Source of the DNA: Persicaria tinctoria
Taxonomy: Eukaryota; Streptophyta; Magnoliopsida; Caryophyllales; Polygonaceae
Assembly: GCA_037127255.1 (NCBI GenBank)
Contig: JBANSL010000001.1
Coordinates: 39,361,001 to 39,425,000 of the forward strand
DNA length: 64,000 bases
Reading direction: 5' to 3'
In this document: one piece after another, positions 1 to 64,000 of the stretch
How positions within the stretch are numbered: position 1 is the first letter of the stretch
Layout of the letters: the number at the start of each line of letters is the position of its first letter
Program-made: the position numbers and the translations under genes
The notes under the pieces: model-generated
Databases searched by the model: none
What the model saw: only the letters and a program-made list of their open reading frames with translations
What the model was told of the DNA's origin: nothing

Positions 1-2113
1 GTGTTGTTGGCCATGTAAAGTCTAGCATCCACAGGCTCAAGGGCACCTATCTTAATCTTGGACCAAATCGTTAAAGGCATTATACTCACACTAGCTCCAA
101 GATCACATAAAGCATTAATTTTGTATGGACCAAATCCAATAGTTATAGCAAACTTACCTAGATCCGGCCTCTTCTCCAATATGTCCAAGTGGCTGCATTC
201 CTCTGTAATTTCAGCCATTGACCGCTTTTTGCTCAGAATCTCCTTCAGGAACTTGACATAGGATGACATTTCATTGAGAGCTTCTGTGAAGGGAATGGTG
301 ACGTTGAGTTTCTGAAGCATCTTGATGAAGCGCTGAAATTTCTTTCTGTCGGGTCCTTTAGAGATTTTGTGGGGAAAGGCAGCTTTTTTTTCTGAGTCGG
401 AGCCAGAACAGACGTCGGAGGTGCTGCAGGCTCCACTATGTCGACCAGGGGCTCCTCGACATCGACTACAGTCTTGTCGACATCGACCAGGTTGGGTGCT
501 GTCGAGTTGCTGTTCGGTGCAGACGAGGACTCTAGAAGTTTCTCCTCGACATCGAGTAGGCCCTCGTCGAGATCGACTAGGCTCTGGTCGACCAGCTGTT
601 CTCCGTTGTTCTGCTGCTTTCCGACCTCTGGCTCTTGCAATTGATGGCCGCTTCTGAGTTTTATAGCAGCGATATGTCCAGTCTTTCCCTTAGGATTTGG
701 TTCTGAAGATCCAGGGAGCGAACCTGACTGTCTGGGGATTCCTGCTGCTAGCTGACCAATCTGTGTATCAACTGATTTTCGCCATATATCAATTTCCCCA
801 AGCCTAGAGTTGACACCTTGCATCTGAGTATAGACGGAGTTGAAAGATTGCCTCGTTTCTGAGTGGTTCCTCCGTATTTCCTCCAGGACTGTCTATATAT
901 CATCCTTTTTCTGGTCCCTTTCCGGATGTCCTGGAGCTCTGTAGGGCGGGGGGTTCCTAGGGACACCTTGGTTCCATTGTGGTTGCTGAAACCTTTGGTC
1001 CCCCATGTAGCGACTGGGACCCCCTGTGTAAGCTCCCTCCTCATGATGCTCTGCCATCCTGACTTGCTCTGCGTGTGGGCACTCAGGAGTGGTGTGCCTT
1101 TGCGATCCGCATTCTATGCAGGGCTGGTTGACAGAGAGATACTTTACTTGTTTGATGAGCTTCTTATTCTGGTCTCTGTAGTACTGCTCCCTAACATCAG
1201 GATCAATCTCCTTAGATGGCTCATAGAGGGGCATGGATGGTGCTGGCCTGGCGTATAGGTTCTCTTCATAGGTTGCAGTAGACCCATACTTGTTGTCGTA
1301 GTTAGTGAGCTTCTCTAGCACACCCCATGCGTCACTTGGCGGCATTGTCAGATACTCATAGCGAGTATAATGGTTGATTCTGTCCTTAGTGACTTGATCA
1401 AGAAAGTTGAAGAAGATCTCCTAAATGACGTAGGGTGGCTGTCCATGAGTAGGGTAAGATCGCAGAAGTTCCTTGTAGCGCTCCCATGCCTTTGCCAGCG
1501 GTTCCCCTTGCTTCTGTTTGAAGGCGGTGATTCTCTGGCGGAGATGTGCTGTTTTGGCATGTGGGAAGAATTTGTTCAGAAACTCATGCTCTACTTTGGC
1601 CCAGGTTGTGAGTGATCTTGCTTTCAGCCCTTCAAGCCATTTCAGTGCAGGCCCAGCGAGAGACCAGCGAAAAGATTTCATCTTGACATATTCCAGGGTT
1701 GTACCTTCAGCAACAGTACGGCACATGTCAGAAAAGTTTGTAATATGTTCAAGAGGACACTCATTAAATCTACCATAAAAGGCATTATTTTTAAGCTCTA
1801 TAAGAAATTGAGTGCGAATTTCAAAAGAGTTATCAGGGATTAGAATCGCCGATTCAGGCACGACGAGCGTTGGATGCATGTAGTCCTCTGCCGTGGTTGG
1901 ATATTGGGCAAGCTCAGCCTATGCTTGTTCCCTTGCTGCTTTCTCAGCGGCGATAGCAGCATCCTTAGCGGCCAATTCCCTGGTAAGCCTAGCGACCAGC
2001 TGTTCCTGTGTCTCCGCAGATGCCATGGCTCTTTGTAGTTTAGCTCGGATGTGAAATAGGCGTTCCGGTTCGTCTAAGGCGTCAAAATCAGGTGTTTGAC
2101 CAGAACGACGCAT
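1..2113 (-). pseudogene. Athila-like Ty3/gypsy gag and start of protease, decayed
   Basis: The minus strand reads as one long gag frame from about 2113, interrupted by in-frame TAG codons at 1919-1921, 1421-1423 and 893-895. Residues encoded at 1421-1879 are a retrotransposon gag core (phrases such as FNECPLEHITNF and WLEGLKARSLTTW), the nucleic-acid-packaging capsid protein. A zinc-knuckle-like CIECGSQRHTTPECPH lies near 1100. The tail at 245-823 is acidic and repeats LVD-x-D/E units. Around 350 the frame shifts by one base. Beyond it (1-240) the minus strand encodes a retropepsin start with the motif CDLGASVSIMPL, where D-L/S/T-G-A is the catalytic loop. The element continues off the left edge, so reverse transcriptase and integrase are not in view. 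It is non-functional as it stands. Assignment to Athila/Tat rather than another gypsy clade rests on gag wording and the primer-binding site. Confidence 0.85.
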
Positions 2114-2175
2114 ACACCTGCAAATTCACTCAAAGAAACAGTGAGAACTGACTACCTAAGGCGCGATTGATAGCT

Positions 2176-2193
2176 TCCCCGGCAATGGCGCCA
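2176..2193 (-). other. Primer-binding site of the Athila-like element
   Basis: The minus strand reads TGGCGCCATTGCCGGGGA, the classic primer-binding site of plant Athila/Tat gypsy elements (complementary to a tRNA 3' end). It lies between the gag start and the presumed 5' LTR end, which fixes the orientation of the element and places its LTR at higher coordinates. Confidence 0.85.
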
Positions 2194-4100
2194 ATTTGTT
2201 GTTGCAGGAGGATGGTCAAGTATGAAATAAATATAAAATAAAGATCAGACTGACTTCCCTGTCTCAGCAAATAAATACAAGACTTCCTCCCGTTGTAGTA
2301 GAAGGTTGTCAGGATCGAATCCACGAGGAAGCACGTCAGCAGTTCTCAGGTAGCAACAGATCTCACATGCAGAATAGCAGAAAGACAGAAACAAAGAAAC
2401 AAGGAAAGAAAGACAAAGCAAAGCAGAAAATAAAATAAAGCAACAAATAAAAGCAAAGCAACAGAGGCTACTCGATCTCGACCAACAGCTACTCAAGATC
2501 GACAAAGGCAGGTCGACAGAAAACAGAAAGTGAAAATCGACAAGAACAGAAGAAAACTCAACTCGACCTAGACCAGTTCCTACTCGAGATCGACAAGAAC
2601 TGTACTCGATCTCGACAAAGCTCTCCTCTATGTCGACTGGAAACATAAAACTTAAATTGCAAATTCCAAACTAAAACTCAGATTTTCGACAGAAATAAAT
2701 CAATATATTAAAAGACTTCCAAGACTAGGATTTCAACACCACAACGATAACCATGCAAAGCAACACACAAAGGCATAAAATATCATGCTTTCCATCAAAT
2801 AACTTTCGTCATTAACAAATAGACATATAGAGGCTTTCGCATAAACCCTAATTTTACTAACCCTTTTTCACATAATTAATCCAAGTTGCATTAAGATCAC
2901 TTTCGCTTCAATAACACGAACATGGATCACCTTCAACTCTCGCAAAAGAATCATGCTCATAGGGATAGAAGATGAATTGCACAAAAAGATCTGACCTTTA
3001 TCGCATCGCCTCACATGGCCACCGTCGGGCTCACCCCAGCCCCAGAAGTGGGTGGACTACTCACGCCTCATTGCAATCGCAGACATTTATTGATGAAAAT
3101 AAACTTCCATTAAAACTAAATTCAAAGCTTTTACAATCCCGGCAATCAACTTTCGCAGAAAGCCAAAACCTTAAAAACCTTAGAACTCCTAAACTGTATC
3201 TATGTAACTGTCTCTCTGAATTGGAATGAATGAAAAACCAGCCCCAAGGGATTTATTTATAGTGTTCAAACCTCGCTAATCAAGGAAATAATAATCTATC
3301 TCTATATCTAAATCTATATCTAATTTGCTAAAAGATAAATAAAATGCTTAATGGAAATAAATCTAAAAGGAAAAGATAAATCTAATTTCGGTAGGTCTTC
3401 ATGTCTTGATAGATCTTGTTTCCCATGGATAGACTTGATAGAATTTGGATAGAATCTTCCTCCTTCGGCCCCAAGGAATCCCAGCTCGACTAGGATAGCC
3501 CTCGACGACGCGTTTCTGGAAACGGGGTCTACTCGACCTCGACAAAGCCTTGTCGACATCGACTAGGACTCGTCGTCTTGGCTAACTGGTGCTCGATGTG
3601 GCTCGGTCTTGGCTCCCGACGCTCGTCGACATCGAGTAAGTGTAGTCGACCTCGAGTAGGAAAGTCTTGTCGACTAGGTCTCCTCGGGTAGGTGTACTCG
3701 ACAAGCTCGGAACTGGGCTCTGGGCTTTGTCGATCTCGACAAAGAGTCATCGATCTCGACCAGGGTTCGCCGAGTTGGGGTGTGGACTTCTTGTCGAGCA
3801 GTTTCTCCTCGACATGGACTCGGACTGGCACTGGGTGGCTCGTCGATCTCGACAAGGGCTTCGTTGAGATCGAGTAGGATTGTGCTCGGCTTCTCGTCCT
3901 CGGCTTCTCGGTCAGCTTCTCTCCTCGACTCTGGGTGTGGTGTCTGGGCTTCGTCGATCTCGACCAAGGTCTTGTCGAGATCGAGTTGGGTCCGGAAGTC
4001 GGGTTGGTCTGGCTCTCGACGTTGCTCCTGGTCGACAAGGCTGTGCTCGGACATGCTCGTCGAGATCGAGTAAGGCCTACTCGAGATCGAGTAGCCTGGG
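2194..4100 (-). repeat. 5' LTR and flanking region of the Athila-like element, TCGA-rich
   Basis: The sequence immediately upstream (minus sense) of the primer-binding site should be the 5' LTR. I could not place its outer TG end, so 4100 is approximate. It has two clusters of a TCGA-centred word, CTCGAYMTCGAC and close variants, at about 2465-2640 and 3480-4090. The second cluster contains minus-strand open frames (3529-4038 and 3674-4054), the latter encoding repeated LVEIDE units that resemble the LVDVEE units of the gag tail at 430-600. I see no host gene here. 4101-4406 holds nothing I can name; it may include the 3' end of the next element. Confidence 0.5.
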
Positions 4101-4406
4101 TTCTTGGCTCGATTCGACTGGTTCCGCTGCTTCTTTGACCTTGGACTTCTGTAGTGGATTTTCGAGCTTTTCCGACCTTCCTTAGAATTGTTGTAAAATG
4201 TCTCGAATTCTGCGATTTAAACAGAAACTGGTGTAGATTCCATAATTTGGCAAAATAAACATAAACTACATAGATTCTGTACTATCTTAGCCCAAATGAA
4301 TGCAATGTATGCAGAAATCGATATAAACTTTGCTGTAAAACATGGGAGATTCAGCTCACAACAGAGCCTTCTTCTTCCTCTTGAGGATGACATCATTCTC
4401 ACGAGA

Positions 4407-6343
4407 TCAAATCATAGGTGTGTCCGGAGGTGGCTTGGATGGTCCCGCATCATTCTCCCTTTCTTGAAAAGGATTCGTCCTCAAATCCAAGGTCGCATAT
4501 GATTCCGCAAAGACATCCACAAGAGCTCCTGGATCGAATACCACATGTCCATGGAAACCCTTCTCAAGGCTGATTGGTGTAGGGATTGACCACTCCATGT
4601 TGGTTATTGTCTCAGCTTCGTCAATTTGTAGGCCAGTAGAGCTCTCTACAAAACCAAGAAAAGAAACTTTATTAGTGCATAATTCATATTTCATGTCATC
4701 TTCATGATGTTCTAACTTAATATGCACTGTAGCTTGGTCATTGATCCCTAAGTTTCCATCCAATGCTAGCAAGTTTTCATACTTTTTCAAGGTTGGATTT
4801 TCAGTTAATTCAAAGCTAGCAATATCAGAACAATTTTCATCATCAATGATCATATTACTAACTTTGCCTTTTTCTATGCATTTAAGGTGAAACAATTCTT
4901 CCCTTTGATTATCATCACAAGGCTTAGGTTGAACACTTAAAACCTTACAATCAATCAAAGAATCATCATGCTCAGATTCAATGCAAACATTATCATCACA
5001 TGCAAGTAACTTAACATCCTGATCATTATTAACAAGCTTAACATTTTCACTAGTAGAATTTTCAGATTCATTTTTGCCTAGATGATTAATCATGAAAGTC
5101 TTCTTATTTGGAAAATCCTTCATAACATGTTCTCTACCTTGACATATAAAGCAAGGAATGTACATAGGTTCAAGAGTAGAAGAGTTAGGATTACTCCCTT
5201 TAGGGCCAGTACATGCCCCAGACGATACACGTCCATTCCACGACGATTTACCCTTGTCGAGGGGCTGTTGGGGTGCTCGATATTCACCTCTTCCCTGGGG
5301 CTGACTTGGTCGATCCCTAAAGCCCATTTCCGACCTACCTTGGGGCTGCTGCACATGGTCTTGGCGGCACCTTTGAGGTTGTCCACTCGACATTCTACCA
5401 CCTTGGCTCCTGTATCTAGCATTCCTTTCTACTTTCATAGCTAAATGTAAAATTTCAGTAGGCGTAGAATAAGAAAAGTAATCAATTTCATGAGCTAAGG
5501 CGGGGTGCAATATTCTAAGAAACCTAGCATTGATATCTTCATCATTTTCAACTACATGGTTTCTTGTATTGCATTAAACGTTTCCTCAACACTTTTATTA
5601 CCTTGCCTAAGGTTTTCTAGTCGTTGTCTAAGCTCTATAGAGTAGTGTTGGGGAACAAACCTACTTCTCATTTGTGCTTTCAATTGGTTCCAAGAAGCGA
5701 TAGACGCATCAAGGGCTCTTCTTCTTTCTTTATTCAGACTATCCCACCAAATTAAAGCGAACCCTTGAAATTCTAAAGAAGCTAATTGCACCTTTTTACG
5801 TTCAGAGAAGTTATGACAATTCCATATTCGATCCATTTTAGTTTCCCAATCAATATATGCATATGGATCGTTGTTACCATCAAATTGAGGGATCTTTACC
5901 TTGACCTTACCTATGCCATCTTGCGCAGGCTCTCTTGGTGCTCGATAGTGGTATCGACCTCCTCTATCATTTCGTCTAAGACGTTGCTCCCAATGATCAT
6001 CCTCTTGGAAGTCGTCATCGTCCTCTGAGAAGTAGTACTCTTCTTGTTGCCGTCGTCCCTGCATATTAGCAAACACATTATTATTACCATATCTCTCCCT
6101 TCGTGGAGAGATGTTCTTCTCAAATAAAGGTTTAGCTATATGAGGATTAACAACCTAGTACTGATTTGCATTAGGATTGGGAAGGGAATTAGGATTAGTT
6201 ACTTCCCTTTCATTGTAAGGAAGCTGAAACTCTATCACTTTCATTCCCTCATTTATCTTAGCTATGCTTGCATTCATCTTAGCCATGTTCTCCATGAAGG
6301 TAGTATACCAGTCATTGCCCTGGTTATTAGACATTGCAAATAA
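4407..6343 (-). pseudogene. Gag-only Ty3/gypsy element, pol missing
   Basis: The minus strand encodes a second, different gypsy gag. The first segment (6343-6155) begins MSNNQGNDW and ends at an in-frame TAG, 6155-6157. The core at 6076-5552 has IPQFDGNNDPYAYIDWE and LIWWDSL, typical of plant gypsy gag. A one-base shift near 5565 leads into 5510-4407, a basic, glutamine-rich stretch followed by a zinc knuckle in which one ligand is lost (CFICQGREHVMKDF, with F where a Cys is expected). Instead of protease and reverse transcriptase, the frame runs through about 200 acidic residues and ends in a segment containing LDLRTNPFQE, wording usually found at the very end of gypsy pol. This looks like a non-autonomous gag-only element with an internal deletion. 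Its LTRs were not delimited. Confidence 0.75.
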
Positions 6344-6547
6344 AGACAAACAAAGAACTATGTAAACGGTTAGATAAAATATAAACAAGCTCACAAGTGT
6401 ATCACTCACACTTCCTCTCTAATTGGTATGTCATGCTTGTTGGGGCAATCCGCTTTGGGCAAATCAACACTCAAGCAAAGACTTAACAACACAAGGTAAG
6501 AGATCAAGAGAATGGAAAGAAACAAACAACCGAAAAAAACCAACAGT

Positions 6548-6690
6548 ACAAAAGTATCGAGTCGGTAGGACATAGTATCGAGTCGGTAGTTTCACAACAA
6601 AAGCAAAGTATTGACTCGGTATGCCAAGGTATCGACTCGGTATGTGGGGTATCGACTCGGTGTGTGAGGGTATCGACTCGGTACCTGTGG
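6548..6690. repeat. Six short repeats, TATCGASTCGGTA
   Basis: Six copies of a 13-15-base word (TATCGAGTCGGTA or TATCGACTCGGTA, one with a T for C) begin near 6552, 6574, 6607, 6629, 6648 and 6670, spaced 19-33 bases apart. They lie just upstream (minus sense) of the gag-only element, probably in its LTR or leader. TCGA is the core, as in the Athila-like LTR, but the surrounding word differs. Confidence 0.8.
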
Positions 6691-7400
6691 GTTTCCAGCA
6701 CTGGACACACACGGCAGGAGTACTCGACACAAGGCTGGAGCACTCGACCCAAGACTGATTTTGTGGAAAAATAGAAAAGAAATAAAAGAAACAACTTGGA
6801 AATTTACCTCTTTTGATTGAAAACCTTTAAGTTAGGATGTTGTAATTGCAAGGTAGGGTTTCAATTTTGTGATATGTGGGAGGTATGTGTTTGGGATAGG
6901 GGTTGTCGACTAAGGGCTGTAGAAAATCACCAATTTTGGTCCTTGGAGCTTTCTTGCACTAGTAGAACAAACTCTATCTTCTTCTTTTTTCTGACTTACT
7001 TTTACCCCTAGTGGATTTTATCCTCCTAGGTCCAAGATAAATCTTTTTTTTTTTAATGTGATTTTATTTTTATTTTTTATAAACTAATGCAAGATAGACT
7101 CTAGATAACTAATAGGACTCGAAATTCTAAAAGGAATGGTGAAAAGATAACAAATTCAGCCCTAAGATAAATATATATAGACAACCTTTTGATAAAATAG
7201 GAAAGTGGATATATCTTATGCCTTAATAGATATATGATAGATAAAAGGGATTTATTCTACCAAAAATCAGATTTTATATAGGCAATAGATAATATGAAAA
7301 TAGATATAGATAGATCAAATATTCTAAAGATAGAAAAGAGCAACAAACTAGGGCTTCTTGTGTTTATGTGATGTCGACCAAGTTGTGACTATGGGGACAA
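6691..7400. other. AT-rich sequence without recognisable gene
   Basis: Probably the remaining LTR or flank of the gag-only gypsy element, followed by AT-rich DNA with many ATAGATA/GATAAA words. No coding signal or clear element boundary was seen. Confidence 0.4.
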
Positions 7401-7612
7401 GGGTATTGCCGCCGGCTTAGGTGCTGCACAAGGGGAACTGCAGCTAATGAACCTTGGGTTCAGTGGTATACCTTTCACTTGGAATTACGGTAAGACGCAC
7501 AATACAAGGAGGGTTGCGCGCCCCTTTGCACTGTTGAATGGAGCTCCATGTTCCCATAGGCGAGTGTGCACCACCTTACAGCTCCCCACTCCGACCACGT
7601 CCCACTATAAGA
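7401..7612 (+). pseudogene. LINE endonuclease fragment
   Basis: The plus strand encodes LMNLGFSGIPFTWNYG, the conserved block of plant LINE apurinic endonucleases (DLGFxGxxFTW). After a one-base shift comes a second block, ALCTVEWSSMFP, then an in-frame TAG and TAPHSDHVPL, which contains the catalytic SDH motif. The piece ends abruptly at about 7612 and no reverse transcriptase follows. The plus-strand LINE tail at 11644-12579 could be the other end of the same insertion, split by later events. Confidence 0.75.
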
Positions 7613-7616
7613 GCTA

Positions 7617-7885
7617 GTATGTTGTGAGAAAAATTCATATAAGTGACTAATATATGTTTAATAAAACCTTATATTAATTAAAAAATCCTTATTAGAATAT
7701 ATAATGGTATGTTTTGAGGAAAACTTGTATAAGTAACGAATAAATATTTAATAAAACATTATATTAGCTAATAACTTCTTATTAGAATACTATAAGAGAA
7801 TTTTTCAAGAAAACTTATATAAGTGACGAATACATGTTTAATAAAATCTTATATTAGCTAATAAATTTTTATGAGAATAATATAA
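7617..7885. repeat. Three tandem copies of a ~90-bp AT-rich unit
   Basis: Imperfect units start near 7617, 7705 and 7796. Each contains ATATAAGTGAC-like, TTTAATAAAA and TTATATTAGCTAATAA words and ends in TTATTAGAATA or similar. A further AT-rich pair follows: TATAGAAAAAGTGAATATATG occurs at about 7958 and again at 8070, the second preceded by a short (TATG)n run. Confidence 0.8.
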
Positions 7886-8239
7886 GACTCGTACTAATAA
7901 GTGTTGAAATTTTTTTATGTTAATTAATAAATTCTTATGAAAGAATATATGTATGTATATAGAAAAAGTGAATATATGTTGAAAAAATATTTAACTTTTT
8001 AGTTATTTAACTTTTTAGTTAATTTTAAAAGATATCTTAACTTTTATTAGTATGTATGTATGTATGTATATAGAAAAAGTGAATATATGTTGAAAAATTT
8101 TCTATCGAAATTTTGGCGGAATTGGCACTGAGTATGAAATTTTGGGCGCTGAGTACAAAATTTTGGCGGAGTATTTTTATTTTTGAGGGGAAACTTTCCG
8201 GACTTTGAAATTTTAGATGGGTGGCCCAAGGTGGGTATA

Positions 8240-8860
8240 AAGGGGAACTTTATACTTTCTAACCCTAAAGCCCTCTTCCGTCCAGCGCCTCTCCTTCATA
8301 TTCATCCTGCCTCTCCATGGTTGTCCTCTCTTTCCCGTCCTTGTACTCCGCCTCTCCGTGGCAGACCCTCCCTGGCTGTCCTCTCTCTCAACGCCTCTCT
8401 TTCCCGTCCTTGTCCTCCGCCTCTCCATGGCTGTCCTCTACCTCTCCCTCTCGTGTCTTCTGTCGCGCGCCCACCATCGAAGACGCCCACATTTGTTCTT
8501 CCTACTTCCCTCTCGATTCGACCTGTTGAAAGGGCTTCGATGACGACCTGTTGCAGATGAAGAACCTCGCTCGAAGAACCTCCGGATCGAAGAAGCTGCA
8601 GAACTTCAACATATGAAGAACCTTCGGTGGCGGCTGGTTTGTAAGTTTTTTCTTTCTCCCTTCTTTTGCCTGAGAGAGAGGACCCAATTTTTGTGTCTGA
8701 TTGTTTCTCCCCTTCTTCAGCAGATGTTGGGATGATTTTTTTTCTGATTGTTTCTCACCTCTGGATCTGATTGTTTCTCCCCTCTGGATCTGATTCTTTT
8801 TCGTGTCTGATTGTTTCTCCCCTCTGGATCTGTTGGGATGATTTTTTTCTCCCTCTGTAT
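8240..8860 (+). repeat. Low-complexity CT-rich segment with internal repeats
   Basis: Between 8270 and 8450 the phrase CGCCTCTCCATGG/TGTCCTCT recurs with CCCGTCCTTGTCCTCCG. Between 8695 and 8835 the phrase TCTGATTGTTTCTCCCCTCTGG recurs three to four times. The reading frames here are products of this composition, and I do not call a gene. The segment may be the interior of the element whose terminus lies at 9974. Confidence 0.6.
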
Positions 8861-9539
8861 TCTCCCCATTTTTTGCTTCTTTTCGATTGTTCAATTTCCT
8901 AGTCTTTTTTTTTGTCTGAAAGTGGGCATTGCCCTTGGTTATTAATTACAAAGATGATGCTCTCTGAAAAAAAAGTCCAGAAAATTACAAAGAAAACTAG
9001 GTGCAGAGGTAAATTCAATAAAAGGGGAGATGCATGAAAGGGCTGAATTTCCCTGATTTCGATTTCGTTTTTCTCTTTCACACAAATTTCGTTTAAATTT
9101 CGTTTCACAAATTTTGTTTCCAGATGATATAAACTTAGATTGTCTAGATTTTTTAATACCTAATTTTGTTTTCGTTTACTTTCTTGCTCCAATCCTATTA
9201 AACTACATCTCAAAATACTTTATTTATTCAAAATAAGTTGGGGATTACTAGTTGAATAATATTTTATTTCATCTTACAATGTTGTATTTCATCTTGCATG
9301 ATGCTTCGGGTTATTGGGGTGTCAATTGGTTCAAGGAATGCTATAAACATGAGTTTGTGTCAACAAGAAATTGGATGTTTTGATTTGTTCATTTGTAGTT
9401 TGGGTTTTTTTTGTATCTAGAATATATTTTTTATTTTTGTACCCTATTTATGTATATTTAGACTTGTTATTGCTTTGGATGTATTCATAAAAGTTTTGTA
9501 CATTTTTAAGTATATAAAACATTACTAATGAAACGAGCA

Positions 9540-9974
9540 ACAACAACAGCAATGACAAATACTGGCGTTACCAACAACTCTAGCAACAACAACAACATTA
9601 CCAATGAAACGAGCAACAACGATAGAAACAATCATAGCAACGGCTCAGCCACGGAACCAGCAAGGCCCATGACCTATTTGTAGAAACGAATCTAGCTACG
9701 AACATAGCCATGAATTCAGCAATGGCCTAATTCCGAAGCTGAATTCGTTGCCTCAGCCATGAGATTCAAATGTCCATCACTAGCCACGGGCTTAGCTACG
9801 ACCTGACAATTCGTTGCTAATTCCATTGCTAAATAGCCGTCGCCATTAGTCACGAGGCATATGGCTACGGATGGCCCACCCGTGGCTATTTCCGTGGCTA
9901 AACCGGTTAGCCACGGTCATTCGTGGCCAATGCCGTTGCTATTTTCGGTAACTATTTCCTGTGTTTTTAGTAGT
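9540..9974 (+). mobile_element. Terminus of a CACTA (En/Spm)-type element
   Basis: The segment ends with TTTTTAGTAGTG at 9974; on the minus strand this is CACTACTAAAAAC, a standard CACTA terminal inverted repeat. Inward from it are many subterminal repeats of the GGCTACGG/GTGGCTA type, in both orientations (9640-9940). I could not find the opposite end, so the element is truncated or its other end has diverged. A candidate at 6956 was rejected. Confidence 0.65.
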
Positions 9975-11643
9975 GAATGTTAAACCGGTTGGGTTTTTGG
10001 TTGCGAGTTTGGTTCGGTTCGGTTCGGGTTTATCCGTAATTAATTAATTAACTAATGGTATTTAAAATAAAATATAATATTATTGGGAGTTAAAATATAA
10101 CATTATTTGGACTGAGAGATTTAAAAAGAATTTGGAAAAGAATTTTAAGGTTGGAAAGTGATTTAATAAATTAATTGGAAAAGGAATTTTGCGAGCATTT
10201 TTCACGGGTCAGAACTCTTAACTGTTTAATTCGGATTTAAAATGGTTTTGAAGCTAACTTGGGAATAACACGATGACTAACTAGCATGATAATATAATCG
10301 GTTGACTAATGGAATGATATGTGTGACTAATAGCATGACTTGTGGTGAATTATTCTAAGAAATTAATTATATTATTAATGAGGATGACGTTATAATCGAA
10401 TTAAGAAAGATGTTGGGTTATGAGATATGGTGAGACGAGATGAGAAATGAAAATGAGATGATAATGTTAATAATGACGAGATGGTTGAGTTATCATATAT
10501 GTGTATCTTATATGTTTCATATGTGACATGTGTGCTTTGTGTAAATTAGACTTAGACTGATTATGTTAATTATGGGATTACTAGGTGATCTATGATCTGT
10601 TGGATTGCTTGCTATTGTTGATTATTGTTTGGATTCTGCGCTTCTCCAGGTAAGTACCTCCGGGGCTTACTCAGTAACCAGTACCTCCTGCCTGATGTGT
10701 CATATAGTATGTAGGCGTTGCATATACATAAGAGCATGTCATGTAGTATCATGCTTAGAAATTGCATTTACGAATGTGCATCCTTATTATGTATGCGTTT
10801 GAATACAGAACGGCCGTTATCTGTGAGTCCTAGAGTCCTTGCTAGGGTCATAGGGCAGCCCAGCTTCATCGGGTGTTGTCCTCCTCGAGTCATTTATATA
10901 TATCACGAGATACGAGATGGGCATGAGATATGATATGATGATGAGATATGATATGATGAGATATGATATGATGATGAGATTTGATATTATTATAGCATCG
11001 AACTGGCCAGTCTCCACCTTGTCTGGAAGAGGGGTGGTGGTAAAAGAGGGATATACCGTTTGGTATTCTTTGTTAAGGCCTTCCTCAATATTCTGCACAT
11101 ATGAATTAGGAACATGATAGTGTGGTTAATATTCCAATACTGCATGAAGGCATCTTTTATTCTAGGTATAGGCGTATTATATGTCCTCAGTGCGGTCAGA
11201 GGACCCGCGGGCGGACTCTTGGCTTGACTTGGTGGTATAGTTTTAGGTACCCGATACACTACTTGATTTTGTGCTGTTATGACAGGGTCTATTCATATGG
11301 CGGGGAGTGAGTGTTTGAAACCTGACTTCACCAGATTCATGCTTTTGGGATTTCTCCCTACTTATACTCTGTTTTGACCTGGCTCTGCCGTGACACTGTT
11401 TGTATCATTTTCAGAACTTATGCCCTTTGCATGATAAAGGATTTCCCGCGTTGTACTCTTAAGACAGTTACAGGGGTTTACCCCGGGGTCTCCGATGGAC
11501 CTTTCGGATTTTGGTTCGAAATCCCACTTTAAACTACAAATCTTCGGTTTCAAACATTCAACCTGTACTCAGGGCGCAAGATCCCAACGAGGGGTTTCAT
11601 CCCTCGAAACGTAACTCGGGAATCATAATCCCGGGCCGTTACA
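9975..11643 (+). mobile_element. LTR-like block, probably solo or truncated gypsy LTR
   Basis: The right end reads CCCGGGCCGTTACA, the typical end of plant gypsy LTRs that begin TGTAACG. The last 90 bases hold two hairpins (GAGGGGTTTCATCCCTC and CGGGAATCATAATCCCG). The matching left end was not found; AT-rich sequence begins directly after the CACTA terminus. Inside is a GATATGAT-type microsatellite at 10904-10990. LINE coding sequence resumes at 11644, which suggests this block was inserted into, or recombined with, a LINE. Confidence 0.5.
10904..10990. repeat. Microsatellite of GATATGAT-type units
   Basis: A run of GAGATATGATATGATGAT units on the plus strand, imperfect. It lies in the LTR-like block. 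Confidence 0.85.
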
Positions 11644-12579
11644 GCTTTTCTGGCTACATCCATGGTTGCAACATCAACCTTTGATTGACATTGCATCAGC
11701 CCCAATAACCGAGGAAGTAAGTGCATACACTGTGTCGGAGATGTGGTCGAATGGCTCATGGAGAAGGGAAATTTTATCCCAACCCCTCCCTACAGAGATG
11801 CTCCTGAAACTGCAGTCCATCTATATTGATGACGACCCTCTGGCAAAATATAGATTTGTATGGAGACTCTCAAGCTCGTGAGATTTCTCGACCAGGTTGG
11901 CAATCCATGTGCTGCTACAGAACGGTTCATCTAGTGCATCAAGCATTGATTGGCGTCGAGTGTGGAAGATTCCAGTGCAACAACGAATTCGAGCTTTCAC
12001 ATATATTGCAACCCATGATGGTTTCCTGTCCAACGGAAACAAATTTCGTCGACATCTAACTACCTCAGATGCGTGTCCCCGCTGCTCGCAGGCGGAAACG
12101 GCCATCCATACGCTACGAGATTGTGTTGTCATTCGGAAGGAATATGAAATATTGACTGCCGGACATGGTATTTCGGGCTTCTTTGATCATCAGCATATTC
12201 AGGAATGGAAAACCCGGAATCGGTTAGTTTTCGAACAAAAAGAAGAACACAATGGTCTAGCTCAGAGGGTCGAGGAATTCACGGTTAGATATCAACATGA
12301 TGTGGGGAGTTCTGGTTTGCCCCAAGGCCCTCCCACCCATCCCAGGAGGATCCGATCAGCTGCGGGGAGCTTTCCTGGCGGCGTTCACCTTCAAGTGTCT
12401 CGATTGCCCAGGAACAATGGAATGTCTCGATTTCGCCCATCTGTCGGCAAGCAAACTTGGCAGCCAATGCACTAGCCCAATGGGCGTTATCCTTAGGATC
12501 AAACTTTGAGGAATTTGCCTCTTGCCCTGATGTGCTATACTCGGTCATAGGAACCGAGTCTTCAGTAATCACGCTCTAA
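11644..12579 (+). pseudogene. LINE ORF2 C-terminus: zinc-binding and RNase H remnants
   Basis: The plus strand encodes WLHPWLQHQPLIDIAS, then RIRAFTYIATHDGF and CPRCSQAETAIHTLRDC. These match the reverse-transcriptase-associated zinc-binding domain of plant L1-type LINEs, with a Cys pair then a His. A frame change follows, and the last stretch (about 12400-12579) reads ICRQANLAANALAQWALS, the end of an RNase H domain, closing with TAA at 12577-12579. At least two frame breaks make this a pseudogene. Neither the RT catalytic region nor a poly-A tail is present. The sequence starts exactly where the LTR-like block ends. Confidence 0.75.
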
Positions 12580-13029
12580 ATTATGAGTAACTATACGGGA
12601 GTTATCCCGCCTTGCAGACGAGAAAGAGTTGAGTACATATGATCCATGATAATTGCCAAACTTGGATCGAACTTTGAGGAACTTTGAGGAATTTGATTTA
12701 TGTCCGACACAACTTGATGTTAATTCAAACATGTTAATTGACCAACTTGGATTTCAGTCTCTGAATGTTTCATGAGAAACTGATATCACAGCTCCCCATT
12801 ATTTTGTCTTGGGCTGAATTTGTGGCATTTACGGGTTCCCATTTAGTTGAAATTTGGCAGCAAGTTAGGGAAGATTTATGCCTCAAGTTAGTTTTAATCT
12901 TTGGGGTCCTTTGTAATTTTCTTGGTTGTTTAATCTGAGAAACACCATAGCAAACTAGCTTATCATTTGCTGATAAGGTCTTCCCAAATTTCGGCAACAC
13001 TTCGACTATATGAATCGATCTCATGAGAT
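12580..13029. other. LINE 3' flank, no gene
   Basis: AT-moderate sequence after the LINE stop codon. It includes a local repeat of CAAACTTTGAGGAA-type words (12500 and 12665-12690). No gene was recognised. Confidence 0.4.
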
Positions 13030-13325
13030 CGGGTGTAGCGGTGAAACTTTAAATTTCAAACCGACTACGAGTTTTGACGCTAGGTGAAACTTTAAATTTC
13101 GAACCTACAACGCCCCATCGGTCTTCATTGTATCATTAGTCACCCATGGCCCTCAATTTGGACTCATCGATGAGCAAAATTGGGCAGCATATCGACCCTG
13201 TAGATCAACCCCGTGGGATTGGATGTAGCGTAAAACTCTAAATTTCGAACCGACTACAAATTTCGACGCTAGATGAAACTTTAAATTTCGAACCTACAAC
13301 GCCCCACCGGACTTCATTGTATTTG
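13030..13325. repeat. Direct repeat of ~105 bp, two copies
   Basis: Copies at about 13030-13135 and 13212-13325 share the phrases AACTTTAAATTTCGAACC, CGACGCTAG and ACAACGCCCC(A/C)CCGG. Each copy itself holds the AACTTTAAATTTC block twice, so this is a nested repeat. The function is unknown. Confidence 0.8.
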
Positions 13326-13985
13326 CCTGCAAGAAAAACAATGGTAGACGGACCATAGCAGGATTTGGATTTCTACCTTCTCTTGTGAGAGATTGATGGG
13401 AGAAAGTTCTCTTTGGTGTTTTTTTTTCCTTTTACTGGGTTTTGTTTTGTGGGTGTTGTTTGGAGGTAACCGCCTCAGGAGGAGGAAGAAGAAACTGTAG
13501 ACAAGCTCTTTATAGAGGAATAGGGGAAGTTACCCTCCACATGGTCACGCACTGGATAACTGTACTCTCATTTCTTTTATGCATTTTATTTTTACTGCAA
13601 TTGTAATGGGGAGTACGATTATCAATTTGTAACTTCTCATTTTATCTTTTTTTCCTTTGACTTGTTGGACCTGTCGAGTGTGGACTTGTGATGGAATTTG
13701 CCAGGTCCAATTTTATATTTGTAATCCTTATGTTTAATTTGAAGAAAATTTATCACACATTTTTTTTATTTATATATATAATGAATGTGACAATATTATT
13801 AACGTAACCATGAATCAATAAAATTCCTGAAATTTCACCCTCCAACAGTGTTCATTCGGGTATCATATCAAATGCGTCGGGCTCGGGTTCAGGTTGTATA
13901 TGACTATATATGACACTAGATTTTCAGGTTTCGGTCGGGTCTGGGTTTCGGTGAGTCGGGTCAGATTTTGCCAGCTCTAAATGTC
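13326..13985. other. Intergenic, AT-rich
   Basis: No gene was recognised. The end (13860-13975) contains repeated CGGGTTCGGGT-like words, a composition common in decayed plant repeats. Confidence 0.4.
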
Positions 13986-14863
13986 ACTAAGGGTGTGTTT
14001 GCGATGAGATGGGAAGGGTGGGTGATTTTTTTTTCAGGATTGGTGCCCGCGTGTTTGGGAGGGAGTGATGGAGGTGGTGGAGGTGGGGGTAGCGGGGGTG
14101 AGAGAACACCCGATTCTAGTATCTTCATTTTTTGGATTGTCAGAGTGGAGAAATTTTTCCACCTCTCCTGGGCTTTTTTGCCCCCGACTCTCACAAGAAT
14201 CCCTTCCTCATCACTTTCATACCACAACTATTGCCGCCATGGATGCACAGCAAAGCTCCTCATCATCCCTTTCCTCTCTCCGGCGAGCTTCACAGCCACT
14301 CCCCCGCCTCTCTATGCCGCCATGGATGCACAACAAAAGCTTCTACGAAGCTTCTGATTATGGTTTTAAGGTTGGTAGGGTCGAGAAATCGGGAGGAGAA
14401 GAAGGTAATGTTGGGGCGTTACTCGATTTTCGATCAACTAGGTGGCCATTTGGGTCGAAGTAGAGTTCGAATGCATAGCCCTCTGACATGGCTGATTAAT
14501 TTGAACCCCTAATTGATTGAAGATCTGTCGCATAGCAAATTGAAAATAAGAACAATTCAAATTTCAATTTCAATCCATGTTTGATTGATGAATCGTTTGA
14601 AGGCATGAAGCCTGCAATTTTTTTTCAACGTGCTAGAGAAGAAAGATGGGGTTTGAGGGTGGTGGATAAGAGTAAAGGTAAGGGTATTTTTGTCTTTTAC
14701 ATTATTTTATAAAAAAACTATCTTCATTCAACCAAAACAAGAGGGATTATTTTTTACAAATAAACTCTATCCTCTACACCAAAAAAGTATATCCATCCCC
14801 TCCATTCCCAAAAAGTATCTCCACATCCTTAAAAAAAATTCTCCTCGCAAGCACTCCTTAATC
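13986..14863. mobile_element. Probable non-autonomous hAT-like element
   Basis: The left end CTAAGGGTGTGTTTGCGATGAGA and the right end (minus strand) ATTAAGGAGTGCTTGCGAGGAGA form an imperfect inverted repeat of about 22 bases, of the GGGTGTGTTTG class seen in plant hAT elements. I could not confirm an 8-bp target duplication. The interior has open frames without known domains. The phrase GCCGCCATGGATGCACA occurs twice (14232 and 14318), each an ATG in strong start context. No transposase was seen. Confidence 0.5.
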
Positions 14864-15015
14864 CACCGAATCCGATTAGAAATGCAGGTGAAGGAGTTGC
14901 AATGTGGTAGATGGATCAGATGGTCTCACAAGCTCGGTGATGGAAGGTTCGATCACCCTCACCCACCATCAATCTGATACCAACATTCATTATTGGTGAA
15001 GAAAAGCATCATGCA

Positions 15016-16056
15016 TAGAGCTGGGCAAAATGTACCAAGACAAACTAACCAATTCGTTACCAACCGAACCAATTTAAATTGGTATCGACTAAATTGGTAA
15101 CCAATTATATTGGTACGGTATTACCGAACCAATTCCTTAAAGTCAGTTGTAATGGTAATAAGTTTGCCGAAGTTGGTATTACCATTACCAACCAATTATA
15201 TGTACATATATTTTAAAAATAAATTTTAAATAAAATCTTAAATAAAATAAAAGATGTTAAACTCTTAAGCTTTTATTTTTTTAGTAATTTTTTAATGAGA
15301 ATATCATTCAATAGCTAATTTAATCTACATATAATATACCAGAAAAATTTACAAAATAATAAAATTAAATGTTTTGTAGATTGTTTCGTTACTTTGTCTT
15401 CGTGCAAATTTATATTATATTATTATCTATATTATGTAGATTGTTTGTCACTTACATATACTAGGAAATTTTGTCTTCGATCCTGCAAATTGTTTGTCGC
15501 TTTTTTAATTATCTTATAGATTCTACATATTGTTGTTAATCGCATTATCTATAGCTTATGTGATATATTCGTTTACTGATTCATTCTTTTTATTTGGTTG
15601 AATTTTTTTTAACAAAATGTCTTCTAATCAATGAAGAAATGTCACAAGTCGTAGCTCGGTCCAAACGAACAGACTAAGTTTCAATCAATTTTTATTTTGT
15701 ACTTGTTAAATAATTAATCTTTACAATATTGCACTTGAATATTTAAATTTAGAGTTCCACGTGAATTATTAAATTATGAACTATTAATATTGATATGTAA
15801 TTTAGTAAGTGTTTCTTTTGATATGTATATTTGTTTTTCAAATTTTAAATTTAATTTTAGAGTCGTATACAACTGATGTCAAAACTTGGTAATTTACCAT
15901 TACCAACCATTACCAACCAATTATATTGGTTACCAATTAAGTTGGTACAAGGGTTTATATGGTTGATAATGGTAAGAGATTTATCATTATCAATTATAAT
16001 TGGTTGATACGTGAGAACGGCGAAAATTAACTGGTATTGTACCAATTCCACCCCTA
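15016..16056. mobile_element. Non-autonomous hAT element with perfect 8-bp target duplication
   Basis: The ends are TAGAGCTGGGCAAA (left) and TAGGGGTGGAATTG (right, minus strand), a short imperfect hAT-type inverted repeat. The flanking octamers are identical: ATCATGCA at 15008-15015 and at 16057-16064. Length is 1,041 bp. Both subterminal regions are crowded with ATTGGTA/TACCAAT words in alternating orientation, capable of extensive pairing, around an AT-rich core with no coding capacity. It sits about 270 bp downstream of the RPT2 stop codon, possibly near its polyadenylation region. Confidence 0.9.
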
Positions 16057-16330
16057 ATCATGCACTCTCTTCAACAACGTTTTCGCACAAAACCTGCAAC
16101 CTTTCACCATCTCATCCCATATGATGTATCAGATTAAGACATTACCGGGCAACACAAATGCTAAGCAAGAGCCATAAACTAACCATTTTGGGACGAGGTT
16201 CGGAGGAGCAAGTTAAACCATCGCTTGTGAGAAAGCCATTCCCTTTTCTAATGGGCAGTGTAAAATCAAATGAAACACAAAGGCTTCGTGCTACAAAGAA
16301 TGCAATAAGATATTGGAAACGCCGAAAGTT

Positions 16331-20549
<4,219 letters not shown>

Positions 20550-20664
20550 TTCCGATCGACAATCGCCAACGGAGGAGAGAGAGACGTGCGGAGGAGGAAA
20601 GGTGCTTGGATTTGGGTTTGCAAAGACAATTTTGCTGGAATCCTTTTTTTTATTCGATTATTTA

Positions 20665-20711
20665 TTGGGCTTAGCCTTGTATATTGGGCCGCCATAGTTT
20701 TTGAATGGGCC
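20665..20711 (-). promoter_or_regulatory. Three site II (TGGGCY) motifs upstream of RPT2
   Basis: TTGGGCTT (20665), TTGGGCC (20684) and ATGGGCC (20705) lie 116-162 bases upstream of the RPT2 start codon. Site II elements bind TCP-family factors and are typical of plant housekeeping promoters, including ribosomal and proteasome genes. No TATA box is obvious. The transcription start is unknown. Confidence 0.6.
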
Positions 20712-21112
20712 TTGTGACATCCAATTCATCAACCAAGCCATTTCCTCCTTTCAAAACAAAGAAAATGAAAATATTGCCCAAATCAATTGGATGTTTTATA
20801 TTGGTTGTTTGTTTTCATAGTGATTTAATTTGTATTTTCAGCTGATACATTAGCTAGTTTAACAGAGGTACTTAAATTCGATTCGACCTGTCCGATCCAA
20901 TCGCATAACAATATCTAACAAATTCAATCGTTCAACATGTAATTTAAAATTTTCCAATTTATTATTGACCTAAACTTCAAATGACCTCTTCTTTATTTTA
21001 GCTTAACCCGATGGGTTGGTAAGTTATGTTATCCTTGATTTTTTTATTTTTTATTTTTTATAAATATTCTACGTCGATTAAGAGACTACTGTCTAGAACC
21101 ATTGTGCAATTG
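20712..21112. other. Intergenic, AT-rich
   Basis: RPT2 upstream DNA with no gene recognised. It ends at the target duplication of the next element. Confidence 0.5.
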
Positions 21113-21120
21113 GTTGTTCG

Positions 21121-22488
21121 CAGAAGCGGATCTACGGGGGGCTTGGGGTGGCTGAAGCCCCCTTCTCCCCCTTAAAGGGGTATAACTATGGTTTTATACA
21201 TCTGTTGATTTTGTAATATATATTACTGAAGTTGGAAGGAATCACAAAGACGATTTGGCTCAATGGTAAGTACGCGGGTATCGTTTAATCACCAATGCAG
21301 GCGTCGGAGGTTCGAATCTTGCTTCTCGCTCTTTTTACCTATCTGTATTTTTTTTTAAAACATCAAAACCCCTTTTTTTCTGACAGAACACAGACAACAA
21401 ACGTCAAACCCCTTTTTTTTACCTATCTGTATTTTTTTTTAAAACATCAAAACCCCTTTTTTTTTGACAGAACACAGACAACAAACGTCAAACCGCACTT
21501 TCACACACACAGCGAAGGGCGAAGGTGAAACCCGAGCGGCCGAGGCGAGCAACCCGCCGGCGCCACTGCAAGCTCCACCTCCGGCCGACCCTGGTACCGG
21601 CGCCGCACCACCGCAACCTGCTGTCTGCGAATGCTTCTACAGGCGACGCAGCACTCCCGCTTCCCGCATTGATCTAGACTTCAAGGTTTTTTAGTTTTCT
21701 TCTTCTTCCTTTGAATTTGATAATTTTTATGTTCAATTGATTGATTGAGAATTAATTTAGATTACAATTTGTAGATTTGTGAATCAATTTGGGAGAATTT
21801 TGATTAGGGTTTATGATTTGTGAGAAATAGGTTTGTTAGTTTTCTTACAGGATTTTTTTTAAGTTCAATTGTTTGACCGAGAATCAATTTAGATAACGAT
21901 TTGTGGATTTCAGAATCAATTTGGGGGAATTTCGATTAGGGTTTATGATTTGTGAGAAATAGGTTTGTTAATTAACTTCCTTTTCCTTTGAATTGGATTG
22001 TTTTTAAGTTCAATTGATTGATTGATTGAGAATCAATTTAGATTACAATTTCTGGATTTTAGAATCAATTTGGGGAATTTTGATTAGGGTTTATGATTTG
22101 TAAGAAATAGGTTTGTTAGTTTTCTTCTTTTTCTTTGAATTTGATTGTTTTTAAGTTCAATTGATTGATTGAGAATCAATTTAGATTACAATTTAGGGGA
22201 ATTTCGATTAGGGTTTGTGATTTGTGAGAAATAGATTTGTTAGTTTTCTTCCTCTCCCTTTGAATTTTAATGTTTTTAAGTTCAATTGATTGATTGAGAA
22301 TCAATTTAGATTAGAATTTGTGGATTTGAGAATCGATTTTGGGAATTTCGATTAGGGTTTGTGATTTATGAGAAATAAATTTGTGTCTTTGTGATTTGTG
22401 GATTCTTATGGGTTGTGTACGTGTGTAAAGTCTCTTTTATCGGAAAAAAATTTAGCCCCCCTTAAACAATTTTCTGGATCCGCCACTG
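21121..22488. mobile_element. Non-autonomous hAT-type element with perfect 8-bp target duplication
   Basis: The left end CAGAAGCGGATCTACGGGGGGCT and the right end (minus strand) CAGTGGCGGATCCAGAAAATTG form an inverted repeat of the CAGNGGCGGATC class common in plant genomes. Flanking octamers are identical: GTTGTTCG at 21113-21120 and 22489-22496. Length is 1,368 bp. Inside are (a) a tandem duplication of about 81 bp at 21335-21490 (ACCTATCTGTATTTTTTTTT ... GACAGAACACAGACAAC), (b) a GC-rich stretch at 21510-21660, and (c) about five tandem copies of a 125-146-bp unit (21700-22390) containing GTTCAATTGATTGATTGAGA and GATTAGGGTTTATGATTTG. No transposase is encoded. Confidence 0.88.
21255..21319 (+). 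other. tRNA-like pol III boxes inside the hAT element
   Basis: TTGGCTCAATGGTAAG (21255-21270) resembles a tRNA A box and GGTTCGAATCT (21309-21319) a B box, in the right order with slightly wide spacing. I could not fold a full tRNA with acceptor stem and anticodon, so this is not called a tRNA gene. It may be a tRNA-derived (SINE-like) or relic sequence. Confidence 0.35.
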
Positions 22489-22496
22489 GTTGTTCG

Positions 22497-23164
22497 GATT
22501 CCCGCCATGAATTGCGATTAGCCGGGAATTAGAGTATTGATTTTTAAGCCGTCTAGGATGATCAATCACTACCCGCCCTTAATTATAAAAGTACTACGTA
22601 TAATTTATTATTCAATTGCAAAATACTCAATCCTTATAGATTTTATTTTTAAAGGTTGAAATCCAGAGCTGTATGGTCCTGATGTATAATGTACTTGTAT
22701 CTTCTGAGGAGAATCTATCACCTCAAAGAAGTGAGGATTTATATTTTATTCATATAAATTGATTTGCTTAACAATTTGAATTCCTAATCTACAGACTACA
22801 GCTATGACGAAAAGAACACAATATATATAATGCATGTTAACTAGGAGGATGGCCGGCTTTTACTAATAGCTAGGTGATGCTCCGCGCGCAAATGCGCGGG
22901 GGCTTAAAGCCTTTGCGAGAGTGTATTGGTTGGTTACATTATTTGCAAACATAATTATTTAGAAACTATTTTATAATTTAAAAGAGTCCTTAAACATTTA
23001 ATTTATAATGGAACAATTTAAAACAATTAAGAATCAAAATATTCGTTCCTAGATGCTAGTCAACTTGATTGTTTGAGATATCGTATATGCCATTCATATG
23101 TGTCAATGGAGGTCGGTTCGTGGTAAGCCACCGTGAAAATGGACGTGGCTGAATATGTGCTGGA
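22497..23164. other. Intergenic with a possible Helitron 3' end
   Basis: On the minus strand, 22900-22870 reads CCCGCGCATTTGCGCGCGG followed a few bases later by CTAG. A GC-rich hairpin next to CTRR is the usual Helitron 3' signature. The 5' TC end was not found. The last 40 bases before the copia element include an ATG and an open frame that continues on the far side of that insertion (see findings). Confidence 0.35.
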
Positions 23165-23996
23165 TGAAGAGGGGAAGTATAGATTTGGATCGAGCAAGAC
23201 AAGCAAACATTCAATCGACAAGCACAGCAGACAAAAGATCGAACCAACACACAAGACTTTTACGAGGTTCGGATCCGCGATCCTACATCCCCGGGGCCTC
23301 AAGAGTCGGCCCTAATCCACTATGATAAACGAAAGAATACAAGGGGGTTTGGACAAGCCAAGTACAGAAATATGCAAGTCTAGAACAAGAAACGAAGAAC
23401 AACAACTATACAAAGCTAAAGGAAGAACTCCCTTTGATGTTCTCAGATCTAGAGACACAGTTCCAGATCGAGAAGGTAACCCTCTGGGATGGCGGCTGAG
23501 ATCACTAGAGGAACCAGCAACTGTCGCACCACCGTGGAAACGCCGATGAAGATGAGCTTCAGCGGCCGTCCGAGGAAAGAGGATCGAATATCGCAAACCC
23601 TAACCCTGGAACTCTCTCTTCTCTCTCTTTCTCTTTGGAGCTAGGGTGAACAGTGAGTTGGACGACGGAAGACAACAAGAGCTCAAGCTTTAAATAGAGC
23701 TCAAACCCTAGATAAAACGCAGTGCATCGGAGAAGCTTCAACCCTAGAGCTCAGCCACCTCTTTCCCAAAGGGTCGTGTAATGGCTTCCGAAGATGGGCT
23801 CGGATTGGGCTAGCACAAATGGTTAGGAGATCAGGCCAAATAGCCCAATTCAATCCAGTCCATCTATACTTAATCCCAAATCCAACTTAACCATAATCTA
23901 AACCTTATTACACATAACCTATAGTTATTGTATCATTACAAAACATATAATAAAAGATATTATACAAACTTAAACAAATATACATATATCTCAACA
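23165..23996 (-). repeat. 3' LTR of the copia element
   Basis: 832 bp, TG...CA ends. It contains a TATA-like TATTTAAAG (minus sense, near 23690) between the repeated GAGCTC words. It is nearly identical to the LTR at 28492. Confidence 0.95.
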
Positions 23997-24098
23997 ATTG
24001 CCCCTATATTTTTCTATGTCCGCTCCAGGCAGACCATCTCCTAGATGTGGATTAGGTAACCAAGTCCATCGTCGGCCCTTCATACCTGCTTGAGATCC

Positions 24099-27000
24099 TT
24101 AGCCTCCTTCATCTAAGTGAAGGAAATTCCTGCAAAACAAAAAATTTTCTCTAGGCACTATCTTAGTGCCAAAGTCAGCAGGATTATAGTTACTATCTAT
24201 TTTCACAACATGTATCACATTATCATCAACTTTTTCCCTAATGAAATGATACCTAACATCTATATGTTTGGTTCTTTCATGATACATTGGATCACGACAC
24301 AAATATAAAGCAGATTGGTTGTCAATATGCAGCACATTAGTATAAGTTTTCTTTTCAATCTCATGCAACAAACCCTGCAGCCATATGGCTTCTTTGCAAG
24401 CCATATGGCTGCAATATACTCAGCTTCTGTAGAAGATAGAGCAACAATGGGTTGTTGCTGGGATTTCCAAGATATGCAATTCCCAGCCCAAGTGTAAACA
24501 TAAGAAGTGATGGATTTCCTATTATCTTTGTTACTAGCAAAATCAGAATCCACATATCCATATAACTCATTTACAGAACTATGCTTAGCATAACACAATC
24601 TCAGCTTAGTAGTGCCAAATAGGTATTTTAAAAGATATTTCATGGCATTCCAATGTTTTTTCACATGGATTTGACATATATCTACTTAGAGCACTGATGG
24701 AGAAAGCAAGATCAGGACGAGTGCAAATCATACAATACATAACTGAGCCTACAGCAGCATCAAAAGGAATCCTTTTCATTTTATAAGACTCAACAGCAGA
24801 TAAAGCAACATGATTTTTACTAAGGTCAAGATGTGAACCAAGAGGAATAGCATTAGGAGTCACATCTTTAATATGGAATCTATCCAAAACCTTAAGCACA
24901 TAGTCAGTTTGATCAAGCCATAGCTTACCTTTTCTCCTATCTCTAGTTATTTTGATACCCAGAATTCTCTTGGCAGGGCCAAGATCTTTCATATCAAAAG
25001 GTTTAGCAAGTTCATGTTTAGTGCCATCAATATCAGTTTTGGATTTAGACATCAACAATATATCATCCACATATAACAGAACATATAGCACAGAACCAGT
25101 CTTATGACCTTTAAAATATAAGCAAGTGTCAAACTTACTCCTTTTAAAACTCAAACTTCTTCTCATGCATGTGTCAAATTTGATATTCCATTGTCTAGGT
25201 GACTGTTTGAGTCCATATATAGACTTTTTAAGTAAGCATGCAAAGTCAGGTTTGTTCTTATTGACAAAACCTTGAGGTTGTCTCATATAAATGATCTCAT
25301 TTAAATCACCATGCAAGAAGGCAGTTTTTACATCCATTTGTTCCAACTCAAAGTTATAAACAACAGCCATAGCAAGTAATAACCTCAGAGTTTTGTATTT
25401 AACAACAGGTGCAAAAATTTCAGTATAATCTTCACCTTCTCTTTGGGTGAACCCCTTGGCAACAAGCCTAGCTTTATACCTAGGGGGTTCATCCTTAGAG
25501 TTACCTTCTTTCAATTTAAAAACCCACTTACTTCCTATAAACCTAGCATCTTTAGGTTTTTGAGCAAGTATCCAGGTTTTATTTTTCATCATGGAATCAA
25601 TTTCATCAAACATAGCATCTTTCCAGTTTTTAGAGTGAGCACATCTCATAGCTTGTTCATAAGTGTCAGGTGTAAAATGATCAACAACCTCAAACAGAGC
25701 ACAAGCAAACTCAACAATGTTACTGATATACTTCTTATTTGGAATCTTAGTTCTAGGTGATCTATCCCTAGTTAACTGCCAAGTGGTTAAGTCATGCTTA
25801 TCTGGAGATGAAATGCTAGAGGAACCAGCAGCATGAACAGATGAAGCAGGCACAACAGTAGGTTCTAAAGACTCAGAATGGGGGGAGGGAGCATTAGAAC
25901 TAGCAGAGATAGAGCCATTACCATCATCATCATCATCAGAACTATCAGAAGATCCAACAGAAGTATCATCATGCACTTCCCCACCCAATTGGTGAGGTTG
26001 CATAGGAGTGGGTGATGTTCCTGGAGTTTCCTGAGCATCCTCAGAGTCAGTGCCATCCTCAGCTTCATCATCACTCTCAGACACATCTGGAGTGTAGAAC
26101 TGGGTTGCATCAGACCCTGGAGGTACCTGCAAGGACTTCTCAACAGAAGGAATGAATACATTTTTAAAATGGAATTCATTTTCAACAAACACCACATCTC
26201 TACTAACTATGGTTTTATAGGCTCCGGGTTGTATAACAAGCAATTTATAGCCTTTAACTCCTTTAGGATAACCTAACAACACACATTTTTGAGACCTAGG
26301 GTTTAACTTGCCATCACTTTTATGAGCATAAACCACACAACCAAAAGGTCTATATATGAGTTAAGTCAGGTTTCTTGTCATGCCACATCTCATAAGGAGT
26401 TTTAAAACCAATGGTGGAAGATGGAGACCTATTTATGAGGTATGCAGCTGTAACAACAGCTTCACCCCACAAAGAGGCTCTCATTCCAGAAGATATCAAC
26501 ATACACCTTTCCCTCTCAAGGAGAGTCCTGTTCATCCTCTCAGCAGCTCCATTTTGCTGAGGGGTGCCAGGAATGGTAAGGTGTCTCTTGATACCATGTT
26601 CATTGCAATAAGAGTCATATTTAAAGTTACAAAACTCTAAACCATTATCTGTTTTTAGACATTTTAAGGGAAGGCCAGTTTCTATAGTAACAGTTTTATG
26701 CCACATTTTGAACATATCAAAAGCCTCATCTTTACCCTTAAGTAAGTAAACCCAAACCTTTCTGCTGAAATGATCTACAAGGGATAGAAAGTACCTTCTG
26801 CCCCCTGGAGTGTTTACCTGTGCAGGTCCCCACAAATCCGAGTGAACATACTCAAGAGGATTGGAAGCAACATTTGAGGATTTAGGAAAACCCTTTCTAG
26901 TTTGCTTTCCCATCAAACAGTTATCACAAACATCAATATCAACAAGTTTAGATTTAAGTATGTCATGCTTATACAGATAAAGTAAACCCTTATTTCCTAT

Positions 27001-28351
27001 ATGTCCTAGTCTATTATGCCATTTTATAGACTCATTTAAAGACATATCAACACCAGAGACAGCAAGGATGGGAGCAAAATTAAGCTCATGAGAAGCATGA
27101 ATAACATATAAACCTCTTCTTTTTTCAGCTTTAATAAGAACTCTATTATTTCTAGATAAAGTTCTAATACCATCTTTGCTATACACTTCACAGCCTAAAG
27201 ACTCTAAGGCACTTTCAGACAAGAGATTTCTTCTAAGATTAGGAACCCACCTAACATCATTTATGACCCTCACAACACCATCATGCATTTTTAAAGCTAC
27301 TGATCTTATGCCTTTGATTTTCAAAATAGAATGATCACCAAGCATCACATCTCCACCATTAAACAATTTCAAGTTATGAAACCAAGATTTATGATGAGTG
27401 GCATGAATAGTGCATCCAGAATCAAGAATCCAGCAGTCAGAAGCATTTTCAACAAGCAAAGAAGTAACAGCAAGCACTTCATGGGTGTAGTAGGGGTGGG
27501 TTTCAGATGTTGTATTGACAGCAGCTTTCTTAGAAGCTTCTTTTTCATCTCTTTTCTTCTTATAACAATCTTTTTCAAAATGACCAGTTTTAGAACAATA
27601 ATGACATTTCACATTTGTTTTGTCAAAGTTCTTATCAGATCCATTTTCAGCTTTAGATTGTTGATTATTATCTTTATCTTCTTCCTTCTTCTTGTTATTT
27701 CTCTTTCTATTTCCCTTACCTTTAGGCTTAACCATAAGAACTTCATCTTTAGTATTAGCCTTAGGTTCAGTTTTAGAGCCATTAGCAGTTTTAAACACTT
27801 TAAGAGACTCATTTTTCTGGATTAAAGATTCAATAATATCTTTCTTAACCAGCTTAGTATTTTCATATTGAACAACATCTTTATAAGTGTCAAACTGACT
27901 AGGCAGAGAATTCAAAAGAAGCACACACAACCGAGTCTCATCAAGTTTGTCACCACAACGAGTAATATCTTGAGTAATTTGTAAAAATCTATCAAGATTC
28001 TCAGAAAGAGTGCATGCAGTGTTCATTTTAAAACTAAACAGTTTATTAAACAAATTAACACGAGAAGGCAAGGATTTTGTAAGATAAAGATTTTCAAGAG
28101 CTTCCCACAACTTGGTTGTGGTATGCTCTATTACCTGTCTTGCTACATTGTCTGAGAGACGTAGCAAGATCTCACTATATATGGGCTTGTTCCTCCAGCT
28201 CCTGGATCTTGTCCTTAGAGGTAGCATCTGGGAACTTGTTAGTGACTGCTACCCAACACTTTTCCTTCATAAGCACTCCTCGCATCTTCACCTGCCACAT
28301 AGCGAAATCAGTAGAGCCATTGAATGGTTTCAAGCGAACAGAACCAGACAT
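24099..28351 (-). pseudogene. Copia gag-pol, broken
   Basis: Gag starts with MSGSVRLKPFNG at 28351. A frame break near 28180, at CATATATAG, leads into the 26350-28227 frame: the rest of gag, zinc knuckle CHYCSKTGHFEKDC, aspartic protease motif LDSGCTIHAT, then the integrase zinc region and core (DLWGP, DNGLEF, PQQNGAAERMN). A second break near 26345, also at CATATATAG, leads into 24606-26336 with reverse transcriptase (VAKGFTQREG, LYVDDILL). A one-base loss near 24650 shifts into RNase H (YVDSDFASNKDNRKS, ALSSTEAEYIA). Near 24400 an 8-base duplication around CATATGGC breaks the frame again before the C-terminal segment ending DEGG at 24099. Catalytic residues of protease, RT and integrase are visible, but the polyprotein cannot be made whole from this copy. 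Confidence 0.93.
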
Positions 28352-28476
28352 TTTCTAAAGAAACAGAAATAATCAAAAAAAAAAGTTCAAGAAACTAAAC
28401 ACAGATCAGCGGAAGCAACAATAGGTCACATGATAACCAAGAAATCAGAAGCCGGGTTCACGATAAAGGAACCGAT

Positions 28477-28488
28477 GCTCTGATACCA
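28477..28488 (-). other. Primer-binding site of the copia element
   Basis: The minus strand reads TGGTATCAGAGC, complementary to the initiator methionine tRNA 3' end, two bases inside the 5' LTR. This is the standard primer of plant copia elements. Confidence 0.95.
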
Positions 28489-28491
28489 CTT

Positions 28492-29326
28492 TGAAGAGGG
28501 GAAGTACAGATTTGGATCGAGCAAGACAAGCAAACATTCAATCGACAAGCACAGCAGACAAAAGATCGAACCAACACACAAGACTTTTACGAGGTTCGGA
28601 TCCGCGATCCTACATCCCCGGGGCCTCAAGAGTCGGCCCTAATCCACTATGATAAACGAAAGAATACAAGGGGGTTTGGACAAGCCAAGTACAGAAATAT
28701 GCAAGTCTAGAACAAGAAACGAAGAACAACAACTATACAAAGCTAAAGGAAGAAGAACTCCCTTTGATGTTCTCGGATCTGGAGACACAGTTCCAGATCG
28801 AGAAGGTAACCCTCTGGGATGGTGGCTGAGATCACTAGAGGAACCAGCAACCGTCGCACCACCGTGGAAACGCCGAGGAAGATGAGCTTCAGCGGCCGTC
28901 CGAGGAAAGGGGATTGAAGATCGCAAACCCTAACCCTGGAACTCTCTCTTCTCTCTCTTTCTCTTTGGAGCTAGGCTGAACAGTGAGTTGGACGACGGAA
29001 GGCAACAAGAGCTCAAGCTTTAAATAGAGCTCAAACCCTTGATGAAACGCAGTGCATCGGAGAAGCTTCAACCTTAGAGCTCAGCCACCTCTTTCCCAAA
29101 GGGCCGTGTAATGGCTTTCGAAGATGGGCTCGGATTGGGCTAGCACAAATGGTTAGGAGATCAGGCCAAATAGCCCAATTCAATCCAGTCCATCTATACT
29201 TAATCCCAAATCCAGCTTAACCATAATCTAAACCTTATTACACATAACCTATAGTTATTGTATCATTACAAAACATATAATAAAAGATATTATACAAACA
29301 TAGACAAATATACATATATCTCAACA
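28492..29326 (-). repeat. 5' LTR of the copia element
   Basis: 835 bp, TG...CA ends. It differs from the 3' LTR by about 20 substitutions and one extra AAG-type triplet (near 28753). Confidence 0.95.
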
Positions 29327-29562
29327 CTGGATGTTGAGTCTTATAAGTGGAGTATGAGAAGTAGAGATCCTAACTTCTTCTACGATGACTGCTGGTTAAT
29401 TGATCGAAAAGTCCAATAGTTGTTATCAAACAATCCCCCTGCAAAACAAAATCGCAATCTGAGCCAGTAGATTTTTCATTTGAAAAGTAAAAATAAGGAA
29501 TAATATAAAGCATGCAGTCTGCTAAATTCATAAAACAATAACTTATAGCCATAGGGTTGGAA
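29327..29562. other. Flank between copia element and giant MULE
   Basis: It begins with the copia target duplication and the continuation of an open frame ending at TAG near 29419. The remainder is AT-rich with no recognised gene. Confidence 0.5.
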
Positions 29563-29571
29563 TATAGTTAA
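29563..29571. repeat. Left 9-bp target duplication TATAGTTAA
   Basis: Identical to 57282-57290 and immediately outside the MULE ends. Confidence 0.8.
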
Positions 29572-29779
29572 GAGGAAATGGTAGTAAATACCACTCTTCC
29601 AAAAAACTTTGCAAAAATGCCAGCAATATGGAAAGTTTTGCAAGAATGCCATTTTTGGCGCAAAATTGCACAAATCTCACGGTAATCCAACAACAAAAAC
29701 CGGCTATCATGTGTTTTGTTGGCCAAAAAAAAAGAAAATTAAAGTAGAGGCATCATTGCCTAGTGAAGAGAGAGAGGGC

Positions 29780-30640
29780 GGGAAGGTGAAATAGGGGGAG
29801 GGTTAGTAAATGCCCATCCAATCACAAATCTCTCTCCCGTTTGAAAACACAACGATAGCAAAGAGAGAGAGAGGCTTCTTCATCTTCATCGGCAGTTGCA
29901 GCGAGGCATAGAAAGGGAGAGAGAGAGGGCGGTTTCTTCTTCGGCAGTTGCAGAGACGCCGGTTCGAGAGAGGAACAACACAGGAGAGAGAGCGGACAGG
30001 TCCACCGTCGCCGGAAAGTAGACCAGACACGACATAAATCAGGTACGCCCTCCAACTCTTCTCCCTTTGGTGTTATTGTGCGCGGGTGTGGGTCGAGGAA
30101 GGAGTGGGTGAAGGGGTTAGGGCAATGGCGGCCTGAATGGTGGGTCAGGGTGGTGGTTTTCTTCTGTGGATAATGGTGGGTGGTGGTGGCATGGGTGGTT
30201 TTCGGGTATGGAAAGGGGAAATCGGTGGTTAGGGTTTTCAATTTGGTGACAGTGGTTTTCGGAATGGGTTAGAACAACGGTCGGGGAACTATGGATAGGG
30301 GAAATTGGTGGATTGAGGTTCGAATTGGGTGACAGGGGATTGACATTGGGTGACAGGGGTTTCAAATTTGTAGAGAAGGGTTTCTAAATTTGTTGTGGTA
30401 GTTGGAATAGGGGAATTGACGAGGTGTGGAAATTGGGATATGTGGATGTCGTAGGTGTCCTATTGAAGGAGGTTTGAGGTATTGGTTATAGGCTTCCGAT
30501 TCATAATGGTTGACATGGGTTTGACACTGAGTGACAAGGGTAGAGTGACATGGGTTAGTCTGTTAGGTGACAGAGGGAGACAAATATAATTGGTAGAAGC
30601 TGACTTTGTTCGTGTGATGCAAATTGCAGGAGATAAATCT
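29780..30640 (+). promoter_or_regulatory. Subterminal region and untranslated leader of Ulp1 gene 1
   Basis: After the left end comes a GA-rich stretch in which GAGAGAGAGG and CGGCAGTTGCAG recur. A candidate leader exon ends at CATAAATCAG followed by GTACGCC (30040-30046), a good splice donor. The homologous donor in Ulp1 gene 3 is followed by the same GTACGCCC. The intron (to about 30630) carries several GTGACA-word repeats (30510-30570). No coding gene was recognised here. Confidence 0.5.
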
Positions 30641-30683
30641 TGAGGACGAAGAATGTGAGCTCGAAGAACAAAGAGTCTGACTA

Positions 30684-33600
30684 CCTAGTCCCCGAAGCTA
30701 GGCACTTCCGCGCCCGGGTCAACTAGGGCTCAAGACTGTCAATGCTGAACAACATTAATGATTATGTTGACCCTAGCGACTGGCAAAAGCTGCTTGACTC
30801 CCAGCTTGGTGGGTTTGTGCAGTTGGCGCACACTGTGAAATTTTCTTTACAAATGGTGCATTATGCACTCCAGCGACAGCTTGCAAGCGAAAAGGAGTGG
30901 GAGACGTGGTACCGGATTAAGGGGAAGCTCCGGAGGTTCTCCCTCAAGGAGTTTACCTTAGTAACCGGGTTGTGGTGCAGTCAACCAACACCTAGTGACA
31001 TGGAGGACGACGAGAAAGCTATCAAGGAGTTTTTTGGAAACGAGAAGATGACGGTTGGTGACCTCGAGACCGAGCTGAAGAACTCAATAATGGTGTTGCG
31101 GAGCCCGCGAAGACGATTCAAGCTAGTGCTTTTGTACATTGTGGAGGGTGTTTTGTTAGGGGAGGAGCAGAGGAAGGGGCTGAGGAGCTGGATCGTCCGG
31201 TTGGTGGAGAATGTCGATCGGTTTTTGGCATTCCCATGGGGGAGGGTCATCTATGCTGCAACACACGTGTCACTGAACGGCGCCGTAAAGCGCCGGGAGG
31301 CTGAGATAAAGGCAGAAGATCGAAAGAAGCGCAATGGTTATGGCTTGATGGGTTATCCGGTATCCTTTGAGGTATCCTTCTCGACCACACCCATGATCAA
31401 TTTGTAATTCATATGCTGAAAATGTATTAATTTGAGTGGGGATGCGGTGCAGATTTGGTTGTTGGAATCCATGCTGAAATGGGGGGTCCGGTTTGAGACG
31501 AAGGTGTCGACGACGGCATTGCCTCGTTGCATGAGATGGACCCTCAAGGATGAGAACCTCGCTTATAAGGATATAGCCAGCCGCACCGAAGCTGAGGGAG
31601 AGGAGGCCATAGAGATTGATGATAACCCAATACTCATACTAGAGGAGGTTGAGCTGGAGCTGATGGATGGCTGTGTGTACGATGATGAGAAGTCCGACCC
31701 CTTCTTCGACGACCTAATTTCACCCTTCCTGACATATTTCGAAGCCCCTGGTGGGAGGTCCCTAAGGACGGAAAGAGGAGGCAATGAGAAGGATGGCTGG
31801 GTGGGGGACGTGGCCAAGACTTTGGAACAAGTTATGGACAAGCTTCAGACAATGTCAACAGGGATGAAGAAGATGGATGAAAAGGTAGGCAATAACTTCC
31901 CAATTATTCGTTCTGTGGAGACTCGGGATAACTGTGAACTAGGGTAAATGGACTCCTGACACGTGAAATTGGACAAGTGACACGTAGTGTAGATAATGAA
32001 CGAATGTTGTATGAAGGGTGAATTGTGTTGAATTTTCTCACCTTATGGTGATATGAAGTAATAATTTTATCACCTGCAGCTGAAATTATTGGAGGTGACC
32101 GTGATTGAGCTGCGGGATGGTCAATGTAAGGGGACGGCCTGGCAAGAAGCAGCCGATAAAGAACAACAAGCTGGAGATGAGAAAAAACGGGATGAGTTTG
32201 TAAGCTTGTTTTTGCGTGACATGCGTTTCGATGTTTAGTCTTGTTTGAAATCGGGGATTCAATATCAAATGTTAATATATATTTTACAGGTCGAAGTTGA
32301 TGAGTTGATAGAGTCAATTGCGGCTAAAGCCGGTGAGGGTGGACAAGGTGGTAAGGTTAGTTGTTGGTAAACATCACAAGATTTGTTATTTTCAGTGACA
32401 CTAGAGGAATGTGACAGGAAGATTGTAGCTGTGTGACATGATTTGTTATGTTAAGTGACACTGGAAAGTTTGAGGAATAATTAAATTTTGATTTCATTTG
32501 CAGTTAGGAGGTGCTATTGAGAAGGGAAGTGAAGTGGATGATGGCGGGGATAAGCACACAGAAGTTGAAACTGTGAAGGCAAGGGATGAGATATCAGGAG
32601 AAAGCAAGCTAGCTGTTCATGATGTCGGGGAGAAGCATGATGAAGCTGAATCTGTCAAGGCAGGGGATGGGTGGGGGTGGGGGGGGGGAAGGAAAGACCA
32701 ACGAGGTGAGGTTTATTTATGAAAAAAAAGGTGATTATATATGTGACATGAAAGTTTATGGCAAGTGACATGAGTATATCTGTTATGTGACAAGGGATAG
32801 TGTCAATCTTAGCTGAAATTTGATATGTTTGCAGTTGGGAGAGGTTGGTTTAAAGGGGTCTGGTCATGAGGAAGGTGGAAAGAAAATTGAAGTTGATGAG
32901 AGGCCGAAGCCCAGGGTAGCTCAGGTTTATGCATCTAAGGGGGCGAAGAAGACGAGGAAGGCTGTTGGAGAGGAGCTGGATCCCCCGGCCAAGAAACCGC
33001 GACCCCAGAAGGCAGCCACTGTTCCCGCCGATGCTGTTCAGCTAGGAATGGTGTTAGCGACGGACAACGATGCCATGACAAGTTGGTTGGCAAGGTACGT
33101 AGCTTATGTGTCTTACACTCGAATAGACGACGAAGGTAGATAGTTGAACGTCCACAATACCTGACAGAAACTTAACGTGCAGTGGGGACGCGGAGGTGCG
33201 CACGTCACCCTGCGGTGTGGATATGACGAAGGAGCTACTCAACCGTCTGAAGAAACCCCAAGATTGGTTTGGAACTGTGGTATGAACACTTGTCACCTCT
33301 AAAATTTCCTGTGTCAGGATTTTGGATTAAAATTGCGGTTCACTTCATGTAGGAGATGGAGGAGTGATGCTACCTTTTGCGCAAAGCGGTCGCAGACAGA
33401 ACGGGTGACATGACCAGTGGAGCCATCGTAGTCGATACGTGCTTTGCGGGAATTCATCTACCTCGGGAATGGAAGGAGTACATCGCCACCCCCGAAGCGT
33501 ACGAGCCTAGTGATGCATTGATGGCGTACTTAAATGGGGGGTCGCCGAAGCCGTTGGGACGAGCGTGGTCAGGTGCGGACCTCATCCTCCTCCCCTTCAA

Positions 33601-34068
33601 CGTCAGGAACAAACACTGGGTTGCCCTTGCCATCGATCTTAAGGAGTGGGAGGTAAGGGTGTATGACTGCGACGTCCACATGGTGACAGAACGCCAACTC
33701 CAGCCCCTGTTAATGCCTGCGACGAGCCTGATCCCTGTCGTCATGCGTGCACACCCAGATCTGAAGGTCAAGTATGCCGATAAGGTCCCCACGCCGTTTG
33801 CCATTCGCTGGGACAAGAGCCTTCCACAGAACAAGCAAAGGTAAGTTGGATGACATGGTTCAATTTCGTTTGATTGGATGGGGAATCCGTGTCCGCGTTC
33901 TGACCGATTGTTCCCCTTTGCACCGGTGATTGTGGCCCGTACACCATTAGATTCATGCACCTCCTGCTGGAGACCGCCCCGAACTTCGATGGATTGGACG
34001 GCACGTACATTGAGGCATACTGCCAGATGCTAGCTGTTGGGGTATTCCATGGTCGACTCGGATGCTAG
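30684..34068 (+). pseudogene. DUF1985-Ulp1 protease gene 1 of the MULE
   Basis: Multi-exon gene. The first coding exon (to about 31371) encodes a DUF1985 domain (DYVDPSDWQKLL, KLRRFSLKEFTLVTGLWC, YIVEGVLLG, VDRFLAFPWGR). Later exons encode a short coiled-coil segment (31453-31884), charged linkers (32079-33093), and at 33353-33841 and 33924-34068 a C48-type cysteine protease domain. Triad positions are visible: His in NKHWVALAIDL, Asp in VYDCDVH, Cys in GDCGPYTIRF. Ulp1 proteases cleave SUMO from proteins; the role in MULEs is unknown. Lesions, judged against genes 2 and 3: the expected ATG is GTG, an in-frame TAG at 30724-30726, TGA at 33365-33367, and the last intron ends CAC instead of CAG. 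An ATG at 30742 could restart translation. It ends in TAG at 34066-34068. Confidence 0.85.
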
Positions 34069-34599
34069 ACTTTGGAGTTGAACACTTGGTTCCAATCATA
34101 ACACCCTCCTGTAATAGTGGAAGTAAAACATTTGGATATTTTGCGAAACTTGGTAGTTGTCGAATGTGAACATTTTGTATATGTTAGTAGGTATGCGGAC
34201 ATGTTAAACTTGCCAGTGTAGCTACATGTATCTATCCAATTTGGTGACACGGTATTTGTCGTTAGATGACACGAGGATTAAAAGGGGTGACATGGGTCAT
34301 TTACACTATACGTAGGTATATGAGACAGTGAATAGTGACACGAAAAAACCTGTCAGGTGACACGTGCATGGAAAGACGGTACCCGATACTGGGACAAAAG
34401 AACAAAACGACAAAGGAAAAAGAATCTTTCAGGGTGGCAGTTGGTTGCACAGTTCCATTGACCTACTTACAAAAAATGAAAACAAAAGAAAATGATGTGT
34501 TCCTCGAAATTAAAAGGTAAACAAAAGAAAAGTAAAAGTAACTTGCATTTATTGCAGTTGGGGAAAAAAACCACCACCTACACAAGGGAAGGAGAGAGA

Positions 34600-35110
34600 G
34601 AGATAGAGACCGAATATTAATAGGAGTGAAGGGAGGCGGTTGTGAAGTGAAGGGAAAGAGGAGAGCCCGTACCGGAGAGGGAGGAAGACGCCGGAGAAGG
34701 GAGGAAGACGCCGGAGAAGCCCGTACTGGAGAGGAAGGCGCAGGAAAACAGGTACAACTCAATTGGTTAATGAAATTCGTCCTCACACATCTCTACTACT
34801 CTGAATCTTCACTTAATTTGCAATCTTCCCCACTTAATTTGCATTCTCCCATTGTTTCGTACCGGAGAGGGAGGTTCGTCCTCACACATCTCTACTACTC
34901 TGAATCTTCACTTAATTTGCAATCTTCCCCACTTAATTTGCATTCTCCCATTGTTTCGTACTGGAGAGGGAGGTAGTCGCCGGATAAGGGACCAAGACGT
35001 CGGAGAAGGCAGTACCGGAGAGGAAGGCGCAGGAATACAGGTACAACTCAATTGATTATTGAAATATGTCCTCAACCATCTCTACTAGTCTGAATCTTCA
35101 CTTAATTTGC
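34600..35110 (+). repeat. Leader region of Ulp1 gene 2 with 99-bp tandem repeats
   Basis: TTCGTCCTCACACATCTCTA begins units at 34776 and 34875 (99-bp period, nearly identical); a third, diverged unit begins near 35066. Around them a GCCGGAGAAG...GGAAGGCGCAGGAAAACAG segment followed by GTACAACTC occurs twice (to 34751 and 35040). This looks like a duplicated leader exon with its splice donor. Confidence 0.8.
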
Positions 35111-35566
35111 AATCTTGCCCACTTCATTTGCATTCTTCCATTGTTTCGTTGTAAGGCATGCAATTTGGGATTGGACAAAAATCGGAAATTGGGGATTTGG
35201 AATAACGGTCATGTGGGGAATTGGGGATACGGGGAAATACAGATCTGGGGTAAAAGGGGTGTGGGGAACTGAGGAATTAACAGACAAGAGCGAGGGAGGT
35301 TGAAGAAGAGCGTGGGAGGCTTGCGGGTCCTTTAACCCAGATTGTGAGAGTGGAGAAAAACCCCTGTCAGAAACGGGTACTGTTGGACAATTGGGAGAAG
35401 ACAATTGACATTCATGACATGAGCTATTCTGTTGGGTGACAAGGGTTACTTCAGTAGGTGACATGGGCCTTTTCTCGTTAAACAGTCACAGACAGACTTA
35501 TTCAGTAGGGGGGTGACTTTGTGTGGATATTGATAATGTTCATGTCCACGTAATTGCAGGAAGAAC

Positions 35567-38500
35567 ATGGTTCGGTCCCAGAATTTGAGAAGGAAAGGTG
35601 TCCGGGCACCGAAGAAGGTGGAGCCCCGACTCACAGTGCTGGAGGAGAAGCATTTCCGAGGGCGGGTCAACCAGTCTTCCAAAGTGTCTCTGCTCGTCAA
35701 CATGGACGATTGGGTCGACCCCGTCGATTGGGAGAAGCTGCTGCGAAGCCAATTTGGGGATATTGTGCAAATGGCAAACCGGGTTCAATTCTCGTCGCAA
35801 CTACTACATTACGTGTTACAAAGGAAGTTTGTGACAGAAAAGAAGTGGGAGAGTTGGTACATGCTTCAAGGCAAGCTACAGCGATTCTCTATCAAGGAGT
35901 TTAGGCTTGTGACTGGGCTGCGGTGTGGTCGAGTTCGGGGGGAAGACACAGAGACGGAGGATGAAAAGAAGACAAAGAAGGCTCTCAAGGACTTATTCGG
36001 AACGGACAACATGAAGGTGGGTGAGCCGGAGAATGCCTTCAAGAACTCCATCTTGAAGGAGCTGAGTGCGAGAAGGCGTTTTAAGATCGCTCTCCTCCTC
36101 ATCGTCGAAGGAGTTCTGCTGGGGGTAGAACCCAGGAAAGCCATACGAGGGTGGATTGGGAAGCTTGTGGAGAACGTTGATCGATTTCTGGATTACCCCT
36201 GGGGCAGGATTGTGTACGAGGCCACCCACGAGTCCCTGTCGGGCGTCATAGAACGTCGTGTCGCTGACTTGAAGCCGAATGCGAACGACAAGGACGATCG
36301 ATATGGATATGGGCTTATGGGTTTTCCGTATGCGTTCTAGGTAAGCTACTTGACCGAAGTTATGCTTGAACTATTATGCACAATTGATGCACTCACTCGA
36401 ATGACATGTGTGGTTGTTTTAGATTTGGTTGTACGAAGCTGTCCCGGGAATTGGGGAGGCGTTTGCGAACCGGGTGTCGACCACGGCGTTGCCTCGCATG
36501 CTGAGGTGGACAGCTGATGACGACAATCTAATGTATGAGACGATCCAGTCCCGCATGGACCTTGAAAAATCGGATAGAATAAAGGTCGAAGACAACCCGA
36601 TACTAGTACCGAAGGCCGTCGAGTATGAATTAATGCTCGGGTGCTTCTACCAGCATGAGGAGCCTGACCTCTACTTTGATGAAATTGAGGCTGCGTTGGC
36701 ACCGAGTTATTACGGTGAAGGCTCTGGCAAGTCCGGCCCGAGTTCGGAGCAACGAGATAGGACAAGGGAATCCTGGGAGGATAAGTTGGGGAAGACAGTA
36801 GAACTGATCTTGGAGAGGCTGGGAACCATGTCAACATGGATGCGGAGCATGGATGACAAGATACGTTTAACTTTTCTGGCATTTGTGACATGGTATATTT
36901 TATATGTGACACGGGTAATTGTCAAAGGTGACACGGGTTACTTATCTCCCAATGCCGAATAACATTGGCTAACCACCCGTCGTTTATGTACTTTGTGTAT
37001 CAGATGAAGGTGTTGGAAGGTGTTGTGAATGGGATGCGAGATGGCCGGTCGAATGCAGGAGGTGAGCAGAAACCAATGGGCGATGTCCGTGGAGAGGATA
37101 ACGACCACAAGAACGGGGGGGACAGAGGGACAAACTAAGGTGGAAGACCAACCACCAGAAGGAGAATAGGAGGTAAATTGGTTGTTATTTGACATGGTAT
37201 TTTCTGAATCCACGGCGAAGGGGTAATAGAATCAACAATTTATAATATGTCAATATTTTGTACACAACTCACACGGTTGTTAAAGTGAAGCGACACGTAT
37301 TAATATGTTAAGTGACAAGGGAACAAATATATTATCTGAATCACAATTGAAATAACCATAACCAATTGTCAGATCTCAGAGGCGGTCAAAGACGAGACCG
37401 TTGGAGGAACTGGAGGAGATGTCAGTGGAGAGAAAGTCGGGAACCATAGGGATGCTGAGGACAAAAGCGGTAAAGCTGGTTCAACGGAGGTACCACCTAC
37501 AGTGAACGACCAAGCAACGCCGGAAGGACAGGATGAGAAGAAGGTAAAATGCCTGTTACTTCACATTGTCATTTTAATCTATAGTAGTACGTAAGTGACA
37601 AGTGTATCAGTGTTAGCCGACACGAGTACAGATCGGGGTGACACGGGGGTCAAAACATTTGTTCCTTCACCGTTGAAACTGTCTAACCAATTGGCAGATC
37701 CCAGAGGCTGCAAGAGCGGAGCCCGTTCGAGGCAGGAAGAGTAAGAGAGGTCCAGGAGGTGAAGGAGAAGTGAAGTCCCTACCTCATAAGAAAACGCGGG
37801 GCCGAAAAGGGAAGAACGTTGTCGAAGGCGCGACGGCGATTAAGCTGGGTCTTGTTTCCGTGTCAGACAACGATGGGTTCATCCGCTGGATGGATAGGTG
37901 ACACTCATCAGCAGACGTACCCAAGTTATTGCATAGATGACTCCAATCCCCTAACATTGTGGTTGTGGTTGTGCAGCGGGGATGAGGACACCTAGAAGAC
38001 TGCATACGACACGGCGCTGAGTAAGGAGTTCTTCACCGCACTAAAAACGCCCACAGTTTGGCTAAACTCTGAGGTACGAAACCCCCCTAAGTGAATATCT
38101 TTGTCTAGTGAATGACACGGTATGTACTGTAAAAGGTAGTGGAATAGTTTTGGATTTTGACTAGGGTTGTAATCGATGCAGCACATGGAACAAGCATGCT
38201 ATCTTCTTCGGAAAGGGGTAACGGAGAGAGCCGACGACATTGGCGGTCGAGTTGTCGTTGTGGACACATATTTCGGTCGCTATCTGCAGACGGAGTGGGG
38301 CAAATACAAGAGCAATGCGGGTAGCTACCAAGCCGACGAGAAGCTGCTTGGCTACTTCGACGGGCGGTCCACGGGGACGATAGGCCGGGCGTGGGAAGGG
38401 GCGGAACTCATCCTCCTACCTTTGAACGTGGACAATGTTCACTGGATCGTCGCAGCGATCGATCTGGTCGGGTGGCAGGTAAGGGTTTATGATTCGGACG

Positions 38501-38895
38501 TCTACATCGTGAGGGACCACCATCTGCCGGCACACTTAAGCTGCATCACCCACCTTATCCCGGTACTGATGAATGCCCACCCCACGTTGATGGCCACCTA
38601 CGTCGACAAGTTGCCAAAGCCGTTCGCCCTTAGTCGCGAGAAAAGGATTCCGCAAAACAAGCAGAGGTAATTTTTGTCCAACACTTAAATATATCTTCGT
38701 CTCATAGTTGCATCCGGCTGTAATGAATATGACTCCTGCGATTCTCTATTGCAGTGGAGACTGCGGTCCTTACACGATTAGGTTCATGCAACTCCTCCGA
38801 AGGACGCCCCCACCTACGACGATCTTGACGACGTTTTCATCGGGGCGTACAGGCACATGCTCGCTGTTCGCATCTTCAATGGTACACAGTTATGA
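35567..38895 (+). pseudogene. DUF1985-Ulp1 protease gene 2 of the MULE
   Basis: A paralogue of gene 1 in the same orientation, with a clean start (MVRSQNLRRKG at 35567, just after a splice acceptor). Exon 1 holds DUF1985 (DWVDPVDWEKLLRSQ, KLQRFSIKEFRLVTGLRC, LIVEGVLLG, VDRFLDYPWGR). It ends at 36340 with TAG where CAG before the donor is expected. Exon 2 starts 36423 (IWLYEAVPGIG); its donor reads AT instead of GT (36862). Charged linker exons follow at 37003, 37377-37544 and 37697-37899, then 37977-38072 with an in-frame TAG at 37993-37995. The protease exon (about 38180-38669) has His in NVHWIVAAIDL and Asp in VYDSDVY. The last exon (38755-38895) has GDCGPYTIRF, then a frame shift before the conserved MLAV-x-IFNG end. 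The catalytic triad is preserved but the gene is not translatable intact. Confidence 0.85.
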
Positions 38896-39554
38896 TCTCA
38901 GTTGTGATCACCATTGGCCAGTATTATGAAATTTTAAGTTATGGTATAAGCTTCTTATCAACATCGTTTTTATTGTGTTGGATATTTATGAACAAGGTTC
39001 CTGATTCTCACATTTAGTTGTGGACGACAGTTCACTAGGTTGGTATTTTAGTACATTGGTATGAACTATTTCGCATTCTTTATCTTCGGTGAGTGGTTAT
39101 GTGTTGTGGACTGTTACATTATTTGTATGATAATTTGTAAGCAGTGAGTTACCATGTTGGCATGGTGCAAACATTGGTTATAACTAGTTCAGAAATATCC
39201 TGTGTCACCAAACTTGCAATCCCGTGTCACCTGACGTGATTATCCGTGTCACTGATGGTGAGTAGGGTGATTTTCTAAGCTTGTTTATGTGTTGATAGGT
39301 TCATATACGTATTGTGACAAGGCCCTATCATAGGAACCACAAAAATTTACATTTTGTCATGGATGATTGAATGTAATGTGGCAACCAACGTACTCGGTTG
39401 AAAGCCATATTAAAAGTTGTAAGGAAATATCCCGTGTCACAAAACTTGCAATCCCGTGTCACCTGACGTGATTATCCGTGTCACTGATGGTGAGTAGGGT
39501 GATTTTCTAACCTTCTTTATGTGTTGATAGGTTCATATACGAATTGTGACAAGG

Positions 39555-42188
39555 CCCTATCATAGGAACCATATAATTTTACATGTTGTCATGGATGATT
39601 GAATGTAATGTGGCAACCAACTTACTCGATTGAAAGCCATATTATAAGTTGTAAGGAAATCTCCCGTGTCACCGAACTTGCAATCCCGTGTCACCTGACG
39701 TGATTATCCGTGTCACTGATGGTGAGTAGGGTGATTTTCAAACCTTGTTTATGTGTTGATAGGTTCATATACAAATTGTTACAAGGCCCTATCATAGGAA
39801 CCACATAATTTTACATTTTGTCATGGATGATTGAATGTAATGTGGCAATCATGGTTATTAGGATCTCGATCCGGATCTTACGATCCTACGATCCTACGAT
39901 TCTAGGCAAGGTTTTGATCCGGATCGGGCATATAGACTCCTTTGTGCTAGGATCTACCTAGGATCCTATGAGATCGTGTAGGATCCGTAAGATATACCTA
40001 GGATCTACCGATCCTAGAAAAAATATCCGATCCTAGCAAAAATCATATTTGTGTAATTGTGTTTGTTTTGTTTGGATATTGGGCCTTCTAGATACGATGT
40101 ACCTTTTTATTTTTTGGGCAACCCATCTCCTTATAAATTGAAGGCAAAAGAGTGAAGACGTTGAATTAAAACCCTAACTCTTTTGTTTCGCCACTCAACT
40201 CAACAAATATTAATCCACGTCTGAGTGTCTGAAATTATTCATGATGTGGTTAATTGCGATCATAACATTTGAAACTAGAGATGACATTGGATATTTGGAA
40301 GTGTGATTTATCTTTTGAATATTTGTCATATTTTAAGACATTATCCTTGTCTGCTTGTCACCTTTTGCGATATTATTTTTGACAAATTATGAATGTTAAA
40401 TGCTTATTATTATTGGACTATTTTAGTTACTTAATTTGTTTAATGGAGGAAAAACTTAGTTTTACTTTAAAATTAAAGTATTTGTTTAGGATAGTTTGTT
40501 TTTAATTTATTATTTATTTTATTTTTAATTTTTGTCTAGGATCTTACGATCCGATCCTAGGATCCGATCCTACGCCCTTGTCTCGATCCCAAATTAGGAT
40601 CCCGATCCTAAAAACCATGGTGGCAACCAACTTACTCGGTTGAAAGCCATATTATAAGTTATAAGGAAATATCCCGTGTCACCAAACTTGCAATCCCGTG
40701 TCACCTGACGTGATTATTCGTGTCACTGATGGTGAGTAGGGTGATTTTCTAACCTTGTTTATGTGTTGATAGGTTCATATATAAATTGTTACAAGGCCCT
40801 ATCATAGGAACCACATAATTTTACATTTTGTCATGGATGATTGAATGTAATGTGGCAACCAACTTACTCGGTTGAAAGCCATATTATAAGTTGTAATGAA
40901 ATATCCCGTGTCACCAAACTAGCAATCCCGTGTCACCTGACGTGATTATACGTGTCACTGATGGTGAGTAGGGTGATTTTCTAACCTTGTTTATGTGTTG
41001 ATAGGTTCATATACGAATTGTTACAAGGCTCTATCATAGGAACCACATAATTTTACATTTTGTCATGGATGATTGAATGTAATGTGGCAACCAACTTACT
41101 CGGTTGAAAGCCATATTATAAGTTGTAAGGAAATATCCCGTGTTACCAAACTAGCAATCCCGTGTCACCTGACGTGATTATCCGTGTCACTGATGGTGAG
41201 TAAGGTGATTTTCTAACCTTGTTTATGTGTTGATAGGTTCATATACGAATTGTTACAAGGCCATATCATAGGAACCACATAATTTTACATTTTGTCATGG
41301 ATGATTGAATGTAATGTGGCAACCAACTTACTCGGTTGAAAGCCATATTATAAGTTGTAAGGAAATATCCCGTGTCACCAAACTAGCAATCCCGTGTCAC
41401 CTGACGTGATTATCCGTGTCACTGATGGTGAGTAGGGTAATTTTCTAACCTTGTTTATGTGTTGATAGGTTCATATACAAATTGTTACAAGGCCCTATCA
41501 TAGGAACCACATAATTTTACATTTTGTCATGGATGATTGAATGTAATGTGGCAACCAACTTACTCGGTTGAAAGCCATATTATAAGTTGTAAGGAAATAT
41601 CCCGTGTCACCAAACTAGCAATCCCGTGTCACCTGACGTGATTATACGTGTCACTGATGGTGAGTAGGGTGATTTTCTAACCTTGTTTATGTGTTGATAG
41701 GTTCATATACGAATTGTTACAAGGCTCTATCATAGGAACCACATAATTTTACATTTTGTCATGGATGATTGAATGTAATGTGGCAACCAACTTACTCGGT
41801 TGAAAGCCATATTATAAGTTGTAAGGAAATATCCCGTGTTACCAAACTAGCAATCCCGTGTCACCTGACGTGATTATCCGTGTCACTGATGGTGAGTAGG
41901 GTGATTTTCTAACCTTGTTTATGTGTTGATAGGTTCATATACGAATTGTTACAAAGCCCTATCATAGGAACCACATAATTTTATATTTTGTCATGGATGA
42001 TTGAATGTAATGTGGCAACCAACTTACTCGGTTGAAAGTCATATTATAAGTTGTAAGGAAATATCCCGTGTCACCAAATTAGCAATCCCGTGTCACCTGA
42101 CGTGATTATCCGTGTCACTGATGGTGAGTAGGGTAATTTTCTAACCTTGTTTATGTGTTGATAGGTTCATATACGAATTGTTACCAGG
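39555..42188. repeat. Macro-duplication, copy 1 (2,634 bp)
   Basis: This block (part of a unit, an inserted 770-bp element, then seven further units) recurs at 42189-44822, with the same unit order and the same private variants (such as CTCCCGTGTCACCGAACTT). The boundary is approximate because it falls within a repeat. All matched landmarks are offset by exactly 2,634. Confidence 0.92.
39850..40619. mobile_element. Small inverted-repeat element inserted in the array, copy 1
   Basis: 770 bp, bounded by CATGGTTATTAGGATCTCGATCC (left) and CATGGTTTTTAGGATCGGGATCC (right, minus strand). Flanks GTGGCAAT and GTGGCAAC match the uninterrupted repeat unit, so an 8-bp target duplication with one mismatch is likely (hAT-like). 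Both ends are full of GGATC/GATCC/TAGGATC words. The AT-rich middle has no coding capacity. Confidence 0.8.
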
Positions 42189-44822
42189 CCCTATCATAGG
42201 AACCATATAATTTTACATGTTGTCATGGATGATTGAATGTAATGTGGCAACCAACTTACTCGATTGAAAGCCATATTATAAGTTGTAAGGAAATCTCCCG
42301 TGTCACCGAACTTGCAATCCCGTGTCACCTGACGTGATTATCCGTGTCACTGATGGTGAGTAGGGTGATTTTCAAACCTTGTTTATGTGTTGATAGGTTC
42401 ATATACAAATTGTTACAAGGCCCTATCATAGGAACCACATAATTTTACATTTTGTCATGGATGATTGAATGTAATGTGGCAATCATGGTTATTAGGATCT
42501 CGATCCGGATCTTACGATCCTACGATCCTACGATTCTAGGCAAGGTTTTGATCCGGATCGGGCATATAGACTCCTTTGTGCTAGGATCTACCTAGGATCC
42601 TATGAGATCGTGTAGGATCCGTAAGATATACCTAGGATCTACCGATCCTAGAAAAAATATCCGATCCTAGCAAAAATCATATTTGTGTAATTGTGTTTGT
42701 TTTGTTTGGATATTGGGCCTTCTAGATACGATGTACCTTTTTATTTTTTGGGCAACCCATCTCCTTATAAATTGAAGGCAAAAGAGTGAAGACGTTGAAT
42801 TAAAACCCTAACTCTTTTGTTTCGCCACTCAACTCAACAAATATTAATCCACGTCTGAGTGTCTGAAATTATTCATGATGTGGTTAATTGCGATCATAAC
42901 ATTTGAAACTAGAGATGACATTGGATATTTGGAAGTGTGATTTATCTTTTGAATATTTGTCATATTTTAAGACATTATCCTTGTCTGCTTGTCACCTTTT
43001 GCGATATTATTTTTGACAAATTATGAATGTTAAATGCTTATTATTATTGGACTATTTTAGTTACTTAATTTGTTTAATGGAGGAAAAACTTAGTTTTACT
43101 TTAAAATTAAAGTATTTGTTTAGGATAGTTTGTTTTTAATTTATTATTTATTTTATTTTTAATTTTTGTCTAGGATCTTACGATCCGATCCTAGGATCCG
43201 ATCCTACGCCCTTGTCTCGATCCCAAATTAGGATCCCGATCCTAAAAACCATGGTGGCAACCAACTTACTCGGTTGAAAGCCATATTATAAGTTATAAGG
43301 AAATATCCCGTGTCACCAAACTTGCAATCCCGTGTCACCTGACGTGATTATTCGTGTCACTGATGGTGAGTAGGGTGATTTTCTAACCTTGTTTATGTGT
43401 TGATAGGTTCATATATAAATTGTTACAAGGCCCTATCATAGGAACCACATAATTTTACATTTTGTCATGGATGATTGAATGTAATGTGGCAACCAACTTA
43501 CTCGGTTGAAAGCCATATTATAAGTTGTAATGAAATATCCCGTGTCACCAAACTAGCAATCCCGTGTCACCTGACGTGATTATACGTGTCACTGATGGTG
43601 AGTAGGGTGATTTTCTAACCTTGTTTATGTGTTGATAGGTTCATATACGAATTGTTACAAGGCTCTATCATAGGAACCACATAATTTTACATTTTGTCAT
43701 GGATGATTGAATGTAATGTGGCAACCAACTTACTCGGTTGAAAGCCATATTATAAGTTGTAAGGAAATATCCCGTGTTACCAAACTAGCAATCCCGTGTC
43801 ACCTGACGTGATTATCCGTGTCACTGATGGTGAGTAAGGTGATTTTCTAACCTTGTTTATGTGTTGATAGGTTCATATACGAATTGTTACAAGGCCATAT
43901 CATAGGAACCACATAATTTTACATTTTGTCATGGATGATTGAATGTAATGTGGCAACCAACTTACTCGGTTGAAAGCCATATTATAAGTTGTAAGGAAAT
44001 ATCCCGTGTCACCAAACTAGCAATCCCGTGTCACCTGACGTGATTATCCGTGTCACTGATGGTGAGTAGGGTAATTTTCTAACCTTGTTTATGTGTTGAT
44101 AGGTTCATATACAAATTGTTACAAGGCCCTATCATAGGAACCACATAATTTTACATTTTGTCATGGATGATTGAATGTAATGTGGCAACCAACTTACTCG
44201 GTTGAAAGCCATATTATAAGTTGTAAGGAAATATCCCGTGTCACCAAACTAGCAATCCCGTGTCACCTGACGTGATTATACGTGTCACTGATGGTGAGTA
44301 GGGTGATTTTCTAACCTTGTTTATGTGTTGATAGGTTCATATACGAATTGTTACAAGGCTCTATCATAGGAACCACATAATTTTACATTTTGTCATGGAT
44401 GATTGAATGTAATGTGGCAACCAACTTACTCGGTTGAAAGCCATATTATAAGTTGTAAGGAAATATCCCGTGTTACCAAACTAGCAATCCCGTGTCACCT
44501 GACGTGATTATCCGTGTCACTGATGGTGAGTAGGGTGATTTTCTAACCTTGTTTATGTGTTGATAGGTTCATATACGAATTGTTACAAAGCCCTATCATA
44601 GGAACCACATAATTTTATATTTTGTCATGGATGATTGAATGTAATGTGGCAACCAACTTACTCGGTTGAAAGTCATATTATAAGTTGTAAGGAAATATCC
44701 CGTGTCACCAAATTAGCAATCCCGTGTCACCTGACGTGATTATCCGTGTCACTGATGGTGAGTAGGGTAATTTTCTAACCTTGTTTATGTGTTGATAGGT
44801 TCATATACGAATTGTTACAAGG
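42189..44822. repeat. Macro-duplication, copy 2 (2,634 bp)
   Basis: See copy 1. I saw no difference between the copies over the inserted element. Confidence 0.92.
42484..43253. mobile_element. Small inverted-repeat element in the array, copy 2
   Basis: Same sequence and flanks as the copy at 39850. It was copied with the surrounding 2,634-bp block rather than inserted independently. Confidence 0.8.
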
Positions 44823-45339
44823 CCCTATCATAGGAGCCACATAATTTTACATTTTGTCATGGATGATTGAATGTAATACACATGCATAACATCAACAAGT
44901 GGAAATGTAATAGACATGCATAATATAGGAGGGACATTGCCCTATACATACCATATCCGATCATACATGCACCATTCATAACGGTGCAACCGCACTCGGC
45001 TTTCCAAAAAACGACAACTTCACGAGCGTGGGTGAGACATTGTTTCTAACTACCCTTACATAGGCCCCTAACTGCAAGAAATGGGGGCCATCCACCACAT
45101 ACGGAGTTGTGGCGGAGTCCAAAAAACCACATCTGTTTGGGATCACATCAGTATTTGGCAACTACTACAACAACATCACAAGTTTTGGCAAAAAACAAAG
45201 AGAACTAGCTTCGAAGCTCCTAAGCCCTGATGACCAGACGCACCATAACTCCCATCATCAGCACGAGAATCCACCCCATCAGCCTGTTCCAGCGGGTGAG
45301 TTGTCGGGTGCGGAGCTGCTCGCTAGCATGCCCGACCCA

Positions 45340-45876
45340 CTACCCATAGAGGAAGGAGCCCACCTCGGCCACCCGCTGCGCCAGGTGCTTGTTGCTAGTC
45401 TCGCTCCTCACCAACTTGTTGGCGAGGACCATGTTCTCTTCAATTGTGGCCTGCAGCGAGCTCTGGGTAACCTCCAACTCAGTAGTTGTGGCCTCCAGGG
45501 TGGACAGGGTGGCCTGCAGTTGAAGAGTGGTTGTCTGGACATGCGTCTGGGCGGCCTCAAGTTGAGTGCGCTGTGCGGCCATAACTCCCTCCCGGGCAGC
45601 ATCCCGGTTGAGCAGCGACTGAACTCGCTGGCGAAGGTCGGGGCGTACATCGGCGGCCAAGTCCCATAGCGTGTTGTCCTCATCCACCTGGTCGGGGTCT
45701 CTTCTCTCTGACTGATCATCATCCTCGTCCTCATCACGACGGTCCCGACGGCGCCTCCCGTAGTCGTAGTCTGAACGCAGCCAGAAGTACCTCCGGTCGT
45801 CACCACTCTGGTAGCTCCGATCGTTGTCGGAGTCTGTGTCAATGTCGCTGTCTGAGTACGGCCACAAGATTCCTAC
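45340..45876 (-). CDS. Coiled-coil protein exon of the MULE, unknown function
   Basis: An open frame without a good ATG, preceded by a splice acceptor (TACTGGTAG before GAATCTTGTGG), so it is probably an internal or last exon. The N-terminal part is acidic and Asp/Ser-rich (YSDSDIDTDSDND), then Arg/Asp-rich (RRRRDRRDEDEDDDQ). The second half is a long predicted coiled coil with Thr/Gln/Leu repeats (LQATLSTLEATTTELEVTQS). It ends in TAG just after SFLYG. It lies between the repeat array and the F-box block, antisense to Ulp1 genes 1 and 2. I do not recognise the family; a regulatory or structural partner of the transposase is only a guess. A possible first exon lies at 47025-47172. Confidence 0.5.
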   Translation of the reverse strand, partial: VGILWPYSDSDIDTDSDNDRSYQSGDDRRYFWLRSDYDYGRRRRDRRDEDEDDDQSERRDPDQVDEDNTLWDLAADVRPDLRQRVQSLLNRDAAREGVMAAQRTQLEAAQTHVQTTTLQLQATLSTLEATTTELEVTQSSLQATIEENMVLANKLVRSETSNKHLAQRVAEVGSFLYG

Positions 45877-46189
45877 CAGTACAAGGGAAAATAAACGTCA
45901 GATGGTAGAAGAAAACCAAACACAAGAACATACGTGCATATGAAAAATATGTAAGCATGTTTTATATTGGAGACAAGTACATATATGTGAAAAAGATGAA
46001 TGGGAGAGTGAGATGATATGTCACCAAACAAGTAAAGGAGAATGTAAAATATAAGGTAAAATAATGTCCGGACCTTAGAATGTTGAGAAGGAGAGATCTA
46101 TGTGCAAGCAAAGTTGGAAATGGTAAATACAAGTGTGAATATGAAACTCATATCAATGAATTAAAGTTTTGACAAAGTTATATAACAAA

Positions 46190-46610
46190 TGGAAGAAATC
46201 ACCCGTGTCACCAACTTTGCAATCCCGTGTCACCAAAATTTGAATCCCGTGTCACCAATTATATATACTTGACAAAAATCCTACTAAGAACCTTCACAGA
46301 CAAAGAGAAAGGTTGCAAATTTCATAGGCTTAATCATATTTATGCTTTAGATTCACACAGAAAGGATCCTAAATGTTCTATTTCTTTTTCAAGCCTAACA
46401 AGTACATATATATGAAGAATATGAATGGGAGAGGGAGATGATTGATATGTCACCAAACAACTAAAGGACAATGTACTATATAAGCTAAATTACTGTAAGC
46501 ACCTTATAATTTTGATAAGGAGAGAATTATGTGCAAGCAAAGACCAATTACAAATAGGTGGTTAGAAATCACTTGTGTCACCAAAGTTGTAATCCCGTGT
46601 CACCAAGTAT
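46190..46610. repeat. Scattered CCCGTGTCACC words
   Basis: Four to five copies of (C)CCGTGTCACC at 46202-46260 and near 46597, in AT-rich DNA between the coiled-coil exon and its possible leader. No gene is seen from 45900 to 47020. ACAAGTACATATAT...GAATGGGAGAG...GATATGTCACCAAACAA occurs twice (45974 and 46399), a direct duplication of about 130 bp. Confidence 0.7.
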
Positions 46611-47024
46611 ATATACTTGACTGGCTGCTTTCTCACCCCCAATTCAGCAAATTCCACAAACTAATTGCATATATGAAGCGTAAACCAATAAACACGTATA
46701 CGAACTCCAATAAACTACTCAACTTAAGTATGTACTAAGCACATGCAAGATAAGAGACAAATGGACATATTCACTACACAAGGCACAAACCATAAAACAG
46801 TGAGCCATGGACATATTCACCCAAAATCTGCAGCATACACATGCATAAACCGTAGCCCCTAATCAGAAAGCTTAGGATGTCGTCAATTAGTACTCTATGT
46901 CGAAAACCCTAGGAACAACACAGATTTCATTCAACACAAACTTCTAATCGACGAAAACCCTAAAATACAAACAGTTTTTTTTCAACACATATGGCAATCG
47001 GGGTTGTACTTACTTGGAATTGAA

Positions 47025-47172
47025 TGCTTTTGGATGAGGATGAGCACCACTGGTGAACCAAACACGATGGCGTCGCTTCTTCTTCCTGAATTTTTTTGTG
47101 GCTTGCAAGAAAAGAGTGGAAGTGAAAGGACCGATGGAGTGGTATTTATGAAGAGAGAGGGGCTCCATCGGG
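47025..47172 (-). CDS. Possible first exon of the coiled-coil gene
   Basis: The minus strand reads an open frame (MEPLSLHKYHSIGPF ... KAFNSK) ending in AAG followed by GTAAGTA, a perfect splice donor. A 15-base G run lies immediately upstream on the plus strand (47170-47184). A CATAAATACC TATA-like word lies within the frame, so part of this may be promoter rather than coding. Joining it to the exon at 45876 is inference. Confidence 0.3.
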
Positions 47173-47326
47173 GGGGGGGGGGGTTGGTGATGGTCACCAA
47201 ATTTCGAATCCCGTGTCAACCAACATAATAACCCCTTCAACATTAAATATATGTCAATTTGCACTAATTCACATTTGAATATGGTCACAAGGTTGGTATT
47301 TTTGTACGTTGCTATGAAGTACTACC

Positions 47327-47555
47327 TCCGTTCCGAAAAACTTATCAGTTGACTATTCACGCACGCTTATTTTTAGAGAAAAAACTATAGAAAATATCTA
47401 CTTTCGTATTTATTTGTAAAAACAATTTCGTAGCTATTATTATCAAGTACAAACTTGTTACAAAATTTTTATGAAAACGTATATTTTATATAGATTTTTT
47501 AATTATAAATAAGGGTGCTTGAATAGTCAACGACAATTTTTGCCAAACGACAACT
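47327..47555. mobile_element. MITE-like insertion, copy 1
   Basis: It starts CTACCTCCGTTCCGAAAAACTT. Near both ends is the inverted word CTATTCACGCACG / TGCTTGAATAGTC. The same element lies at 49674-49915. The preceding 50 bases (ATGGTCACAAGGTTGGTA) are also duplicated there. Confidence 0.65.
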
Positions 47556-47823
47556 AAGTGTTTCAATTTCTTTATCCCTTTTTTTACTTTCTGTATGCGG
47601 TAATTTTTTACTCTCTATATTGCACTCACATAAATTGATTTTATGGTTGTAAAATATATTTTTAAAAGTTATAAAATTTAATACACAATATTTTAACATT
47701 TTACAAACCCTAACTACTTTCCCATGCAATATGCATGCAAAATACATATATGGATTTAACTTATGTACTTAATTTCATGCGGTAATGTTTTACTCTCTAT
47801 ATGCGTTATAAAATTTATTTTAA

Positions 47824-48019
47824 AGCGTTATAAAATTTTATCAAATAATAAATTGATAAAAAACCCTGAATACTTAATCCGTTATTTTTTTGAATAAAGG
47901 GTTAAATTTTACACTTTCATCCGTTATAAAATTTTATCAAATAATAAATTGATACAAAACCGTGAATACTTAATCCGTTATTTTTTTGAATAAAGGGTTA
48001 AATTTTATACTTTAATCCG
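47824..48019. repeat. Two tandem copies of a ~98-bp unit
   Basis: GTTATAAAATTTTATCAAATAA through TTTGAATAAAGGGTTAAATT occurs at 47824-47922 and again at 47923-48019 with few differences. The region is AT-rich and non-coding. Confidence 0.85.
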
Positions 48020-48444
48020 TAATTTTTTTTAAACAATGGTTAGTAAGTGTTGTATAGGGTTAATCCGTTATACATATAATATTTTTGTTAAGAATATCAC
48101 ATATCAAGATTCTAACCGACAATAAATTGAATAATTAGATAATTTAAGAAAAAGATTAATTAATAGATTGAGATTAAAACCACGGCAGTTAATTACGATT
48201 GAAAATCTCTTCCGCTTCCTCTTCCACTTCCACATCCACATCCATTGCGTTTCAAGTACATTGCACTTGCACACGTCTCTTCCTCTGAATTACATTGCAC
48301 ACGTCTCGTCTATTCCTCTTCCGGTGGCAGTTACGTTCTCCATTGCATTGTTATAGCCAACCCATTCTCCCTTGAATTGCATCATCCCATTCCCTTGAAT
48401 TGCATCATCCTCCCTTACCAACTAGAACCGAAATTAAGATAGTT

Positions 48445-49370
48445 GCAATGGATCAAGGAAGGGAACGTTAGGGCAAGGAAATCAGAGGCATTGACGCTTC
48501 TAACACTACCATTCGATCTCCTATTGGAGATTGTCGGTCGATTAGTAATTCAATCTCTAGAAGATGTCTTCAGATTACGGTTAAGGTCTTGCCTCCACTT
48601 TTGATTTCGTTAATTTATGTATTCGAAAAAAATTTGATTCACTTAATTGTGATGCAGTTGCAAAACTTTTGATTTGGTTGGAAAACACAATTATGTGCTT
48701 GCGAAGATGGCAATTGAGTACCAGGATGACTAGGGAATTTCGGTTGTAGTTGCATCGAGAAACGATAGTCATGCCAGAAGCTTTTTAAATCAACGCGTCA
48801 ACGCGGGAAACCCGGAGGCAATCTTTCAGCAAGGAATGGTAAGACGTTGATTCTGGATCATTGGTTCGGTGTATGCTTTATCATAGTTCCTCATAGCTTC
48901 ATTTCAAAATGCAGGTTAAATTCTTCACAAATTGCGATCACGATGGAGGCATTCAAGATCTTCTAAAGGCGTCGGAGTTGGGACACGACGTGGCAAGCTA
49001 TGTTTGTGGCATAGCTATGTATTGTTGCGGATCTGAAGAGCTCAAACCCAAAGGCTTTGCATTACTTAATAGTGTGAAACATAAGTTGGGCTATAAAATA
49101 ATATCGTGTCGCCGGAGAGTTGCTGATCTATTTTATGATATTCTCGTAATTGCTCGAAGATCTTCCTTCAACTGGAAGCGGAACACATGTACAAATATCA
49201 CCAATGGAACAGCGATTCGGAGTTGTCGAAGATCAAACCCTTGGAAAAAATTTCATCTCCTTGCTGAAGATAAAGATGATGCTCTTTCTTGTGAGGAATG
49301 CACGTGCACAATTGAGTGTGGGTTAGTCGAGGGTATGCTTCAGGGGATTACACGAAATATGGTGGAATAA
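48445..49370 (+). pseudogene. F-box protein pseudogene (At2g35280/At1g67623-like)
   Basis: The plus strand encodes an F-box (LPFDLLLEIVGRLVIQSLEDVFRLR, about 48500-48580), the Skp1-binding module of SCF ubiquitin ligases. Frame breaks follow; then NQRVNAGNPEAIFQQGM, an intron of about 75 bases (GTAAGACG ... TTTCAAAATGCAG, ending 48913) and VKFFTNCDHDGGIQDLLK, ASELGHDVASYVCGIAMYCC. The C-terminal part has a Cys-rich CEECTC segment. This layout (F-box plus a Sel1-like block) matches a plant family of small F-box proteins. At least two frame breaks lie between F-box and intron. It is unrelated to the MULE genes and is probably an acquired host gene. The block 47580-49610 is flanked by two direct copies of a ~330-bp sequence containing the MITE. 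Confidence 0.75.
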
Positions 49371-49673
49371 AAATTTGCCTCAGTTTGGTCTATTAAGTTT
49401 GGTTAATTTTGATACTATATCTAATGTGTTATTATAACATATAAAGATATTATTGTTACTGTATCCAAATATGATCAATTGGGAGCTCAAAAAAAATTGA
49501 TCAAATGAGATACTATATCTTTTTTGGTAGAATTGAGAAACTATATCGTTTTTGGTAGAATTGAGAAACTACCTCCGTTCTGAAGTACTACCTCCGTTCT
49601 GAAAAAATTTGCACAATTATACATTTCAATATGGTCACAAGGTTGGTATTTTTGTACGATGCTATGAAGTACT

Positions 49674-49915
49674 ACCTCCGTTCTGAAAAACTTGTCACTT
49701 GACTATTCACGCACGATTATTTGAGGAGATAAAACAATATAAAATAAAATATCTAGTTTTGTATTTATTTTTAAATACAATTTCGTAGCTATGATTAGCA
49801 AGTACGAACTTGTTACAAAAAAATTTACAAAATATTATATTTTATATAGTTTTGTTCAATATAAAAAATCGTGCGTGAATAGCCAACCACAAGTGTTGCC
49901 GAACGAAAACTAAGT
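49674..49915. mobile_element. MITE-like insertion, copy 2
   Basis: Same element as at 47327. It starts CTACCTCCGTTCTGAAAAACTT, with inner inverted repeats CTATTCACGCACGATT and AATCGTGCGTGAATAG. The related sequence at 39055-39110 has the flanks joined without it (ATGAAC then TTTCGCATTCTTTATC), showing an empty site. An extra partial CTACCTCCGTTCTGAA lies at 49573-49605. Confidence 0.7.
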
Positions 49916-49959
49916 GTTTCGATTTCTGTATCTCCACTCGGTGGTTATGTGTTGTAGAC

Positions 49960-50330
49960 TTTGGTTATAAGTTGTTTCGTAATCACCCGTGTCAGAACAT
50001 TTGGAACCCCGTGTCAACTTACATAATTCTCGTGTCACTGAGGAGAATAAGGTGACAAAATATACACGAGTAGGACAAACACTCACAAGATTTAAACATG
50101 ACCTGAAACTAGTGCCAGTGCATGGGTGATTTCGTTATGAAAGTGTCACCTCCGGATTGATACACATGAAATTAAAACCAGTGACATGATAACCCCTTCA
50201 ACCTGACACGGTAATACAAAGAGGGTGACAGGGGCTATTTTGCAGAATCCATCCACAAAAGTACTGCGATGTTCTTTAACACTTACCACTAGAGTGTAAC
50301 CCGTTTTCAAAAGTAAATGTATCCAAACAA
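49960..50330. repeat. 3'-flank cassette downstream of Ulp1 gene 3
   Basis: GGTTATAAGTTG, CCCGTGTCA, ATAACCCCTTC-AACCTGACACGG, GAATCCATCCACAAAAGTAC and CTAGAGTGTAACCC appear in the same order as at 53036-53420, downstream of the transposase. It lies directly beyond the Ulp1 gene 3 stop codon (minus sense) and probably contains 3' UTR and terminator. Confidence 0.75.
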
Positions 50331-50408
50331 CCAAAGGACAAGACTAAAATCAACGTTGTTCACAACAAAAGACAACATATCACTTCCATACCTACACCCA
50401 AACGACGA

Positions 50409-52219
50409 TCAGATTATGCGTCCACCGAGCTGACCATTGAAGATGGCAACCGCTAGCATCTGTCTGTATGGCCCAATAAATGTGTCGTCCAGCCCATCGA
50501 AGGGGGGATCAGTCTCCATGAAGAGCTCCATGAATCTGATCGTGTAAGGGCCACAGTCACCACTGCAATGACGGAGATTTTGTCAAAACAGAGGTGGAGA
50601 TATCATCAAGTTAAATGAAATACAGGGGTCGCACCAATCACACCTGAGCTTGTTTTGCGGAACGCGCTTGTCGCGGATAATGCGAAACAGGGCTGGCAGC
50701 TTCGATGCATACTTCACCTTCAACTCAGCGTGTGCATCCATGATGATGGGGAGGAGGTGGGTAACGTGCATCAGCAGGGGTGGGAGTTCGACGTCTATCA
50801 CGCAGTGCACATCGCAGTCATACAACTTCAACTGTCACTCATTCAGATCAAGAGCAATGGCAACCCAATGTCTTCGCCTCAGGTTGAGGGCTAGGAGGAC
50901 GAGGTCCCCGCTTGCCCACGGACGGGCCATGGGCGTCGGGGCCCGCCCGTCGAAGTATGAGAGGAGTATGCCACTCGCCTCATACCCCCCGACGTCTGAG
51001 TTGTACTCCTTCCACCCCCTCTCCAGAAAGCTGGAGAAGTAGGAGTCCAACACAATGACTCGACGCCCATTGTCGTAACCCCTCTCCGCGCTTTGTTTCC
51101 GTAGCAGGAAGCATGACTGCTCGAAGTGTTGCGTCAAGTTAACCCCCATGACAACCCACAACATAGTCCAACAGCAACCCAAATGCGTATACAAGGCCAG
51201 TCATAATAAAATGTGAGAAATACAATATACCTCTGAGTTGATCCAATAGCGGGGCGTCTGAAGGGCGGTAAAAAACTCCTTCGACAGGTCCTTTCCGCAA
51301 GCCGTTGACAGGGTCTCACCGTCGGCACTGGACCGTACAATGGAGTGGAATCAATGAAAGGGTAACTGTGCCGTATAATGAAGACTGAAATGAGACGATG
51401 GGTTACCTTGCGAGCCACCCCTGTAGGACCTCATAGTCGGCCGCAGAAACTAGTCCCATGGCAACGACTTCACCGGGAACGACGAAGTCCTTCCCTTTAC
51501 AGGCCCGCGGTTTCATAATCTTCCACGCCTTGCTCTCACATTCCTGGTCGACGAACAACCTCTGAATTCAAACAAACATTTCCCATGTCACATAACAAAA
51601 TGACCCCTGTCACCTAGCTAACATCCCCATGCCACTATTGAAAACATAACGGATGAATGGCCACAAGGAGCGTACCTTAGCAACTTGTCGGGGCTGCTCC
51701 ACAACTTCAGTACGAGACCCTTTGGTACATCAACATCAACAACCCGCAAAACCGATCTACAACTTAGATGGATACAACATGTACAAACTCCTTTTCACTA
51801 TCCCTTACTCTTTGTTCCTTGCCTCTTACAATCAATTTTCCATCCCGCATTTCATGGACCTTCTCCTCCAACACTTTTATCTGCACACAAGAAGTTGTTA
51901 CAATAAATCCACCATCTCCTCCAACAGTTTTATATCCCGTGTCACATACTGTATGTCCCATGTCATTATTCTATTTACCGTAGTCACTGAACTTAAGAAC
52001 AATATGAGAGTGAATAATGCGAAAGACTGAAGTACCCTATCATCCATCTTCTCCAAGATATCCATAATCTTCTCGAGTGTCTTCACCACGATATCCCTAG
52101 CGCCGTCCGTCTCCTCGACGTAGTTGGCGATGTTGGCAAGCATCGCCATCCTCAACCCTTCGTTTACCCGTGCCCGAAAGCGCTGATTCTGTGGCTGTGT
52201 AAATTTTGTCCGAGCCATT
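50409..52219 (-). pseudogene. Ulp1 protease gene 3 of the MULE, DUF1985 lost
   Basis: Minus-strand paralogue of genes 1 and 2. It starts MARTKFTQPQNQRFRARVN at 52219 after a splice acceptor. After NIANYVEE the frame passes directly to GARDIVVKTLEKIMDILEKM, which in genes 1 and 2 lies beyond DUF1985, so that domain has been deleted. Linker exons follow (about 51910-51790 with stops, 51570-51415, 51345-51235). The protease exons are about 51150-50644 and 50562-50409. His is in RRRHWVAIALDL, Asp in LYDCDVHC and Cys in GDCGPYTIRF. A single TGA at 50835-50837 replaces the Trp conserved in genes 1 and 2 (DLKEW, DLVGW). The protease exon acceptor reads CAA where gene 2 has CAG. The end is QLGGRII then TGA at 50409-50411. 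Confidence 0.83.
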
Positions 52220-52669
52220 TGTTTCCTGCAGTTTAAGAGCAACAATAAGTTATCGAGAAATTTTATAGTCAATGTCACTAGCTTTGTAAACCCATGCCAC
52301 TCAATTTGGAAACCCATGTCACAAATGTCAGAACGTTCCTAAACCAATGACGACATACATTCCACATCAACTCCCCAAATCTGAATTTCAAATTAATGGA
52401 ACCCCGAATCGTCCCCATTCCCAATCAAACCCCTAATCTACCACATTCCCTATTTCGATCCCCACCGTAGCCATCCTCTTCGGGCTGACTAAACCCTAAC
52501 CGCGGGTTTTCCAATCCCCAAAACCCGTCTCCTTGTACTTCATTCACAACCACCTCCACAATCGACAAAACCGCGCTCCTTAACATTCAATCCCTTACCA
52601 CCATAGTAGGTTGTTCCATCCACCCACCCCGAACCCCAGATTCGAAGATAACGGACAACAGAGATAGGG

Positions 52670-52800
52670 GGCGTACCTTCTGAGTTTCCTGGCGGCGTTC
52701 TTCTCTTATCCGACAGTCCCCGGCAGTCTCTTCTTCGACCCGTTGTTCCTCGTTGCCGGCGTCTCTTCTTCCTCCCCCTTTCGAACAGTTTTGAGTTATG
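52670..52800 (-). promoter_or_regulatory. Untranslated leader exon of Ulp1 gene 3
   Basis: The minus strand GC-rich leader ends GAAACTCAGAAG followed by GTACGCCCCC, matching the leader donor of gene 1 (30040). A TATTTATCGGG word near 52830 could be the TATA region. The intron to 52225 carries CCCATGTCAC-type words (52280-52325). Confidence 0.55.
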
Positions 52801-53035
52801 GAAATTTAGAGATGGAGTCCCGATAAATACAGAAACAGACTGTGGGGTGATATCCGGGACGCGTGTCAACTTATTCTTTGTTGTTTTCTTTTTGTTTTGA
52901 GTTACGGGCAACTTTTTCGACAAAAATGGGAGAGGGTCAATTTTTCCAAATTATCCCCCATTGTGCTATTTATGCAAGTTTGGCCAAAAGTTGGTCTATC
53001 TTTGACCACTGGTTGACTAAGTTATTATTGTCGAA

Positions 53036-53420
53036 ACTTTGGTTATAAGTTGTCAGGAATTCACCCGTGTCACCCAACTTACAATCCCGTGTCACCTTAC
53101 ATAATAACCCCTTCAACATTGTCATGAAGGTGATTTCAATATGTTCACAAGGGTGAATTCCTAACACCACTACCACAACCACTCAGAAATGTAAACATGT
53201 TGTCAAATAAGTGCCAATGCATTGTTGAATTCATTATCATAGCTTCAACCACCGAAATGTCTACCATGAAATTGAAAGCTGTGACATGATAACCCCTTCT
53301 ACCTGACACGGGAATACAAATACGGTGACAGGGTTTTTTTCTGAAACCATCCCCAAAAGTACTACAAAGTTCTTCACCACTTAACTATAGTGTGGAAACC
53401 CTTCCCAAAAGTACAACAGC
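53036..53420. repeat. 3'-flank cassette downstream of the transposase
   Basis: Homologous to 49960-50330, with CCCGTGTCACC twice, ATAACCCCTTC twice, ACCTGACACGG and CCCAAAAGTAC. It begins with sequence resembling one unit of the 232-bp array (GGTTATAAGTTGTCAGGAATTCACCC). Confidence 0.75.
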
Positions 53421-53591
53421 CTACTTACAGTTTGTCATATGCACAAACAGCCAAATTACACTACCAAATACGTAGCCCGTTCAAAAAATAACATAGACGG
53501 AGAATGGTCCAACCAATGACCCGATACGGCAATTGCAAAAGACTACCTAGCTGCTGAGGTAAGGCGTTGGACCACCAATGGAGGAACAGAT

Positions 53592-56500
53592 CTACGAACG
53601 ACGGCGCTTGGAATGGCTAAATTCTCCCCGAGATGGGTATCGACAAGTCTTAGGGCGACCAGGGTGTCGCTTCACGTCCGGGGGGAGACACACCGCGCTG
53701 GACATGGCTGGGGGGATTCGCCACTCTTCTCTTGGAGGAACCGGATATAGCACATTCTCGTAACACGCCTTCCATGCTGCGACTTTGTAGAAGTCATTCA
53801 CGAGAGAGAAGAAATTGCTACCTCGAAACCTTGCAGCTGCTATGGCGTGCTGGCACGGAAACTGGTCAATGTCGAACCGCTTGCATGTGCAGGTCCGGGC
53901 ACACAGGTTCACAACCCAGGTGGCGGACCCTCTGCGGACAGTGTACTCGTGTGCGCTGAGGGCTCTATCATCCAAGAATGTTGCCAACGAATAGCTCGTT
54001 TGCAGCTCACCTTGAACGTAATCGCTGACCGTCGACGCCGATTTGGTGCTTTTTTCCCGTCGATCGTAAAACCACTTGGATATTGTTTCGATGACAACAT
54101 CAATCAGGGCTGTGAAGGGTAGGTCGCGGGGCTCCTTGAACACCGAATTCAGACACTCGTAGTTTTTCGTCGTCTATATGTTGTAGCGCATCCCCAAGAA
54201 GTATGCCCGGGCCTGGAATCCAGCCTCTCTTAGGTATTGGCCCGCAGCGGGTGCTTGAGCGTAAAAATCAGCAAAGTGCTTCTCGAACTCTGCCCTCGTG
54301 TACGCGTTCGCCACCTTTAAGTACAATGTGTGCAGGCCCGTCACCCCCCTGTACTTAACCCTGGCATTCTGAAATAGATGCCATTGGCAGGCCCCTTGCT
54401 TGGCAAACACATAGTTGTCCCTCAAACCTTTGACGATACTAAGATGCCGATCAGAGACAAACATTAAGTCCGGTGTATCCTCGACGACATGTAGCATGTT
54501 CTTGAAGAAGAAGCCCCATGACCCGTGATTTTCACCATCGACAATCGCAAAAGCGATCGGGTATACACTGTGGTCTGCATCTTGGGCTGTGGCAAATAGA
54601 AGCGTGCCCCTGAACTTCCCTTTCAGGAAACTCCCATCAACTGAAATCACCTGGACATGGATATCGACATCAGTTGGTTAGGTGACATGGTTATGTATGT
54701 TAGGTGACATGCAATATTATAGTACCGACATAGGGTATTACCTTTCAAAGGTAGGGAATCGCCTTGCGCCATAACCCGAAGCTAATAAAGGCGTACTTGA
54801 ATCTTTGGGATGCGTCCAGCTCTAACTTAGTATATGTCCCGGGGTTAGTCTGCTCCAACATGTGAAAGTATGGAATAATATCTCAGTAGCTGTCTTCGTC
54901 GGTCCCATGATTCACCTCCCTCGCTGTCAGTCGTGCCGTTCGTGCCTTCCAGTAGCTACAGGACACTCCATACTCGGACTTCGTCATTTTCTGGACTTGC
55001 TCGGAAACGAGGTCCTTTCGAGTCCCGGTGAACCTGCATATAATGGTGTCATGGTGAGTTACGTCACGTGACATGGGGAATAATGTTACGTGGTCACGAG
55101 GTTACGTCCAATCATGTTCGACGTAGCATGTCGGCTATGGTTGTGCATCATGCTCAGGTCACATGTATGCTCCTGGACATACTGTCGGATGGACCAGATA
55201 GTCGTGCGACGGTAAGTCGACGCCCTTAACATCCACGTGCACTTGTTGTCCAAACAACCAACTAAATAGGTTTTGTTACACGGCCTCTTCACTACAAACT
55301 CGAAGCACTTCTACACTGCAATCCACTTCAGGCAAGTCTGCAATTCTACCTTCGAGGCGAACATTTGTCCCTCCGAAATTTCTGTCAGATTCCGTCGTGG
55401 TTCCTGGGTCCGAGGTGTTGCTTTGTCCAACATAGCTTCTACGTTCTCCATCGACGGTGGGGATGTGCTGGACCTAGGAACCCGATCTTCAAGTTCCCTA
55501 ATCACCTCCTCCTCAACTTCGTCCTCATCCGACGACACCCTCATACCCCGGTCTTCCTCATAATCCTCCCATTCATAATAATATGAACAATCTTCTTCCC
55601 TCTTCACTCCGGAATCGAAGTCCTCCTCCTCCTCCTCCTCCTCACTGCTAATGGCTATGAGATCCACCCCCTTATACTTGTCACCTCCACATTTTTCCGT
55701 GTCATTTGGAGAGGAGTCTGTGTCACCCAAGTGGATAACATCTAGACCTACACACTTGTCACCCTCAAGAATATCCATGTCACCAGTTCCAGACCCTTTG
55801 TCACCTGCGTGCTCTTGGCTCTTCCCTATCACCCCACCCAACTGGATCATTTCCGGACCTATACCCTTGTCACCTACACTCTTAAGCTTTTCACCAGTTC
55901 CAAACCCGCTCTCAGTAGCGTCCTCCTGTCTCTTCCCTATCACCTCATCCATGTGGTTCGACTCTGGACATTTACCCTTGTCACATTCAAAAATACGTCT
56001 GTCACAAGTTCCAAAACCCATTTCAGTAACATCATCCTGCCTCTTCCCTATGACCTCAGCCAAGAGGATCACTGACGGACCCTTACCTTTGTCACCCTCA
56101 CATATATCTTTGTCACCCCTTCCCAACCCCGTTTCCACATTGTTTTTCACCCTTATATCGTTGCTCATCCCTATTGACTAGCTAACCCCTCCTCCACCAT
56201 ATAACCCCACATCTACAACCATAGGGTTTGGTTGTGGCTTACCTTCTGCCTCCAGCTCGTCCACCTTTTGAGAGTTACGAGGCCCACTCAAGCATTCTTC
56301 CCCGACGCCGGGTTGTGGTACTTGAAGGCTCTCTTTCACCACTGGACCAACATATATCGTCATGGGCCATGGATGATCCCCAGACATCGAGTTGAGAAAC
56401 TTAAAGGCCTCAAGGTCGTCGCCATCACCGATCGTTATCGGATGACCCGCTTCTTCCCCCTTTGGCATGTAAGACAACCGTCAATCTTCACATGAACAAT

Positions 56501-56670
56501 CATGGCTGACCTTGACCTTCAACAGTTGAGTCAGAGAGGCGAAGTCGATGCACTCTTCAATTATCATATTCTTCCGCTCTATTTCACCATAATACACCCA
56601 CTCCGCACCATCGAACAACCAACACCCGTTGAAGTTGAGAGTGACACAAACTTTGGCGTGTTGCCTTGCA
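53592..56670 (-). pseudogene. MURA-type transposase of the MULE, six in-frame stops
   Basis: Read on the minus strand. Near 56640-56500 is a PB1-like N-terminal block (VTLNFNGCWLFDGAEWVYYG). An acidic, repetitive region follows (56168-55600: GDKGKG, GDKGIG, GDKCVG units alternating with VIGKRQ, then poly-Glu). Next is the Mutator DNA-binding segment (FEFVVKRPCNKTYLVGC, 55290), then the DDE core. An intron at 54651-54741 is followed by VISVDGSFLKGKFRGTLL (first Asp), LMFVSDRHLSIVKGL (second Asp) and ACQWHLFQNARVKYRG. The C-terminus has a SWIM zinc finger (CTCKRFDIDQFPCQHAIAAA) and ends KRRRS at 53592. One frame is maintained throughout but carries stops at 56481 (TGA), 56178 (TAG), 55311 (TAG), 54883 (TGA), 54745 (TGA) and 54174 (TAG). 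The true start was not resolved. Confidence 0.88.
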
Positions 56671-56689
56671 ATTGAAAAATCGGATCAGC

Positions 56690-57046
56690 ACCATTGTTAA
56701 TGGGTATCTACTCTTTACGAAACATGAGGAGAAATAAAAGAGAAGCCTACCCATTGCAACTGAGAATTAGGGTTTCTCATATATCTCTGTGACACGGAAG
56801 TTTACGAACACTGACACGAACGAATAAAGAGCCCGACACGTGCTCACCAACTGGCCCTTAATGCGGATGGGTTCTTCTCCAATGGTGGTCTTCTTCTCCA
56901 GCTCTCTTTTCCACGGGAACACCGAAAATGATGGCCTCTCTCCTCCTCTCTTATTAGACTTTAAAAATGGAGGGAAAGCCTTTCCCATCACCTCACCTCC
57001 TCTCTCTCCAATTTTGGCGCCAAAATCCCCCACCTAATCCGATGTC

Positions 57047-57137
<91 letters not shown>

Positions 57138-57180
57138 ATCCCCTTGGGACAACCTGCAACCGGCTAAGCAATTTCCCCAT
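56690..57180. other. Right subterminal region of the MULE with (CT)n
   Basis: Transposase upstream region. It contains a pure CT run at 57050-57135 (about 43 units). The terminal repeat follows at about 57175-57281. Frames of repeated Ser-Leu or Glu-Arg here are composition artefacts. Confidence 0.8.
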
Positions 57181-57281
57181 CTTATTTGCACTAATACCAC
57201 ATATGGTATTTTTGCAAATTTTCTAAATAAGTGGTATTTGTGCAAACCCGGCAAAAAAGTGTATATTTGTGCAAATAGCCC

Positions 57282-57290
57282 TATAGTTAA
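57282..57290. repeat. Right 9-bp target duplication TATAGTTAA
   Basis: Identical to 29563-29571. Confidence 0.8.
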
Positions 57291-57745
57291 TCTATAAAAA
57301 TAATCTAGATGCACATGTCATAGACGTAGTAGAAAAATGGAAAAATAAAAGGTCATTTTCCTGTTCTCCTTCCTGGCAACTTTCTTGTCCTCCTAGGTCG
57401 CTCCTTTCTCTATGAATTCAGATTCACTTGAGCTCCCATCTTCATCTCCAGTTACACACACTCAAAAAACACTGAGAAGAACATATCAAGAACATAAGTC
57501 TTGTATATTGTTATAGTCAATTCTTGGCCATCAGTTTTAGTGTGTGATAAACATTGGCCTATTCAAAGCAGGGAGTGTTAGATAAGCAGTACAGAAAGTG
57601 AATCTAACTCATGTACAAACAAAAGTCCACAAAACCTAATTCAACTTCATATCCATGGCATAAGTAAGGGTTAATTAGAATGTTGTTGTTGGGGGAACAG
57701 ATCAAGGACTTGTTTCCAACTTTACTTGTTTTGACATCAAGAAGA
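57291..57745. other. Flank between MULE and CACTA element
   Basis: No gene recognised. The last ~70 bases read an open frame (GEQIKDLFPTLLVLTS) up to the CACTA insertion, and the right flank of that element is also open; whether they belong to one exon is unclear. Confidence 0.4.
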
Positions 57746-58204
57746 CACTAAAAAAAAATCGCTTCGGCAAAAAGCCGTGGCAAAAGGGGTTCAAGGGGTG
57801 GCAGAGGGCTTTAGCTTCTGCTTAGCTACGGCAAATGGAGGGGTCGCGAATTTTGGGGCGGCAAAATTTGGTAGCTTCGGCAAATAGCCGTAGCAAAAAA
57901 AATTAGCGACGGCTAAGCTACAGCTAAGCGACCCTATAAAAGACACTACATATTTGCTACGGCAAGCTGTCATAGCTAATGCTTTTTAGCCCAGTTTCTT
58001 CATACCCGGGCTAAAAAGTCCAATATTTTAAATAAAAAAAATACACAATTTACATATAATAAATTTTCATTAATTATATAAAATTTACATGTAAAAAACT
58101 ACAAAATTTATATACATAATTATAAAATTTACATATACAATAAAATGTCCAAAACTATATTTTAACCCAAAAAATTGTCTAAAACTACATAATTTACATC
58201 AAAA

Positions 58205-59150
58205 GGCTTGCCTTGAATGTTCTTTTACCAAATTCAGTTGCCAGATTATCTTCACCATCATTCATCAGGCCAGCCAAAACTCCTGCAGCATGCTCTCTTA
58301 CCTGATAAAGCAGTACATATTTCAAAATTAACAAAATCCAGAAAACATGCACAATATTTGCACATAAGCAAAGAGCTGAAAATATATATTTTACACCCTA
58401 ATTTCTAATCACCCCCCCCCCCCCCCCAATAACCCATCTCTGTTCAGCAGCATGATGAAACATAAAGACACCAGAGGTAAAAAGAACTTCATCCACATCT
58501 CTATATGATAAAGCACCAATGCACCATACCTTAAGGAAACTCACATCATATACCATATGATAACTGAACTTGTCTTTATATCAACATAAAATTGACTTCA
58601 AGACTCAGTCTCAGTTTCCCAAGGACAGTCTTCCAAGAGCAGCCAATCCAAGAAAATCAACACAAATTTACTAAAGAAATACATAGACATCATTTAAAAA
58701 ATGGTCAAATGGCTGATAATGTATTTGCATCTTGTTTTTGAAAATCTATATCAAAAAAATGGTACATTTGTTGATGACAAGAAATGTATTTTAACCAAAA
58801 GCACTCAATAAAATGCAAGTTTCATGCCAACCAAAATTTAAGAGAAGTCGTCAGGGTCCAAAAAAAGGAGAGGATGGGAGAGGGATACGAGAAGAGGTAG
58901 AGGGAGTGAGAATACCTCTATCTGACTATCTGTCAGTAATCTCTCAATATTGGTCCAAATCTGTTTTTTCTCCTCAAAAGAAAAGATAAATGTATGCCTG
59001 CATAAAGGTTAACACGTTAGCAGTTTTTAAAGCACTATATCCAAAGGACCAATCAACATGGCACTACTGCATATAGTATATTACCTATACATGAATATCT
59101 TAAGGTATGTTAGTGCAGCAGATCTTGTGCGCCAATTAGATGCTCCTCTC
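58205..59150 (-). pseudogene. Captured PA200 (PSME4) proteasome activator exons
   Basis: Three exons in the correct order of the host protein, separated by introns with GT-AG boundaries: 59150-59085 (ASNWRTRSAALTYLRIFMYR), 58997-58916 (HTFIFSFEEKKQIWTNIERL) and 58301-58205 (VREHAAGVLAGLM). PA200 is a HEAT-repeat protein that caps the 20S proteasome; these exons belong to its C-terminal third. The frames are intact within exons, so capture was of genomic DNA and not very old. Most of the gene (over 1,800 residues in plants) is absent. Confidence 0.85.
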
Positions 59151-59768
59151 CTATAAAGTCATACAGGACTCTGAACCAGGAGGAGAACATAAAAATCATA
59201 CACCATACGAAAGTCCAGACTTGAAAAATCTGTTTGAAAGTAATAAATTCAACAACGGTTAAAATGTCTAGATGCCATTTTCTTTATGCTTAGGCATCCT
59301 TCTCTGCTTTTCAGCCCATTTTCTATGGTGCATGTTCTTACAAGAATTGTTTAGTAAAGAAAGATGCAAGGAAAGGAAAGAAACACTACATATTAGCAAA
59401 CTAACACTTCTGGAAACTGCTCAACAAGCATAAACTTTCTTCTAACATGCATATATAAAATATCATTTAAGTGTTTTCACCAATAACAAGAAGCCCTTAA
59501 ACAAGTAAACCAGTTCCAGTTTCCATGACTTAATTTGCATAGCAAGACTCTGGAAACAACACGTTAAACGAAGAAATGCTTACCGCAGTGAGAAGGATAT
59601 AGATCCAGCACACCACATTTTGCATTTTCTTGTACCCAGAATCAACCACTTTTATTATACCATAAACATTCCTTGTAATGAATTAGGGTCACCTATAACC
59701 TATAGAATCACAAAAAAAAAAAAAAAAGATTATATCACTTAAGTTTATATGCTCACATCATCACTTAC

Positions 59769-59960
59769 CTTTCCCAACTTGCAAAGTTCAGCACACTGAG
59801 CCTCTGTTTCAGATGGAGCCTAAAAACATTAAATAATGAGTCAGTTGTTCTCGCAGCAGCAGTGAAACATATATCATAAAATACCCACCTCAACCACAGG
59901 CACACCAATGAGCCTTCCTCATTGTGTTGCCTCGTGACGTGAAAAATCCACAAATTTGTC
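59769..59960 (-). pseudogene. Captured FEN1 (flap endonuclease 1) exons
   Basis: Exon 59820-59769 encodes APSETEAQCAELCKLGK between AG and GT splice signals. The exon before it (59960-59889) reads VTRQHNEE, then after a frame change RLIGVPVVE. In FEN1 these join as VTKQHN...[25 protein letters not shown], a block around the catalytic acidic residues of the XPG-I region. A short deletion in the first exon causes the frame change. FEN1 removes 5' flaps in DNA replication and repair. Only this piece is present. Confidence 0.75.
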
Positions 59961-61222
59961 ATCCATGGTGTACATGCTTAGCAAAACACCAAAACCATAA
60001 TCCTATTATAAATAAAAATCCAGGACAAGCTAGAAAACTTTAATAAAAATCTAAACTACAAAGAGAAGCCACCATAATGGAAATTCTTGTCATAGGGAAA
60101 ATAAAACAAGTCTGCAGATTTTTTTCTGAGCAAATAGCGCTTAAGGCAACATGTTATCAATATTTTATTTTTGGAGATAGCTAGTGTAAACTACAAATGT
60201 ATAAATTTTAATTCCGTTCCTTTCCATTCTCTTCTTTAAAAATAAACAAGCCCTAAAGTGTGTTAGATAGAGCATTGAATAGAAAGACAAATGGATGATG
60301 TATTCAAGTTGAAGATGCGTCTACATCGAGAAATAAATAAAGGCAACACCTAGGAACTACTTCTAGTTTTGAACTCAACAAAGAAAGAAAGGGTAGCGAA
60401 AATTCCAGATAACCCAAAGAATAGTGATTTAGACAATCCTAATAACCAAGTAGCCAAAATCTGGAATGAAAGAAAAGGGGATAATTCTACATTACCCATA
60501 GCTGGTAACAGACATCACTTATTTTTAACTTAAAAAATTGCTACACATTCAAATACACGAGCTGGTGAAATATATTTAATATTAATCAATTATAGAAACC
60601 ATGGAAATGCAACCACTAATTTACTACAAGCTCAAATTAACTTTATGGATAAGAGTTGTTTTTATTCTCACTAATTTGGAAATGCAACCATGGAAAAGTA
60701 ACCTCGTTACCTTTTAAGTTTGAGTCTCACTTATCTGTCATCAATTTCCATTTCTAAAAATAAGAAAATGATGGGAAAGAGTCAATTTACAACTCCACCT
60801 CTCCCAATCCATAAAACATTACTAGATTAACTTAATAAACCACCCCCATTACAAGGAAACCACAATAGGATGAATTTGGGAAATAAATCAACATACTAAA
60901 TTCTAGTCCTACTCATCATCACTGGTTGAACAATGTGTTTCATGCTCAAAAAATTTACATAAAATGGATAAATGTGGAAATCAATGAGGTTTTGGGTATA
61001 ACATCAATGAACTATAACAAGAAATCTCAAATTGCATTTGATTGCAATGTCTATGGGAAATTAAGGTTCCAATTAAGACCTATAACTAAGATGTTCGCAA
61101 CCATTAAAGAACAAAAATACAATCACTAAAAAGCTTAATATAAAGATTTCAAATAAAACTACATATACGAATGAAGATCTTCGATTGGAAGTTTAAATGG
61201 AAGAGGGATGGAAAAAAATGGC

Positions 61223-61325
61223 ACCTTGATGAAGCCGATCTCCTTGGCGTTACCGCTGAAGCACTGCCTGCAGCACATGAGCCCATACTTGCGGATCAAA
61301 CCGTGAGAGTTACCGCACACCCGGC
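61223..61325 (-). pseudogene. Captured RPS29 (40S ribosomal protein uS14) exon
   Basis: The minus strand encodes [33 protein letters not shown], about 33 of the 56 residues of eukaryotic RPS29. It includes the CxxC...CxxC zinc-binding cysteines (the CRVCGN pair is partly retained; MCCRQC is complete). The exon is followed by GTGCC, a splice donor position, so the last codons are missing. Upstream the frame runs into unrelated CT-rich sequence, giving a 126-residue chimeric open frame (61539-61159). Confidence 0.9.
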
Positions 61326-61986
61326 TACAAATCTCCTTCCCCACACTCGTTCTCCCTCTACTGTTCGCTCTCGCTCTCTCTCTCTCTTTCTGCCATTGAA
61401 GAGCCCAAATTCGAGCTCCCAATCTCAGACGACCTTCTCTTCCCTTCGCCTGTCTCACGCCTCCCCGGAGTTCCCATAGTCCCGCTAATCCTCCCCCGCG
61501 GGCGAGGCGGTGGTGGTCAGTAAGGTTAGGGGTTTTCAAGCTTTCAGATCTGAAAGCAGGGCGTTGGTAGCGGCGAGGCGGTGGTTGTGAGCAAGACGGT
61601 GGTGGTGAGTGAGGTAAGGGCGCTTCAAGCTTTACCTGAGGTGTGAACGGGAGATGGCGGCGAGGGTGGTGAGTGAGGTTAGGGTTTTCATATCTGAAAG
61701 TAGAGGAGGTCGGAGGGTAGGTTAGGGGTTTTCAGATCTGAAAATGAGCAGAGTGAGATGGGTGGTAGCCAGCTGGTAGGTATACTAATTTTTATTTTTT
61801 TCCATTTTTTTTAAAGAAAAGCCTATGTGGGTTAGCAACGGGAACCCTGTTACCGTGACAAAAAAAGACAACATTAGCGACGGTAACCCTTGTCGAAGCT
61901 ACCATCGGTGATAAAAGGTATCAATTGCCACGGAAAACCCCTACCGAAGCTAGGTAGCGTGGCAAATTTGATTTTTTTTTGTAGTG

Positions 61987-62424
61987 ACAGATAACTTGGA
62001 TACAGATGGAGCATTACTTGTTTGAAAATATGTATGCAGCTAGATCTCCTAACTTGGATACAGATGGTATAGAGTCGTCTCGTAGCATGACAGAAGTACC
62101 TGTTTCCAGCCTCACCAAATTTCCAGCTCCCCTATTCCACAAAAAACAGTTATTCAATAAGAATTTTTTCCACCGATATTTAACCATAACTGATACTAAA
62201 AGGGAGAATGAAGGAGCGCTTTTTCATTTTGAGCGGGAACAGGACCAGACTTCATCCAACCAATATATATATGTGTGCAAATTTCCAGCTCCCCTATTCC
62301 ACAAAAAACAGTTATTCAATAAGAATTTTTTCCACCGATATTTAACCATAACTGATACTAAAAGGGAGAATGAAGGAGCGCTTTTTCATTTTGAGCGGGA
62401 ACAGGACCAGACTTCATGCAACCA

Positions 62425-62505
<81 letters not shown>
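61987..62505 (+). repeat. 163-bp tandem duplication followed by (GT)n
   Basis: CAAATTTCCAGCTCCCCTATT starts identical blocks at 62115 and 62278 (163-bp period, nearly perfect). The second runs into a GT microsatellite at about 62428-62505. A plus-strand open frame (MEHYLFENMYAARSPN at 62006) passes through both copies; the duplicated peptide includes KKQLFNKNFFHRYLTITDTK. I do not recognise the protein, and the frame may be a decayed gene exon. Confidence 0.8.
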
Positions 62506-62508
<3 letters not shown>

Positions 62509-63199
62509 TGGAAATTAGATGCGCAGCGGAAGTTTTAGAAACTATTTTCTATCATCTAATCACAAGATCTTCATGCATAAAATCGATAGATCAAATCATT
62601 GTTCATAGGAGATACCTCTTGATGCGTGAACCGGATCTGAACGGGGAGGATTCGGAAGAGAACTAGAGCCCCACGCGTTGCTCCTCTACTTGGTCCACAA
62701 GAGCCCGATTTAGATCTCCTTTGCCTTCGACTGCTAGGACGAAGATCGAAAGGTGAACAATCAAATTGCTCTTGATTGATGATGGTGAGAATTCCGTCCT
62801 CACGCCTGGGATGGGAAGCGGCCAAAACTCACGTTACTTTTTGGAATTTGTTAATTAGATCAAGTCTTCATAAGCCCATCTTTATAAGCTTATATTTATA
62901 CCTTACTTGATTAATTATTTATTTCACAAATAAATCTTATCCCATTATTATTAATATATATCTAATATACACTAATAATAAAATCATCTATCTTTTGATC
63001 AAGCCCGTCAACTCTAAGCGTGTGACCGCATAGGACCCATTTATAATAGCCATGGGTTTAACCCGTTTAAGCCCATTAATCGTAGTTGGCTTCTAGCAAA
63101 GCATTACGACTCATAAAATAATCGGATTAAATATCTCTATCAATTTTCCTATTCCATAATTAGTCATTGCACATTAAATTAAAGGACACAATTCCTTCA
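62506..63199 (-). repeat. 3' LTR of a second copia element
   Basis: 694 bp. In minus sense it begins TGAAGGAATTGTGTCC and ends GCTGCGCATCTAATTTCCATCA, ends typical of a large class of plant copia LTRs. The preceding minus-sense sequence AAGTGGGAGATTG is the classic copia polypurine tract. It inserted at the end of the GT microsatellite. The 5' LTR lies beyond the window. Confidence 0.8.
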
Positions 63200-64000
63200 A
63201 TCTCCCACTTGTCCTTAAACAAGTGTGCAATTTAAGATACCCGTGTCTATTAATGTCATATTTGATGATATGGTGACATTCATATCTATTATCAAATATA
63301 TTCCTTGAACTCCGAGTTCGAACTGTCAATTAAATGGATGATTACAAATAATCCATCCGAGCATGGCCATGCATTTTCAGTTCTTGCTCTTCAAGTGGCC
63401 TAGACACCATTCCTTTTCAATGCATCACAGTATGCATGAAGAAGGAGGACATCTACAGTCTTGTATGACTATGGCTCCCACTCAAGTTTTGGCAATCCCA
63501 ACTACGACCTTTATAACTCCCTGTTACGAAAAGCGTTTAGCCGTGTCAAAGAAATATAAATCATCAAGAGAGACCATAACACACTCATGTATGAGGAATC
63601 TACTAATCATGGTTTAACTTAAAACTCCGCAATCCCTTTTGTAGAGTCTTAAGATGGGTCTGTCCTATATGTATCATCCATACATATATATGTAATTGAC
63701 TAGACATCTCCATGTCCCTATAGCCCATGAAACCTGGCGTTATCAGTCAACTTACAATATAGTCATTTAATAAAATCACCTATGTCCAATTTGATGATTT
63801 CAGACTACGGACTTGTGATAATTCATAACTGCATTTCACTTAATGGGGTTTCATTTACCAGAACACTTAAGATAAGCCCATTTGCGAACTACGAATTATT
63901 TGGACATTTTATTTATTATCGTTCAACACAATATATAAATAAAGATGAAATATCATATATCATAAAATCATCCAGTCGAACATAAACTTAGTGTCTAACA
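63200..64000 (-). mobile_element. Internal 3' non-coding region of the second copia element
   Basis: It begins (minus sense, at the LTR) with the polypurine tract AAGTGGGAGATTG. No polymerase domain is in this part; copia elements of this type have several hundred non-coding bases between pol and the polypurine tract. It continues off the right edge. Confidence 0.65.

Follow-up and report, generated by a model that had tools for sequence, protein, structure and literature searches.

The DNA of Persicaria tinctoria analysed here, a 64-kb stretch referred to below as the window, holds 27.7 kb of sequence between two copies of the same nine-base word, and the question that this locus raises is whether the interval is one very large transposon or several smaller ones, and what its tandem array represents. 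The first-pass annotation had proposed a single giant Mutator-like element (MULE). Positions 29572-57281 are one MULE of 27,710 bp, flanked by TATAGTTAA; it is probably a giant element of the VANDAL/Kaonashi type, moved as a unit, in which DUF1985-Ulp1 anti-silencing would operate through the motif GGTGACAnGGG.

Ends and copies of the element

The word TATAGTTAA, detected by word search and copy comparison at 29563-29571 and 57282-57290, lies directly outside both ends as had been claimed, and elsewhere in the 64-kb window it is matched only once, in inverted form, at 53381; the duplication has the length usual for MULEs (8-11 bp, mostly 9). Genome searches and end alignment define a left terminus at 29572-29671 (plus strand, beginning GAGGAAATGGTAGTAAATACCAC) and a right terminus at 57182-57281 (minus strand, ending GTGTATATTTGTGCAAATAGCCC). 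Inverted similarity between the terminal 100 bp is degenerate and short, comprising 37 aligned columns displaced from the ends by 14 and 42 bases; its score was reached by none of 500 shuffles and none of 500 random window pairs, so that the diverged inverted ends described earlier stand above chance. Long terminal inverted repeats (TIRs) are absent, these 37 columns being all that aligns, as is characteristic of the non-TIR VANDAL and Kaonashi elements. Words resembling TTTGCAMAAATACC with up to two mismatches (six matches) form only two clusters in the 64 kb, one at each end, with four at the right end, one of them on the other strand.

The left and right ends were searched separately in the host's own genome and then paired. 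For the left end (40 places scored of 526 candidates) 31 places start at query base 119-124, corresponding to 29568-29573, and 38 at 111-130; for the right end (40 scored of 654) 23 stop at query base 141-145, corresponding to 57280-57284, and 38 at 138-168, the remaining two in each search being the window itself and its duplicate on C11. Positions 29572 and 57281 are real termini of the element. Nineteen left ends were paired with 18 right ends in the correct order and strand, and none in the wrong order or strand, which supplies the further same-genome copies sharing these ends by which the single-element claim could be checked. The family recurs across the plant's chromosomes, its commonest paired length being 22-23 kb (7 of 19), and the extra length of the present copy comes mainly from expansion of its array. 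When the target duplications of 16 copies were compared, all nine bases matched in seven, eight of nine in five, and no match was seen in four; the C5/C15 and C1/C11 pairs each represent a single event.

The possibility that the interval holds at least two MULEs, nested or side by side, would suit these four copies, as well as two of the Ulp1 genes described below, A and B, which are 64-66% alike and resemble a direct duplication. It is nevertheless extremely improbable, since the terminal words cluster at the two ends only, copies on C14, C19 and C2 hold the whole internal order between the same ends over 22-27 kb, and perfect 9-bp duplications flank seven of the 16 copies. The element has moved as a single unit, commonly of 22-23 kb, many times and with 9-bp target duplications, and the earlier claim of one giant MULE holds. 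The insert-free allele that might be expected has been found in part: two insertions have candidate sites lacking the insert on partner chromosomes, neither of them shown to be exact. At the C19 insertion, the flank is too repetitive to reveal an empty site.

Transposase, Ulp1 genes and other coding content

Pfam was run on open frames, 26 of which were scanned. The transposase region (53595-56177, minus strand) contains a MULE domain at 54177-54677 (E 7.7e-16) and a SWIM domain at 53595-54173 (E 1.1e-8), the content of a MURA-type transposase and in agreement with the MURA/SWIM assignment of the first-pass annotation; a stop lies between 54677 and 53595, and the transposase is one open frame in none of the copies examined. 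Frames of other copies give matches to a PB1-like domain and to DBD_Tnp_Mut, the latter at E 2.9e-5 in one copy, narrowly short of the Pfam cut-off.

Two plus-strand genes of approximate extent carry both DUF1985 (PF09331; E 6.9e-25 and 1.7e-26) and an Ulp1/C48 peptidase domain (PF02902; E 5.8e-13 and 4.8e-15), each followed by a short frame with GDCGPYTIRF: gene A (30727-34070), with DUF1985 at 30727-31404 and C48 at 33368-33841, and gene B (35537-38900), with DUF1985 at 35537-36337 and C48 at 38173-38667. Order and strand suggest that each DUF1985 and C48 pair forms one gene. A DUF1985 protein, with or without Ulp1, is a mark of VANDAL and Kaonashi MULEs. Gene C (50425-51200, minus strand) is interrupted by a stop and no DUF1985 was found with it; its Peptidase_C48 match is weak alone (E 0.038, below the Pfam cut-off), and the gene is 68% alike to the first Ulp1 gene over 594 bp, which brings the Ulp1-like genes to the three originally counted. 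In all three, His, Asp, Gln and Cys stretches are visible by eye, which we take to be the catalytic residues. At least the transposase and gene C are broken in this copy. DUF287 is absent from the Pfam matches of the 26 frames, and a fragment of the plant domain TPR_27 (48897-49367, plus strand) is possibly a captured piece of a host gene.

Selection was compared by crude counts, made between copies without a formal test: changing-to-silent differences range from 1.6 to 3.4 across 28 frames on both strands, and none stands out, so the counts do not tell which frames are genes. AlphaFold modelling of the DUF1985 frame (five sequences) gave a pLDDT of 37 and so lends no structural support to DNA binding, and a protein search with the same frame returned two relatives among 1975 candidates, a number too small to build a tree.

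The GGTGACA motif and the 232-bp array

Outside the array the element contains 39 exact copies of GGTGACA/TGTCACC, against a mean of 3.8 and a maximum of 10 in 200 dinucleotide shuffles, in which the best count of any 7-mer was 17; 29.9 kb of flank contain two. The motif is oriented: in the left arm GGTGACA outnumbers TGTCACC by 14:1, on the right the ratio is 5:19, and the GGTGACA (nGGG) strand matches the direction of transcription of each arm. With up to two mismatches allowed, GGTGACAnGGG forms 25 site pairs 21-22 bp apart, against a mean of 1.2 and a maximum of 7 in 1000 runs of a jitter null that ignores shared descent of motif pairs. The first cluster lies between the left end and gene A (30185-30566, plus strand); others, spaced by 22 bp and partly like the array unit, lie beside the array (46019-46604, minus strand). 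Eight of the 39 exact motifs occur in or beside a 111-bp tandem repeat (55679-56117, minus strand) within an open frame in the transposase register, so that not all motifs are noncoding. Oriented tandem repeats of a short motif, varying between copies, are a further trait of VANDAL and Kaonashi elements.

The satellite-like array attributed to the element is indeed present inside it, at 39146-44977, some 9.5 kb in from the left terminus; it consists of 18 units of 232 bp with 33 exact TGTCACC, and a 2,634-bp block within it (39610-42243) is repeated at 42244-44877. Thirty-eight such arrays were found in the genome, 36 of them with 2-6 units against the 18 seen here. A left end, from the 40 scored places, lies within 45 kb upstream of 22 of the 38, and at 9.4-10.0 kb in 14 of these 22. 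The array is the GGTGACA motif amplified and not a chance passenger, because its unit carries the motif found throughout the remainder of the element.

Drift of ordinary tandem repeats, propagated by duplication and with no protein behind it, could account for the motif pairs in the 111-bp repeat (55.7-56.1 kb) and in a 145-bp duplication (46.0-46.5 kb), as well as for motif-bearing stretches at 46.2 and 53.1 kb which resemble the array unit, so that some pairs share descent. Such drift is, however, a decidedly unlikely source of the whole pattern, since the 21-22 bp spacing recurs at 30.3-30.6, 35.4, 36.9, 51.6, 54.7 and 55.8 kb and the motif strand follows the arm. The genome as a whole holds 12,496 occurrences of the motif pair, the giant MULE family included, against 35 for a reversed control, and 40 copies of GGTGACA fill a second MULE-like element that shares with the giant MULE only one 18-bp match at E up to 0.01.

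This second element, with no Pfam domain in four scanned frames, is as rich in the motif as a substrate moved in trans would be, and the motifs of the giant MULE cluster ahead of gene A as well as within the transposase region; both observations would fit a transposase-binding or promoter element rather than an anti-silencing target. In Mutator, transposase sites are expected near the element ends. Here the outermost 670 bp of the left side and 1,160 bp of the right side are free of the exact motif, and the motif was expanded as an array far from the left end, which makes this explanation unlikely, if less so than drift.

Under the anti-silencing reading, a MURA-type transposase would have cut and pasted the element using its short non-TIR ends, and one or both DUF1985-Ulp1 proteins would be a VANC-like anti-silencing factor. 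This putative factor would bind the oriented, helically spaced GGTGACAnGGG in the element and in the array, the latter serving as an expanded binding platform, and might strip DNA methylation from the giant MULE and from other motif-bearing elements. The VANDAL/VANC architecture would thereby extend to a giant, multi-copy MULE family of another plant, the satellite-like array would be explained as amplified binding sites of the putative factor, and a precise motif and spacing are available for testing. More tentatively, and with somewhat less than even likelihood in our judgement, GGTGACAnGGG in helical register may be an anti-silencing code shared among this plant's MULEs, the giant ones encoding the DUF1985-Ulp1 reader and unrelated ones, including small MULEs with no recognisable protein, having evolved arrays of their own that use the same factor. 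If so, transposons of unrelated families could arrive at a common way of evading silencing, satellite DNA would be a product of arms races of this kind, and transposons would hold a genome-wide epigenetic commons in place of one code per family.

Relation to known elements

Sasaki et al. (2022) reportedly found DUF1985, DUF287 and Ulp1 in VANC proteins, and a motif density with helical periodicity. Among titles and abstract openings, no paper on a GGTGACA motif in transposons was found, and a literature search on giant MULEs returned animal papers only. In Arabidopsis VANDAL elements, VANC proteins bind oriented tandem motifs and remove silencing; VANC21, whose family is drawn with DUF1985, binds such motifs both in vivo and in vitro in the noncoding DNA of VANDAL21, and VANC6 also acts on AT9TSD1, a VANDAL-unrelated transposon bearing its motif (PMC5735166). 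VANDAL TIRs are described as absent or short and degenerate (PMC6446971). VANDAL21 and VANDAL6 resemble the present element in combining a transposase with a DUF1985-family protein, and in the one-orientation short motifs of their tandem repeats, which vary between copies. They differ in motif, YAGTATTAY for VANC21 and AGTTGTCC/AGTTGTAC for VANC6, against GGTGACAnGGG here; moreover the Persicaria element is 22-28 kb long, has two DUF1985-Ulp1 genes and a third Ulp1 gene, and bears a motif that is common genome-wide.

Kaonashi (KI-MULE, with KIU genes) is presented as a non-TIR MULE whose VANC gene captured an Ulp1 domain (PMC13317346), and shares with the element studied here an Ulp1 domain in a non-TIR MULE; the Persicaria element differs in size and in having three Ulp1 genes, two of them with DUF1985. 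The size claimed by the first-pass annotation, several-fold above typical, applies against most MULEs and not against the largest published ones, since in the section on large grapevine MULEs, which contains no motif analysis, Mutavine-1 reaches 17.7 kb and Mutavine-18, with ULP1, 16.2 kb (PMC2528002). Some of those grapevine elements carry ULP1, some lack TIRs, and the target duplications, where found, are of 9 bp (PMC2528002). Very large size, 9-bp target duplications and, in some, ULP1 or the lack of TIRs are shared with the grapevine elements, whereas the Persicaria tinctoria family is commonly 22-23 kb long.

Termini and copies of the giant element

The 27,710-bp Mutator-like element (MULE) at 29572-57281 is abutted at both ends, at 29572 and 57281, by the 9-base word TATAGTTAA, and the first-pass annotation had claimed one single element bounded by this word and proposed searching the same genome for further copies sharing its ends. 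When the right and left ends were used separately as queries against the plant's own 1.68-Gb genome, in which the window is C1:39361001-39425000, such copies were found. Among the best 40 of 654 right-end candidates, matches stopped at query base 141-145 (57280-57284) in 23 and at 138-168 in 38; among the best 40 of 526 left-end candidates, they started at query base 119-124 (29568-29573) in 31 and at 111-130 in 38, the two exceptions in each search being the window itself and its C11 duplicate, which have a common flank. Because the best candidates alone were scored, the copy numbers of the ends are lower bounds. For 19 of the 40 left ends a listed right end lay within 60 kb in the correct order and orientation; these partners number 18, since one of them serves two left ends at C2:47.3M. 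Among the matches listed, none of the 40 had a right end misplaced to its other side or lying in reversed orientation. The paired ends were 22.1-23.1 kb apart in seven of 19 pairs, 25.3 kb in one (the C11 duplicate), 6.8-17.2 kb in four and 26.6-48.8 kb in seven, the window among the latter.

Six further loci, on chromosomes C14, C19, C2, C11, C8 and C9, were compared with the window over 30-40 kb. The C14, C19 and C2 copies are colinear with the window's element from end to end, mostly at 93-97% identity, with one additional insert in C2; the C11 locus duplicates that of the window, and the C8 and C9 copies, which hold other insertions, extend past the stretch compared. The real termini found genome-wide, the correctly paired ends and the three colinear copies uphold the reading of 29572-57281 as a single element, which we regard as nearly certain, and the element is mobile as one unit. 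An LTR retrotransposon adjoining it on the left (23165-29326; LTRs 97.4% alike; 5-bp duplication CTGGA) is missing from the C11 partner locus.

Target duplications were compared in 16 copies. Identical 9-mers flank seven (the window, C19:61.7M, C11:9.0M, C4:16.7M, C5:38.0M, C9:11.6M and C15:32.4M), five match at eight of nine bases (C11:40.2M; C17:60.3M, a run of A; C11:11.1M, a simple repeat; C8:72.8M; C11:79.7M), and C14:13.7M, C2:36.9M, C17:30.9M and C2:47.3M have no matching duplication. Flanks are common to the C5 and C15 copies, and likewise to the window and C11 copies, so that each pair represents one insertion event. For the C11:9.0M copy, a 22.5-kb insert, the joined flanks match C1:9837092-9837659 without the insert; this locus lacks 34 bp at the target, the 9-mer included, and is therefore an insert-free allele and not the exact pre-insertion site. 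A second site without the insert is C7:70890932-70891417, whose 486 bp match bases 1-544 of the 600-bp joined flanks of C17:60.3M, junction included, at 85%. The pairing of C1 with C11, C5 with C15 and C7 with C17 points to two sets of chromosomes, n and n+10. Such chromosomes look like partners, either subgenomes or haplotypes, and the giant elements are partly shared and partly unshared between them.

Genes and tandem array

From left to right, the element holds genes A and B (both on the + strand, each with DUF1985 then Ulp1/C48, and 64-66% alike in DNA), an array of 232-bp units (39146-44977), a TPR_27 fragment, gene C (- strand, Ulp1 alone) and a MURA-SWIM transposase (- strand). The His, Asp, Gln and Cys stretches are readable by eye in all three C48 genes, the Cys falling in a separate short frame, GDCGPYTIRF, and the C48 frame of gene C contains a stop. 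In frames of other copies two further domains fall short of the Pfam cut-off, a PB1-like N terminus (E 0.0016) and, by a narrow margin, a MuDR DNA-binding domain (E 2.9e-5). The protein families point to a plant as the host. The transposase frame is interrupted by a stop in the window and is a single open frame in none of seven sequences examined, the longest open piece of the region being 423 residues, in the C19 copy. In the differences between copies no frame has a standout signal of selection, as expected for copies decaying after insertion. A sequence of about 320 bp, partly an imperfect palindrome, occurs twice (47256-47576 and 49606-49932, 84% alike) and is perhaps a MITE pair.

The array carries 33 exact copies of the motif GGTGACA/TGTCACC in 18 units, with 13 intervals of 22 bp. 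Its size differs between copies: 38 arrays were found among the best 40 of 465 candidates, and 36 of them consist of 2-6 units, the exceptions being those of the window, with 18, and of its C11 partner, with 12. Within the array, at 39852-40619 and 42486-43253, sits a 768-bp insert that is flanked by GTGGCAA and has short, inverted ends rich in AGGATC; the 2,634-bp block that includes it is a tandem duplicate with four differences, and the insert is absent in all six other loci compared.

The motif within and beyond the element

Among the element's 7-mers outside the array that the flanks contain no more than three times, GGTGACA/TGTCACC is the commonest, with 39 exact occurrences in 21.9 kb versus two in 29.9 kb of flank, a count that leaves out the LTR retrotransposon, which has one more; 200 shuffles gave a mean of 3.8 and a maximum of 10. 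Its extended form, GGTGACAnGGG, has 41 sites outside the array with up to one mismatch (two elsewhere in the window) and 90 with up to two (17 elsewhere). At one mismatch the left arm has + and - sites at 18:1 and the right arm at 4:18; since strand follows arm, the motif runs the same way as the genes on either arm. With up to two mismatches, 25 pairs are spaced at 21-22 bp, against a jitter null that takes no account of descent by duplication (mean 1.2, maximum 7 in 1000 runs), and 10 at 41-44 bp. Likeness to the array unit was found in stretches at 46.2 and 53.1 kb and, in the same comparison, not in those at 30.3-30.6, 35.4, 36.9, 51.6, 54.7 and 55.8 kb.

Genome-wide, in totals that take in the family's own pairs, exact TGTCACC-N14,15-TGTCACC occurs 12,496 times versus 35 for the reversed pattern, and pairs with start-to-start spacings of 10-40 bp number 44,322 versus 1,598 reversed, so that spacings of 21 and 22 bp make up 28% of pairs. 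Spacings of 18 and about 35-40 bp also occur beyond the giant family; that of 21-22 bp is thus not universal. The first-listed places, on C1 below 6.2 Mb, belong by eye mostly to a 21-bp repeat, with 17 in a 64/65-bp repeat, and the core words of both (as 12- and 14-mers) occur neither in the window nor at the six other loci. Arrays of the 64/65-bp repeat bearing the TGTCACC pair lie at C1:840484-840902 and C1:3970893-3971240. At C1:637601-642000, one of the 21-bp-repeat loci, there is a MULE-like element at least 2.4 kb long. An imperfect inverted repeat of 60 bp (TTTTGCAAAATGTCCAC...) lies close to its ends, its 40 GGTGACA words all fall within 638734-639810, and a single 18-bp stretch of it matches the giant element at E up to 0.01. 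On one strand, all three frames through the array of this MULE-like element are open (up to 329 residues); a frame of 143 residues lies elsewhere in the element, and none of four frames scanned had a Pfam match. A very similar array lies 5 kb beyond.

Comparison with VANDAL and Kaonashi systems

MULEs as long as 16-18 kb are already known, as are MULEs that carry Ulp1 (PMC2528002); in the open-licence papers searched no precedent was found for a MULE that, as here, is commonly 22-23 kb long, has three Ulp1 genes and a motif array reaching 18 units, and shares its motif with an unrelated MULE. VANC is the anti-silencing protein of VANDAL elements. VANC21 of Arabidopsis, whose family is depicted with DUF1985, binds the motif YAGTATTAY both in vivo and in vitro, its motifs standing densely in one orientation in tandem repeats which expand and contract, and VANC leads to loss of DNA methylation; VANC6 behaves in the same way for AGTTGTCC/AGTTGTAC and acts too on AT9TSD1, a transposable element unrelated to VANDAL (PMC5735166). 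The KIU genes of Kaonashi, a non-TIR MULE with Ulp1, are described in a review as VANC genes that have captured an Ulp1 domain and act like VANC (PMC13317346). By analogy with these proteins, we lean towards the motif being the target of the element's own DUF1985 protein, and we infer that a DUF1985-Ulp1 factor may both bind it and counter silencing. The architecture of the giant element is very probably of VANDAL/Kaonashi type. Because the element has the same parts as the VANDAL/VANC and KIU systems, the best explanation would be that its DUF1985-Ulp1 protein is an anti-silencing factor that reads GGTGACAnGGG.
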